The notes under the pieces were generated by a model. The model did not search any database. It worked only from the letters and a program-made list of their open reading frames with translations, and had not been told where the DNA came from. Of a stretch of DNA of 64,000 nucleotides, positions 1 to 64,000 are shown piece after piece. Each line of letters opens with the position of its first letter. Positions within the stretch are counted from its first letter, which is position 1. This stretch comes from Zeus faber (taxonomy: Eukaryota > Chordata > Actinopteri > Zeiformes > Zeidae): positions 1,860,001 through 1,924,000 of the forward strand of contig CAUIJY010000068.1 in NCBI GenBank assembly GCA_960531495.1, read 5' to 3'. Position numbers and translations under genes: made by a program.

Positions 1-13
1 GTTGTAGGTCCTT

Positions 14-1390
14 CTAACATTTATTTTTCGAGTAATGATTATTTTTATCAACGTCTGCACATGTGGGAAAAAACGCATTTTCAGCCGATTTAAACGCCGA
101 AAAGGCGGATCGGTTAAACGCTTCAGTCATTACTCTGTGCGACAGTGTCAGACCGTTTAAATACTATGATAAACTAGTATGTGCTGCTAAAGTGTTGTCT
201 GTCAACGAGTTTTAGGCTCATATGAAATGTATTTTTCGAGTTATGAGTATTTTCAGAATTTTGGACGGTTTGCTGCCTTGCTGAATTAGAGAAACACCGA
301 ACCAATGTCTCTTTATAGGTGAATGATTCAGAATGCTGCAGTACACCATATAATTTTAATTAATATGAGGAACAATTATGTGCTTAAGTCTTTCTCAAAG
401 ACAGTTTAAATACAATGATAAACTAGTATGTGCTGCTAAAGTGTTGTTTGTCAACCAGTTTTAGGCCCATATAAAATGTATTTCTCGAGTTATGATCATT
501 TTCATCAAAGTCTTCACATGGGGGAAAAAACGCATTTTCAGCCGATTTAAACATCGATTTGGCGGAACGGTTAAACGCTTCAGTCATTACTCTATGTGAC
601 AGTGTCAGACAGTTTAAATACAATGATAAACTAGTATGTGCTGCTAAAGTGTTGTTTGTCAACCAGTTTTAGGCCCATATAAAATGTATTTTTCGAGTTA
701 TGATCATTTTCAGAACTTTGGATCGTTTGCTGTCAAGCTGAATTAGAGAAACACCGAACCATTGTCTCTTTGTAGGCGCATGATTCAGAATGCTGCAGTA
801 CACCATATAACTTTAATGAATATGAGGAACTATTATGTGCTTCTTAAGTCTTTCTCAAAGACAGTTTAAATACAATGATAAACTAGTATGTGCTGCTAAA
901 GTCTTGTTTGTCAACCAGTTTTAGGCCCATATAAAATGTATTTTTCGAGTTCTGATAATTTTCATCAAAGTCTACACATGTGGGAAAAAACGCATTTTCA
1001 GTCGATTTAAACGTCGAAAAGGCGAATCGGTTAAACGCTTAAGTCATTACTCCATGTGACAGTGTCAGACAGGTTAAATACAATGATGAACTAGTATGTG
1101 CTGCTAAAGTGTTGTTTGTCAATCAGTTTTAGGCCCATATAAAATGTATTTTTCGAGTTATGATCATTTTCAGAAATTTGGACGATTTGCTGTCTAGCTG
1201 AATTTGAGAAACACCGAACCATTGCCTCTTTGTAGGTGCATGATTTAGAATGCTGCAGTACACCATATAACTTTAATTAATATGAGGAACAATTATGTGC
1301 TTCTTAAGTCTTTCGCAAAGACAGTTTAAATACAATGATAAACTAGTATGTGCTGCTAAAGTGTTGTTTGTCAACCAGTTTTAGGCCCAT
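14..1390 (+). repeat. Three A'-B' dimers of about 460 bp
   Basis: A' (208 bp) alternates strictly with composite B' (249-252 bp) three times: 14-221/222-470, 471-678/679-930 and 931-1138/1139-1390. This is the only part of the window with simple dimeric alternation. The first monomer is the most diverged, for example TTATTTTTCGAGTAATGATT in its head and AACGCCGAAAAGG in its middle. Two A' subtypes coexist: one with AACGTCGAAAAGGCGGATCGG-like sequence and one with ATCGATTTGGCGGAACGG (471-678). Confidence 0.88.
222..470 (+). repeat. Composite B' monomer (B body plus A tail), first of six
   Basis: The unit begins as a B monomer (shared head, then GGACGGTTTGCTG, GAATGCTGCAGTACA, AATTAATATGAGGAAC) and runs to CTTTCTCAAA. 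It then continues as GACAGTTTAAATACAATG, which is A sequence from A position 138 to the A end (71 bp). The same fusion occurs at 679-930, 1139-1390, 1999-2251, 2458-2709 and 3532-3783 (252-253 bp each). No core B monomer has it. The join lies where B reads CTCAAAGACAG and A reads GTCAGACAG, so a short shared GACAG or CAG may have mediated it. Whether the fusion is ancestral or derived is not decided by this window. Confidence 0.85.
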
Positions 1391-1802
1391 ATAAAATGTA
1401 TTTTTCGAGTTATGATAATTTTCATCAAAGTCTACACATGTGGGAAAAAACGCATTTTCAGCCGATTTAAACGTCGAAAAGGCGGATCGGTTAAACGCTT
1501 CAGCCATTACTCTGTGACAGTGTCAGACAGTTTAAATACAATGATAAACTAGTATGTGCTACTAAAGTCTTGTCTGTCAACCAGTTTTAGGCCCATATAA
1601 AATGTATTTTTCAAGTTCTGATAATTTTCATCAAAGTCTACACGGTGGAAAAAACGCATTTTCAGCCGATTTTAACGTCGATTTGGCGGAACGGTTAAAC
1701 GCTTCAGTCATTACTCTATGTGACAGTGTCAGACAGTTTAAATACAATGATAAACTAGTATGTGCTGCTAAAGTGTTGTTTGTCAACCAGTTTTAGGCCC
1801 AT
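1391..1802 (+). repeat. Tandem A' pair, 206 bp each
   Basis: Two A' monomers follow each other at 1391-1596 and 1597-1802. Each is 2 bp shorter than the standard. The first lacks 2 bp in the CTCTGTGTGACAG region (it reads CTCTGTGACAG). The second lacks 2 bp near CTACACGTGG, where others have CTACACATGTGG, and has the AACGTCGATTTGGCGG subtype middle. A plus-strand frame of 64 codons at 1602-1796 lies wholly inside the second monomer and is a by-product. Confidence 0.85.
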
Positions 1803-1998
1803 ATAAAATGTATTTTTCGAGTTATGATCATTTTCAGAACTTTGGACGATTTGCTGTCTAGCTGAATTAGAGAAACACCGAACCATTGTCTCTTTGTAGG
1901 TGCATGATTCAGAATACTGCAGTACAGCATAGAAATTTAATTAATATGATGAACTATTATGTGCTTCTTAAGTGTTTCTCACAGAGTTCTAGGCCCAT
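1803..1998 (+). repeat. Core-length (196 bp) B monomer inside the edge zone
   Basis: This unit lacks the A-derived tail of the other edge B' units. It ends with TTTCTCACAGAGTTCTAGGCC, close to the core B tail TTTCTCACAGATTTCTAGGCC. The next unit (1999-2251) begins with the core-like head CTAACATGTATTTGTGGAG but ends in the composite form. So a core-type B-B junction is embedded in edge sequence, either as an ancestral form from which the core grew or as a later conversion from the core. Confidence 0.8.
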
Positions 1999-2709
1999 CT
2001 AACATGTATTTGTGGAGTTATGATCATTTTCAGAACTTTGGACGATTTACTGTCTAGCTGAATTAGAGAAACACCGAACCATTGTCTCTTTGTAGGTGAA
2101 TGATTCAGAATGCTGCAGTACACCATATAACTTTAATTAATATGAGAAACAATTATTTTGCTTCTTAAGTCTTTCTCAAAGACAGTTTAAATACAATGAT
2201 GAACTAGTATGTGCTGCTAAAGTCTTGTTTGTCAACCAGTTTTAGGCCCATATAAAATGTATTTTTCGAGTTATGATAATTTTCATCAAAGTCTACACAT
2301 GTGGGAAAAAACGCATTTTCAGCCGATTTAAACGTCGAAAAGGCGGATCGGTTAAACGCTTCAGCCATTACTATGTGACAGTGTCAGACAGTTTAAATAC
2401 AATGATAAACTAGTATGTGCTGCTAAAGTGTTGTTTTTCAAACAGTTTTAGGCCCATTTAAAATGTATTTTTCGAGTTATGATCATGTTCAGAACTTTGG
2501 ACGATTTGCTGTCTAGCTGAATTAGAGAAACACCGAACAATTGTCTCTTTGTAGGTGCATGATTTTGAATGCTGCAATACACCATATAACTTTAATTAAT
2601 ATGAGGAACAATTATGTGCTTCTTAAGTCTTTCGCAAAGACAGTTTAAATACAATGATAAACTAGTATGTGCTGCTAAAGTGTTGTTTGTCAACCAGTTT
2701 TAGGCCCAT
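1999..2709 (+). repeat. Edge monomers B', A', B'
   Basis: Composite B' 1999-2251 (253 bp), A' 2252-2457 (206 bp, short at CTATGTGACAG) and composite B' 2458-2709 (252 bp). The last carries ATGCTGCAATACACC where other units read ATGCTGCAGTACACC, which removes the CTGCAG site. Confidence 0.82.
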
Positions 2710-3531
2710 ATAAAATGTATTTTTCGAGTTATGATAATTTTCATCAAAGTCTACACGTGGGAAAAAACGCATTTTCAGCCGATTTAAACGTCGAAAAGGC
2801 GGATCGGTTAAACGCTTCAGCCATTACTCTGTGACAGTGTCAGACAGTTTAAATACAATGATCAACTAGTATGTGCTGCTTAAGTGTTGTTTGTCAACCA
2901 GTTTTAGGCCCATATAAAATGTATTTTTCGAGTTCTGATAATTTTCATCAAAGTCTACAGATGTGGGAAAAAATGCATTTTAAGCCGATTTTAACGTCGA
3001 TTTGGTGGAACGGTTAAACGCTTCAGTCATTACTCTATGTGACAGTGTCAGTCAGTTTAAATACAATGATGAACTAGTATGTGCTGCTAAAGTCTTGTTT
3101 GTCAACCAGTTTTAGGCCCATATAAAATGTATTTTTCGAGTTCAGATAATTTTCATCAAAGTCTACACGTGGGAAAAAACGCATTTTCAGTCGATTTAAA
3201 CGTCGATTTGGCGGAACGGTTAAACACTTCAGTCATTACTCTATGTGACAGTGTCAGTCAGTTTAAATACAATGATAAACTAGTATCTGCTGCTAAAGTC
3301 TTGTTTGTCAACCAGTTTTAGGCCCAAATAAAATGTATTTTTCGAGTTCTGATAATTTTCATCAAAGTCTACACGTGAGAAAAAACGCATTTTCAGCCGA
3401 TTTAAACGTCGAAAAGGCGAATCGGTTGAACGCTTCAGTCATTACTATGTGACAGTGTCAGAAAGTGTAAATACAATGATAAACTAGTATGTGCTGCTAA
3501 TGTGTTGTTTGCCAACCAGTTTTAGGCCCAT
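2710..3531 (+). repeat. Run of four A' monomers
   Basis: A' monomers at 2710-2913 (204 bp), 2914-3121 (208), 3122-3327 (206) and 3328-3531 (204). The shortened ones have CTACACGTGGG or CTACACGTGAG in place of CTACACATGTGGG and/or a 2-bp loss before GACAGTGTCAG. The middle two carry the GTCGATTTGG subtype. This is the longest A run in the edge zone. Confidence 0.85.
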
Positions 3532-3783
3532 ATAAAATGTATTTTTCGAGTTATGATCATTTTCCGAACTTTGGATCGTTTGCTGTCTAGCTGAATTAGA
3601 GAAACACCGAACCATTGTCTCTTTGTAGGCGCATGATTTAGAATGCTGCAGTACACCATATAACTTTAATGAATATGAGGAACTATTATGTGCTTCTTAA
3701 GTCTTTCTCAAAGACAGTTTAAATACAATGATAAACTAGTATGTGCTGCTAAAGTCTTGTTTGTCAACCAGTTTTAGGCCCAT
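3532..3783 (+). repeat. Last composite B' before the core
   Basis: A 252-bp B' with the 71-bp A-derived tail. It has AACTTTGGATCG where the core reads AACATTGGACGG, and CTTTGTAGGCGCATG. The same GGATCG and GGCGCATG variants occur in the B' at 679-930, so those two edge units are closer relatives of each other than of their neighbours. Confidence 0.83.
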
Positions 3784-3991
3784 ATAAAATGTATTTTTCG
3801 AGTTATGATCATTTTCATCATTATGTGTACATGTGGGAAAAAACGCATTTTCAGCCGATTTAAACGTCGAAAAGGGGAATTGCTTAAACGCTTCAGTCAT
3901 TACTCTGTGTGACAGTGTCAGACAGTTTAAATACAATGGTGAACTAGTATATGCTGCTAAAGTGTAGTTTGTCAACCAGTTTTAGGCCCAT
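3784..3991 (+). repeat. Edge-to-core junction monomer (chimeric A)
   Basis: The head is edge type (ATAAAATGTATTTTTCGAG). From about 3,820 onward the monomer is core type (TCATTATGTGTACATGTGGG, AAAAGGGGAATTGC, GGTGAACTAGTATATG). The switch lies in the stretch GATCATTTTCATCA that both families share. From here to base 64000 every monomer is core type. Confidence 0.85.
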
Positions 3992-4199
3992 CTAACATGT
4001 ATTTGTCGAGTTATGATCATTTTCATCATTATGTGTACATGTGGGAAAAAACGCATTTTCAGCCGATTTAAACGTCGAAAAGGGGAATTGCTTAAACGCT
4101 TCAGTCATTACTCTGTGTGACAGTGTCAGACAGTTTAAATACAATGGTGAACTAGTATATGCTGCTAAAGCGTTGTTTGTCAAACAGTTTTAGGCCCAT
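3992..4199 (+). repeat. Reference core A monomer (208 bp)
   Basis: Monomer landmarks in order: head CTAACATGTATTTGTCGAG with GATCATTTTCATCA; GTACATGTGGG followed by an A6 tract and CGCATTTTCAGCCG; TTTAAACGTCGAAAAGGGG; AACGCTTCAGTCATTACTC; the dyad around TGACAGTGTCA; GACAGTTTAAATACAATGG; GAACTAGTATATGCTGC; tail GTTTTAGGCCCAT. By hand count this copy has 77 G+C of 208 (37%) and 7 CpG against about 7.0 expected. This copy is the 'last A' subtype, with AAAGCGTTGTTTGTCAAAC at its end, as in most A monomers that precede a B. Other A subtypes have AAAGTGTTG or AAAGTGTAG there. Confidence 0.95.
4113..4133. other. Imperfect 21-bp dyad inside the A monomer (typical copy)
   Basis: TGACA-G-TGTCA is a perfect inverted repeat. 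Extended to 21 bp it has 9 of 10 arm positions paired, centred on the G at 4123 (monomer positions 122-142). It recurs in every standard A monomer. Variants weaken it: copies reading CTTTGATACAGTGTCAG (such as the A monomers at 8466 and 10293) and copies with GACAGTGACAG. It could be a protein-binding dyad or a small hairpin. No function is known to me. Confidence 0.6.
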
Positions 4200-4395
4200 A
4201 CAACATGTATTTGTCGAGGTATGAGCATTTTCAGAACATTGGACGGTTTGCTGTCTAGCTGAATTAGAGAAACACCGAACCATTGTCTCTTCAGAGGTGA
4301 ATGATTCAGAATGCTGCAGTACAGCATTGAAATTTAATTAATATGATGAACTATTATGTGCTTCCTAAGTTTTTCTCTCAGATTTCTATGCCCAT
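4200..4395 (+). repeat. Reference core B1 monomer (196 bp, first B of a pair)
   Basis: Head ACAACATGTATTTGTCGAGG with TATGAGCATTTTCAGAAC, then ATTGGACGGTTTGCTGTC, AGCTGAATTAGAGAAACACC, GAACCATTGTCTCTTCAGAGG, GAATGCTGCAGTACAGCAT, AATTTAATTAATATGATGAAC, and tail TCTCAGATTTCTATGCCCAT. The B1 subtype nearly always follows a 'last A'. The first 35 bp or so and the last 55 bp or so are recognisably related to A. The middle is not clearly alignable to A by eye. Confidence 0.93.
4311..4327. other. Short hairpin-forming motif inside the B monomer (typical copy)
   Basis: ATGCTG and CAGCAT form a 6-bp stem around a CAGTA loop, and the motif contains a CTGCAG site. It recurs in most B monomers. Copies reading GCTGCAGGACAGCAT (for example in the B starting at 5008) keep the stem and change the loop. 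Edge B' units read CTGCAGTACACCAT, which breaks one stem pair. Confidence 0.5.
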
Positions 4396-4591
4396 CTAAC
4401 ATGTATTTCTGGAGTTATTATCATTTTCAGAACTTGTGACGGTTTGCTGTCTAGCTGAATTAGAGAAACACCGAACCATTGTCTCTTCAGAGGTGAATGA
4501 TTCAGAATGCTGCAGTACAGCATAGAAATTTAATTAATATGATGAACTATTATGTGCTTCTTAAGTGTTTCTCACAGATTTCTAGGCCCAT
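4396..4591 (+). repeat. Reference core B2 monomer (196 bp, second B of a pair)
   Basis: Differs from B1 mainly in the head (CTAACATGTATTTCTGGAG, then AGAACTTGTGACGG) and often in the tail (CTTCTTAAGTGTTTCTCACAG with TTTCTAGGCCCAT). Apart from its CTGG, the B2 head matches the A head almost base for base up to GATCATTTTCA, after which the two diverge. In the right half of the core, B2-type units also occur as single B directly after A (36827, 40903, 44572, 45392, 47830, 53727, 57581). Confidence 0.92.
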
Positions 4592-5607
4592 CTAACATGT
4601 ATTTGTGGAGTTATGATCATTTTCATCATTGTGTGCACATGTGGGAAAAAACGCATTTTCAGCCGATTTAAACGTCGAAAAGGGGAATTGGTTAAACGCT
4701 TTAGTCATTACTCTGTGTGACAGTGTCAGACAGTTTAAATACAATGGTGAACTAGTATATGCTGCTAAAGTGTAGTTTGTCAACCAGTTTTAGGCCCATC
4801 TAACATGTATTTGTCGAGTTATGATCATTTTCATCATTATGTGTACATGTGGGAAAAAACGCATTTTCAGCCGATTTAAACGTCGAAAAGGGGAATTGCT
4901 TAAACGCTTCAGTCATTACTCTGTGTGACAGTGTCAGACAGTTTAAATACAATGGTGAACTAGTATATGCTGCTAAAGCGTTGTTTGTCAAACAGTTTTA
5001 GGCCCATACAACATGTATTTGTCGAGGTATGAGCATTTTCAGAACATTGGACGGTTTGCTGTCTAGCTGAATTAGAGAAACACCGAACCATTGTCTCTTC
5101 AGAGGTGAATGATTCAGAATGCTGCAGGACAGCATAGAAATTTTATTAATATGATGAACTATTATGTGCTTCCTAAGTTTTTCTCTCAGATTTCTATGCC
5201 CATCTAACATGTATTTCTGGAGTTATGATCATTTTCAGAACTTGTGACGGTTTGCTGTCCAGCTGAATTAGAGAAACACCGAACCATTGTCTCTTCAGAG
5301 GTGAATGATTCAGAATGCTGCAGTACAGCATAGAAATTTTATTAATATGATGAACTATTATGTGCTTCCTAAGTTTTTCTCTCAGATTTCTATGCCCATC
5401 TAACATGTATTTGCGGAGTTAGGATCATTTTCATCATAGTGTGCACATGTGGGAAAAAACGCATTTTCAGCCGATTTAAACGTCGAAAAGGGGAATTGGT
5501 TAAACGCTTCAGTCATTACTCTGTGTGACAGTGACAGACAGTTTAAATACAATGGTGAACTAGTATATGCTGCTAAAGTGTTGTTTGTCAACCAGTTTTA
5601 GGCCCAT

Positions 5608-5815
5608 ACAACATGTATTTGTTGAGGTATGATCATTTTCATCATTATGTGTACATGTGGGAAAAAACGCATTTTCAGCCGATTTAAACGTCGAAAAGGG
5701 GAATTGCTTAAACGCTTCAGTCATTACTCTGTGTGACAGTGTCAGACAGTTTAAATACAATGGTGAACTAGTATATGCTGCTAAAGCGTTGTTTGTCAAA
5801 CAGTTTTAGGCCCAT
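5608..5815 (+). repeat. Chimeric A monomer with a B1 head
   Basis: The unit starts with the B1-type head (ACAACATGTATTTG, GAGGTATGATC) and switches to A sequence at CATTTTCATCATTATG. The join falls within the CATTTTCA shared by A and B. The same structure occurs at 36411 and 40487. Such units are expected from unequal exchange or conversion in the shared head. Confidence 0.75.
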
Positions 5816-6818
5816 ACAACATGTATTTGTCGAGGTATGAGCATTTTCAGAACATTGGACGGTTTGCTGTCTAGCTGAATTAGAGAAACACCGAACCATT
5901 GTCTCTTCAGAGGTGAATGATTCAGAATGCTGCAGTACAGCATTGAAATTTAATTAATATGATGAACTATTATGTGCTTCCTTAGTTTTTCTCTCAGATT
6001 TCTATGCCCATCTAACATGTATTTCTGGAGTTATTATCATTTTCAGAACTTGTGACGGTTTGCTGTCTAGCTGAATTAGAGAAACACCGAACCATTGTCT
6101 CTTCAGAGGTGAATGATTCAGAATGCTGCAGTACTTCATAGAAATTTAATTAATATGATGAACTATTATGTGCTTCTTAAGTGTTTCTCAAGATTTCTAG
6201 GCCCATCTAACATGTATTTGTGGAGTTATGATCATTTTCATCATTGTGTGCACATGTGGGAAAAAACGCATTTTCAGCCGATTTAAACGTCGAAAAGGGG
6301 AATTGGTTAAACGCTTTAGTCATTACTCTGTGTGACAGTGTCAGACAGTTTAAATACAATGGTGAACTAGTATATGCTGCTAAAGTGTAGTTTGTCAACC
6401 AGTTTTAGGCCCATCTAACATGTATTTGTCGAGTTATGATCATTTTCATCATTATGTGTACATGTGGGAAAAAACGCATTTTCAGCCGATTTAAACGTCG
6501 AAAAGGGGAATTGCTTAAACGCTTCAGTCATTACTCTGTGTGACAGTGTCAGACAGTTTAAATACAATGGTGAACTAGTATATGCTGCTAAATCGTTGTT
6601 TGTCAAACAGTTTTAGGCCCATACAACATGTATTTGTCGAGGTATGAGCATTTTCAGAACATTGGACGGTTTGCTGTCTAGCTGAATTAGAGAAAAACCG
6701 AACCATTGTCTCTTCAGAGGTGAATGATTCAGAATGCTGCAGTACAGCATAGAAATTTTATTAATATGATGAACTATTATGTGCTTCCTAAGTTTTTCTC
6801 TCAGATTTCTATGCCCAT

Positions 6819-9077
6819 CTAACATGTATTTGTGGAGTTAGGATCATTTTCATCATAGTGTGCACATGTGGGAAATACGCATTTTCAGCCGATTTAAACG
6901 TCGAAAAGGGGAATTGATTAAATGCTTCAGTCATTACTCTGTGTGACAGTGTCAGACAGTTTAAATACAATGGTGAACTAGTATATGCTGCTAAAGTGTT
7001 GTTTGTCAAACAGTTTTAGGCCCATCTAACATGTATTTGTCGAGTTATGGTCATTTTCATCATTATGTGCACATGTGGGAAAAAACGCATTTTCAGCCGA
7101 TTTAAACGTCGAAAAGGGGAATTGCTTAAACGCTTCAGTCATTACTCTGTGTGACAGTGTCAGACAGTTTAAATACAATGGTGAACTAGTATATGCTGCT
7201 AAAGTGTTGTTTGTCAATCAGTTTTAGGCCCATCTAACATGTATTTGTGGAGTTAGGATCATTTTCATCATAGTGTGCACATGTGGGAAAAAACGCATTT
7301 TCAGCCGATTTAAACGTCGAAAAGGGGAATTGATTAAACGCTTCAGTCATTACTCTGTGTGACAGTGTCAGACAGTTTAAATACAATGGTGAACTAGTAT
7401 ATGCTGCTAAAGTGTTGTTTGTCAACCAGTTTTAGGCCCATCTAACATGTATTTGTCGAGTTATGATCATTTTCATCATTATGTGTACATGTGGGAAAAA
7501 ACGCATTTTCAGCCGATTTAAACGTCGAAAAGGGGAATTGCTTAAACGCTTCAGTCATTACTCTGTGTGACAGTGTCAGACAGTTTAAATACAATGGTGA
7601 ACTAGTATATGCTGCTAAAGCGTTGTTTGTCAAACAGTTTTAGGCCCATACAACATGTATTTGTCGAGGTATGAGCATTTTCAGAACATTGGACGGTTTG
7701 CTGTCTAGCTGAATTAGAGAAACACCGAACCATTGTCTCTTCAGAGGTGAATGATTCAGAATGCTGCAGGACAGCATAGAAATTTTATTAATATGATGAA
7801 CATTGTGAACATTATGTGCTTCCTAAGTTTTTCTCTCAGATTTCTATGCCCATCTAACATGTATTTCTGGAGTTATGATCATTTTCAGAACTTGTGACGG
7901 TTTGCTGTCTAGCTGAATTAGAGAAACACCGAACCATTGTCTCTTCAGAGGTGAATGATTCAGAATGCTGCAGTACAGCATAGAAATTTAATTAATATGA
8001 TGAACTATTATGTGCTTCCTAAGTTTTTCTCTCAGATTTCTATGCCCATCTAACATGTATTTGTGGAGTTAGGATCATTTTCATCATAGTGTGCACATGT
8101 GGGAAAAAACGCATTTTCAGCCGATTTAAACGTCGAAAAGGGGAATTGGTTAAACGCTTCAGTCATTACTCTGTGTGACAGTGACAGACAGTTTAAATAC
8201 AATGGTGAACTAGTATATGCTGCTAAAGTGTTGTTTGTCAACCAGTTTTAGGCCCATCTAACATGTATTTGTCGAGTTATGATCATTTTCATCATTATGT
8301 GTACATGTGGGAAAAAACGCATTTTCAGCCGATTTAAACGTCGAAAAGGGGAATTGCTTAAACGCTTCAGTCATTACTCTGTGTGACAGTGTCAGACAGT
8401 TTAAATACAATGGTGAACTAGTATATGCTGCTAAAGCGTTGTTTGTCAAACAGTTTTAGGCCCATACAACATGTATTTGTCGAGTTATGATCATTTTCAT
8501 CATTATGTGCACATGTGGGAAAAAACGCATTTTCAGCCGATTTAAACGTCGAAAAGGGGAATTGCTTAAACGCTTCAGTCATTACTCTTTGATACAGTGT
8601 CAGACAGTTTAAATACAATGGTGAACTAGTATATGCTGCTAAAGTGTTGTTTGTCAAACAGTTTTAGGCCCATGTAAAATGTATTTGTCGAGTTATGATC
8701 ATTTTCATCATTGTGTGCACATGTGGGAAAAAACGCATTTTCAGCCGATTTAAACGTCGAAAAGGGGAATTGCTTAAACGCTTCAGTCATTACTCTGTGT
8801 GACAGTGTCAGACAGTTAAAATACAATGGTGAACTAGTATATGCTGCTAAAGTGTTGTTTGTCAAACAGTTTTAGGCCCATACAACATGTATTTGTCGAG
8901 GTATGAGCATTTTCAGAACATTGGACGGTTTGCTGTCTAGCTGAATTAGAGAAACACCGAACCATTGTCTCTTCAGAGGTGAATGATTCAGAATGCTGCA
9001 GTACAGCATAGAAATTTAATTAATATGATGAACTATTATGTGCTTCCTAAGTTTTTCTCTCAGATTTCTATGCCCAT
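6819..9077 (+). repeat. Core blocks AAAABB, AAAAB
   Basis: Monomer starts: A 6819 (207 bp, GGGAAATACGC), 7026, 7234, 7442; B 7650 (204 bp), 7854; A 8050, 8258, 8466, 8674; B 8882. The B at 7650 is 8 bp longer than usual because GAACATT is partly duplicated (GATGAACATTGTGAACATTATG). It is the only long B in the core. Confidence 0.88.
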
Positions 9078-10292
9078 CTAACATGTATTTGTGGAGTTAG
9101 GATCATTTTCATCATAGTGTGCACATGTGGGAAAAAACGCATTTTCAGCCGATTTAAACGTCGAAAAGGGGAATTGCTTAAACGCTTCAGTCATTACTCT
9201 GTGTGACAGTGTCAGACAGTTTAAATACAATGGTGAACTAGTATATGCTGCTAAAGTGTTGTTTGTCAACCAGTTTTAGGCCCATCTAACATGTATTTGT
9301 CGAGTTATGATCATTTTCATCATTATGTGTACATGTGGGAAAAAACGCATTTTCAGCCGATTTAAACGTCGAAAAGGGGAATTGCTTAAACGCTTCAGTC
9401 ATTACTCTGTGTGACAGTGTCAGACAGTTTAAATACAATGGTGAACTAGTATATGCTGCTAAAGCGTTGTTTGTCAAACAGTTTTAGGCCCATACAACAT
9501 GTATTTGTCGAGGTATGAGAACATTGGACGGTTTGCTGTCTAGCTGAATTAGAGAAACACCGAACCATTGTCTCTTCAGAGGTGAATGATTCAGAATGCT
9601 GCAGTACAGCATTGAAATTTAATTAATATGATGAACTATTATGTGCTTCTTAAGTGTTTCTCACAGATTTCTAGGCCAATCTAACATGTATTTGTGGAGT
9701 TATGATCATTTTCATCATTGTGTGCACATGTTGGAAAAAACGCATTTTCAGCCGATTTAAACGTCGAAAAGGGGAATTGGTTAAACGCTTCAGTCATTAC
9801 TCTGTGTGACAGTGTCAGACAGTTTAAATACAATGGTGAACTAGTATATGCTGCTAAAGTGTTGTTTGTCAAACAGTTTTAGGCCCATGTAAAATGTATT
9901 TGTCGAGTTATGATTATTTTCATCATTGTGTGCACATGTGGGAAAAAACGCATTTTCAGCCGATTTAAACGTCGAAAAGGGGAATTGCTTAAACGCTTCA
10001 GTCATTACTCTGTGTGACAGTGTCAGACAGTTTAAATACAATGGTGAACTAGTATATGCTGCTAAAGCGTTGTTTGTCAAACAGTTTTAGGCCCATACAA
10101 CATGTATTTGTCGAGGTATGAGCATTTTCAGAACATTGGACGGTTTGCTGTCTAGCTGAATTAGAGAAACACCGAACCATTGTCTCTTCAGAGGTGAATG
10201 ATTCAGAATGCTGCAGTACAGCATAGAAATTTAATTAATATGATGAACTATTATGTGCTTCCTAAGTTTTTCTCTCAGATTTCTATGCCCAT
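9078..10292 (+). repeat. Core blocks AAB (187-bp B), AAB
   Basis: Monomer starts: A 9078, 9286; B 9494 (187 bp); A 9681, 9889; B 10097. The 9-bp loss in the B at 9494 marks this block. The A at 9681 carries GCACATGTTGG in place of GCACATGTGGG and follows the variant tail TCTAGGCCAATC. The same combination follows the short B at 12752, 14786, 15597 and 27851, so the whole stretch was copied together. Confidence 0.88.
9494..9680 (+). repeat. B monomer with 9-bp deletion, variant 1
   Basis: The head reads GGTATGAGAACATTGG where the standard reads GGTATGAGCATTTTCAGAAC. The missing CATTTTCAG lies between two AG dinucleotides, consistent with replication slippage or microhomology deletion. Other copies: 12752-12938, 14786-14972, 15597-15783 and 27851-28037, all in the left half of the core. 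Confidence 0.85.
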
Positions 10293-13200
10293 CTAACATG
10301 TATTTGTGGAGTTAGGATCATTTTCATCATAGTGTGCACATGTGGGAAAAAACGCATTTTCAGCCGATTTAAACGTCGAAAAGGGGAATTGGTTAAACGC
10401 TTCAGTCATTACTCTTTGATACAGTGTCAGACAGTTTAAATACAATGGTGAACTAGTATATGCTGCTAAAGTGTTGTTTGTCAACCAGTTTTAGGCCCAT
10501 CTAACATGTATTTGTCGAGTTATGATCATTTTCATCATTATGTGTACATGTGGGAAAAACGCATTTTCAGCCGATTTAAACGTCGAAAAGGGGAATTGCT
10601 TAAACGCTTCAGTCATTACTCTGTGTGACAGTGTCAGACAGTTTAAATACAATGGTGAACTAGTATATGCTGCTAAAGTGTTGTTTGTCAAACAGTTTTA
10701 GGCCCATGTAAAATGTATTTGTCGAGTTATGATCATTTTCATCATTGTGTGCACATGTGGGAAAAAACGCATTTTCAGCCGATTTAAACGTCGAAAAGGG
10801 GAATTGCTTAAACGCTTCAGTCATTACTCTGTGTGACAGTGTCAGACAGTTTAAATACAATGGTGAACTAGTATATGCTGCTAAAGTGTTGTTTGTCAAA
10901 CAGTTTTAGGCCCATGTAAAATGTATTTGTCGAGTTATGATCATTTTCATCATTGTGTGCACATGTGGGAAAAAACGCATTTTCAGCCGATTTAAACGTC
11001 GAAAAGGGGAATTGCTTAAACGCTTCAGTCATTACTCTGTGTGACAGTGTCAGACAGTTTAAATACAATGGTGAACTAGTATATGCTGCTAAAGCGTTGA
11101 TTGTCAAACAGAGTTAGGCCCATACAACATGTATTTGTCGAGGTATGAGCATTTTCAGAACATTGGACGGTTTGCTGTCTAGCTGAATTAGAGAAACACC
11201 GAACCATTGTCTCTTCAGAGGTGAATGATTCAGAATGCTGCAGTACAGCATAGAAATTTAATTAATATGATGAACTATTATGTGCTTCCTAAGTTTTTCT
11301 CTCAGATTTCTATGCCCATCTAACATGTATTTGTGGAGTTAGGATCATTTTCATCATAGTGTGCACATGTGGGAAAAAACGCATTTTCAGCCGATTTAAA
11401 CGTCGAAAAGGGGAATTGGTTAAACGCTTCAGTCATTACTCTTTGATACAGTGTCAGACAGTTTAAATACAATGGTGAACTAGTATATGCTGCTAAAGTG
11501 TTGTTTGTCAAACAATTTTAGGCCCATGTAAAATGTATTTGTCGAGTTATGATCATTTTCATCATTGTGTGCACATGTGGGAAAAAACGCATTTTCAGCC
11601 GATTTAAACGTCGAAAAGGGGAATTGCTTAAACGCTTCAGTCATTACTCTGTGTGACAGTGTCAGACAGTTTAAATACAATGGTGAACTAGTATATGCTG
11701 CTAAAGTGTTGTTTGTCAACCAGTTTTAGGCCCATCTAACATGTATTTGTCGAGTTATGATCATTTTCATCATTATGTGTACATGTGGGAAAAAATGCAT
11801 TTTCAGCCGATTTAAACGTCGAAAAGGGGAATTGCTTAAACGCTTCAGTCATTACTCTGTGTGACAGTGTCAGACAGTTTAAATACAATGGTGAACTAGT
11901 ATATGCTGCTAAAGCGTTGTTTGTCAAACAGTTTTAGGCCCATACAACATGTATTTGTCGAGATATGAGCATTTTCAGAACATTGGACGGTTTGCGGTCT
12001 AGCTGAATTAGAGAAACACCGAACCATTGTCTCTTCAGAGGTGAATGATTCAGAATGCTGCAAGACAGCATAGAAATTTTATTAATATGATGAACTATTA
12101 TGTGCTTCCTAAGTTTTTCTCTCAGATTTCTATGCCCATCTAACATGTATTTCTGGAGTTATGGTCATTTTCAGAACTTGTGACGGTTTGCTGTCTAGCT
12201 GAATTAGAGAAACACCGAACCATTGTCTCTTCAGAGGTGAATGATTCAGAATGCTGCAGTACAGCATAGAAATTTAATTAATATGATGAACTATTATGTG
12301 CTTCCTAAGTTTTTCTCTCAGATTTCTATGCCCATCTAACATGTATTTGTGGAGTTAGGATCATTTTCATCATAGTGTGCACATGTGGGAAAAAACGCAT
12401 TTTCAGCCGATTTAAACGTCGAAAAGGGGAATTGCTTAAACGCTTCAGTCATTACTCTGTGTGACAGTGTCAGACAGTTTAAATACAATGGTGAACTAGT
12501 ATATGCTGCTAAAGTGTTGTTTGTCAACCAGTTTTAGGCCCATCTAACATGTATTTGTCGAGTTATGATCATTTTCATCATTATGTGTACATGTGGGAAA
12601 AAACGCATTTTCAGCCGATTTAAACGTCGAAAAGGGGAATTGCTTAAACGCTTCAGTCATTACTCTGTGTGACAGTGTCAGACAGTTTAAATACAATGGT
12701 GAACTAGTATATGCTGCTAAAGCGTTGTTTGTCAAACAGTTTTAGGCCCATACAACATGTATTTGTCGAGGTATGAGAACATTGGACGGTTTGCTGTCTA
12801 GCTGAATTAGAGAAACACCGAACCATTGTCTCTTCAGAGGTGAATGATTCAGAATGCTGCAGTACAGCATTGAAATTTAATTAATATGATGAACTATTAT
12901 GTGCTTCTTAAGTGTTTCTCACAGATTTCTAGGCCAATCTAACATGTATTTGTGGAGTTATGATCATTTTCATCATTGTGTGCACATGTTGGAAAAAACG
13001 CATTTTCAGCCGATTAAACGTCGAAAAGGGGAATTGGTTAAACGCTTCAGTCATTACTCTGTGTGACAGTGTCAGACAGTTTAAATACAATGGTGAACTA
13101 GTATATGCTGCTAAAGTGTTGTTTGTCAAACAGTTTTAGGCCCATCTAACATGTATTTGTCGAGTTATGGTCATTTTCATCATTATGTGCACATGTGGGA

Positions 13201-14369
13201 AAAAACGCATTTTCAGCCGATTTAAACGTCGAAAAGGGGAATTGCTTAAACGCTTCAGTCATTACTCTGTGTGACAGTGTCAGACAGTTTAAATACAATG
13301 GTGAACTAGTATATGCTGCTAAAGTGTTGTTTGTCAATCAGTTTTTGGCCCATCTAACATGTATTTGTCGAGTTATGATCATTTTCATCATTATGTGCAC
13401 ATGTGGGAAAAAACGCATTTTCAGCCGATTTAAACGTCGAAAAGGGGAATTGGTTAAACGCTTCAGTCATTACTCTTTGATACAGTGTCAGACAGTTTAA
13501 ATACAATGGTGAACTAGTATATGCTGCTAAAGTGTTGTTTGTCAAACAGTTTTAGGCCCATGTAAAATGTATTTGTCGAGTTATGATCATTTTCATCATT
13601 GTGTGCACATGTGGGAAAAAACGCATTTTCAGCCGATTTAAACGTCGAAAAGGGGAATTGCTCAAACGCTTCAGTCATTACTCTGTGTGACAGTGTCAGA
13701 CAGTTTAAATACAATGGTGAACTAGTTAATGCTGCTAAAGTGTTGTTTGTCAACCAGTTTTAGGCCCATCTAACATGTATTTGTCGAGTTATGATCATTT
13801 TCATCATTATGTGTACATGTGGGAAAAAACGCATTTTCAGCCGATTTAAACGTCGAAAAGGGGAATTGCTTAAACGCTTCAGTCATTACTCTGTGTGATA
13901 GTGTCAGACAGTTTAAATACAATGGTGAACTAGTATATGCTGCTAAAGCGTTGTTTGTCAAACAGTTTTAGGCCCATACAACATGTATTTGTCGAGGTAT
14001 GAGCATTTTCAGAACATTGGACGGTTTGCTGTCTAGCTGAATTAGAGAAACACCGAACCATTGTCTCTTCAGAGGTGAATGATTCAGAATGCTGCAGGAC
14101 AGCATAGACATTTTATTAATATGATGAACTATTATGTGCTTCCTAAGTTTTTCTCTCAGATTTCTATGCCCATCTAACATGTATTTCTGGAGTTATGATC
14201 ATTTTCAGAACTTGTGACGGTTTGCTGTCTAGCTGAATTAGAGAAACACCGAACCATTGTGTCTTCAGAGGTGAATGATTCAGAATGCTGCAGTACAGCA
14301 TAGAAATTTAATTAATATGATGAACTATTATGTGCTTCTTAAGTGTTTCTCACAGATTTCTAGGCCCAT
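10293..14369 (+). repeat. Core blocks AAAAB, AAABB, AAB, AAAAABB (first copy of the 15.1-kb-spaced segment)
   Basis: Monomer starts: A 10293, 10501 (207 bp), 10708, 10916; B 11124; A 11320, 11528, 11736; B 11944, 12140; A 12336, 12544; B 12752 (187 bp); A 12939 (207 bp), 13146, 13354, 13562, 13770; B 13978, 14174. The segment from 10293 to about 14577 recurs at 25392 to about 29677, at an offset of 15,099, then 15,100 after a 1-bp loss near 13,012 (CGATTAAACG for CGATTTAAACG). Markers shared by both copies: GATTGTCAAACAGAGTTAG, TTTGCGGTCTAGC, GCTGCAAGACAGC, the 187-bp B and GCTCAAACG. Confidence 0.88.
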
Positions 14370-15783
14370 CTAACATGTATTTGTGGAGTTATGATCATTT
14401 TCATCATTGTGTGCACATGTGGGAAAAAACGCAATTTCAGCCGATTTAAACGTCGAAAAGGGGAATTGGTTAAACGCTTCAGTCATTACTCTTTGATACA
14501 GTGTCAGACAGTTTAAATACAATGGTGAACTAGTATATGCTGCTAAAGTGTTGTTTGTCAACCAGTTTTAGGCCCATCTAACATGTATTTGTCGAGTTAT
14601 GATCATTTTCATCATTATGTGTACATGTGGGAAAAAACGCATTTTCAGCCGATTTAAACGTCGAAAAGGGGAATTGCTTAAACGCTTCAGTCATTACTCT
14701 GTGTGACAGTGTCAGACAGTTTAAATACAATGGTGAACTAGTATATGCTGCTAAAGCGTTGTTTGTCAAACAGTTTTAGGCCCATACAACATGTATTTGT
14801 CGAGGTATGAGAACATTGGACGGTTTGCTGTCTAGCTGAATTAGAGAAACACCGAACCATTGTCTCTTCAGAGGTGAATGATTCAGAATGCTGCAGTACA
14901 GCATTGAAATTTAATTAATATGATGAACTATTATGTGCTTCTTAAGTGTTTCTCACAGATTTCTAGGCCAATCTAACATGTATTTGTGGAGTTATGATCA
15001 TTTTCATCATTGTGTGCACATGTTGGAAAAAACGCATTTTCAGCCGATTTAAACGTCGAAAAGGGGAATTGGTTAAACGCTTCAGTCATTACTCTGTGTG
15101 ACAGTGTCAGACAGTTTAAATACAATGGTGAACTAGTATATGCTGCTAAAGTGTTGTTTGTCAAACAGTTTTAGGCCCATCTAACATGTATTTGTCGAGT
15201 TATGGTCATTTTCATCATTATGTGCACATGTGGGAAAAAACGCATTTTCAGCCGATTTAAACGTCGAAAAGGGGAATTGGTTAAACGCTTCAGTCATTAC
15301 TCTTTGATACAGTGTCAGACAGTTTAAATACAATGGTGAACTAGTATATGCTGCTAAAGTGTTGTTTGTCAACCAGTTTTAGGCCCATCTAACATGTATT
15401 TGTCGAGTTATGATCATTTTCATCATTATGTGTACATGTGGGAAAAAACGCATTTTCAGCCGATTTAAACGTCGAAAAGGGGAATTGCTTAAACGCTTCA
15501 GTCATTACTCTGTGTGACAGTGTCAGACAGTTTAAATACAATGGTGAACTAGTATATGCTGCTAAAGCGTTGTTTGTCAAACAGTTTTAGGCCCATACAA
15601 CATGTATTTGTCGAGGTATGAGAACATTGGACGGTTTGCTGTCTAGCTGAATTAGAGAAACACCGAACCATTGTCTCTTCAGAGGTGAATGATTCAGAAT
15701 GCTGCAGTACAGCATTGAAATTTAATTAATATGATGAACTATTATGTGCTTCTTAAGTGTTTCTCACAGATTTCTAGGCCAAT
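14370..15783 (+). repeat. Core blocks AAB, AAAB, each closed by a 187-bp B
   Basis: Monomer starts: A 14370, 14578; B 14786 (187 bp); A 14973, 15181, 15389; B 15597 (187 bp). The stretch from 14578 is repeated from 15389 at offset 811. The A at 14370 has CGCAATTTCAG in place of CGCATTTTCAG, a marker also found at 17216, 24781 and 29470. Confidence 0.85.
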
Positions 15784-18700
15784 CTAACATGTATTTGTGG
15801 AGTTATGATCATTTTCATCATTGTGTGCACATGTTGGAAAAAACGCATTTTCAGCCGATTTAAACGTCGAAAAGGGGAATTGGTTAAACGCTTCAGTCAT
15901 TACTCTGTGTGACAGTGTCAGACAGTTTAAATACAATGGTGAACTAGTATATGCTGCTAAAGTGTTGTTTGTCAAACAGTTTTAGGCCCATCTAACATGT
16001 ATTTGTCGAGTTATGGTCATTTTCATCATTATGTGCACATGTGGGAAAAAACGCATTTTCAGCCGATTTAAACGTCGAAAAGGGGAATTGCTTAAACGCT
16101 TCAGTCATTACTCTGTGTGACAGTGTCAGACAGTTTAAATACAATGGTGAACTAGTATATGCTGCTAAAGTGTTGTTTGTCAATCAGTTTTTGGCCCATC
16201 TAACATGTATTTGTCGAGTTATGATCATTTTCATCATTATGTGCACATGTGGGAAAAAACGCATTTTCAGCCGATTTAAACGTCGAAAAGGGGAATTGGT
16301 TAAACGCTTCAGTCATTACTCTTTGATACAGTGTCAGACAGTTTAAATACAATGGTGAACTAGTATATGCTGCTAAAGTGTTGTTTGTCAAACAGTTTTA
16401 GGCCCATGTAAAATGTATTTGTCGAGTTATGATCATTTTCATCATTGTGTGCACATGTGGGAAAAAACGCATTTTCAGCCGATTTAAACGTCGAAAAGGG
16501 GAATTGCTCAAACGCTTCAGTCATTACTCTGTGTGACAGTGTCAGACAGTTTAAATACAATGGTGAACTAGTTAATGCTGCTAAAGTGTTGTTTGTCAAC
16601 CAGTTTTAGGCCCATCTAACATGTATTTGTCGAGTTATGATCATTTTCATCATTATGTGTACATGTGGGAAAAAACGCATTTTCAGCCGATTTAAACGTC
16701 GAAAAGGGGAATTGCTTAAACGCTTCAGTCATTACTCTGTGTGATAGTGTCAGACAGTTTAAATACAATGGTGAACTAGTATATGCTGCTAAAGCGTTGT
16801 TTGTCAAACAGTTTTAGGCCCATACAACATGTATTTGTCGAGGTATGAGCATTTTCAGAACATTGGACGGTTTGCTGTCTAGCTGAATTAGAGAAACACC
16901 GAACCATTGTCTCTTCAGAGGTGAATGATTCAGAATGCTGCAGGACAGCATAGACATTTTATTAATATGATGAACTATTATGTGCTTCCTAAGTTTTTCT
17001 CTCAGATTTCTATGCCCATCTAACATGTATTTCTGGAGTTATGATCATTTTCAGAACTTGTGACGGTTTGCTGTCTAGCTGAATTAGAGAAACACCGAAC
17101 CATTGTGTCTTCAGAGGTGAATGATTCAGAATGCTGCAGTACAGCATAGAAATTTAATTAATATGATGAACTATTATGTGCTTCTTAAGTGTTTCTCACA
17201 GATTTCTAGGCCCATCTAACATGTATTTGTGGAGTTATGATCATTTTCATCATTGTGTGCACATGTGGGAAAAAACGCAATTTCAGCCGATTTAAACGTC
17301 GAAAAGGGGAATTGGTTAAACGCTTCAGTCATTACTCTTTGATACAGTGTCAGACAGTTTAAATACAATGGTGAACTAGTATATGCTGCTAAAGTGTTGT
17401 TTGTCAACCAGTTTTAGGCCCATCTAACATGTATTTGTCGAGTTATGATCATTTTCATCATTATGTGTACATGTGGGAAAAAACGCATTTTCAGCCGATT
17501 TAAACGTCGAAAAGGGGAATTGCTTAAACGCTTCAGTCATTACTCTGTGTGACAGTGTCAGACAGTTTAAATACAATGGTGAACTAGTATATGCTGCTAA
17601 AGTGTTGTTTGTCAAACAGTTTTAGGCCCATGTAAAATGTATTTGTCGAGTTATGATCATTTTCATTATTATGTGTACATGTGGAAAAAACGCATTTTCA
17701 GCCTATTTAAACGTCGAAAAGGGGAATTGCTTAAACGCTTCAGTCATTACTCTGTGTGACAGTGTCAGACAGTTTAAATACAATGGTGAACTAGTATATG
17801 CTGCTAAAGCGTTGTTTGTCAAACAGTTTTAGGCCCATACAACATGTATTTGTCGAGGTATGAGCATTTTCAGAACATTGGACGGTTTGCTGTCTAGCTG
17901 AATTAGAGAAACACCGAACCATTGTCTCTTCAGAGGTGAATGATTCAGAATGCTGCAGTACAGCATAGAAATTTAATTAATATGATGAACTATTATGTGC
18001 TTCCTAAGTTTTTCTCTCAGATTTCTATGCCCATCTAACATGTATTTGTGGAGTTAGGATCATTTTCATCATAGTGTGCACATGTGGGAAAAAACGCATT
18101 TTCAGCCGATTTAAACGTCGAAAAGGGGAATTGGTTAAACGCTTCAGTCATTACTCTTTGATACAGTGTCAGACAGTTTAAATACAATGGTGAACTAGTA
18201 TATGCTGCTAAAGTGTTGTTTGTCAACCAGTTTTAGGCCCATCTAACATGTATTTGTCGAGTTATGATCATTTTCATCATTATGTGTACATGTGGGAAAA
18301 AACGCATTTTCAGCCGATTTAAACGTCGAAAAGGGGAATTGCTTAAACGCTTCAGTCATTACTCTGTGTGACAGTGTCAGACAGTTTAAATACAATGGTG
18401 AACTAGTATATGCTGCTAAAGTGTTGTTTGTCAAACAGTTTTAGGCCCATGTAAAATGTATTTGTCGAGTTATGATCATTTTCATCATTGTGTGCACATG
18501 TGGGAAAAAACGCATTTTCAGCCGATTTAAACGTCGAAAAGGGGAATTGCTTAAACGCTTCAGTCATTACTCTGTGTGACAGTGTCAGACAGTTTAAATA
18601 CAATGGTGAACTAGTATATGCTGCTAAAGTGTTGTTTGTCAAACAGTTTTAGGCCCATGTAAAATGTATTTGTCGAGTTATGATCATTTTCATCATTGTG

Positions 18701-19062
18701 TGCACATGTGGGAAAAAACGCATTTTCAGCCGATTTAAACGTCGAAAAGGGGAATTGCTTAAACGCTTCAGTCATTACTCTGTGTGACAGTGTCAGACAG
18801 TTTAAATACAATGGTGAACTAGTATATGCTGCTAAAGCGTTGATTGTCAAACAGAGTTAGGCCCATACAACATGTATTTGTCGAGGTATGAGCATTTTCA
18901 GAACATTGGACGGTTTGCTGTCTAGCTGAATTAGAGAAACACCGAACCATTGTCTCTTCAGAGGTGAATGATTCAGAATGCTGCAGTACAGCATAGAAAT
19001 TTAATTAATATGATGAACTATTATGTGCTTCCTAAGTTTTTCTCTCAGATTTCTATGCCCAT
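15784..19062 (+). repeat. Core blocks AAAAABB, AAAB, AAAAB
   Basis: Monomer starts: A 15784, 15992, 16200, 16408, 16616; B 16824, 17020; A 17216, 17424, 17632 (207 bp); B 17839; A 18035, 18243, 18451, 18659; B 18867. The segment 12544 to about 14600 recurs at 15389 to about 17440 (offset 2,845-2,846). From 15992 this region is also the first copy of a segment repeated from 28246 (offset 12,254). Confidence 0.87.
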
Positions 19063-20899
19063 CTAACATGTATTTGTGGAGTTAGGATCATTTTCATCAT
19101 AGTGTGCACATGTGGGAAAAAACGCATTTTCAGCCGATTTAAACGTCGAAAAGGGGAATTGGTTAAACGCTTCAGTCATTACTCTTTGATACAGTGTCAG
19201 ACAGTTTAAATACAATGGTGAACTAGTATATGCTGCTAAAGTGTTGTTTGTCAAACAATTTTAGGCCCATGTAAAATGTATTTGTCGAGTTATGATCATT
19301 TTCATCATTGTGTGCACATGTGGGAAAAAACGCATTTTCAGCCGATTTAAACGTCGAAAAGGGGAATTGCTTAAACGCTTCAGTCATTACTCTGTGTGAC
19401 AGTGTCAGACAGTTTAAATACAATGGTGAACTAGTATATGCTGCTAAAGTGTTGTTTGTCAACCAGTTTTAGGCCCATCTAACATGTATTTGTCGAGTTA
19501 TGATCATTTTCATCATTATGTGTACATGTGGGAAAAAATGCATTTTCAGCCGATTTAAACGTCGAAAAGGGGAATTGCTTAAACGCTTCAGTCATTACTC
19601 TGTGTGACAGTGTCAGACAGTTTAAATACAATGGTGAACTAGTATATGCTGCTAAAGCGTTGTTTGTCAAACAGTTTTAGGCCCATACAACATGTATTTG
19701 TCGAGGTATGAGCATTTTCAGAACATTGGACGGTTTGCGGTCTAGCTGAATTAGAGAAACACCGAACCATTGTCTCTTCAGAGGTGAATGATTCAGAATG
19801 CTGCAGGACAGCATAGAAATTTTATTAATATGATGAACTATTATGTGCTTCCTAAGTTTTTCTCTCAGATTTCTATGCCCATCTAACATGTATTTCTGGA
19901 GTTATGATCATTTTCAGAACTTGTGACGGTTTGCTGTCTAGCTGAATTAGAGAAACACCTAACCATTGTCTATTCAGAGGTGAATGATTCAGAATGCTGC
20001 AGTACAGCATAGAAATTTAATTAATATGATGAACTATTATGTGCTTCCTAAGTTTTTCTCTCAGATTTCTATGCCCATCTAACATGTATTTGTGGAGTTA
20101 GGATCATTTTCATCATAGTGTGCACATGTGGGAAAAAAATGCATTTTCAGCCGATTTAAACGTCGAAAAGGGGAATTGGTTAAACGCTTCAGTCATTACT
20201 CTTTGATACAGTGTCAGACAGTTTAAATACAATGGTGAACTAGTATATGCTGCTAAAGTGTTGTTTGTCAAACAGTTTTAGGCCCATGTAAAATGTATTT
20301 GTCGAGTTATGATCATTTTCATCATTGTGTGCACATGTGGGAAAAAACGCATTTTCAGCCGATTTAAACGTCGAAAAGGGGAATTGCTTAAACGCTTCAG
20401 TCATTACTCTGTGTGACAGTGTCAGACAGTTTAAATACAATGGTGAACTAGTATATGCTGCTAAAGTGTTGTTTGTCAACCAGTTTTAGGCCCATCTAAC
20501 ATGTATTTGTCGAGTTATGATCATTTTCATCATTATGTGTACATGTGGGAAAAAACGCATTTTCAGCCGATTTAAACGTCGAAAAGGGGAATTGCTTAAA
20601 CGCTTCAGTCATTACTCTGTGTGACAGTGTCAGACAGTTTAAATACAATGGTGAACTAGTATATGCTGCTAAAGCGTTGTTTGTCAAACAGTTTTAGGCC
20701 CATACAACATGTATTTGTCGAGGTATGAGCATTTTCAGAACATTGGACGGTTTGCTGTCTAGCTGAATTAGAGAAACACCGAACCATTGTCTCTTCAGAG
20801 GTGAATGATTCAGAATGCTGCAGTACAGCATAGAAATTTAATTAATATGATGAACTATTATGTGCTTCCTAAGTTTTTCTCTCAGATTTCTATGCCCAT
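19063..20899 (+). repeat. 1,837-bp AAABB-AAAB unit, tandem copy 1
   Basis: Monomer starts: A 19063, 19271, 19479; B 19687, 19883; A 20079 (209 bp, A7 tract followed by TGC), 20288, 20496; B 20704. Markers are CAAACAATTTTAGG at the end of the first A, AAAAAATGCATTTTC in the third, TTTGCGGTCTAGC in the first B, and AACACCTAACC with GTCTATTCAG in the second B. All markers recur in 20900-22736 and 31317-33153. Confidence 0.9.
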
Positions 20900-22736
20900 C
20901 TAACATGTATTTGTGGAGTTAGGATCATTTTCATCATAGTGTGCACATGTGGGAAAAAACGCATTTTCAGCCGATTTAAACGTCGAAAAGGGGAATTGGT
21001 TAAACGCTTCAGTCATTACTCTTTGATACAGTGTCAGACAGTTTAAATACAATGGTGAACTAGTATATGCTGCTAAAGTGTTGTTTGTCAAACAATTTTA
21101 GGCCCATGTAAAATGTATTTGTCGAGTTATGATCATTTTCATCATTGTGTGCACATGTGGGAAAAAACGCATTTTCAGCCGATTTAAACGTCGAAAAGGG
21201 GAATTGCTTAAACGCTTCAGTCATTACTCTGTGTGACAGTGTCAGACAGTTTAAATACAATGGTGAACTAGTATATGCTGCTAAAGTGTTGTTTGTCAAC
21301 CAGTTTTAGGCCCATCTAACATGTATTTGTCGAGTTATGATCATTTTCATCATTATGTGTACATGTGGGAAAAAATGCATTTTCAGCCGATTTAAACGTC
21401 GAAAAGGGGAATTGCTTAAACGCTTCAGTCATTACTCTGTGTGACAGTGTCAGACAGTTTAAATACAATGGTGAACTAGTATATGCTGCTAAAGCGTTGT
21501 TTGTCAAACAGTTTTAGGCCCATACAACATGTATTTGTCGAGGTATGAGCATTTTCAGAACATTGGACGGTTTGCGGTCTAGCTGAATTAGAGAAACACC
21601 GAACCATTGTCTCTTCAGAGGTGAATGATTCAGAATGCTGCAGGACAGCATAGAAATTTTATTAATATGATGAACTATTATGTGCTTCCTAAGTTTTTCT
21701 CTCAGATTTCTATGCCCATCTAACATGTATTTCTGGAGTTATGATCATTTTCAGAACTTGTGACGGTTTGCTGTCTAGCTGAATTAGAGAAACACCTAAC
21801 CATTGTCTATTCAGAGGTGAATGATTCAGAATGCTGCAGTACAGCATAGAAATTTAATTAATATGATGAACTATTATGTGCTTCCTAAGTTTTTCTCTCA
21901 GATTTCTATGCCCATCTAACATGTATTTGTGGAGTTAGGATCATTTTCATCATAGTGTGCACATGTGGGAAAAAAATGCATTTTCAGCCGATTTAAACGT
22001 CGAAAAGGGGAATTGGTTAAACGCTTCAGTCATTACTCTTTGATACAGTGTCAGACAGTTTAAATACAATGGTGAACTAGTATATGCTGCTAAAGTGTTG
22101 TTTGTCAAACAGTTTTAGGCCCATGTAAAATGTATTTGTCGAGTTATGATCATTTTCATCATTGTGTGCACATGTGGGAAAAAACGCATTTTCAGCCGAT
22201 TTAAACGTTGAAAAGGGGAATTGCTTAAACGCTTCAGTCATTACTCTGTGTGACAGTGTCAGACAGTTTAAATACAATGGTGAACTAGTATATGCTGCTA
22301 AAGTGTTGTTTGTCAACCAGTTTTAGGCCCATCTAACATGTATTTGTCGAGTTATGATCATTTTCATCATTATGTGTACATGTGGGAAAAAACGCATTTT
22401 CAGCCGATTTAAACGTCGAAAAGGGGAATTGCTTAAACGCTTCAGTCATTACTCTGTGTGACAGTGTCAGACAGTTTAAATACAATGGTGAACTAGTATA
22501 TGCTGCTAAAGCGTTGTTTGTCAAACAGTTTTAGGCCCATACAACATGTATTTGTCGAGGTATGAGCATTTTCAGAACATTGGACGGTTTGCTGTCTAGC
22601 TGAATTAGAGAAACACCGAACCATTGTCTCTTCAGAGGTGAATGATTCAGAATGCTGCAGTACAGCATAGAAATTTTATTAATATGATGAACTATTATGT
22701 GCTTCCTAAGTTTTTCTCTCAGATTTCTATGCCCAT
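20900..22736 (+). repeat. 1,837-bp AAABB-AAAB unit, tandem copy 2
   Basis: Monomer starts: A 20900, 21108, 21316; B 21524, 21720; A 21916 (209 bp), 22125, 22333; B 22541. It follows copy 1 directly with the same 1,837-bp length. I noticed few differences, for example AACGTTGAAAAGG near 22,207 where copy 1 has AACGTCGAAAAGG, and AAATTTTATT in the last B where copy 1 has AAATTTAATT. The third copy at 31317-33153 has AAATTTTATT there, so it resembles this copy at that site. Confidence 0.9.
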
Positions 22737-25391
22737 CTAACATGTATTTGTGGAGTTAGGATCATTTTCATCATAGTGTGCACATGTGGGAAAAAACGCA
22801 TTTTCAGCCGATTTAAACGTCGAAAAGGGGAATTGCTTAAACGCTTCAGTCATTACTCTGTGTGACAGTGTCAGACAGTTTAAATACAATGGTGAACTAG
22901 TAAATGCTGCTAAAGTGTTGTTTGTCAACCAGTTTTAGGCCCATCTAACATGTATTTGTCGAGTTATGATCATTTTCATCATTATGTGTACATGTGGGAA
23001 AAAACGCATTTTCAGCCGATTTAAACGTCGAAAAGGGGAATTGCTTAAACGCTTCAGTCATTACTCTGTGTGATAGTGTCAGACAGTTTAAATACAATGG
23101 TGAACTAGTATATGCTGCTAAAGCGTTGTTTGTCAAACAGTTTTAGGCCCATACAACATGTATTTGTCGAGGTATGAGCATTTTCAGAACATTGGACGGT
23201 TTGCTGTCTAGCTGAATTAGAGAAACACCGAACCATTGTCTCTTCAGAGGTGAATGATTCAGAATGCTGCAGTACAGCATAGAAATTTAATTAATATGAT
23301 GAACTATTATGTGCTTCTTAAGTGTTTCTCACAGATTTCTAGGCCCATCTAACATGTATTTGTGGAGTTAGGATCATTTTCATCATAGTGTGCACATGTG
23401 GGAAAAAACGCATTTTCGGCCGATTTAAACGTCGAAAAGGGGAATTGATTAAACGCTTCAGTCATTACTCTGTGTGACAGTGTCAGACAGTTTAAATACA
23501 ATGGTGAACTAGTATATGCTGCTAAAGTGTTGTTTGTCAAACAGTTTTAGGCCCATCTAACATGTATTTGTCGAGTTATGGTCATTTTCATCATTATGTG
23601 CACATGTGGGAAAAAACGCATTTTCAGCCGATTTAAACGTCGAAAAGGGGAATTGCTTAAACGCTTCAGTCATTACTCTGTGTGACAGTGTCAGACAGTT
23701 TAAATACAATGGTGAACTAGTATATGCTGCTAAAGTGTTGTTTGTCAATCAGTTTTTGGCCCATCTAACATGTATTTGTCGAGTTATGATCATTTTCATC
23801 ATTATGTGCACATGTGGGAAAAAACGCATTTTCAGCCGATTTAAACGTCGAAAAGGGGAATTGGTTAAACGCTTCAGTCATTACTCTTTGATACAGTGTC
23901 AGACAGTTTAAATACAATGGTGAACTAGTATATGCTGCTAAAGTGTTGTTTGTCAAACAGTTTTAGGCCCATGTAAAATGTATTTGTCGAGTTATGATCA
24001 TTTTCATCATTGTGTGCACATGTGGGAAAAAACGCATTTTCAGCCGATTTAAACGTCGAAAAGGGGAATTGCTCAAACGCTTCAGTCATTACTCTGTGTG
24101 ACAGTGTCAGACAGTTTAAATACAATGGTGAACTAGTAAATGCTGCTAAAGTGTTGTTTGTCAACCAGTTTTAGGCCCATCTAACATGTATTTGTCGAGT
24201 TATGATCATTTTCATCATTATGTGTACATGTGGGAAAAAACGCATTTTCAGCCGATTTAAACGTCGAAAAGGGGAATTGCTTAAACGCTTCAGTCATTAC
24301 TCTGTGTGATAGTGTCAGACAGTTTAAATACAATGGTGAACTAGTATATGCTGCTAAAGCGTTGTTTGTCAAACAGTTTTAGGCCCATACAACATGTATT
24401 TGTCGAGGTATGAGCATTTTCAGAACATTGGACGGTTTGCTGTCTAGCTGAATTAGAGAAACACCGAACCATTGTCTCTTCAGAGGTGAATGATTCAGAA
24501 TGCTGCAGGACAGCATAGACATTTTATTAATATGATGAACTATTATGTGCTTCCTAAGTTTTTCTCTCAGATTTCTATGCCCATCTAACATGTATTTCTG
24601 GAGTTATGATCATTTTCAGAACTTGTGACGGTTTGCTGTCTAGCTGAATTAGAGAAACACCGAACCATTGTGTCTTCAGAGGTGAATGATTCAGAATGCT
24701 GCAGTACAGCATAGAAATTTAATTAATATGATGAACTATTATGTGCTTCTTAAGTGTTTCTCACAGATTTCTAGGCCCATCTAACATGTATTTGTGGAGT
24801 TATGATCATTTTCATCATTGTGTGCACATGTGGGAAAAAACGCAATTTCAGCCGATTTAAACGTCGAAAAGGGGAATTGGTTAAACGCTTCAGTCATTAC
24901 TCTTTGATACAGTGTCAGACAGTTTAAATACAATGGTGAACTAGTATATGCTGCTAAAGTGTTGTTTGTCAAACAGTTTTAGGCCCATGTAAAATGTATT
25001 TGTCGAGTTATGATCATTTTCATCATTATGTGTACATGTGGAAAAAACGCATTTTCAGCCTATTTAAACGTCGAAAAGGGGAATTGCTTAAACGCTTCAG
25101 TCATTACTCTGTGTGACAGTGTCAGACAGTTTAAATACAATGGTGAACTAGTATATGCTGCTAAAGCGTTGTTTGTCAAACAGTTTTAGGCCCATACAAC
25201 ATGTATTTGTCGAGGTATGAGCATTTTCAGAACATTGGACGGTTTGCTGTCTAGCTGAATTAGAGAAACACCGAACCATTGTCTCTTCAGAGGTGAATGA
25301 TTCAGAATGCTGCAGTACAGCATAGAAATTTAATTAATATGATGAACTATTATGTGCTTCCTAAGTTTTTCTCTCAGATTTCTATGCCCAT
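22737..25391 (+). repeat. Core blocks AAB, AAAAABB, AAB
   Basis: Monomer starts: A 22737, 22945; B 23153; A 23349, 23557, 23765, 23973, 24181; B 24389, 24585; A 24781, 24989 (207 bp); B 25196. The five-A block is a copy of the left AAAAABB family, but its first A (23349, with GGAGTTAGGATC and GGAATTGATTAAACG) resembles the A at 7234 rather than those at 12939 and 15784. Segment 23557-24780 recurs at 28246-29469 (offset 4,689). Confidence 0.87.
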
Positions 25392-28037
25392 CTAACATGT
25401 ATTTGTGGAGTTAGGATCATTTTCATCATAGTGTGCACATGTGGGAAAAAACGCATTTTCAGCCGATTTAAACGTCGAAAAGGGGAATTGGTTAAACGCT
25501 TCAGTCATTACTCTTTGATACAGTGTCAGACAGTTTAAATATAATGGTGAACTAGTATATGCTGCTAAAGTGTTGTTTGTCAACCAGTTTTAGGCCCATC
25601 TAACATGTATTTGTCGAGTTATGATCATTTTCATCATTATGTGTACATGTGGGAAAAACGCATTTTCAGCCGATTTAAACGTCGAAAAGGGGAATTGCTT
25701 AAACGCTTCAGTCATTACTCTGTGTGACAGTGTCAGACAGTTTAAATACAATGGTGAACTAGTATATGCTGCTAAAGTGTTGTTTGTCAAACAGTTTTAG
25801 GCCCATGTAAAATGTATTTGTCGAGTTATGATCATTTTCATCATTGTGTGCACATGTGGGAAAAAACGCATTTTCAGCCGATTTAAACGTCGAAAAGGGG
25901 AATTGCTTAAACGCTTCAGTCATTACTCTGTGTGACAGTGTCAGACAGTTTAAATACAATGGTGAACTAGTATATGCTGCTAAAGTGTTGTTTGTCAAAC
26001 AGTTTTAGGCCCATGTAAAATGTATTTGTCGAGTTATGATCATTTTCATCATTGTGTGCACATGTGGGAAAAAACGCATTTTCAGCCGATTTAAACGTCG
26101 AAAAGGGGAATTGCTTAAACGCTTCAGTCATTACTCTGTGTGACAGTGTCAGACAGTTTAAATACAATGGTGAACTAGTATATGCTGCTAAAGCGTTGAT
26201 TGTCAAACAGAGTTAGGCCCATACAACATGTATTTGTCGAGGTATGAGCATTTTCAGAACATTGGACGGTTTGCTGTCTAGCTGAATTAGAGAAACACCG
26301 AACCATTGTCTCTTCAGAGGTGAATGATTCAGAATGCTGCAGTACAGCATAGAAATTTAATTAATATGATGAACTATTATGTGCTTCCTAAGTTTTTCTC
26401 TCAGATTTCTATGCCCATCTAACATGTATTTGTGGAGTTAGGATCATTTTCATCATAGTGTGCACATGTGGGAAAAAACGCATTTTCAGCCGATTTAAAC
26501 GTCGAAAAGGGGAATTGGTTAAACGCTTCAGTCATTACTCTTTGATACAGTGTCAGACAGTTTAAATACAATGGTGAACTAGTATATGCTGCTAAAGTGT
26601 TGTTTGTCAAACAATTTTAGGCCCATGTAAAATGTATTTGTCGAGTTATGATCATTTTCATCATTGTGTGCACATGTGGGAAAAAACGCATTTTCAGCCG
26701 ATTTAAACGTCGAAAAGGGGAATTGCTTAAACGCTTCAGTCATTACTCTGTGTGACAGTGTCAGACAGTTTAAATACAATGGTGAACTAGTATATGCTGC
26801 TAAAGTGTTGTTTGTCAACCAGTTTTAGGCCCATCTAACATGTATTTGTCGAGTTATGATCATTTTCATCATTATGTGTACATGTGGGAAAAAATGCATT
26901 TTCAGCCGATTTAAACGTCGAAAAGGGGAATTGCTTAAACGCTTCAGTCATTACTCTGTGTGACAGTGTCAGACAGTTTAAATACAATGGTGAACTAGTA
27001 TATGCTGCTAAAGCGTTGTTTGTCAAACAGTTTTAGGCCCATACAACATGTATTTGTCGAGGTATGAGCATTTTCAGAACATTGGACGGTTTGCGGTCTA
27101 GCTGAATTAGAGAAACACCGAACCATTGTCTCTTCAGAGGTGAATGATTCAGAATGCTGCAAGACAGCATAGAAATTTTATTAATATGATGAACTATTAT
27201 GTGCTTCCTAAGTTTTTCTCTCAGATTTCTATGCCCATCTAACATGTATTTCTGGAGTTATGGTCATTTTCAGAACTTGTGACGGTTTGCTGTCTAGCTG
27301 AATTAGAGAAACACCGAACCATTGTCTCTTCAGAGGTGAATGATTCAGAATGCTGCAGTACAGCATAGAAATTTAATTAATATGATGAACTATTATGTGC
27401 TTCCTAAGTTTTTCTCTCAGATTTCTATGCCCATCTAACATGTATTTGTGGAGTTAGGATCATTTTCATCATAGTGTGCACATGTGGGAAAAAACGCATT
27501 TTCAGCCGATTTAAACGTCGAAAAGGGGAATTGCTTAAACGCTTCAGTCATTACTCTGTGTGACAGTGTCAGACAGTTTAAATACAATGGTGAACTAGTA
27601 TATGCTGCTAAAGTGTTGTTTGTCAACCAGTTTTAGGCCCATCTAACATGTATTTGTCGAGTTATGATCATTTTCATCATTATGTGTACATGTGGGAAAA
27701 AACGCATTTTCAGCCGATTTAAACGTCGAAAAGGGGAATTGCTTAAACGCTTCAGTCATTACTCTGTGTGACAGTGTCAGACAGTTTAAATACAATGGTG
27801 AACTAGTATATGCTGCTAAAGCGTTGTTTGTCAAACAGTTTTAGGCCCATACAACATGTATTTGTCGAGGTATGAGAACATTGGACGGTTTGCTGTCTAG
27901 CTGAATTAGAGAAACACCGAACCATTGTCTCTTCAGAGGTGAATGATTCAGAATGCTGCAGTACAGCATTGAAATTTAATTAATATGATGAACTATTATG
28001 TGCTTCTTAAGTGTTTCTCACAGATTTCTAGGCCAAT
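25392..28037 (+). repeat. Core blocks AAAAB, AAABB, AAB (second copy of the 15.1-kb-spaced segment)
   Basis: Monomer starts: A 25392, 25600 (207 bp), 25807, 26015; B 26223; A 26419, 26627, 26835; B 27043, 27239; A 27435, 27643; B 27851 (187 bp). Block order, indels and private markers match 10293-12938. A private change here is AATATAATGG near 25,540 where other copies read AATACAATGG. Confidence 0.88.
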
Positions 28038-31000
28038 CTAACATGTATTTGTGGAGTTATGATCATTTTCATCATTGTGTGCACATGTTGGAAAAAACGC
28101 ATTTTCAGCCGATTTAAACGTCGAAAAGGGGAATTGGTTAAACGCTTCAGTCATTACTCTGTGTGACAGTGTCAGACAGTTTAAATACAATGGTGAACTA
28201 GTATATGCTGCTAAAGTGTTGTTTGTCAAACAGTTTTAGGCCCATCTAACATGTATTTGTCGAGTTATGGTCATTTTCATCATTATGTGCACATGTGGGA
28301 AAAAACGCATTTTCAGCCGATTTAAACGTCGAAAAGGGGAATTGCTTAAACGCTTCAGTCATTACTCTGTGTGACAGTGTCAGACAGTTTAAATACAATG
28401 GTGAACTAGTATATGCTGCTAAAGTGTTGTTTGTCAATCAGTTTTTGGCCCATCTAACATGTATTTGTCGAGTTATGATCATTTTCATCATTATGTGCAC
28501 ATGTGGGAAAAAACGCATTTTCAGCCGATTTAAACGTCGAAAAGGGGAATTGGTTAAACGCTTCAGTCATTACTCTTTGATACAGTGTCAGACAGTTTAA
28601 ATACAATGGTGAACTAGTATATGCTGCTAAAGTGTTGTTTGTCAAACAGTTTTAGGCCCATGTAAAATGTATTTGTCGAGTTATGATCATTTTCATCATT
28701 GTGTGCACATGTGGGAAAAAACGCATTTTCAGCCGATTTAAACGTCGAAAAGGGGAATTGCTCAAACGCTTCAGTCATTACTCTGTGTGACAGTGTCAGA
28801 CAGTTTAAATACAATGGTGAACTAGTTAATGCTGCTAAAGTGTTGTTTGTCAACCAGTTTTAGGCCCATCTAACATGTATTTGTCGAGTTATGATCATTT
28901 TCATCATTATGTGTACATGTGGGAAAAAACGCATTTTCAGCCGATTTAAACGTCGAAAAGGGGAATTGCTTAAACGCTTCAGTCATTACTCTGTGTGATA
29001 GTGTCAGACAGTTTAAATACAATGGTGAACTAGTATATGCTGCTAAAGCGTTGTTTGTCAAACAGTTTTAGGCCCATACAACATGTATTTGTCGAGGTAT
29101 GAGCATTTTCAGAACATTGGACGGTTTGCTGTCTAGCTGAATTAGAGAAACACCGAACCATTGTCTCTTCAGAGGTGAATGATTCAGAATGCTGCAGGAC
29201 AGCATAGACATTTTATTAATATGATGAACTATTATGTGCTTCCTAAGTTTTTCTCTCAGATTTCTATGCCCATCTAACATGTATTTCTGGAGTTATGATC
29301 ATTTTCAGAACTTGTGACGGTTTGCTGTCTAGCTGAATTAGAGAAACACCGAACCATTGTGTCTTCAGAGGTGAATGATTCAGAATGCTGCAGTACAGCA
29401 TAGAAATTTAATTAATATGATGAACTATTATGTGCTTCTTAAGTGTTTCTCACAGATTTCTAGGCCCATCTAACATGTATTTGTGGAGTTATGATCATTT
29501 TCATCATTGTGTGCACATGTGGGAAAAAACGCAATTTCAGCCGATTTAAACGTCGAAAAGGGGAATTGGTTAAACGCTTCAGTCATTACTCTTTGATACA
29601 GTGTCAGACAGTTTAAATACAATGGTGAACTAGTATATGCTGCTAAAGTGTTGTTTGTCAACCAGTTTTAGGCCCATCTAACATGTATTTGTCGAGTTAT
29701 GATCATTTTCATCATTATGTGTACATGTGGGAAAAAACGCATTTTCAGCCGATTTAAACGTCGAAAAGGGGAATTGCTTAAACGCTTCAGTCATTACTCT
29801 GTGTGACAGTGTCAGACAGTTTAAATACAATGGTGAACTAGTATATGCTGCTAAAGTGTTGTTTGTCAAACAGTTTTAGGCCCATGTAAAATGTATTTGT
29901 CGAGTTATGATCATTTTCATTATTATGTGTACATGTGGAAAAAACGCATTTTCAGCCTATTTAAACGTCGAAAAGGGGAATTGCTTAAACGCTTCAGTCA
30001 TTACTCTGTGTGACAGTGTCAGACAGTTTAAATACAATGGTGAACTAGTATATGCTGCTAAAGCGTTGTTTGTCAAACAGTTTTAGGCCCATACAACATG
30101 TATTTGTCGAGGTATGAGCATTTTCAGAACATTGGACGGTTTGCTGTCTAGCTGAATTAGAGAAACACCGAACCATTGTCTCTTCAGAGGTGAATGATTC
30201 AGAATGCTGCAGTACAGCATAGAAATTTAATTAATATGATGAACTATTATGTGCTTCCTAAGTTTTTCTCTCAGATTTCTATGCCCATCTAACATGTATT
30301 TGTGGAGTTAGGATCATTTTCATCATTATGTGTACATGTGGGAAAAAACGCATTTTCAGCCGATTTAAACGTCGAAAAGGGGAATTGCTTAAACGCTTCA
30401 GTCATTACTCTGTGTGACAGTGTCAGACAGTTTAAATACAATGGTGAACTAGTATATGCTGCTAAAGTGTTGTTTGTCAACCAGTTTTAGGCCCATCTAA
30501 CATGTATTTGTCGAGTTATGATCATTTTCATCATTATGTGTACATGTGGGAAAAAACGCATTTTCAGCCGATTTAAACGTCGAAAAGGGGAATTGCTTAA
30601 ACGCTTCAGTCATTACTCTGTGTGACAGTGTCAGACAGTTTAAATACAATGGTGAACTAGTATATGCTGCTAAAGTGTTGTTTGTCAAACAGTTTTAGGC
30701 CCATGTAAAATGTATTTGTCGAGTTATGATCATTTTCATCATTGTGTGCACATGTGGGAAAAAACGCATTTTCAGCCGATTTAAACGTCGAAAAGGGGAA
30801 TTGCTTAAACGCTTCAGTCATTACTCTGTGTGACAGTGTCAGACAGTTTAAATACAATGGTGAACTAGTATATGCTGCTAAAGTGTTGTTTGTCAAACAG
30901 TTTTAGGCCCATGTAAAATGTATTTGTCGAGTTATGATCATTTTCATCATTGTGTGCACATGTGGGAAAAAACGCATTTTCAGCCGATTTAAACGTCGAA

Positions 31001-33153
31001 AAGGGGAATTGCTTAAACGCTTCAGTCATTACTCTGTGTGACAGTGTCAGACAGTTTAAATACAATGGTGAACTAGTATATGCTGCTAAAGCGTTGATTG
31101 TCAAACAGAGTTAGGCCCATACAACATGTATTTGTCGAGGTATGAGCATTTTCAGAACATTGGACGGTTTGCTGTCTAGCTGAATTAGAGAAACACCGAA
31201 CCATTGTCTCTTCAGAGGTGAATGATTCAGAATGCTGCAGTACAGCATAGAAATTTAATTAATATGATGAACTATTATGTGCTTCCTAAGTTTTTCTCTC
31301 AGATTTCTATGCCCATCTAACATGTATTTGTGGAGTTAGGATCATTTTCATCATAGTGTGCACATGTGGGAAAAAACGCATTTTCAGCCGATTTAAACGT
31401 CGAAAAGGGGAATTGGTTAAACGCTTCAGTCATTACTCTTTGATACAGTGTCAGACAGTTTAAATACAATGGTGAACTAGTATATGCTGCTAAAGTGTTG
31501 TTTGTCAAACAATTTTAGGCCCATGTAAAATGTATTTGTCGAGTTATGATCATTTTCATCATTGTGTGCACATGTGGGAAAAAACGCATTTTCAGCCGAT
31601 TTAAACGTCGAAAAGGGGAATTGCTTAAACGCTTCAGTCATTACTCTGTGTGACAGTGTCAGACAGTTTAAATACAATGGTGAACTAGTATATGCTGCTA
31701 AAGTGTTGTTTGTCAACCAGTTTTAGGCCCATCTAACATGTATTTGTCGAGTTATGATCATTTTCATCATTATGTGTACATGTGGGAAAAAATGCATTTT
31801 CAGCCGATTTAAACGTCGAAAAGGGGAATTGCTTAAACGCTTCAGTCATTACTCTGTGTGACAGTGTCAGACAGTTTAAATACAATGGTGAACTAGTATA
31901 TGCTGCTAAAGCGTTGTTTGTCAAACAGTTTTAGGCCCATACAACATGTATTTGTCGAGGTATGAGCATTTTCAGAACATTGGACGGTTTGCGGTCTAGC
32001 TGAATTAGAGAAACACCGAACCATTGTCTCTTCAGAGGTGAATGATTCAGAATGCTGCAGGACAGCATAGAAATTTTATTAATATGATGAACTATTATGT
32101 GCTTCCTAAGTTTTTCTCTCAGATTTCTATGCCCATCTAACATGTATTTCTGGAGTTATGATCATTTTCAGAACTTGTGACGGTTTGCTGTCTAGCTGAA
32201 TTAGAGAAACACCTAACCATTGTCTATTCAGAGGTGAATGATTCAGAATGCTGCAGTACAGCATAGAAATTTAATTAATATGATGAACTATTATGTGCTT
32301 CCTAAGTTTTTCTCTCAGATTTCTATGCCCATCTAACATGTATTTGTGGAGTTAGGATCATTTTCATCATAGTGTGCACATGTGGGAAAAAAATGCATTT
32401 TCAGCCGATTTAAACGTCGAAAAGGGGAATTGGTTAAACGCTTCAGTCATTACTCTTTGATACAGTGTCAGACAGTTTAAATACAATGGTGAACTAGTAT
32501 ATGCTGCTAAAGTGTTGTTTGTCAAACAGTTTTAGGCCCATGTAAAATGTATTTGTCGAGTTATGATCATTTTCATCATTGTGTGCACATGTGGGAAAAA
32601 ACGCATTTTCAGCCGATTTAAACGTCGAAAAGGGGAATTGCTTAAACGCTTCAGTCATTACTCTGTGTGACAGTGTCAGACAGTTTAAATACAATGGTGA
32701 ACTAGTATATGCTGCTAAAGTGTTGTTTGTCAACCAGTTTTAGGCCCATCTAACATGTATTTGTCGAGTTATGATCATTTTCATCATTATGTGTACATGT
32801 GGGAAAAAACGCATTTTCAGCCGATTTAAACGTCGAAAAGGGGAATTGCTTAAACGCTTCAGTCATTACTCTGTGTGACAGTGTCAGACAGTTTAAATAC
32901 AATGGTGAACTAGTATATGCTGCTAAAGCGTTGTTTGTCAAACAGTTTTAGGCCCATACAACATGTATTTGTCGAGGTATGAGCATTTTCAGAACATTGG
33001 ACGGTTTGCTGTCTAGCTGAATTAGAGAAACACCGAACCATTGTCTCTTCAGAGGTGAATGATTCAGAATGCTGCAGTACAGCATAGAAATTTTATTAAT
33101 ATGATGAACTATTATGTGCTTCCTAAGTTTTTCTCTCAGATTTCTATGCCCAT
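28038..33153 (+). repeat. Core blocks AAAAABB, AAAB, AAAAB, AAABB, AAAB (copy of 15784-20899)
   Basis: Monomer starts: A 28038, 28246, 28454, 28662, 28870; B 29078, 29274; A 29470, 29678, 29886 (207 bp); B 30093; A 30289, 30497, 30705, 30913; B 31121; A 31317, 31525, 31733; B 31941, 32137; A 32333 (209 bp), 32542, 32750; B 32958. It keeps a constant 12,254-bp offset from 15784-20899, so no net indel separates the two over about 5.1 kb. The A at 30289 is the clear exception in sequence. Confidence 0.88.
30289..30496 (+). repeat. A monomer with an internal conversion-like patch
   Basis: Its counterparts at 10293, 18035 and 25392 read TCATAGTGTGCAC, then GGAATTGGTTAAACG and TCTTTGATACAG. This copy reads TCATTATGTGTAC, GGAATTGCTTAAACG and TCTGTGTGACAG. 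Its head (GGAGTTAGGATC) and tail (AAAGTGTTGTTTGTCAACC) still match the counterparts. The exchanged tract is roughly 30325-30425 and matches the ordinary internal A type, as in the monomer that follows. Confidence 0.75.
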
Positions 33154-36100
33154 CTAACATGTATTTGTGGAGTTAGGATCATTTTCATCATAGTGTGCAC
33201 ATGTGGGAAAAAACACATTTTCAGCCGATTTAAACGTCGAAAAGGGGAATTGCTTAAACGCTTCAGTCATTACTCTGTGTGACAGTGTCAGACAGTTTAA
33301 ATACAATGGTGAACTAGTATATGCTGCTAAAGTGTTGTTTGTCAACCAGTTTTAGGCCCATCTAACATGTATTTGTCGAGTTATGATCATTTTCATCATT
33401 ATGTGTACATGTGGGAAAAAAACGCATTTTCAGCCGATTTAAACGTCGAAAAGGGGAATTGCTTAAACGCTTCAGTCATTACTCTGTGTGACAGTGTCAG
33501 ACAGTTTAAATACAATGGTGAACTAGTATATGCTGCTAAAGCGTTGTTTGTCAAACAGTTTTAGGCCCATACAACATGTATTTGTCGAGGTATGAGCATT
33601 TTCAGAACATTGGACGGTTTGCTGTCTAGCTGAATTAGAGAAACACCGAACCATTGTCTCTTCAGAGGTGAATGATTCAGAATGCTGCAGTACAGCATTG
33701 AAATTTAATTAATATGATGAACTATTATGTGCTTCCTAAGTTTTTTTCTCAGATTTCTATGCCCATCTAACATGTATTTCTGGAGTTATGATCATTTTCA
33801 GAACTTGTGACGGTTTGCTGTCTAGCTGAATTAGAGAAACACCGAACCATTGTCTCTTCAGCGGTGAATGATTCAGAATGCTGCAGTACAGCATAGAAAT
33901 TTAATTAATATGATGAACTATTATGTGCTTCATAAGTGTTTCTCACAGATTTCTAGGCCCATCTAACATGTATTTGTGGAGTTATGATCATTTTCATCAT
34001 TGTGTGCACATGTGGGAAAAAACGCATTTTCAGCCGATTTAAACGTCGAAAAGGGGAATTGGTTAAACGCTTTAGTCATTACTCTGTGTGACAGTGTCAG
34101 ACAGTTTAAATACAATGGTGAACTAGTATATGCTGCTAAAGTGTAGTTTGTCAACCAGTTTTAGGCCCATCTAACATGTATTTGTGGAGTTATGATCATT
34201 TTCATCATTATGTGTACATGTGGGAAAAAACGCATTTTCAGCCGATTTAAACGTCGAAAAGGGGAATTGCTTAAACGCTTCAGTCATTACTCTGTGTGAC
34301 AGTGTCAGACAGTTTAAATACAATGGTGAACTAGTATATGCTGCTAAAGCGTTGTTTGTCAAACAGTTTTAGGCCCATACAACATGTATTTGTCGAGGTA
34401 TGAGCATTTTCAGAACATTGGACGGTTTGCTGTCTAGCTGAATTAGAGAAACACCGAACCATTGTCTCTTCAGAGGTGAATGATTCAGAATGCTGCAGTA
34501 CAGCATAGAAATTTAATTAATATGATGAACTATTATGTGCTTCTTAAGTGTTTCTCACAGATTTCTAGGCCCATCTAACATGTATTTGTGGAGTTATGAT
34601 CATTTTCATCATTGTGTGCACATGTGGGAAAAAACGCATTTTCAGCCGATTTAAACGTCGAAAAGGGGAATTGGTTAAACGCTTTATTCATTACTCTGTG
34701 TGACAGTGTCAGACAGTTTAAATACAATGGTGAACTAGTATATGCTTCTAAAGTGTAGTTTGTCAACCAGTTTTAGGCCCATCTAACATGTATTTGTCGA
34801 GTTATGATCATTTTCATCATTATGTGTACATGTGGGAAAAAACGCATTTTCAGCCGATTTAAACGTCGAAAAGGGGAATTGCTTAAACGCTTCAGTCATT
34901 ACTCTGTGTGACAGTGTCAGACAGTTTAAATACCATGGTGAACTAGTATATGCTGCTAAAGCGTTGTTTGTCAAACAGTTTTAGGCCCATACAACATGTA
35001 TTTGTCGAGGTATGAGCATTTTCAGAACATTGGACGGTTTGCTGTCTAGCTGAATAAGAGAAACACCGAACCATTGTCTCTTCAGAGGTGAATGATTCAG
35101 AATGCTGCAGTACAGCATTGAAATTTAATTAATATGATGAACTATTATGTGCTTCCTAAGTTTTTCTCTCAGATTTCTATGCCCATCTAACATGTATTTC
35201 TGGAGTTATGATCATTTTCAGAACTTGTGACGGTTTGCTGTCTAGCTGAATTAGAGAAACACCGAACCATTGTCTCTTCAGAGGTGAATGATTCAGAATG
35301 CTGCAGTACAGCATAGAAATTTAATTAATATGATGAACTATTATGTGCTTCATAAGTGTTTCTCACAGATTTCTAGGCCCATCTAACATGTATTTGTGGA
35401 GTTATGATCATTTTCATCATTGTGTGCACATGTGGGAAAAAACGCATTTTCAGCCGATTTAAACGTCGAAAAGGGGAATTGGTTAAACGCTTTAGTCATT
35501 ACTCTGTGTGACAGTGTCAGACAGTTTAAATACAACTGTGAACTAGTATATGCTGCTAAAGTGTAGTTTTTCAACCAGTTTTAGGCCCATCTAACATGTA
35601 TTTGTCGAGTTATGATCATTTTCATCATTATGTGTACATGTGGGAAAAAACGCATTTTCAGCCGATTTAAACGTCGAAAAGGGGAATTGCTTAAACGCTT
35701 CAGTCATTACTCTGTGTGACAGTGTCAGACAGTTTAAATACAATGGTGAACTAGTATATGCTGCTAAAGCGTTGTTTGTCAAACAGTTTTAGGCCCATAC
35801 AACATGTATTTGTCGAGGTATGAGCATTTTCAGAACATTGGACGGTTTGCTGTCTAGCTGAATTAGAGAAACACCGAACCATTGTCTCTTCAGAGGTGAA
35901 TGATTCAGAATGCTGCAGTACAGCATAGAAATTTAATTAATATGATGAACTATTATGTGCTTCTTAAGTGTTTCTCACAGATTTCTAGGCCCATCTAACA
36001 TGTATTTGTGGAGTTATGATCATTTTCATCATTGTGTGCACATGTGGGAAAAAACGCATTTTCAGCCGATTTAAACGTCGAAAAGGAGAATTGGTTAAAC

Positions 36101-37229
36101 GCTTTATTCATTACTCTGTGTGACAGTGTCAGACAGTTTAAATACAATGGTGAACTAGTATATGCTTCTAAAGTGTAGTTTGTCAACCAGTTTTAGGCCC
36201 ATCTAACATGTATTTGTCGAGTTATGATCATTTTCATCATTATGTGTACATGTGGGAAAAAACGCATTTTCAGCCGATTTAAACGTCGAAAAGGGGAATT
36301 GCTTAAACGCTTCAGTCATTACTCTGTGTGACAGTGTCAGACAGTTTAAATACCATGGTGAACTAGTATATGCTGCTAAAGCGTTGTTTGTCAAACAGTT
36401 TTAGGCCCATACAACATGTATTTGTCGAGGTATGATCATTTTCATCATTATGTGTACATGTGGGAAAAAACGCATTTTCAGCCGATTTAAACGTCGAAAA
36501 GGGGAATTGCTTAAACGCTTCAGTCATTACTCTGTGTGACAGTGTCAGACAGTTTAAATACAATGGTGAACTAGTATATGCTGCTAAAGTGTTGTTTGTC
36601 AAACAGTTTTAGGCCCATGTAAAATGTATTTGTCGAGTTATGATCATTTTCATCATTGTGTGCACATGTGGGAAAAAACGCATTTTCAGCCGATTTAAAC
36701 GTCGAAAAGGGGAATTGCTTAAACGCTTCAGTCATTACTCTGTGTGACAGTGACAGACAGTTTAAATACAATGGTGAACTAGTATATGCTGCTAAAGCGT
36801 TGTTTGTCAAACAGTTTTAGGCCCATCTAACATGTATTTCTGGAGTTTTGATCATTTTCAGAACTTGTGACGGTTTGCTGTCTAGCTGAATTAGAGAAAC
36901 ACCGAACCATTGTCTCTTCAGAGGTGAATGATGCAGAATGCTGCAGTACAGCATAGAAATTTAATTAATATGATGAACTATTATGTGCTTCCTAAGTTTT
37001 TCTCTCAGATTTCTATGCCCATCTAACATGTATTTGTGGAGTTAGGATCATTTTCATCATTGTGTGCACATGTGGGAAAAAACGCATTTTCAGCCGATTT
37101 AAACGTCGAAAAGGGAATTGGTTAAACGCTTCAGTCATTACTCTTTGATACAGTGTCAGACAGTTTAAATACAATGGTGAACTAGTATATGCTGCTAAAG
37201 AGTTGTTTGTCAACCAGTTTTAGGCCCAT
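33154..37229 (+). repeat. About 4.08-kb AABB-AAB-AABB-AAB-AAAAB-A unit, tandem copy 1
   Basis: Monomer starts: A 33154, 33362 (209 bp, A7 tract); B 33571, 33767; A 33963, 34171; B 34379; A 34575, 34783; B 34991, 35187; A 35383, 35591; B 35799; A 35995, 36203, 36411, 36619; B 36827; A 37023 (207 bp). From 33362 the segment recurs at a constant offset of 4,076. Within it, 34575-34990 reappears from 35995 (offset 1,420), with shared markers GCTTTATTCATTAC, ATGCTTCTAAAG and AATACCATGG. AAAGTGTAGTTTG A tails link this region to 4592-6622. Confidence 0.9.
36411..36618 (+). repeat. Chimeric A monomer with a B1 head (duplicated at 40487)
   Basis: Begins ACAACATGTATTTGTCGAGG like B1, then continues as A from CATTTTCATCATTATG. 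It sits third in an AAAA run, after an A with the 'last A' tail AAAGCGTTG, exactly where a B1 would normally start. This suggests that an exchange in the shared head replaced a B body with an A body and so lengthened the A run from two to four. Confidence 0.75.
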
Positions 37230-40200
37230 CTAACATGTATTTGTCGAGTTATGATCATTTTCATCATTATGTGCACATGTGGGAAAAAACGCATTTTCAG
37301 CCGATTTAAACGTCGAAAAGGGGAATTGCTTAAACGCTTCAGTCATTACTCTGTGTGACAGTGTCAGACAGTTTAAATACAATGGTGAACTAGTATATGC
37401 TGCTAAAGTGTTGTTTGTCAACCAGTTTTAGGCCCATCTAACATGTATTTGTCGAGTTATGATCATTTTCATCATTATGTGTACATGTGGGAAAAAAACG
37501 CATTTTCAGCCGATTTAAACGTCGAAAAGGGGAATTGCTTAAACGCTTCAGTCATTACTCTGTGTGACAGTGTCAGACAGTTTAAATACAATGGTGAACT
37601 AGTATATGCTGCTAAAGCGTTGTTTGTCAAACAGTTTTAGGCCCATACAACATGTATTTGTCGAGGTATGAGCATTTTCAGAACATTGGACGGTTTGCTG
37701 TCTAGCTGAATTAGAGAAACACCGAACCATTGTCTCTTCAGAGGTGAATGATTCAGAATGCTGCAGTACAGCATTGAAATTTAATTAATATGATGAACTA
37801 TTATGTGCTTCCTAAGTTTTTTTCTCAGATTTCTATGCCCATCTAACATGTATTTCTGGAGTTATGATCATTTTCAGAACTTGTGACGGTTTGCTGTCTA
37901 GCTGAATTAGAGAAACACCGAACCATTGTCTCTTCAGCGGTGAATGATTCAGAATGCTGCAGTACAGCATAGAAATTTAATTAATATGATGAACTATTAT
38001 GTGCTTCATAAGTGTTTCTCACAGATTTCTAGGCCCATCTAACATGTATTTGTGGAGTTATGATCATTTTCATCATTGTGTGCACATGTGGGAAAAAACG
38101 CATTTTCAGCCGATTTAAACGTCGAAAAGGGGAATTGGTTAAACGCTTTAGTCATTACTCTGTGTGACAGTGTCAGACAGTTTAAATACAATGGTGAACT
38201 AGTATATGCTGCTAAAGTGTAGTTTGTCAACCAGTTTTAGGCCCATCTAACATGTATTTGTGGAGTTATGATCATTTTCATCATTATGTGTACATGTGGG
38301 AAAAAACGCATTTTCAGCCGATTTAAACGTCGAAAAGGGGAATTGCTTAAACGCTTCAGTCATTACTCTGTGTGACAGTGTCAGACAGTTTAAATACAAT
38401 GGTGAACTAGTATATGCTGCTAAAGCGTTGTTTGTCAAACAGTTTTAGGCCCATACAACATGTATTTGTCGAGGTATGAGCATTTTCAGAACATTGGACG
38501 GTTTGCTGTCTAGCTGAATTAGAGAAACACCGAACCATTGTCTCTTCAGAGGTGAATGATTCAGAATGCTGCAGTACAGCATAGAAATTTAATTAATATG
38601 ATGAACTATTATGTGCTTCTTAAGTGTTTCTCACAGATTTCTAGGCCCATCTAACATGTATTTGTGGAGTTATGATCATTTTCATCATTGTGTGCACATG
38701 TGGGAAAAAACGCATTTTCAGCCGATTTAAACGTCGAAAAGGGGAATTGGTTAAACGCTTTATTCATTACTCTGTGTGACAGTGTCAGACAGTTTAAATA
38801 CAATGGTGAACTAGTATATGCTTCTAAAGTGTAGTTTGTCAACCAGTTTTAGGCCCATCTAACATGTATTTGTCGAGTTATGATCATTTTCATCATTATG
38901 TGTACATGTGGGAAAAAACGCATTTTCAGCCGATTTAAACGTCGAAAAGGGGAATTGCTTAAACGCTTCAGTCATTACTCTGTGTGACAGTGTCAGACAG
39001 TTTAAATACCATGGTGAACTAGTATATGCTGCTAAAGCGTTGTTTGTCAAACAGTTTTAGGCCCATACAACATGTATTTGTCGAGGTATGAGCATTTTCA
39101 GAACATTGGACGGTTTGCTGTCTAGCTGAATAAGAGAAACACCGAACCATTGTCTCTTCAGAGGTGAATGATTCAGAATGCTGCAGTACAGCATTGAAAT
39201 TTAATTAATATGATGAACTATTATGTGCTTCCTAAGTTTTTCTCTCAGATTTCTATGCCCATCTAACATGTATTTCTGGAGTTATGATCATTTTCAGAAC
39301 TTGTGACGGTTTGCTGTCTAGCTGAATTAGAGAAACACCGAACCATTGTCTCTTCAGAGGTGAATGATTCAGAATGCTGCAGTACAGCATAGAAATTTAA
39401 TTAATATGATGAACTATTATGTGCTTCATAAGTGTTTCTCACAGATTTCTAGGCCCATCTAACATGTATTTGTGGAGTTATGATCATTTTCATCATTGTG
39501 TGCACATGTGGGAAAAAACGCATTTTCAGCCGATTTAAACGTCGAAAAGGGGAATTGGTTAAACGCTTTAGTCATTACTCTGTGTGACAGTGTCAGACAG
39601 TTTAAATACAACTGTGAACTAGTATATGCTGCTAAAGTGTAGTTTTTCAACCAGTTTTAGGCCCATCTAACATGTATTTGTCGAGTTATGATCATTTTCA
39701 TCATTATGTGTACATGTGGGAAAAAACGCATTTTCAGCCGATTTAAACGTCGAAAAGGGGAATTGCTTAAACGCTTCAGTCATTACTCTGTGTGACAGTG
39801 TCAGACAGTTTAAATACAATGGTGAACTAGTATATGCTGCTAAAGCGTTGTTTGTCAAACAGTTTTAGGCCCATACAACATGTATTTGTCGAGGTATGAG
39901 CATTTTCAGAACATTGGACGGTTTGCTGTCTAGCTGAATTAGAGAAACACCGAACCATTGTCTCTTCAGAGGTGAATGATTCAGAATGCTGCAGTACAGC
40001 ATAGAAATTTAATTAATATGATGAACTATTATGTGCTTCTTAAGTGTTTCTCACAGATTTCTAGGCCCATCTAACATGTATTTGTGGAGTTATGATCATT
40101 TTCATCATTGTGTGCACATGTGGGAAAAAACGCATTTTCAGCCGATTTAAACGTCGAAAAGGAGAATTGGTTAAACGCTTTATTCATTACTCTGTGTGAC

Positions 40201-41305
40201 AGTGTCAGACAGTTTAAATACAATGGTGAACTAGTATATGCTTCTAAAGTGTAGTTTGTCAACCAGTTTTAGGCCCATCTAACATGTATTTGTCGAGTTA
40301 TGATCATTTTCATCATTATGTGTACATGTGGGAAAAAACGCATTTTCAGCCGATTTAAACGTCGAAAAGGGGAATTGCTTAAACGCTTCAGTCATTACTC
40401 TGTGTGACAGTGTCAGACAGTTTAAATACCATGGTGAACTAGTATATGCTGCTAAAGCGTTGTTTGTCAAACAGTTTTAGGCCCATACAACATGTATTTG
40501 TCGAGGTATGATCATTTTCATCATTATGTGTACATGTGGGAAAAAACGCATTTTCAGCCGATTTAAACGTCGAAAAGGGGAATTGCTTAAACGCTTCAGT
40601 CATTACTCTGTGTGACAGTGTCAGACAGTTTAAATACAATGGTGAACTAGTATATGCTGCTAAAGTGTTGTTTGTCAAACAGTTTTAGGCCCATGTAAAA
40701 TGTATTTGTCGAGTTATGATCATTTTCATCATTGTGTGCACATGTGGGAAAAAACGCATTTTCAGCCGATTTAAACGTCGAAAAGGGGAATTGCTTAAAC
40801 GCTTCAGTCATTACTCTGTGTGACAGTGACAGACAGTTTAAATACAATGGTGAACTAGTATATGCTGCTAAAGCGTTGTTTGTCAAACAGTTTTAGGCCC
40901 ATCTAACATGTATTTCTGGAGTTATGATCATTTTCAGAACTTGTGACGGTTTGCTGTCTAGCTGAATTAGAGAAACACCGAACCATTGTCTCTTCAGAGG
41001 TGAATGATGCAGAATGCTGCAGTACAGCATAGAAATTTAATTAATATGATGAACTATTATGTGCTTCCTAAGTTTTTCTCTCAGATTTCTATGCCCATCT
41101 AACATGTATTTGTGGAGTTAGGATCATTTTCATCATTGTGTGCACATGTGGGAAAAAACGCATTTTCAGCCGATTTAAACGTCGAAAAGGGAATTGGTTA
41201 AACGCTTCAGTCATTACTCTTTGATACAGTGTCAGACAGTTTAAATACAATGGTGAACTAGTATATGCTGCTAAAGAGTTGTTTGTCAACCAGTTTTAGG
41301 CCCAT
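37230..41305 (+). repeat. About 4.08-kb multi-block unit, tandem copy 2
   Basis: Monomer starts: A 37230, 37438 (209 bp); B 37647, 37843; A 38039, 38247; B 38455; A 38651, 38859; B 39067, 39263; A 39459, 39667; B 39875; A 40071, 40279, 40487, 40695; B 40903; A 41099 (207 bp). From 37438 to 41305 it matches 33362-37229 (3,868 bp) in block order, indels and rare markers (TTCAGCGGTG, AATACAACTGTG, GAATAAGAG, GATGCAGAATG). The only difference I noticed is GGAGTTATGATC here near 40,921 against GGAGTTTTGATC near 36,844. The first A (37230) differs from 33154. Confidence 0.9.
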
Positions 41306-42516
41306 CTAACATGTATTTGTCGAGTTATGATCATTTTCATCATTATGTGTACATGTGGGAAAAAACGCATTTTCAGCCGATTTAAACGTCGAAAAGGGGA
41401 ATTGCTTAAACGCTTCAGTCATTACTCTGTGTGACAGTGTCAGACAGTTTAAATACAATGGTGAACTAGTATATGCTGCTAAAGCGTTGTTTGTCAAACA
41501 GTTTTAGGCCCATACAACATGTATTTGTCGAGGTATGAGCATTTTCAGAACATTGGACGGTTTGCTGTCTAGCTGAATTAGAGAAACACCGAACCATTGT
41601 CTCTTCAGAGGTGAATGATTCAGAATGCTGCAGTACAGCATAGAAATTTAATTAATATGATGAACTATTATGTGCTTCCTAAGTTTTTCTCTCAGATTTC
41701 TATGCCCATCTAACATGTATTTGTGGAGTTAGGATCATTTTCATCATAGTGTGCACATGTGGGAAAAAACGCATTTTCAGCCGATTTAAACGTCGAAAAG
41801 GGGAATTGGTTAAACGCTTCAGTCATTACTCTTTGATACAGTGTCAGACAGTTTAAATACAATGGTGAACTAGTATATGCTGCTAAAGTGTTGTTTGTCA
41901 ACCAGTTTTAGGCCCATCTAACATGTATTTGTGGAGTTATGATCATTTTCATCATTGTGTGCACATGTGGGAAAAAACGCATTTTCAGCCGATTTAAACG
42001 TCGAAAAGGGGAATTGGTTAAACGCTTCAGTCATTACTCTGTGTGACAGTGTCAGACAGTTTAAATACAATGGTGAACTAGTATATGCTGCTAAAGCGTT
42101 GTTATTCAAACAGTTTTAGGCCCATACAACATGTATTTATCGAGGTATGAGCATTTTCAGAACATTGGACGGTTTGCTGTCTAGCTGAATTAGAGAAACA
42201 CCGAACCATTGTCTCTTCAGAGGTGAATGATTCAGAATGCTGCAGTACAGCATTGAAATTTAATTAATATGATGAACTATTATGTGCTTCCTAAGTTTTT
42301 CTCTCAGATTTCTATGCCCATCTAACATGTATTTCTGGAGTTATGATCATTTTCAGAACTTGTGACGGTTTGCTGTCTAGTGAATTAGAGAAACACCGAA
42401 CCATTGTCTCTTCAGAGGTGAATGATTCAGAATGCTGCAGTACAGCATAGAAATTTAATTAATATGATGAACTATTATGTGCTTCTTAAGTGTTTCTCAC
42501 AGATTTCTAGGCCCAT
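41306..42516 (+). repeat. Core blocks A-B (end of AAB), AABB
   Basis: Monomer starts: A 41306; B 41514; A 41710, 41918; B 42126, 42322 (195 bp). The A at 41918 ends GCGTTGTTATTCAAACAG and the next B has TATTTATCGAGG. Both marks recur, with a further change to GCTTTG, at 49044/49252, 58795/59003 and 59602/59810. The 195-bp B lacks one C (GTCTAGTGAATTAG for GTCTAGCTGAATTAG). Confidence 0.86.
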
Positions 42517-43947
42517 CTAACATGTATTTGTGGAGTTATGATCATTTTCATCATTGTGTGCACATGTGGGAAAAAACGCATTTTCAGCCGATTTAAACGT
42601 CGAAAAGGGGAATTGCTTAAACGCTTCAGTCATTACTCTGTGTGACAGTGTCAGACAGTTTAAATACAATGGTGAACTAGTATATGCTGCTAAAGTGTTG
42701 TTTGTCAACCAGTTTTAGGCCCATCTAACATGTATTTGTCGAGTTATGATCATTTTCATCATTATGTGTACATGTGGGAAAAAACGCATTTTCAGCCGAT
42801 TTAAACGTCGAAAAGGGGAATTGCTTAAACGCTTCAGTCATTACTCTGTGTGACAGTGTCAGACAGTTTAAATACAATGGTGAACTAGTATATGCTGCTA
42901 AAGCGTTGTTTGTCAAACAGTTTTAGGCCCATACAACATGTATTTGTCGAGTTATGGTCATTTTCATCATTATGTGCACATGTGGGAAAAAACGCATTTT
43001 CAGCCGATTTAAACGTCGAAAAGGGAAATTGCTTAAACGCTTCAGTCATTACTCTTTGATACAGTGTCAGACAGTTTAAATACAATGGTGAACTAGTATA
43101 TGCTGCTAAAGTGTAGTTTGTCAAACAGTTTTAGGCCCATGTAAAATGTATTTGTCGAGTTATGATCATTTTCATCATTGTGTGCACATGTGGGAAAAAA
43201 CGCATTTTCAGCCGATTTAAACGTCGAAAAGGGGAATTGCTTAAACGCTTCAGTCATTACTCTGTGTGACAGTGTCAGACAGTTTAAATACAATGGTGAA
43301 CTAGTATATGCTGCTAAAGTGTTGTTTGTCAACCAGTTTTAGGCCCATCTAACATGTATTTGTCGAGTTATGATCATTTTCATCATTATGTGTACATGTG
43401 GGAAAAACGCATTTTCAGTCGATTTAAACGTCGAAAAGGGGAATTGCTTAAACGCTTCAGTCATTACTCTGTGTGACAGTGTCAGACAGTTTAAATACAA
43501 TGGTGAACTAGTATATGCTGCTAAAGCGTTGTTTGTCAAACAGTTTTAGGCCCATACAACATGTATTTGTCGAGGTATGAGCATTTTCAGAACATTGGAC
43601 GGTTTGCTGTCTAGCTGAATTAGAGAAACACTGAACCATTGTCTCTTCAGAGGTGAATGATTCAGAATGCTGCAGGACAGCATAGAAATTTTATTAATAT
43701 GATGAACTATTATGTGCTTCCTAAGTTTTTCTCTCAGATTTCTATGCCCATCTAACATGTATTTCTGGAGTTATGATCATTTTCAGAACTTGTGACGGTT
43801 TGCTGTCTAGCTGAATTAGAGAAACACCGAACCATTGTCTCTTCAGAGGTGAATGATTCAGAATGCTGCAGTACAGCATAGAAATTTAATTAATATGATG
43901 AACTATTATGTGCTTCTTAAGTGTTTCTCACAGATTTCTAGGCCCAT
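42517..43947 (+). repeat. 1,431-bp AAAAABB unit, right-hand family, copy 1
   Basis: Monomer starts: A 42517, 42725, 42933, 43141, 43349 (207 bp); B 43556, 43752. Family markers: AAAAGGGAAATTGC and TTTGATACAG in the third A, AAAGTGTAGTTTGTCAAAC at its end, GGGAAAAACGC (A5) with TTTTCAGTCG in the fifth A, AAACACTGAACC and GCTGCAGGACAGC in the first B. The third A starts ACAAC like a B1 but continues GAGTTATGGTC like A. Confidence 0.92.
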
Positions 43948-45587
43948 CTAACATGTATTTGTGGAGTTATGATCATTTTCATCATTGTGTGCACATGTGG
44001 GAAAAAACGCATTTTCAGCCGATTTAAACGTCGAAAAGGGGAATTGGTAAAACGCTTTAGTCATTACTCTGTGTGACAGTGTCAGACAGTTTAAATACAA
44101 TGGTGAACTGGTATATGCTGCTAAAGTGTAGTTTGTCAACCAGTTTTAGGCCCATCTAACATGTATTTGTCGAGTTATGATCATTTTCATCATTATGTGT
44201 ACATGTGGGAAAAAACGCATTTTCAGCCGATTTAAACGTCGAAAAGGGGAATTGCTTAAACGCTTCAGTCATTACTCTGTGTGACAGTGTCAGACAGTTT
44301 AAATACAATGGTGAACTAGTATATGCTGCTAAAGTGTTGTTTGTCAAACAGTTTTAGGCCCATGTAAAATGTATTTGTCGAGTTATGATCATTTTCATCA
44401 TTGTGTGCACATGTGGGAAAAAACGCATTTTCAGCCGATTTAAACGTCGAAAAGGGGAATTGCTTAAACGCTTCAGTCATTACTCTGTGTGACAGTGACA
44501 GACAGTTTAAATACAATGGTGAACTAGTATATGCTGCTAAAGCGTTGTTTGTCAAACAGTTTTAGGCCCATCTAACATGTATTTCTGGAGTTATGATCAT
44601 TTTCAGAACTTGTGACGGTTTGCTGTCTAGCTGAATTAGAGAAACACCGAACCATTGTCTCTTCAGAGGTGAATGATTCAGAATGCTGCAGTACAGCATA
44701 GAAATTTAATTAATATGATGAACTATTATGTGCTTCTTAAGTGTTTCTCACAGATTTCTAGGCCCATCTAACATGTATTTGTGGAGTTATGATCATTTTC
44801 ATCATTGTGTGCACATGTGGGAAAAAACGCATTTTCAGCCGATTTAAACGTCGAAAAGGGGAATTGGTAAAACGCTTTAGTCATTACTCTGTGTGACAGT
44901 GTCAGACAGTTTAAATACAATGGTGAACTGGTATATGCTGCTAAAGTGTAGTTTGTCAACCAGTTTTAGGCCCATCTAACATGTATTTGTCGAGTTATGA
45001 TCATTTTCATCATTATGTGTACATGTGGGAAAAAACGCATTTTCAGCCGATTTAAACGTCGAAAAGGGGAATTGCTTAAACGCTTCAGTCATTACTCTGT
45101 GTGACAGTGTCAGACAGTTTAAATACAATGGTGAACTAGTATATGCTGCTAAAGTGTTGTTTGTCAAACAGTTTTAGGCCCATGTAAAATGTATTTGTCG
45201 AGTTATGATCATTTTCATCATTGTGTGCACATGTGGGAAAAAACGCATTTTCAGCCGATTTAAACGTCGAAAAGGGGAATTGCTTAAACGCTTCAGTCAT
45301 TACTCTGTGTGACAGTGACAGACAGTTTAAATACAATGGTGAACTAGTATATGCTGCTAAAGCGTTGTTTGTCAAACAGTTTTAGGCCCATCTAACATGT
45401 ATTTCTGGAGTTATGATCATTTTCAGAACTTGTGACGGTTTGCTGTCTAGCTGAATTAGAGAAACACCGAACCATTGTCTCTTCAGAGGTGAATGATGCA
45501 GAATGCTGCAGTACAGCATAGAAATTTAATTAATATGATGAACTATTATGTGCTTCCTAAGTTTTTCTCTCAGATTTCTATGCCCAT
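43948..45587 (+). repeat. 820-bp AAAB unit in tandem, two copies
   Basis: Monomer starts: A 43948, 44156, 44364; B 44572; A 44768, 44976, 45184; B 45392. The two 820-bp units share GGAATTGGTAAAACGC and GAACTGGTATATG in the first A. The closing B is B2 type directly after A. The B at 45392 reads GAATGATGCAGAATG, whereas 44572 reads GAATGATTCAGAATG. A third copy lies at 47206-48025. Confidence 0.9.
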
Positions 45588-48500
45588 CTGACATGTATTT
45601 GTGGAGTTAGGATCATTTTCATCATTGTGTGCACATGTGGGAAAAAACGCATTTTCAGCCGATTTAAACGTCGAAAAGGGAATTGGTTAAACGCTTCAGT
45701 CATTACTCTTTGATACAGTGTCAGACAGTTTAAATACAATGGTGAACTAGTATATGCTGCTAAAGAGTTGTTTGTCAACCAGTTTTAGGCCCATCTAACA
45801 TGTATTTGTCGAGTTATGATCATTTTCATCATTGTGTGCACATGTGGGAAAAAACGCATTTTCAGCCGATTTAAACGTCGAAAAGGGGAATTGCTTAAAC
45901 GCTTCAGTCATTACTCTGTGTGACAGTGTCAGACAGTTTAAATACAATGGTGAACTAGTATATGCTGCTAAAGCGTTGTTTGTCAAACAGTTTTAGGCCC
46001 ATACAACATGTATTTGTCGAGGTATGAGCATTTTCAGAACATTGCTGTCTAGCTGAATTAGAGAAACACCGAACCATTGTCTCTTCAGAGGTGAATGATT
46101 CAGAATGCTGCAGTACAGCATAGAAATTTAATTAATATGATGAACTATTATGTGCTTCCTAAGTTTTTCTCTCAGATTTCTATGCCCATCTAACATGTAT
46201 TTGTCGAGTTATGGTCATTTTCATCATTATGTGCACATGTGGGAAAAAACGCATTTTCAGCCGATTTAAACGTCGAAAAGGGAAATTGCTTAAACGCTTC
46301 AGTCATTACTCTTTGATACAGTGTCAGACAGTTTAAATACAATGGTGAACTAGTATATGCTGCTAAAGTGTAGTTTGTCAAACAGTTTTAGGCCCATGTA
46401 AAATGTATTTGTCGAGTTATGATCATTTTCATCATTGTGTGCACATGTGGGAAAAAACGCATTTTCAGCCGATTTAAACGTCGAAAAGGGGAATTGCTTA
46501 AACGCTTCAGTCATTACTCTGTGTGACAGTGTCAGACAGTTTAAATACAATGGTGAACTAGTATATGCTGCTAAAGTGTTGTTTGTCAACCAGTTTTAGG
46601 CCCATCTAACATGTATTTGTCGAGTTATGATCATTTTCATCATTATGTGTACATGTGGGAAAAAACGCATTTTCAGCCGATATAAACGTCGAAAAGGGGA
46701 ATTGCTTAAACGCTTCAGTCATTACTCTGTGTGACAGTGACAGACAGTTTAAATACAATGGTGAACTAGTATATGCTGCTAAAGCGTTGTTTGTCAAACA
46801 GTTTTAGGCCCATACAACATGTATTTGTCGAGGTATGAGCATTTTCAGAACATTGGACGGTTTGCTGTCTAGCTGAATTAGAGAAACACTGAACCATTGT
46901 CTCTTCAGAGGTGAATGATTCAGAATGCTGCAGGACAGCATAGAAATTTTATTAATATGATGAACTATTATGTGCTTCCTAAGTTTTTCTCTCAGATTTC
47001 TATGCCCATCTAACATGTATTTCTGGAGTTATGATCATTTTCAGAACTTGTGACGGTTTGCTGTCTAGCTGAATTAGAGAAACACCGAACCATTGTCTCT
47101 TCAGAGGTGAATGATTCAGAATGCTGCAGTACAGCATAGAAATTTAATTAATATGATGAACTATTATGTGCTTCTTAAGTGTTTCTCACAGATTTCTAGG
47201 CCCATCTAACATGTATTTGTGGAGTTATGATCATTTTCATCATTGTGTGCACATGTGGGAAAAAACGCATTTTCAGCCGATTTAAACGTCGAAAAGGGGA
47301 ATTGGTAAAACGCTTTAGTCATTACTCTGTGTGACAGTGTCAGACAGTTTAAATACAATGGTGAACTGGTATATGCTGCTAAAGTGTAGTTTGTCAACCA
47401 GTTTTAGGCCCATCTAACATGTATTTGTCGAGTTATGATCATTTTCATCATTATGTGTACATGTGGGAAAAAACGCATTTTCAGCCGATTTAAACGTCGA
47501 AAAGGGGAATTGCTTAAACGCTTCAGTCATTACTCTGTGTGACAGTGTCAGACAGTTTAAATACAATGGTGAACTAGTATATGCTGCTAAAGTGTTGTTT
47601 GTCAAACAGTTTTAGGCCCATGTAAAATGTATTTGTCGAGTTATGATCATTTTCATCATTGTGTGCACATGTGGGAAAAAACGCATTTTCAGCCGATTTA
47701 AACGTCGAAAAGGGGAATTGCTTAAACGCTTCAGTCATTACTCTGTGTGACAGTGACAGACAGTTTAAATACAATGGTGAACTAGTATATGCTGCTAAAG
47801 CGTTGTTTGTCAAACAGTTTTAGGCCCATCTAACATGTATTTCTGGAGTTATGATCATTTTCAGAACTTGTGACGGTTTGCTGTCTAGCTGAATTAGAGA
47901 AACACCGAACCATTGTCTCTTCAGAGGTGAATGATGCAGAATGCTGCAGTACAGCATAGAAATTTAATTAATATGATGAACTATTATGTGCTTCCTAAGT
48001 TTTTCTCTCAGATTTCTATGCTCATCTAACATGTATTTGTGGAGTTAGGATCATTTTCATCATTGTGTGCACATGTGGGAAAAAACGCATTTTCAGCCGA
48101 TTTAAACGTCGAAAAGGGAATTGGTTAAACGCTTCAGTCATTACTCTTTGATACAGTGTCAGACAGTTTAAATACAATGGTGAACTAGTATATGCTGCTA
48201 AAGAGTTGTTTGTCAACCAGTTTTAGGCCCATCTAACATGTATTTGTCGAGTTATGATCATTTTCATCATTGTGTGCACATGTGGGAAAAAACGCATTTT
48301 CAGCCGATTTAAACGTCGAAAAGGGGAATTGCTTAAACGCTTCAGTCATTACTCTGTGTGACAGTGTCAGACAGTTTAAATACAATGGTGAACTAGTATA
48401 TGCTGCTAAAGCGTTGTTTGTCAAACAGTTTTAGGCCCATACAACATGTATTTGTCGAGGTATGAGCATTTTCAGAACATTGCTGTCTAGCTGAATTAGA

Positions 48501-48627
48501 GAAACACCGAACCATTGTCTCTTCAGAGGTGAATGATTCAGAATGCTGCAGTACAGCATAGAAATTTAATTAATATGATGAACTATTATGTGCTTCCTAA
48601 GTTTTTCTCTCAGATTTCTATGCCCAT
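45588..48627 (+). repeat. Core blocks AAB, AAABB, AAAB, AAB
   Basis: Monomer starts: A 45588 (207 bp), 45795; B 46003 (187 bp); A 46190, 46398, 46606; B 46814, 47010; A 47206, 47414, 47622; B 47830; A 48026 (207 bp), 48233; B 48441 (187 bp). Segment 44768-46189 recurs at 47206-48627 (offset 2,438). The A at 46190 has the third-A markers of the 1,431-bp family (AAAAGGGAAATTGC) directly after a B, so a 1,431-bp unit appears to have been cut and rejoined there. Confidence 0.87.
46003..46189 (+). repeat. B monomer with 9-bp deletion, variant 2
   Basis: Reads AGAACATTGCTGTC where the standard reads AGAACATTGGACGGTTTGCT. The missing 9 bp are bounded by TTG on both sides. Other copies are 48441-48627 and 58192-58378. 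This deletion is distinct from variant 1, which removes CATTTTCAG just upstream, and is found only in the right half of the core. Confidence 0.85.
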
Positions 48628-49642
48628 CTAACATGTATTTGTGGAGTTAGGATCATTTTCATCATAGTGTGCACATGTGGGAAAAAACGCATTTTCAGCC
48701 GATTTAAACGTCGAAAAGGGGAATTGGTTAAACGCTTCAGTCATTACTCTTTGATACAGTGTCAGACAATTTAAATACAATGGTGAACTAGTATATGCTG
48801 CTAAAGTGTTGTTTGTCAACCAGTTTTAGGCCCATCTAACATGTATTTGTGGAGTTATGATCATTTTCATCATTGTGTGCACATGTGGGAAAAAACGCAT
48901 TTTCAGCCGATTTAAACGTCGAAAAGGGGAATTGGTTAAACGCTTCAGTCATTACTCTGTGTGACAGTGTCAGACAGTTTAAATACAATGGTGAACTAGT
49001 ATATGCTGCTAAAGTGTAGTTTGTCAACCAGTTTTAGGCCCATCTAACATGTATTTGTCGAGTTATGATCATTTTCATCATTATGTGTACATGTGGGAAA
49101 AAACGCATTTTCAGCCGATTTAAACGTCGAAAAGGGGAATTGGTTAAACGCTTCAGTCATTACTCTGTGTGACAGTGTCAGACAGTTTAAATACAATGGT
49201 GAACTAGTATATGCTGCTAAAGCTTTGTTATTCAAACAGTTTTAGGCCCATACAACATGTATTTATCGAGGTATGAGCATTTTCAGAACATTGGACGGTT
49301 TGCTGTCTAGCTGAATTAGAGAAACACCGAACCATTGTCTCTTCAGAGGTGACTGATTCAGAATGCTGCAGTACAGCATTGAAATTTAATTAATATGATG
49401 AACTATTATGTGCTTCCTAAGTTTTTCTCTCAGATTTCTATGCCCATCTAACATGTATTTCTGGAGTTATGATCATTTTCAGAACTTGTGACGGTTTGCT
49501 GTGTAGTGAATTAGAGAAACACCGAACCATTGTCTCTTCAGAGGTGAATGATTCAGAATGCTGCAGTACAGCATAGAAATTTAATTAATATGATGAACTA
49601 TTATGTGCTTCTTAAGTGTTTCTCACAGATTTCTAGGCCCAT
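48628..49642 (+). repeat. Core block AAABB with 195-bp second B
   Basis: Monomer starts: A 48628, 48836, 49044; B 49252, 49448 (195 bp, GTGTAGTGAATTAG). With the preceding AAB it forms 48026-49642, repeated at 57777-59393 (offset 9,751). Differences noticed include GAGGTGACTGATTC near 49,345 against GAGGTGAATGATTC near 59,096, and GACAATTTAAAT near 48,766 against GACAGTTTAAAT. Confidence 0.87.
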
Positions 49643-52504
49643 CTAACATGTATTTGTGGAGTTATGATCATTTTCATCATTGTGTGCACATGTGGGAAAA
49701 AACGCATTTTCAGCCGATTTAAACGTCGAAAAGGGGAATTGGTAAAACGCTTTAGTCATTACTCTGTGTGACAGTGACAGACAGTTTAAATACAATGGTG
49801 AACTAGTATATGCTGCTAAAGTGTTGTTTGTCAACCAGTTTTAGGCCCATCTAACATGTATTTGTCGAGTTATGATCATTTTCATCATTATGTGTACATG
49901 TGGGAAAAAACGCATTTTCAGCCGATTTAAACGTCGAAAAGGGGAATTGCTTAAACGCTTCAGTCATTACTCTGTGTGACAGTGTCAGACAGTTTAAATA
50001 CAATGGTGAACTAGTATATGCTGCTAAAGCGTTGTTTGTCAAACAGTTTTAGGCCCATACAACATGTATTTGTCGAGTTATGGTCATTTTCATCATTATG
50101 TGCACATGTGGGAAAAAACGCATTTTCAGCCGATTTAAACGTCGAAAAGGGAAATTGCTTAAACGCTTCAGTCATTACTCTTTGATACAGTGTCAGACAG
50201 TTTAAATACAATGGTGAACTAGTATATGCTGCTAAAGTGTAGTTTGTCAAACAGTTTTAGGCCCATGTAAAATGTATTTGTCGAGTTATGATCATTTTCA
50301 TCATTGTGTGCACATGTGGGAAAAAACGCATTTTCAGCCGATTTAAACGTCGAAAAGGGGAATTGCTTAAACGCTTCAGTCATTACTCTGTGTGACAGTG
50401 TCAGACAGTTTAAATACAATGGTGAACTAGTATATGCTGCTAAAGTGTTGTTTGTCAACCAGTTTTAGGCCCATCTAACATGTATTTGTCGAGTTATGAT
50501 CATTTTCATCATTATGTGTACATGTGGGAAAAACGCATTTTCAGTCGATTTAAACGTCGAAAAGGGGAATTGCTTAAACGCTTCAGTCATTACTCTGTGT
50601 GACAGTGTCAGACAGTTTAAATACAATGGTGAACTAGTATATGCTGCTAAAGCGTTGTTTGTCAAACAGTTTTAGGCCCATACAACATGTATTTGTCGAG
50701 GTATGAGCATTTTCAGAACATTGGACGGTTTGCTGTCTAGCTGAATTAGAGAAACACTGAACCATTGTCTCTTCAGAGGTGAATGATTCAGAATGCTGCA
50801 GGACAGCATAGAAATTTTATTAATATGATGAACTATTATGTGCTTCCTAAGTTTTTCTCTCAGATTTCTATGCCCATCTAACATGTATTTCTGGAGTTAT
50901 GATCATTTTCAGAACTTGTGACGGTTTGCTGTCTAGCTGAATTAGAGAAACACCGAACCATTGTCTCTTCAGAGGTGAATGATTCAGAATGCTGCAGTAC
51001 AGCATAGAAATTTAATTAATATGATGAACTATTATGTGCTTCTTAAGTGTTTCTCACAGATTTCTAGGCCCATCTAACATGTATTTGTGGAGTTATGATC
51101 ATTTTCATCATTGTGTGCACATGTGGGAAAAAACGCATTTTCAGCCGATTTAAACGTCGAAAAGGGGAATTGCTTAAACGCTTCAGTCATTACTCTGTGT
51201 GACAGTGTCAGACAGTTTAAATACAATGGTGAACTAGTATATGCTGCTAAAGTGTTGTTTGTCAACCAGTTTTAGGCCCATCTAACATGTATTTGTCGAG
51301 TTATGATCATTTTCATCATTATGTGTACATGTGGGAAAAAACGCATTTTCAGCCGATTTAAACGTCGAAAAGGGGAATTGCTTAAACGCTTCAGTCATTA
51401 CTCTGTGTGACAGTGTCAGACAGTTTAAATACAATGGTGAACTAGTATATGCTGCTAAAGCGTTGTTTGTCAAACAGTTTTAGGCCCATACAACATGTAT
51501 TTGTCGAGTTATGGTCATTTTCATCATTATGTGCACATGTGGGAAAAAACGCATTTTCAGCCGATTTAAACGTCGAAAAGGGAAATTGCTTAAACGCTTC
51601 AGTCATTACTCTTTGATACAGTGTCAGACAGTTTAAATACAATGGTGAACTAGTATATGCTGCTAAAGTGTAGTTTGTCAAACAGTTTTAGGCCCATGTA
51701 AAATGTATTTGTCGAGTTATGATCATTTTCATCATTGTGTGCACATGTGGGAAAAAACGCATTTTCAGCCGATTTAAACGTCGAAAAGGGGAATTGCTTA
51801 AACGCTTCAGTCATTACTCTGTGTGACAGTGTCAGACAGTTTAAATACAATGGTGAACTAGTATATGCTGCTAAAGTGTTGTTTGTCAACCAGTTTTAGG
51901 CCCATCTAACATGTATTTGTCGAGTTATGATCATTTTCATCATTATGTGTACATGTGGGAAAAACGCATTTTCAGTCGATTTAAACGTCGAAAAGGGGAA
52001 TTGCTTAAACGCTTCAGTCATTACTCTGTGTGACAGTGTCAGACAGTTTAAATACAATGGTGAACTAGTATATGCTGCTAAAGCGTTGTTTGTCAAACAG
52101 TTTTAGGCCCATACAACATGTATTTGTCGAGGTATGAGCATTTTCAGAACATTGGACGGTTTGCTGTCTAGCTGAATTAGAGAAACACTGAACCATTGTC
52201 TCTTCAGAGGTGAATGATTCAGAATGCTGCAGGACAGCATAGAAATTTTATTAATATGATGAACTATTATGTGCTTCCTAAGTTTTTCTCTCAGATTTCT
52301 ATGCCCATCTAACATGTATTTCTGGAGTTATGATCATTTTCAGAACTTGTGACGGTTTGCTGTCTAGCTGAATTAGAGAAACACCGAACCATTGTCTCTT
52401 CAGAGGTGAATGATTCAGAATGCTGCAGTACAGCATAGAAATTTAATTAATATGATGAACTATTATGTGCTTCTTAAGTGTTTCTCACAGATTTCTAGGC
52501 CCAT
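49643..52504 (+). repeat. 1,431-bp AAAAABB unit in tandem, copies 2 and 3
   Basis: Copy 2 monomer starts: A 49643, 49851, 50059, 50267, 50475 (207 bp); B 50682, 50878. Copy 3: A 51074, 51282, 51490, 51698, 51906 (207 bp); B 52113, 52309. All family markers are present in both. They differ in the first A: copy 2 has GGTAAAACGCTTTAG and GACAGTGACAG, whereas copy 3 has GCTTAAACGCTTCAG and the intact dyad. Copy 2 matches copy 5 at 60201 in this respect (offset 10,558). Confidence 0.92.
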
Positions 52505-53922
52505 CTAACATGTATTTGTCGAGTTATGATCATTTTCATCATTGTGTGCACATGTGGGAAAAAACGCATTTTCAGCCGATTTAAACGTCGAAAAGGGGAA
52601 TTGCTTAAACGCTTCAGTCATTACTCTGTGTGACAGTGTCAGACAGTTTAAATACAATGGTGAACTAGTATATGCTGCTAAAGTGTTGTTTGTCAACCAG
52701 TTTTAGGCCCATCTAACATGTATTTGTCGAGTTATGATCATTTTCATCATTATGTGTACATGTGGGAAAAACGCATTTTCAGTCGATTTAAACGTCGAAA
52801 AGGGGAATTGCTTAAACGCTTCAGTCATTACTCTGTGTGACAGTGTCAGACAGTTTAAATACAATGGTGAACTAGTATATGCTGCTAAAGCGTTGTTTGT
52901 CAAACAGTTTTAGGCCCATACAACATGTATTTGTCGAGGTATGAGCATTTTCAGAACATTGGACGGTTTGCTGTCTAGCTGAATTAGAGAAACACCGAAC
53001 CATTGTCTCTTCAGAGGTGAATGATTCAGAATGCTGCAGTACAGCATTGAAATTTAATTAATATGATGAACTATTACGTGCTTCCTATGTTTTTCTCTCA
53101 GATTTCTATGCCCATCTAACATGTATTTCTGGAGTTTTGATCATTTTCAGAACTTGTGACGGTTTGCTGTCTAGCTGAATTAGAGAAACACCGAACCATT
53201 GTCTCGTCAGAGGTGAATGATTCAGAATGCTGCAGTACAGCATAGAAATTTAATTAATATGATGAACTATTATGTTCTTCTTAAGTGTTTCTCACAGATT
53301 TCTAGGCCCATCTAACATGTATTTGTGGAGTTATGATCATTTTCATCATTGTGTGCACATGTGGGAAAAAACGCATTTTCAGCCGATTTAAACGTCGAAA
53401 GGGGAATTGGTTAAACGCTTCAGTCATTACTCTGTGTGACAGTGTCAGACAGTTTAAATACAATGGTGAACTAGTATATGCTGCTAAAGTGTTGTTTGTC
53501 AAACAGTTTTAGGCCCATGTAAAATGTATTTGTCGAGTTATGATCATTTTCATCATTGTGTGCACATGTGGGAAAAAACGCATTTTCAGCCGATTTAAAC
53601 GTCGAAAAGGGGAATTGCTTATACGCTTCAGTCATTACTCTGTGTGACAGTGACAGACAGTTTAAATACAATGGTGAACTAGTATATGCTGCTAAAGCGT
53701 TGTTTGTCAAACAGTTTTAGGCCCATCTAACATGTATTTCTGGAGTTATGATCATTTTCAGAACTTGTGACGGTTTGCTGTCTAGCTGAATTAGAGAAAC
53801 ACCGAACCATTGTCTCTTCAGAGGTGAATGATGCAGAATGCTGCAGTACAGCATAGAAATTTAATTAATATGATGAACTATTATGTGCTTCCTAAGTTTT
53901 TCTCTCAGATTTCTATGCCCAT

Positions 53923-54130
53923 CTGACATGTATTTGTGGAGTTAGGATCATTTTCATCATTGTGTGCACATGTGGGAAAAAACGCATTTTCAGCCGATTT
54001 AAACGTCGAAAAGGGGAATTGGTAAAACGCTTTAGTCATTACTCTGTGTGACAGTGTCAGACAGTTTAAATACAATGGTGAACTGGTATATGCTGCTAAA
54101 GTGTAGTTTGTCAACCAGTTTTAGGCCCAT
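53923..54130 (+). repeat. Recombinant A monomer joining two block families
   Basis: The head (GACATGTATTTGTGG, GTTAGGATC, TCATTGTGTGCAC) matches the A monomers at 45588 and 57777. The middle and tail (GGAATTGGTAAAACGC, GAACTGGTATATG, AAAGTGTAGTTTG) match those at 43948 and 61632. Sequence on the left continues the repeat shared with 57165-57776. Sequence on the right continues that shared with 61709-62243 (offset 7,709). The crossover lies between about 53,965 and 54,020. Confidence 0.78.
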
Positions 54131-54338
54131 CTAACATGTATTTGTCGAGTTATGATCATTTTCATCATTATGTGTACATGTGGGGAAAAACGCATTTTCA
54201 GCCGATATAAACGTCGAAAAGGGGAATTGCTTAAACGCTTCAGTCATTACTCTGTGTGACAGTGACAGACAGTTTAAATACAATGGTGAACTAGTATATG
54301 CTGCTAAAGCGTTGTTTGTCAAACAGTTTTAGGCCCAT

Positions 54339-54926
54339 ACAACATGTATTTGTCGAGGTATGAGCATTTTCAGAACATTGGACGGTTTGCTGTCTAGCTG
54401 AATTAGAGAAACACTGAACCATTGTCTCTTCAGAGGTGAATGATTCAGAATGCTGCAGGACAGCATAGAAATTTTATTAATATGATGAACTATTATGTGC
54501 TTCCTAAGTTTTTCTCTCAGATTTCTATGCCCATCTAACATGTATTTCTGGAGTTATGATCATTTTCAGAACTTGTGACGGTTTGCTGTCTAGCTGAATT
54601 AGAGAAACACCGAACCATTGTCTCTTCAGAGGTGAATGATTCAGAATGCTGCAGGACAGCATAGAAATTTTATTAATATGATGAACTATTATGTGCTTCC
54701 TAAGTTTTTCTCTCAGATTTCTATGCCCATCTAACATGTATTTCTGGAGTTATGATCATTTTCAGAACTTGTGACGGTTTGCTGTCTAGCTGAATTAGAG
54801 AAACACCGAACCATTGTCTCTTCAGAGGTGAATGATTCAGAATGCTGCAGTACAGCATAGAAATTTAATTAATATGATGAACTATTATGTGCTTCTTAAG
54901 TGTTTCTCACAGATTTCTAGGCCCAT
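54339..54926 (+). repeat. BBB: the only triple B run
   Basis: B monomers at 54339 (B1), 54535 and 54731 (B2). The middle one is a B2-B1 hybrid: B2 head (CTGGAG, GAACTTGTGACGG), then the B1-type body and tail (GCTGCAGGACAGC, AAATTTTATT, CTTCCTAAG). The hybrid at 5204-5399 has the same make-up in a BB pair. A single unequal exchange between B1 and B2 of neighbouring pairs would give this arrangement. Confidence 0.82.
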
Positions 54927-56357
54927 CTAACATGTATTTGTGGAGTTATGATCATTTTCATCATTGTGTGCACATGTGGGAAAAAACGCATTTTCAGCCG
55001 ATTTAAACGTCGAAAAGGGGAATTTCTTAAACGCTTCAGTCATTACTCTGTGTGACAGTGTCAGACAGTTTAAATACAATGGTGAACTAGTATATGCTGC
55101 TAAAGTGTTGTTTGTCAACCAGTTTTAGGCCCATCTAACATGTATTTGTCGAGTTATGATCATTTTCATCATTATGTGTACATGTGGGAAAAAACGCATT
55201 TTCAGCCGATTTAAACGTCGAAAAGGGGAATTGCTTAAACGCTTCAGTCATTACTCTGTGTGACAGTGTCAGACAGTTTAAATACAATGGTGAACTAGTA
55301 TATGCTGCTAAAGCGTTGTTTGTCAAACAGTTTTAGGCCCATACAACATGTATTTGTCGAGTTATGGTCATTTTCATCATTATGTGCACATGTGGGAAAA
55401 AACGCATTTTCAGCCGATTTAAACGTCGAAAAGGGAAATTGCTTAAACGCTTCAGTCATTACTCTTTGATACAGTGTCAGACAGTTTAAATACAATGGTG
55501 AACTAGTATATGCTGCTAAAGTGTAGTTTGTCAAACAGTTTTAGGCCCATGTAAAATGTATTTGTCGAGTTATGATCATTTTCATCATTGTGTGCACATG
55601 TGGGAAAAAACGCATTTTCAGCCGATTTAAACGTCGAAAAGGGGAATTGCTTAAACGCTTCAGTCATTACTCTGTGTGACAGTGTCAGACAGTTTAAATA
55701 CAATGGTGAACTAGTATATGCTGCTAAAGTGTTGTTTGTCAACCAGTTTTAGGCCCATCTAACATGTATTTGTCGAGTTATGATCATTTTCATCATTATG
55801 TGTACATGTGGGAAAAACGCATTTTCAGTCGATTTAAACGTCGAAAAGGGGAATTGCTTAAACGCTTCAGTCATTACTCTGTGTGACAGTGTCAGACAGT
55901 TTAAATACAATGGTGAACTAGTATATGCTGCTAAAGCGTTGTTTGTCAAACAGTTTTAGGCCCATACAACATGTATTTGTCGAGGTATGAGCATTTTCAG
56001 AACATTGGACGGTTTGCTGTCTAGCTGAATTAGAGAAACACTGAACCATTGTCTCTTCAGAGGTGAATGATTCAGAATGCTGCAGGACAGCATAGAAATT
56101 TTATTAATATGATGAACTATTATGTGCTTCCTAAGTTTTTCTCTCAGATTTCTATGCCCATCTAACATGTATTTCTGGAGTTATGATCATTTTCAGAACT
56201 TGTGACGGTTTGCTGTCTAGCTGAATTAGAGAAACACCGAACCATTGTCTCTTCAGAGGTGAATGATTCAGAATGCTGCAGTACAGCATAGAAATTTAAT
56301 TAATATGATGAACTATTATGTGCTTCTTAAGTGTTTCTCACAGATTTCTAGGCCCAT
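54927..56357 (+). repeat. 1,431-bp AAAAABB unit, copy 4
   Basis: Monomer starts: A 54927, 55135, 55343, 55551, 55759 (207 bp); B 55966, 56162. It matches copy 3 at offset 3,853. A private change is GGAATTTCTTAAACG near 55,023 where other copies read GGAATTGCTTAAACG. Confidence 0.92.
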
Positions 56358-59300
56358 CTAACATGTATTTGTCGAGTTATGATCATTTTCATCATTGTGT
56401 GCACATGTGGGAAAAAACGCATTTTCAGCCGATTTAAACGTCGAAAAGGGGAATTGCTTAAACGCTTCAGTCATTACTCTGTGTGACAGTGTCAGACAGT
56501 TTAAATACAATGGTGAACTAGTATATGCTGCTAAAGTGTTGTTTGTCAACCAGTTTTAGGCCCATCTAACATGTATTTGTCGAGTTATGATCATTTTCAT
56601 CATTATGTGTACATGTGGGAAAAACGCATTTTCAGTCGATTTAAACGTCGAAAAGGGGAATTGCTTAAACGCTTCAGTCATTACTCTGTGTGACAGTGTC
56701 AGACAGTTTAAATACAATGGTGAACTAGTATATGCTGCTAAAGCGTTGTTTGTCAAACAGTTTTAGGCCCATACAACATGTATTTGTCGAGGTATGAGCA
56801 TTTTCAGAACATTGGACGGTTTGCTGTCTAGCTGAATTAGAGAAACACCGAACCATTGTCTCTTCAGAGGTGAATGATTCAGAATGCTGCAGTACAGCAT
56901 TGAAATTTAATTAATATGATGAACTATTACGTGCTTCCTATGTTTTTCTCTCAGATTTCTATGCCCATCTAACATGTATTTCTGGAGTTTTGATCATTTT
57001 CAGAACTTGTGACGGTTTGCTGTCTAGCTGAATTAGAGAAACACCGAACCATTGTCTCGTCAGAGGTGAATGATTCAGAATGCTGCAGTACAGCATAGAA
57101 ATTTAATTAATATGATGAACTATTATGTTCTTCTTAAGTGTTTCTCACAGATTTCTAGGCCCATCTAACATGTATTTGTGGAGTTATGATCATTTTCATC
57201 ATTGTGTGCACATGTGGGAAAAAACGCATTTTCAGCCGATTTAAACGTCGAAAAGGGGAATTGGTTAAACGCTTCAGTCATTACTCTGTGTGACAGTGTC
57301 AGACAGTTTAAATACAATGGTGAACTAGTATATGCTGCTAAAGTGTTGTTTGTCAAACAGTTTTAGGCCCATGTAAAATGTATTTGTCGAGTTATGATCA
57401 TTTTCATCATTGTGTGCACATGTGGGAAAAAACGCATTTTCAGCCGATTTAAACGTCGAAAAGGGGAATTGCTTAAACGCTTCAGTCATTACTCTGTGTG
57501 ACAGTGACAGACAGTTTAAATACAATGGTGAACTAGTATATGCTGCTAAAGCGTTGTTTGTCAAACAGTTTTAGGCCCATCTAACATGTATTTCTGGAGT
57601 TATGATCATTTTCAGAACTTGTGACGGTTTGCTGTCTAGCTGAATTAGAGAAACACCGAACCATTGTCTCTTCAGAGGTGAATGATGCAGAATGCTGCAG
57701 TACAGCATAGAAATTTAATTAATATGATGAACTATTATGTGCTTCCTAAGTTTTTCTCTCAGATTTCTATGCCCATCTGACATGTATTTGTGGAGTTAGG
57801 ATCATTTTCATCATTGTGTGCACATGTGGGAAAAAACGCATTTTCAGCCGATTTAAACGTCGAAAAGGGAATTGGTTAAACGCTTCAGTCATTACTCTTT
57901 GATACAGTGTCAGACAGTTTAAATACAATGGTGAACTAGTATATGCTGCTAAAGAGTTGTTTGTCAACCAGTTTTAGGCCCATCTAACATGTATTTGTCG
58001 AGTTATGATCATTTTCATCATTGTGTGCACATGTGGGAAAAAACGCATTTTCAGCCGATTTAAACGTCGAAAAGGGGAATTGCTTAAACGCTTCAGTCAT
58101 TACTCTGTGTGACAGTGTCAGACAGTTTAAATACAATGGTGAACTAGTATATGCTGCTAAAGCGTTGTTTGTCAAACAGTTTTAGGCCCATACAACATGT
58201 ATTTGTCGAGGTATGAGCATTTTCAGAACATTGCTGTCTAGCTGAATTAGAGAAACACCGAACCATTGTCTCTTCAGAGGTGAATGATTCAGAATGCTGC
58301 AGTACAGCATAGAAATTTAATTAATATGATGAACTATTATGTGCTTCCTAAGTTTTTCTCTCAGATTTCTATGCCCATCTAACATGTATTTGTGGAGTTA
58401 GGATCATTTTCATCATAGTGTGCACATGTGGGAAAAAACGCATTTTCAGCCGATTTAAACGTCGAAAAGGGGAATTGGTTAAACGCTTCAGTCATTACTC
58501 TTTGATACAGTGTCAGACAGTTTAAATACAATGGTGAACTAGTATATGCTGCTAAAGTGTTGTTTGTCAACCAGTTTTAGGCCCATCTAACATGTATTTG
58601 TGGAGTTATGATCATTTTCATCATTGTGTGCACATGTGGGAAAAAACGCATTTTCAGCCGATTTAAACGTCGAAAAGGGGAATTGGTTAAACGCTTCAGT
58701 CATTACTCTGTGTGACAGTGTCAGACAGTTTAAATACAATGGTGAACTAGTATATGCTGCTAAAGTGTAGTTTGTCAACCAGTTTTAGGCCCATCTAACA
58801 TGTATTTGTCGAGTTATGATCATTTTCATCATTATGTGTACATGTGGGAAAAAACGCATTTTCAGCCGATTTAAACGTCGAAAAGGGGAATTGGTTAAAC
58901 GCTTCAGTCATTACTCTGTGTGACAGTGTCAGACAGTTTAAATACAATGGTGAACTAGTATATGCTGCTAAAGCTTTGTTATTCAAACAGTTTTAGGCCC
59001 ATACAACATGTATTTATCGAGGTATGAGCATTTTCAGAACATTGGACGGTTTGCTGTCTAGCTGAATTAGAGAAACACCGAACCATTGTCTCTTCAGAGG
59101 TGAATGATTCAGAATGCTGCAGTACAGCATTGAAATTTAATTAATATGATGAACTATTATGTGCTTCCTAAGTTTTTCTCTCAGATTTCTATGCCCATCT
59201 AACATGTATTTCTGGAGTTATGATCATTTTCAGAACTTGTGACGGTTTGCTGTGTAGTGAATTAGAGAAACACCGAACCATTGTCTCTTCAGAGGTGAAT

Positions 59301-59393
59301 GATTCAGAATGCTGCAGTACAGCATAGAAATTTAATTAATATGATGAACTATTATGTGCTTCTTAAGTGTTTCTCACAGATTTCTAGGCCCAT
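56358..59393 (+). repeat. Core blocks AABB, AAB, AAB, AAABB
   Basis: Monomer starts: A 56358, 56566 (207 bp); B 56773, 56969; A 57165, 57373; B 57581; A 57777 (207 bp), 57984; B 58192 (187 bp); A 58379, 58587, 58795; B 59003, 59199 (195 bp). The left part repeats 52505-53922 and the right part repeats 48026-49642. The change of partner therefore occurs near 57,777, where this region joins two segments that lie apart and in the opposite order elsewhere in the window. Confidence 0.87.
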
Positions 59394-60200
59394 CTAACAT
59401 GTATTTGTGGAGTTATGATCATTTTCATCATTGTGTGCACATGTGGGAAAAAACGCATTTTCAGCCGATTTAAACGTCGAAAAGGGGAATTGGTAAAACG
59501 CTTTAGTCATTACTCTGTGTGACAGTGACAGACAGTTTAAATACAATGGTGAACTAGTATATGCTGCTAAAGTGTAGTTTGTCAACCAGTTTTAGGCCCA
59601 TCTAACATGTATTTGTCGAGTTATGATCATTTTCATCATTATGTGTACATGTGGGAAAAAACGCATTTTCAGCCGATTTAAACGTCGAAAAGGGGAATTG
59701 GTTAAACGCTTCAGTCATTACTCTGTGTGACAGTGTCAGACAGTTTAAATACAATGGTGAACTAGTATATGCTGCTAAAGCTTTGTTATTCAAACAGTTT
59801 TAGGCCCATACAACATGTATTTATCGAGGTATGAGCATTTTCAGAACATTGGACGGTTTGCTGTCTAGCTGAATTAGAGAAACACCGAACCATTGTCTCT
59901 TCAGAGGTGAATGATTCAGAATGCTGCAGTACAGCATTGAAATTTAATTAATATGATGAACTATTATGTGCTTCCTAAGTTTTTCTCTCAGATTTCTATG
60001 CCCATCTAACATGTATTTCTGGAGTTATGATCATTTTCAGAACTTGTGACGGTTTGCTGTGTAGTGAATTAGAGAAACACCGAACCATTGTCTCTTCAGA
60101 GGTGAATGATTCAGAATGCTGCAGTACAGCATAGAAATTTAATTAATATGATGAACTATTATGTGCTTCTTAAGTGTTTCTCACAGATTTCTAGGCCCAT
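59394..60200 (+). repeat. AABB block with 195-bp second B
   Basis: Monomer starts: A 59394, 59602; B 59810, 60006 (195 bp). The stretch 58795-59393 is repeated at 59602-60200 (offset 807), including GCTTTGTTATTC, TATTTATCGAGG and GTGTAGTGAATTAG. This is a local tandem duplication of one AABB tetramer. Confidence 0.87.
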
Positions 60201-61631
60201 CTAACATGTATTTGTGGAGTTATGATCATTTTCATCATTGTGTGCACATGTGGGAAAAAACGCATTTTCAGCCGATTTAAACGTCGAAAAGGGGAATTGG
60301 TAAAACGCTTTAGTCATTACTCTGTGTGACAGTGACAGACAGTTTAAATACAATGGTGAACTAGTATATGCTGCTAAAGTGTTGTTTGTCAACCAGTTTT
60401 AGGCCCATCTAACATGTATTTGTCGAGTTATGATCATTTTCATCATTATGTGTACATGTGGGAAAAAACGCATTTTCAGCCGATTTAAACGTCGAAAAGG
60501 GGAATTGCTTAAACGCTTCAGTCATTACTCTGTGTGACAGTGTCAGACAGTTTAAATACAATGGTGAACTAGTATATGCTGCTAAAGCGTTGTTTGTCAA
60601 ACAGTTTTAGGCCCATACAACATGTATTTGTCGAGTTATGGTCATTTTCATCATTATGTGCACATGTGGGAAAAAACGCATTTTCAGCCGATTTAAACGT
60701 CGAAAAGGGAAATTGCTTAAACGCTTCAGTCATTACTCTTTGATACAGTGTCAGACAGTTTAAATACAATGGTGAACTAGTATATGCTGCTAAAGTGTAG
60801 TTTGTCAAACAGTTTTAGGCCCATGTAAAATGTATTTGTCGAGTTATGATCATTTTCATCATTGTGTGCACATGTGGGAAAAAACGCATTTTCAGCCGAT
60901 TTAAACGTCGAAAAGGGGAATTGCTTAAACGCTTCAGTCATTACTCTGTGTGACAGTGTCAGACAGTTTAAATACAATGGTGAACTAGTATATGCTGCTA
61001 AAGTGTTGTTTGTCAACCAGTTTTAGGCCCATCTAACATGTATTTGTCGAGTTATGATCATTTTCATCATTATGTGTACATGTGGGAAAAACGCATTTTC
61101 AGTCGATTTAAACGTCGAAAAGGGGAATTGCTTAAACGCTTCAGTCATTACTCTGTGTGACAGTGTCAGACAGTTTAAATACAATGGTGAACTAGTATAT
61201 GCTGCTAAAGCGTTGTTTGTCAAACAGTTTTAGGCCCATACAACATGTATTTGTCGAGGTATGAGCATTTTCAGAACATTGGACGGTTTGCTGTCTAGCT
61301 GAATTAGAGAAACACTGAACCATTGTCTCTTCAGAGGTGAATGATTCAGAATGCTGCAGGACAGCATAGAAATTTTATTAATATGATGAACTATTATGTG
61401 CTTCCTAAGTTTTTCTCTCAGATTTCTATGCCCATCTAACATGTATTTCTGGAGTTATGATCATTTTCAGAACTTGTGACGGTTTGCTGTCTAGCTGAAT
61501 TAGAGAAACACCGAACCATTGTCTCTTCAGAGGTGAATGATTCAGAATGCTGCAGTACAGCATAGAAATTTAATTAATATGATGAACTATTATGTGCTTC
61601 TTAAGTGTTTCTCACAGATTTCTAGGCCCAT
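60201..61631 (+). repeat. 1,431-bp AAAAABB unit, copy 5
   Basis: Monomer starts: A 60201, 60409, 60617, 60825, 61033 (207 bp); B 61240, 61436. All family markers are present. The first A is the GGTAAAACG type with GACAGTGACAG, as in copy 2. Confidence 0.92.
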
Positions 61632-62439
61632 CTAACATGTATTTGTGGAGTTATGATCATTTTCATCATTGTGTGCACATGTGGGAAAAAACGCATTTTC
61701 AGCCGATTTAAACGTCGAAAAGGGGAATTGGTAAAACGCTTTAGTCATTACTCTGTGTGACAGTGTCAGACAGTTTAAATACAATGGTGAACTGGTATAT
61801 GCTGCTAAAGTGTAGTTTGTCAACCAGTTTTAGGCCCATCTAACATGTATTTGTCGAGTTATGATCATTTTCATCATTATGTGTACATGTGGGAAAAAAC
61901 GCATTTTCAGCCGATATAAACGTCGAAAAGGGGAATTGCTTAAACGCTTCAGTCATTACTCTGTGTGACAGTGACAGACAGTTTAAATACAATGGTGAAC
62001 TAGTATATGCTGCTAAAGCGTTGTTTGTCAAACAGTTTTAGGCCCATACAACATGTATTTGTCGAGGTATGAGCATTTTCAGAACATTGGACGGTTTGCT
62101 GTCTAGCTGAATTAGAGAAACACTGAACCATTGTCTCTTCAGAGGTGAATGATTCAGAATGCTGCAGGACAGCATAGAAATTTTATTAATATGATGAACT
62201 ATTATGTGCTTCCTAAGTTTTTCTCTCAGATTTCTATGCCCATCTAACATGTATTTCTGGAGTTATGATCATTTTCAGAACTTGTGACGGTTTGCTGTCT
62301 AGCTGAATTAGAGAAACACCGAACCATTGTCTCTTCAGAGGTGAATGATTCAGAATGCTGCAGTACAGCATAGAAATTTAATTAATATGATGAACTATTA
62401 TGTGCTTCTTAAGTGTTTCTCACAGATTTCTAGGCCCAT
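61632..62439 (+). repeat. 808-bp AABB block
   Basis: Monomer starts: A 61632, 61840; B 62048, 62244. The first A has GGTAAAACGC and GAACTGGTATATG. The second has CAGCCGATATAAACG in place of CAGCCGATTTAAACG and GACAGTGACAG, both also seen at 46606 and 54131. From about 61,709 to 62,243 it matches 54,000-54,534. Confidence 0.88.
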
Positions 62440-63870
62440 CTAACATGTATTTGTGGAGTTATGATCATTTTCATCATTGTGTGCACATGTGGGAAAAAAC
62501 GCATTTTCAGCCGATTTAAACGTCGAAAAGGGGAATTGCTTAAACGCTTCAGTCATTACTCTGTGTGACAGTGTCAGACAGTTTAAATACAATGGTGAAC
62601 TAGTATATGCTGCTAAAGTGTTGTTTGTCAACCAGTTTTAGGCCCATCTAACATGTATTTGTCGAGTTATGATCATTTTCATCATTATGTGTACATGTGG
62701 GAAAAAACGCATTTTCAGCCGATTTAAACGTCGAAAAGGGGAATTGCTTAAACGCTTCAGTCATTACTCTGTGTGACAGTGTCAGACAGTTTAAATACAA
62801 TGGTGAACTAGTATATGCTGCTAAAGCGTTGTTTGTCAAACAGTTTTAGGCCCATACAACATGTATTTGTCGAGTTATGGTCATTTTCATCATTATGTGC
62901 ACATGTGGGAAAAAACGCATTTTCAGCCGATTTAAACGTCGAAAAGGGAAATTGCTTAAACGCTTCAGTCATTACTCTTTGATACAGTGTCAGACAGTTT
63001 AAATACAATGGTGAACTAGTATATGCTGCTAAAGTGTAGTTTGTCAAACAGTTTTAGGCCCATGTAAAATGTATTTGTCGAGTTATGATCATTTTCATCA
63101 TTGTGTGCACATGTGGGAAAAAACGCATTTTCAGCCGATTTAAACGTCGAAAAGGGGAATTGCTTAAACGCTTCAGTCATTACTCTGTGTGACAGTGTCA
63201 GACAGTTTAAATACAATGGTGAACTAGTATATGCTGCTAAAGTGTTGTTTGTCAACCAGTTTTAGGCCCATCTAACATGTATTTGTCGAGTTATGATCAT
63301 TTTCATCATTATGTGTACATGTGGGAAAAACGCATTTTCAGTCGATTTAAACGTCGAAAAGGGGAATTGCTTAAACGCTTCAGTCATTACTCTGTGTGAC
63401 AGTGTCAGACAGTTTAAATACAATGGTGAACTAGTATATGCTGCTAAAGCGTTGTTTGTCAAACAGTTTTAGGCCCATACAACATGTATTTGTCGAGGTA
63501 TGAGCATTTTCAGAACATTGGACGGTTTGCTGTCTAGCTGAATTAGAGAAACACTGAACCATTGTCTCTTCAGAGGTGAATGATTCAGAATGCTGCAGGA
63601 CAGCATAGAAATTTTATTAATATGATGAACTATTATGTGCTTCCTAAGTTTTTCTCTCAGATTTCTATGCCCATCTAACATGTATTTCTGGAGTTATGAT
63701 CATTTTCAGAACTTGTGACGGTTTGCTGTCTAGCTGAATTAGAGAAACACCGAACCATTGTCTCTTCAGAGGTGAATGATTCAGAATGCTGCAGTACAGC
63801 ATAGAAATTTAATTAATATGATGAACTATTATGTGCTTCTTAAGTGTTTCTCACAGATTTCTAGGCCCAT
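62440..63870 (+). repeat. 1,431-bp AAAAABB unit, copy 6
   Basis: Monomer starts: A 62440, 62648, 62856, 63064, 63272 (207 bp); B 63479, 63675. All family markers are present, and the first A is the GCTTAAACG type, as in copies 3 and 4 (offset 11,366 from copy 3). Confidence 0.92.
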
Positions 63871-64000
63871 CTAACATGTATTTGTGGAGTTATGATCATT
63901 TTCATCATTGTGTGCACATGTGGGAAAAAACGCATTTTCAGCCGATTTAAACGTCGAAAAGGGGAATTGGTAAAACGCTTTAGTCATTACTCTGTGTGAC
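63871..64000 (+). repeat. Partial A monomer at the right end of the window
   Basis: The first 130 bp of an A monomer with the GGAATTGGTAAAACGC marker. It is therefore likely to start another AAAB or AABB block of the 43948/61632 kind. The array continues beyond the window. Confidence 0.9.

Follow-up and report, generated by a model that had tools for sequence, protein, structure and literature searches.

The window analysed here, a stretch of 64,000 nucleotides from Zeus faber (contig CAUIJY010000068.1, positions 1,860,001 to 1,924,000 of the forward strand), is occupied by a satellite array of two monomers, A (approximately 208 bp) and B (approximately 196 bp), preceded by a related but more diverged flank array. 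Monomers were called by an anchor split of the window, which resolved it into contiguous monomers. The bodies of A and B can barely be aligned, and only a head of 39-45 bp, referred to as the linker, is common to both. The features on which the analysis draws are as follows.

1..3777, + strand: flank array, related but more diverged, of A and C monomers with one B
3778..63864, + strand: in-window part of the main A/B array, 196 complete A and 99 B in 66 blocks
3986..4024, + strand: example of the 39-bp head (linker) common to A and B, whose sequence varies by junction
9488..9674, + strand: example of a single B, a putative two-to-one hybrid with a B1 head and a B2-type tail
9527..14810, + strand: 5.3-kb segment with a copy at 24627-29910 (99.6% identity)
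15175..21349, + strand: 6.2-kb segment with a direct copy at 27429-33604 (99.4% identity)
33148..37471, + strand: 4.3-kb segment with a copy at 37224-41547 (99.7% identity, shift of 4076 bp)
41912..42119, + strand: putative hybrid A behind another A, of first-A type in head and body and of last-A type in the tail
42511..43941, + strand: example of a putatively fused five-A block, in which the second A has a last-A tail and the third an A-to-B linker, equivalent to 2+3 minus the B
50684..54568, + strand: 3.9-kb segment with a copy at 54537-58412 (99.0% identity)

The main array comprises approximately 104 kb of contiguous monomers, from 3778 to 107234 in window coordinates, all of them head-to-tail in one orientation. 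Multi-monomer segments are 99.0-99.7% identical, against mean differences between individual monomers in the window of 3.6% (A-A) and 5.0% (B-B). Both are properties by which higher-order-repeat (HOR) satellites are recognised; a further one, a single regular unit period, was not seen along the array in the window, where eight block structures follow each other in irregular order. Within the window there were no minus-strand or inverted self matches and no open reading frame of at least 120 amino acids, and positions 1-12000 gave no Rfam match at the gathering threshold. A 401-base piece had no plasmid match, and one 29-base motif had no exact match in the collections of genomic and viral contigs searched. 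The array is an ordinary two-monomer HOR-type satellite.

Between 3778 and 63864 the 66 A-runs contain two (30 runs), three (18), four (8) or five (10) monomers, and the 66 B-runs one (34), two (31) or three (1). These tallies, together with the totals of 66 blocks, 196 A and 99 B, agree exactly with the original prediction, and its observation that single As are absent (0/66) is true at these coordinates only. The window edge truncates the A at 63865, which, with the downstream sequence, proved to be the start of a two-A run. It had also been argued that random order would yield many single As, and this was borne out, since shuffling the A/B order of the window gave a mean of 22.3 single-A runs and a minimum of 9 in 3000 shuffles. 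While the shuffle as a null model thus rejects random order strongly, the blocks are copies, and it was dropped for the verdict. The predicted construction by block copying was likewise supported: besides the copies of 3.9-6.2 kb at 99.0-99.7% identity listed above, 47 of the 66 blocks have a twin of the same structure at no more than two edits per monomer, and at this threshold 27 groups, or lineages, account for all 66 A-runs.

When the window was placed in its contig and the next 200 kb were read, the same array was found to extend past 63864 to about 107 kb, the window holding its left 58% and the other 42% lying beyond the edge. In that part, single As account for 16 of 59 A-runs; they lie at 66.7-105.2 kb in window coordinates and form five sequence groups (no more than two edits, average linkage). 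The original prediction had proposed constraint on the blocks as an alternative to copying, and had named single As at ordinary frequency in the rest of the array as the observation that would speak against it; it is this observation that was made. The mean A difference is 3.6% inside the window, 3.5% beyond it and 3.6% between the two parts. As the array past the window is equally diverged and carries these single As, the rule fails outside the window. A single A might have been selected against or mechanistically forbidden, for example if protein binding or the phasing of nucleosomes requires two or more As. Such a ban would accord with 0/66 against the shuffle mean, and also with the whole array, where only 16 single As were observed against a mean of 46.3 and a minimum of 27 in 2000 shuffles. 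However, the single As in the rest of the array, with their five sequence groups, refute it as a general rule, and we regard it as most improbable.

Single As are also present in the two other arrays, which again argues against a ban. In the flank array, whose A consensus differs from that of the main array by 8.1%, they lie at 465, 925 and 2246, each flanked on both sides by C, a variant of B of approximately 252 bp, made up of the first 184-189 bp of B followed by the terminal 66 bp of A. The A at position 8 was excluded from this count, as the window is directly preceded by the terminal 148 bp of another A. In the C-type array at 179883-190060, 5 of 14 A-runs are single.

Across the main array as a whole, single As make up 16 of 125 runs (0.128) and two-A runs 61, and the longest A-run is five. 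The earliest single A, at 66693, is the 70th A-run, leaving a single-free stretch of 69 of the 125 runs; when run order was permuted 5000 times, the longest single-free gap was 57, and the observed gap was never reached. All five four-B runs lie beyond the window. Together with the difference between 0/66 and 16/59 single runs, these observations could reflect two domains that differ in history, a left one recently homogenised from single-free founders or locally constrained and a right one (past approximately 66 kb) more rearranged. In contrast, however, the mean A difference is alike within and between the two parts, and segments of 3-4 kb with 97-98.6% identity are common to both sides of the boundary. 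Moreover, 65 of 1539 neutral simulations with a matched single fraction contained a single-free stretch that made up 66/125 or more of the runs, a threshold slightly under the observed 69/125. Under neutrality, as simulated, a single-free stretch of this length is uncommon without being extreme, and two such domains appear unlikely. Far less probable still is that the left 60% (to approximately 66.7 kb) is maintained on its own, as a domain from which single-A blocks are purged, perhaps via a function requiring at least two adjacent As, the right 40% having escaped.

The neutral unequal-exchange simulations started from founders without a single A and did not track sequence, and their acceptance windows and founders were chosen by us. 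Three window-sized sets comprised 260000 jobs, 42241 of 400000 planned and 129341 of 400000 planned, and gave 1345, 1627 and, with 9-18 lineages, 7833 accepted runs; the whole-array set comprised 68461 of 200000 planned jobs and gave 5379. The median single-A fraction in the whole-array simulations was 0.155; the observed 0.128 was not exceeded in 42% of the 5379 accepted runs, and 768 of the 5379 had no A-run longer than five. A neutral simulation, as suggested in the original prediction, thus reproduced the single fraction of the whole array, but an equally long single-free stretch only uncommonly. Among window-sized simulations, zero singles were obtained in 10/1345 and 103/1627 accepted runs of two earlier sets, in 844/7833 runs with 9-18 lineages and in 350/3868 with 13-17 lineages. 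With the four settings that favoured in-register exchange most (w ≤0.1, r ≤0.01) the figure was 429/1014, and in register-blind simulations 28/2748, or 13/1553 with 13-17 lineages. The joint absence of single As and of runs of at least six was seen in 38/2640 window-sized simulations, and in 16/411 at the most in-register settings. Since register-blind runs were almost never single-free, the fit to the window depends on the assumed in-register preference, and because the answer varied with that assumption, no decision was possible from the window by itself.

The joints between monomers bear on how such exchanges might have occurred. Subtypes had been described as locked to position (first A, last A, B1, B2), and the lock is real, with a first-A head in 62 and a last-A tail in 65 of the 66 A-runs in the window; much of it, however, resides in junction-specific head and tail sites and not in whole-monomer subtypes. 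The linker is of the 'ac' type at 59 of 66 A>B junctions, has a CTGGAG core at all 33 B>B junctions and a G at column 21 at 63 of 66 B>A junctions, and this junction specificity argues that exchange was mostly in register. Homology between first and last A had been considered too low for exchange, which was rejected, as their consensus sequences in two-A runs are identical in all but 6 of 209 alignment columns and hybrid-like monomers exist. Nine internal As in the window carry a last-A tail and in all nine cases the next A bears an A-to-B linker, which suggests, on the sequence of the joints, fusions in which a B was lost. These putative fusions are found in 3 of 8 four-A runs and 6 of 10 five-A runs. 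The hybrid-like A at 41912 is matched by those at 34165 and 38241, which share its head mark and tail, the head being identified there by a single site, and ten single Bs in the window combine a B1 head with a B2-type tail. Beyond the window, 13 of the 16 single As bear the first-A head mark and 15 the last-A tail, which fits an exchange between a first and a last A. While the counts, the copies, the joints themselves and the single As beyond the window are directly observed, we infer how and in which direction individual exchanges took place, that exchange in register was preferred, and what the founder unit was.

We therefore consider it very probable that no rule keeps single As out of the window, and that their absence there is ordinary repeat turnover, by unequal exchange with segmental copying, of which a narrow window shows only a part. 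The founders would have been a few multi-monomer units with two or more adjacent As, and the array would have evolved through segmental copying and homologous unequal exchange, for the most part in register. Occasional out-of-register exchange within A bodies or the linker would change the length of A-runs in either direction or fuse them, and single As would be the products of hybrid exchange between first and last A. The window would happen to span the left 58% of the array, in which no such product has survived, while in the right 42% their frequency is ordinary. In a more specific form of this explanation, the ancestral unit was a first A, a last A and a B, of approximately 612 bp, longer runs being fusions or insertions. 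Two is the commonest A-run length (30/66 in the window, 61/125 overall), the head and tail marks are nearly constant, and in 9 of the 18 runs of four or five A an internal last-A tail marks a division into 2+2 or 2+3. However, the five-A blocks contain several clearly distinct A subtypes, so that the ancestral unit may instead have been longer and have been shortened by deletions afterwards; this form is put forward tentatively, as a possibility.

The apparent rule was thereby removed: a pattern in 60 kb that was far from the shuffle vanished after 43 kb more of the array were read, since the blocks of a repeat arise by copying and do not count as independent draws. The array also offers a clean, small example in which a common linker may allow two unlike monomers to be re-joined, with fusion-like and hybrid-like joints still readable.

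In the HORs of primate alpha satellite, head-to-tail, nucleosome-length monomers of distinct types form multi-monomer units that are copied as units, and HOR variants are usually attributed to unequal exchange. The monomer is approximately 171 bp, and a subset of monomers carries the CENP-B box. The Zeus faber array is similar in its head-to-tail, distinct monomer types and in units copied whole, but differs in its monomers of 208 and 196 bp and in having no fixed unit period and eight block structures. The CENP-B-box core TTCGNNNNANNCGGG had no match in the window at up to two mismatches.

In the HORs of Meloidogyne chitwoodi and M. fallax, divergent monomers share boxes of 17 and 20 bp and a 50-bp overlap at their junctions; these segments were proposed to mediate rearrangement, and one of the boxes is CENP-B-box-like (PMC3694981). 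The Zeus faber linker of 39-45 bp is, on that description, a comparable short conserved junction segment between divergent monomers, while the monomers are others and the window has no CENP-B-box-like match, the comparison being by description and not by sequence. In TCAST of Tribolium castaneum, monomers of approximately 360 bp in five diverged subfamilies are intermingled, and heterogeneous HORs are reported (PMC7598501). While that monomer length and number of subfamilies differ from the 208/196 bp found here, again compared by description and not by sequence, the intermingling of diverged monomer types, with heterogeneous HORs, appears common to both.

Monomers were split at the conserved GCCCAnnnAAnATGTATTT anchor, which gave contiguous A (~208 bp) and B (~196 bp) monomers throughout the window. 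Between 3778 and 63864 this anchor split yielded 66 A-runs, of two (30), three (18), four (8) and five (10) monomers, and 66 B-runs, of one (34), two (31) and three (1). The numbers were identical to those of the original prediction, confirming its counts, and none of these 66 A-runs consisted of a single A; the A truncated by the window edge (63865) is the start of a two-A run. The comparison with shuffled order also held, in that zero single As were observed in the window against a mean of 22.3 single-A runs and a minimum of 9 in 3000 shuffles.

Neutral exchange models of window size, in which runs were accepted on run-length statistics, were used to assess this absence. Zero-single outcomes made up 10 of 1345 and 103 of 1627 accepted runs in two simulation sets, and 844 of 7833 when 9-18 lineages with at least three As were required (the window holds 13 at 2 edits). 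In these models the zero-single outcome depends on register preference, with 28 of 2748 simulations at w = 1 (no preference) compared to 589 of 2919 at w <=0.1 (more in-register exchange). The absence of single As together with that of any run of at least 6 was rarer than no single alone, occurring in 38 of 2640 simulations under tighter acceptance. The window by itself could not settle whether a rule against the single A exists.

The analysis was extended to 200 kb to the right and 20 kb to the left of the window (contig bases 1860001-1924000), with positions given in window coordinates continued rightward along the same contig. On the left, the last 148 bp of one further A adjoin the edge, and the 20 kb yielded no additional A or B core. 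On the right, the array is unbroken as far as 107234; two odd pieces come next, and then a last B that ends at 107843 (this B is counted in the beyond-window totals). As differed on average by 3.6% inside the window, by 3.5% past its edge and by 3.6% between the two parts, and both were therefore treated as one array. Beyond 63864, A-runs of one (16), two (31), three (8), four (3) and five (1) monomers were found, the final A-run stopping at the disturbed stretch, along with B-runs of one (33), two (20), three (1) and four (5). A rule against single As is thus refuted by the remainder of the same array, where they occur at ordinary frequency, the earliest at 66693; this is the outcome that the original prediction had set as its refutation. 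The 16 single As fall into 5 groups at <=2 edits; 13 carry G at column 21 and 15 the last-A tail. The five four-B runs (65909, 70167, 91675, 96119 and 106035) all lie beyond the window, with none among its 66 B-runs.

Over the whole array, 16 of 125 A-runs were single (fraction 0.128), compared to a mean of 46.3 and a minimum of 27 in 2000 shuffles, so that single As are below random-order expectation array-wide too. Whole-array neutral exchange models gave a median single fraction of 0.155, and 42% of 5379 accepted simulations were at <=0.128, a level reached in 11% of 1929 simulations without register preference (w = 1). Neutral simulation, suggested earlier as a check, thus reproduced the single fraction, but not commonly the long single-free stretch. 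No single A occurs among the array's first 69 A-runs; permutation of run order never reached this gap (maximum 57, n=5000), and 65 of 1539 simulations of similar single fraction had 66/125 or more of their runs in one stretch free of singles, a cut-off slightly under the observed 69/125. Since the gap was unmatched by permutation and uncommon in simulations, single As are clustered, and more so than the neutral model usually yields, a pattern consistent with two domains or with local homogenisation. None of the 125 A-runs in 3778-107234 exceeds 5 monomers, as in 768 of 5379 accepted neutral simulations.

The claim that the array was built by copying blocks was supported. The window contains long direct copies of 6.2 kb (99.4% identity), 5.3 kb (99.6%), 4.3 kb (99.7%) and 3.9 kb (99.0%), and 47 of 66 blocks had a same-structure twin at <=2 edits per monomer. 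At <=2 edits the window A-runs formed 27 groups (14 for two-A runs, 7 for three-A, 4 for four-A and 2 for five-A runs), with 39 groups at 0.5 edits and 21 at 4 edits. Given the twins and the 27 groups, the 66 blocks are non-independent.

A and B share a head of about the first 39-45 bp, past which they align weakly. One head form was found at 59 of 66 A>B joints, while the remaining 7 had the form seen at B>B joints. The CTGGAG core was present in 33/33 B>B joints, and G at column 21 in 63/66 B>A joints. Subtypes had been described as position-locked, and marks were indeed present on 62 of 66 first As (G at column 21) and 65 of 66 last As (a three-site tail mark), but since shared-head and tail marks are junction-specific, the lock is largely a property of the joints. 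Passages of PMC3694981 on Meloidogyne satellites describe junction segments common to monomers, and the A/B array works alike. A B lineage of 187-bp monomers, marked by the loss of 9 bp from the shared head, occurs in five blocks, at 9488, 12746, 14780, 15591 and 27845.

Loss of a B would fuse two A-runs, with an internal last-A tail followed by an A>B-form head as the expected signature. Nine run-internal As carry the last-A tail, and the next A has an A>B-form head in 9/9; such fusion-like joints occur in 3 of 8 four-runs and 6 of 10 five-runs. The B>A head mark is present on six non-first As. In two-A runs, the As at 34165, 38241 and 41912 combine this mark with the last-A tail; in the former two the head mark is a single site only, while the body of the A at 41912 is of first-A type as well. 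Among the single Bs, ten combine a B1 head with a B2-type tail.

A text search with four short strings found no published text containing these satellite sequences. Two related arrays with C monomers lie on either side of the main array:

1-3777, flank array related to the main array, made up of A and C monomers plus one B
179883-190060, second C-type array of the flank type, C monomers ~252 bp

The flank C monomer (~252 bp) comprises the first 184-189 bp of B and the last 66 bp of A, and the A consensus differs by 8.1% between flank and main arrays. Judging from this composition, the A+C pair, 460 bp long, could represent an A+B+A that was shortened. Single As occur in the flank array at 465, 925 and 2246, and in 5 of 14 A-runs of the second array, ~72 kb past the main array's end. 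The A/B array is adjoined by AT-rich DNA, with a GC of 0.23-0.25 in four 8-kb bins (starts 112, 120, 136 and 144 kb). A degenerate GAAAGATT/GAAAGAAT short-period satellite extends nearly throughout 114001-124000 and 134001-144000 (contig 1974001-1984000 and 1994001-2004000).
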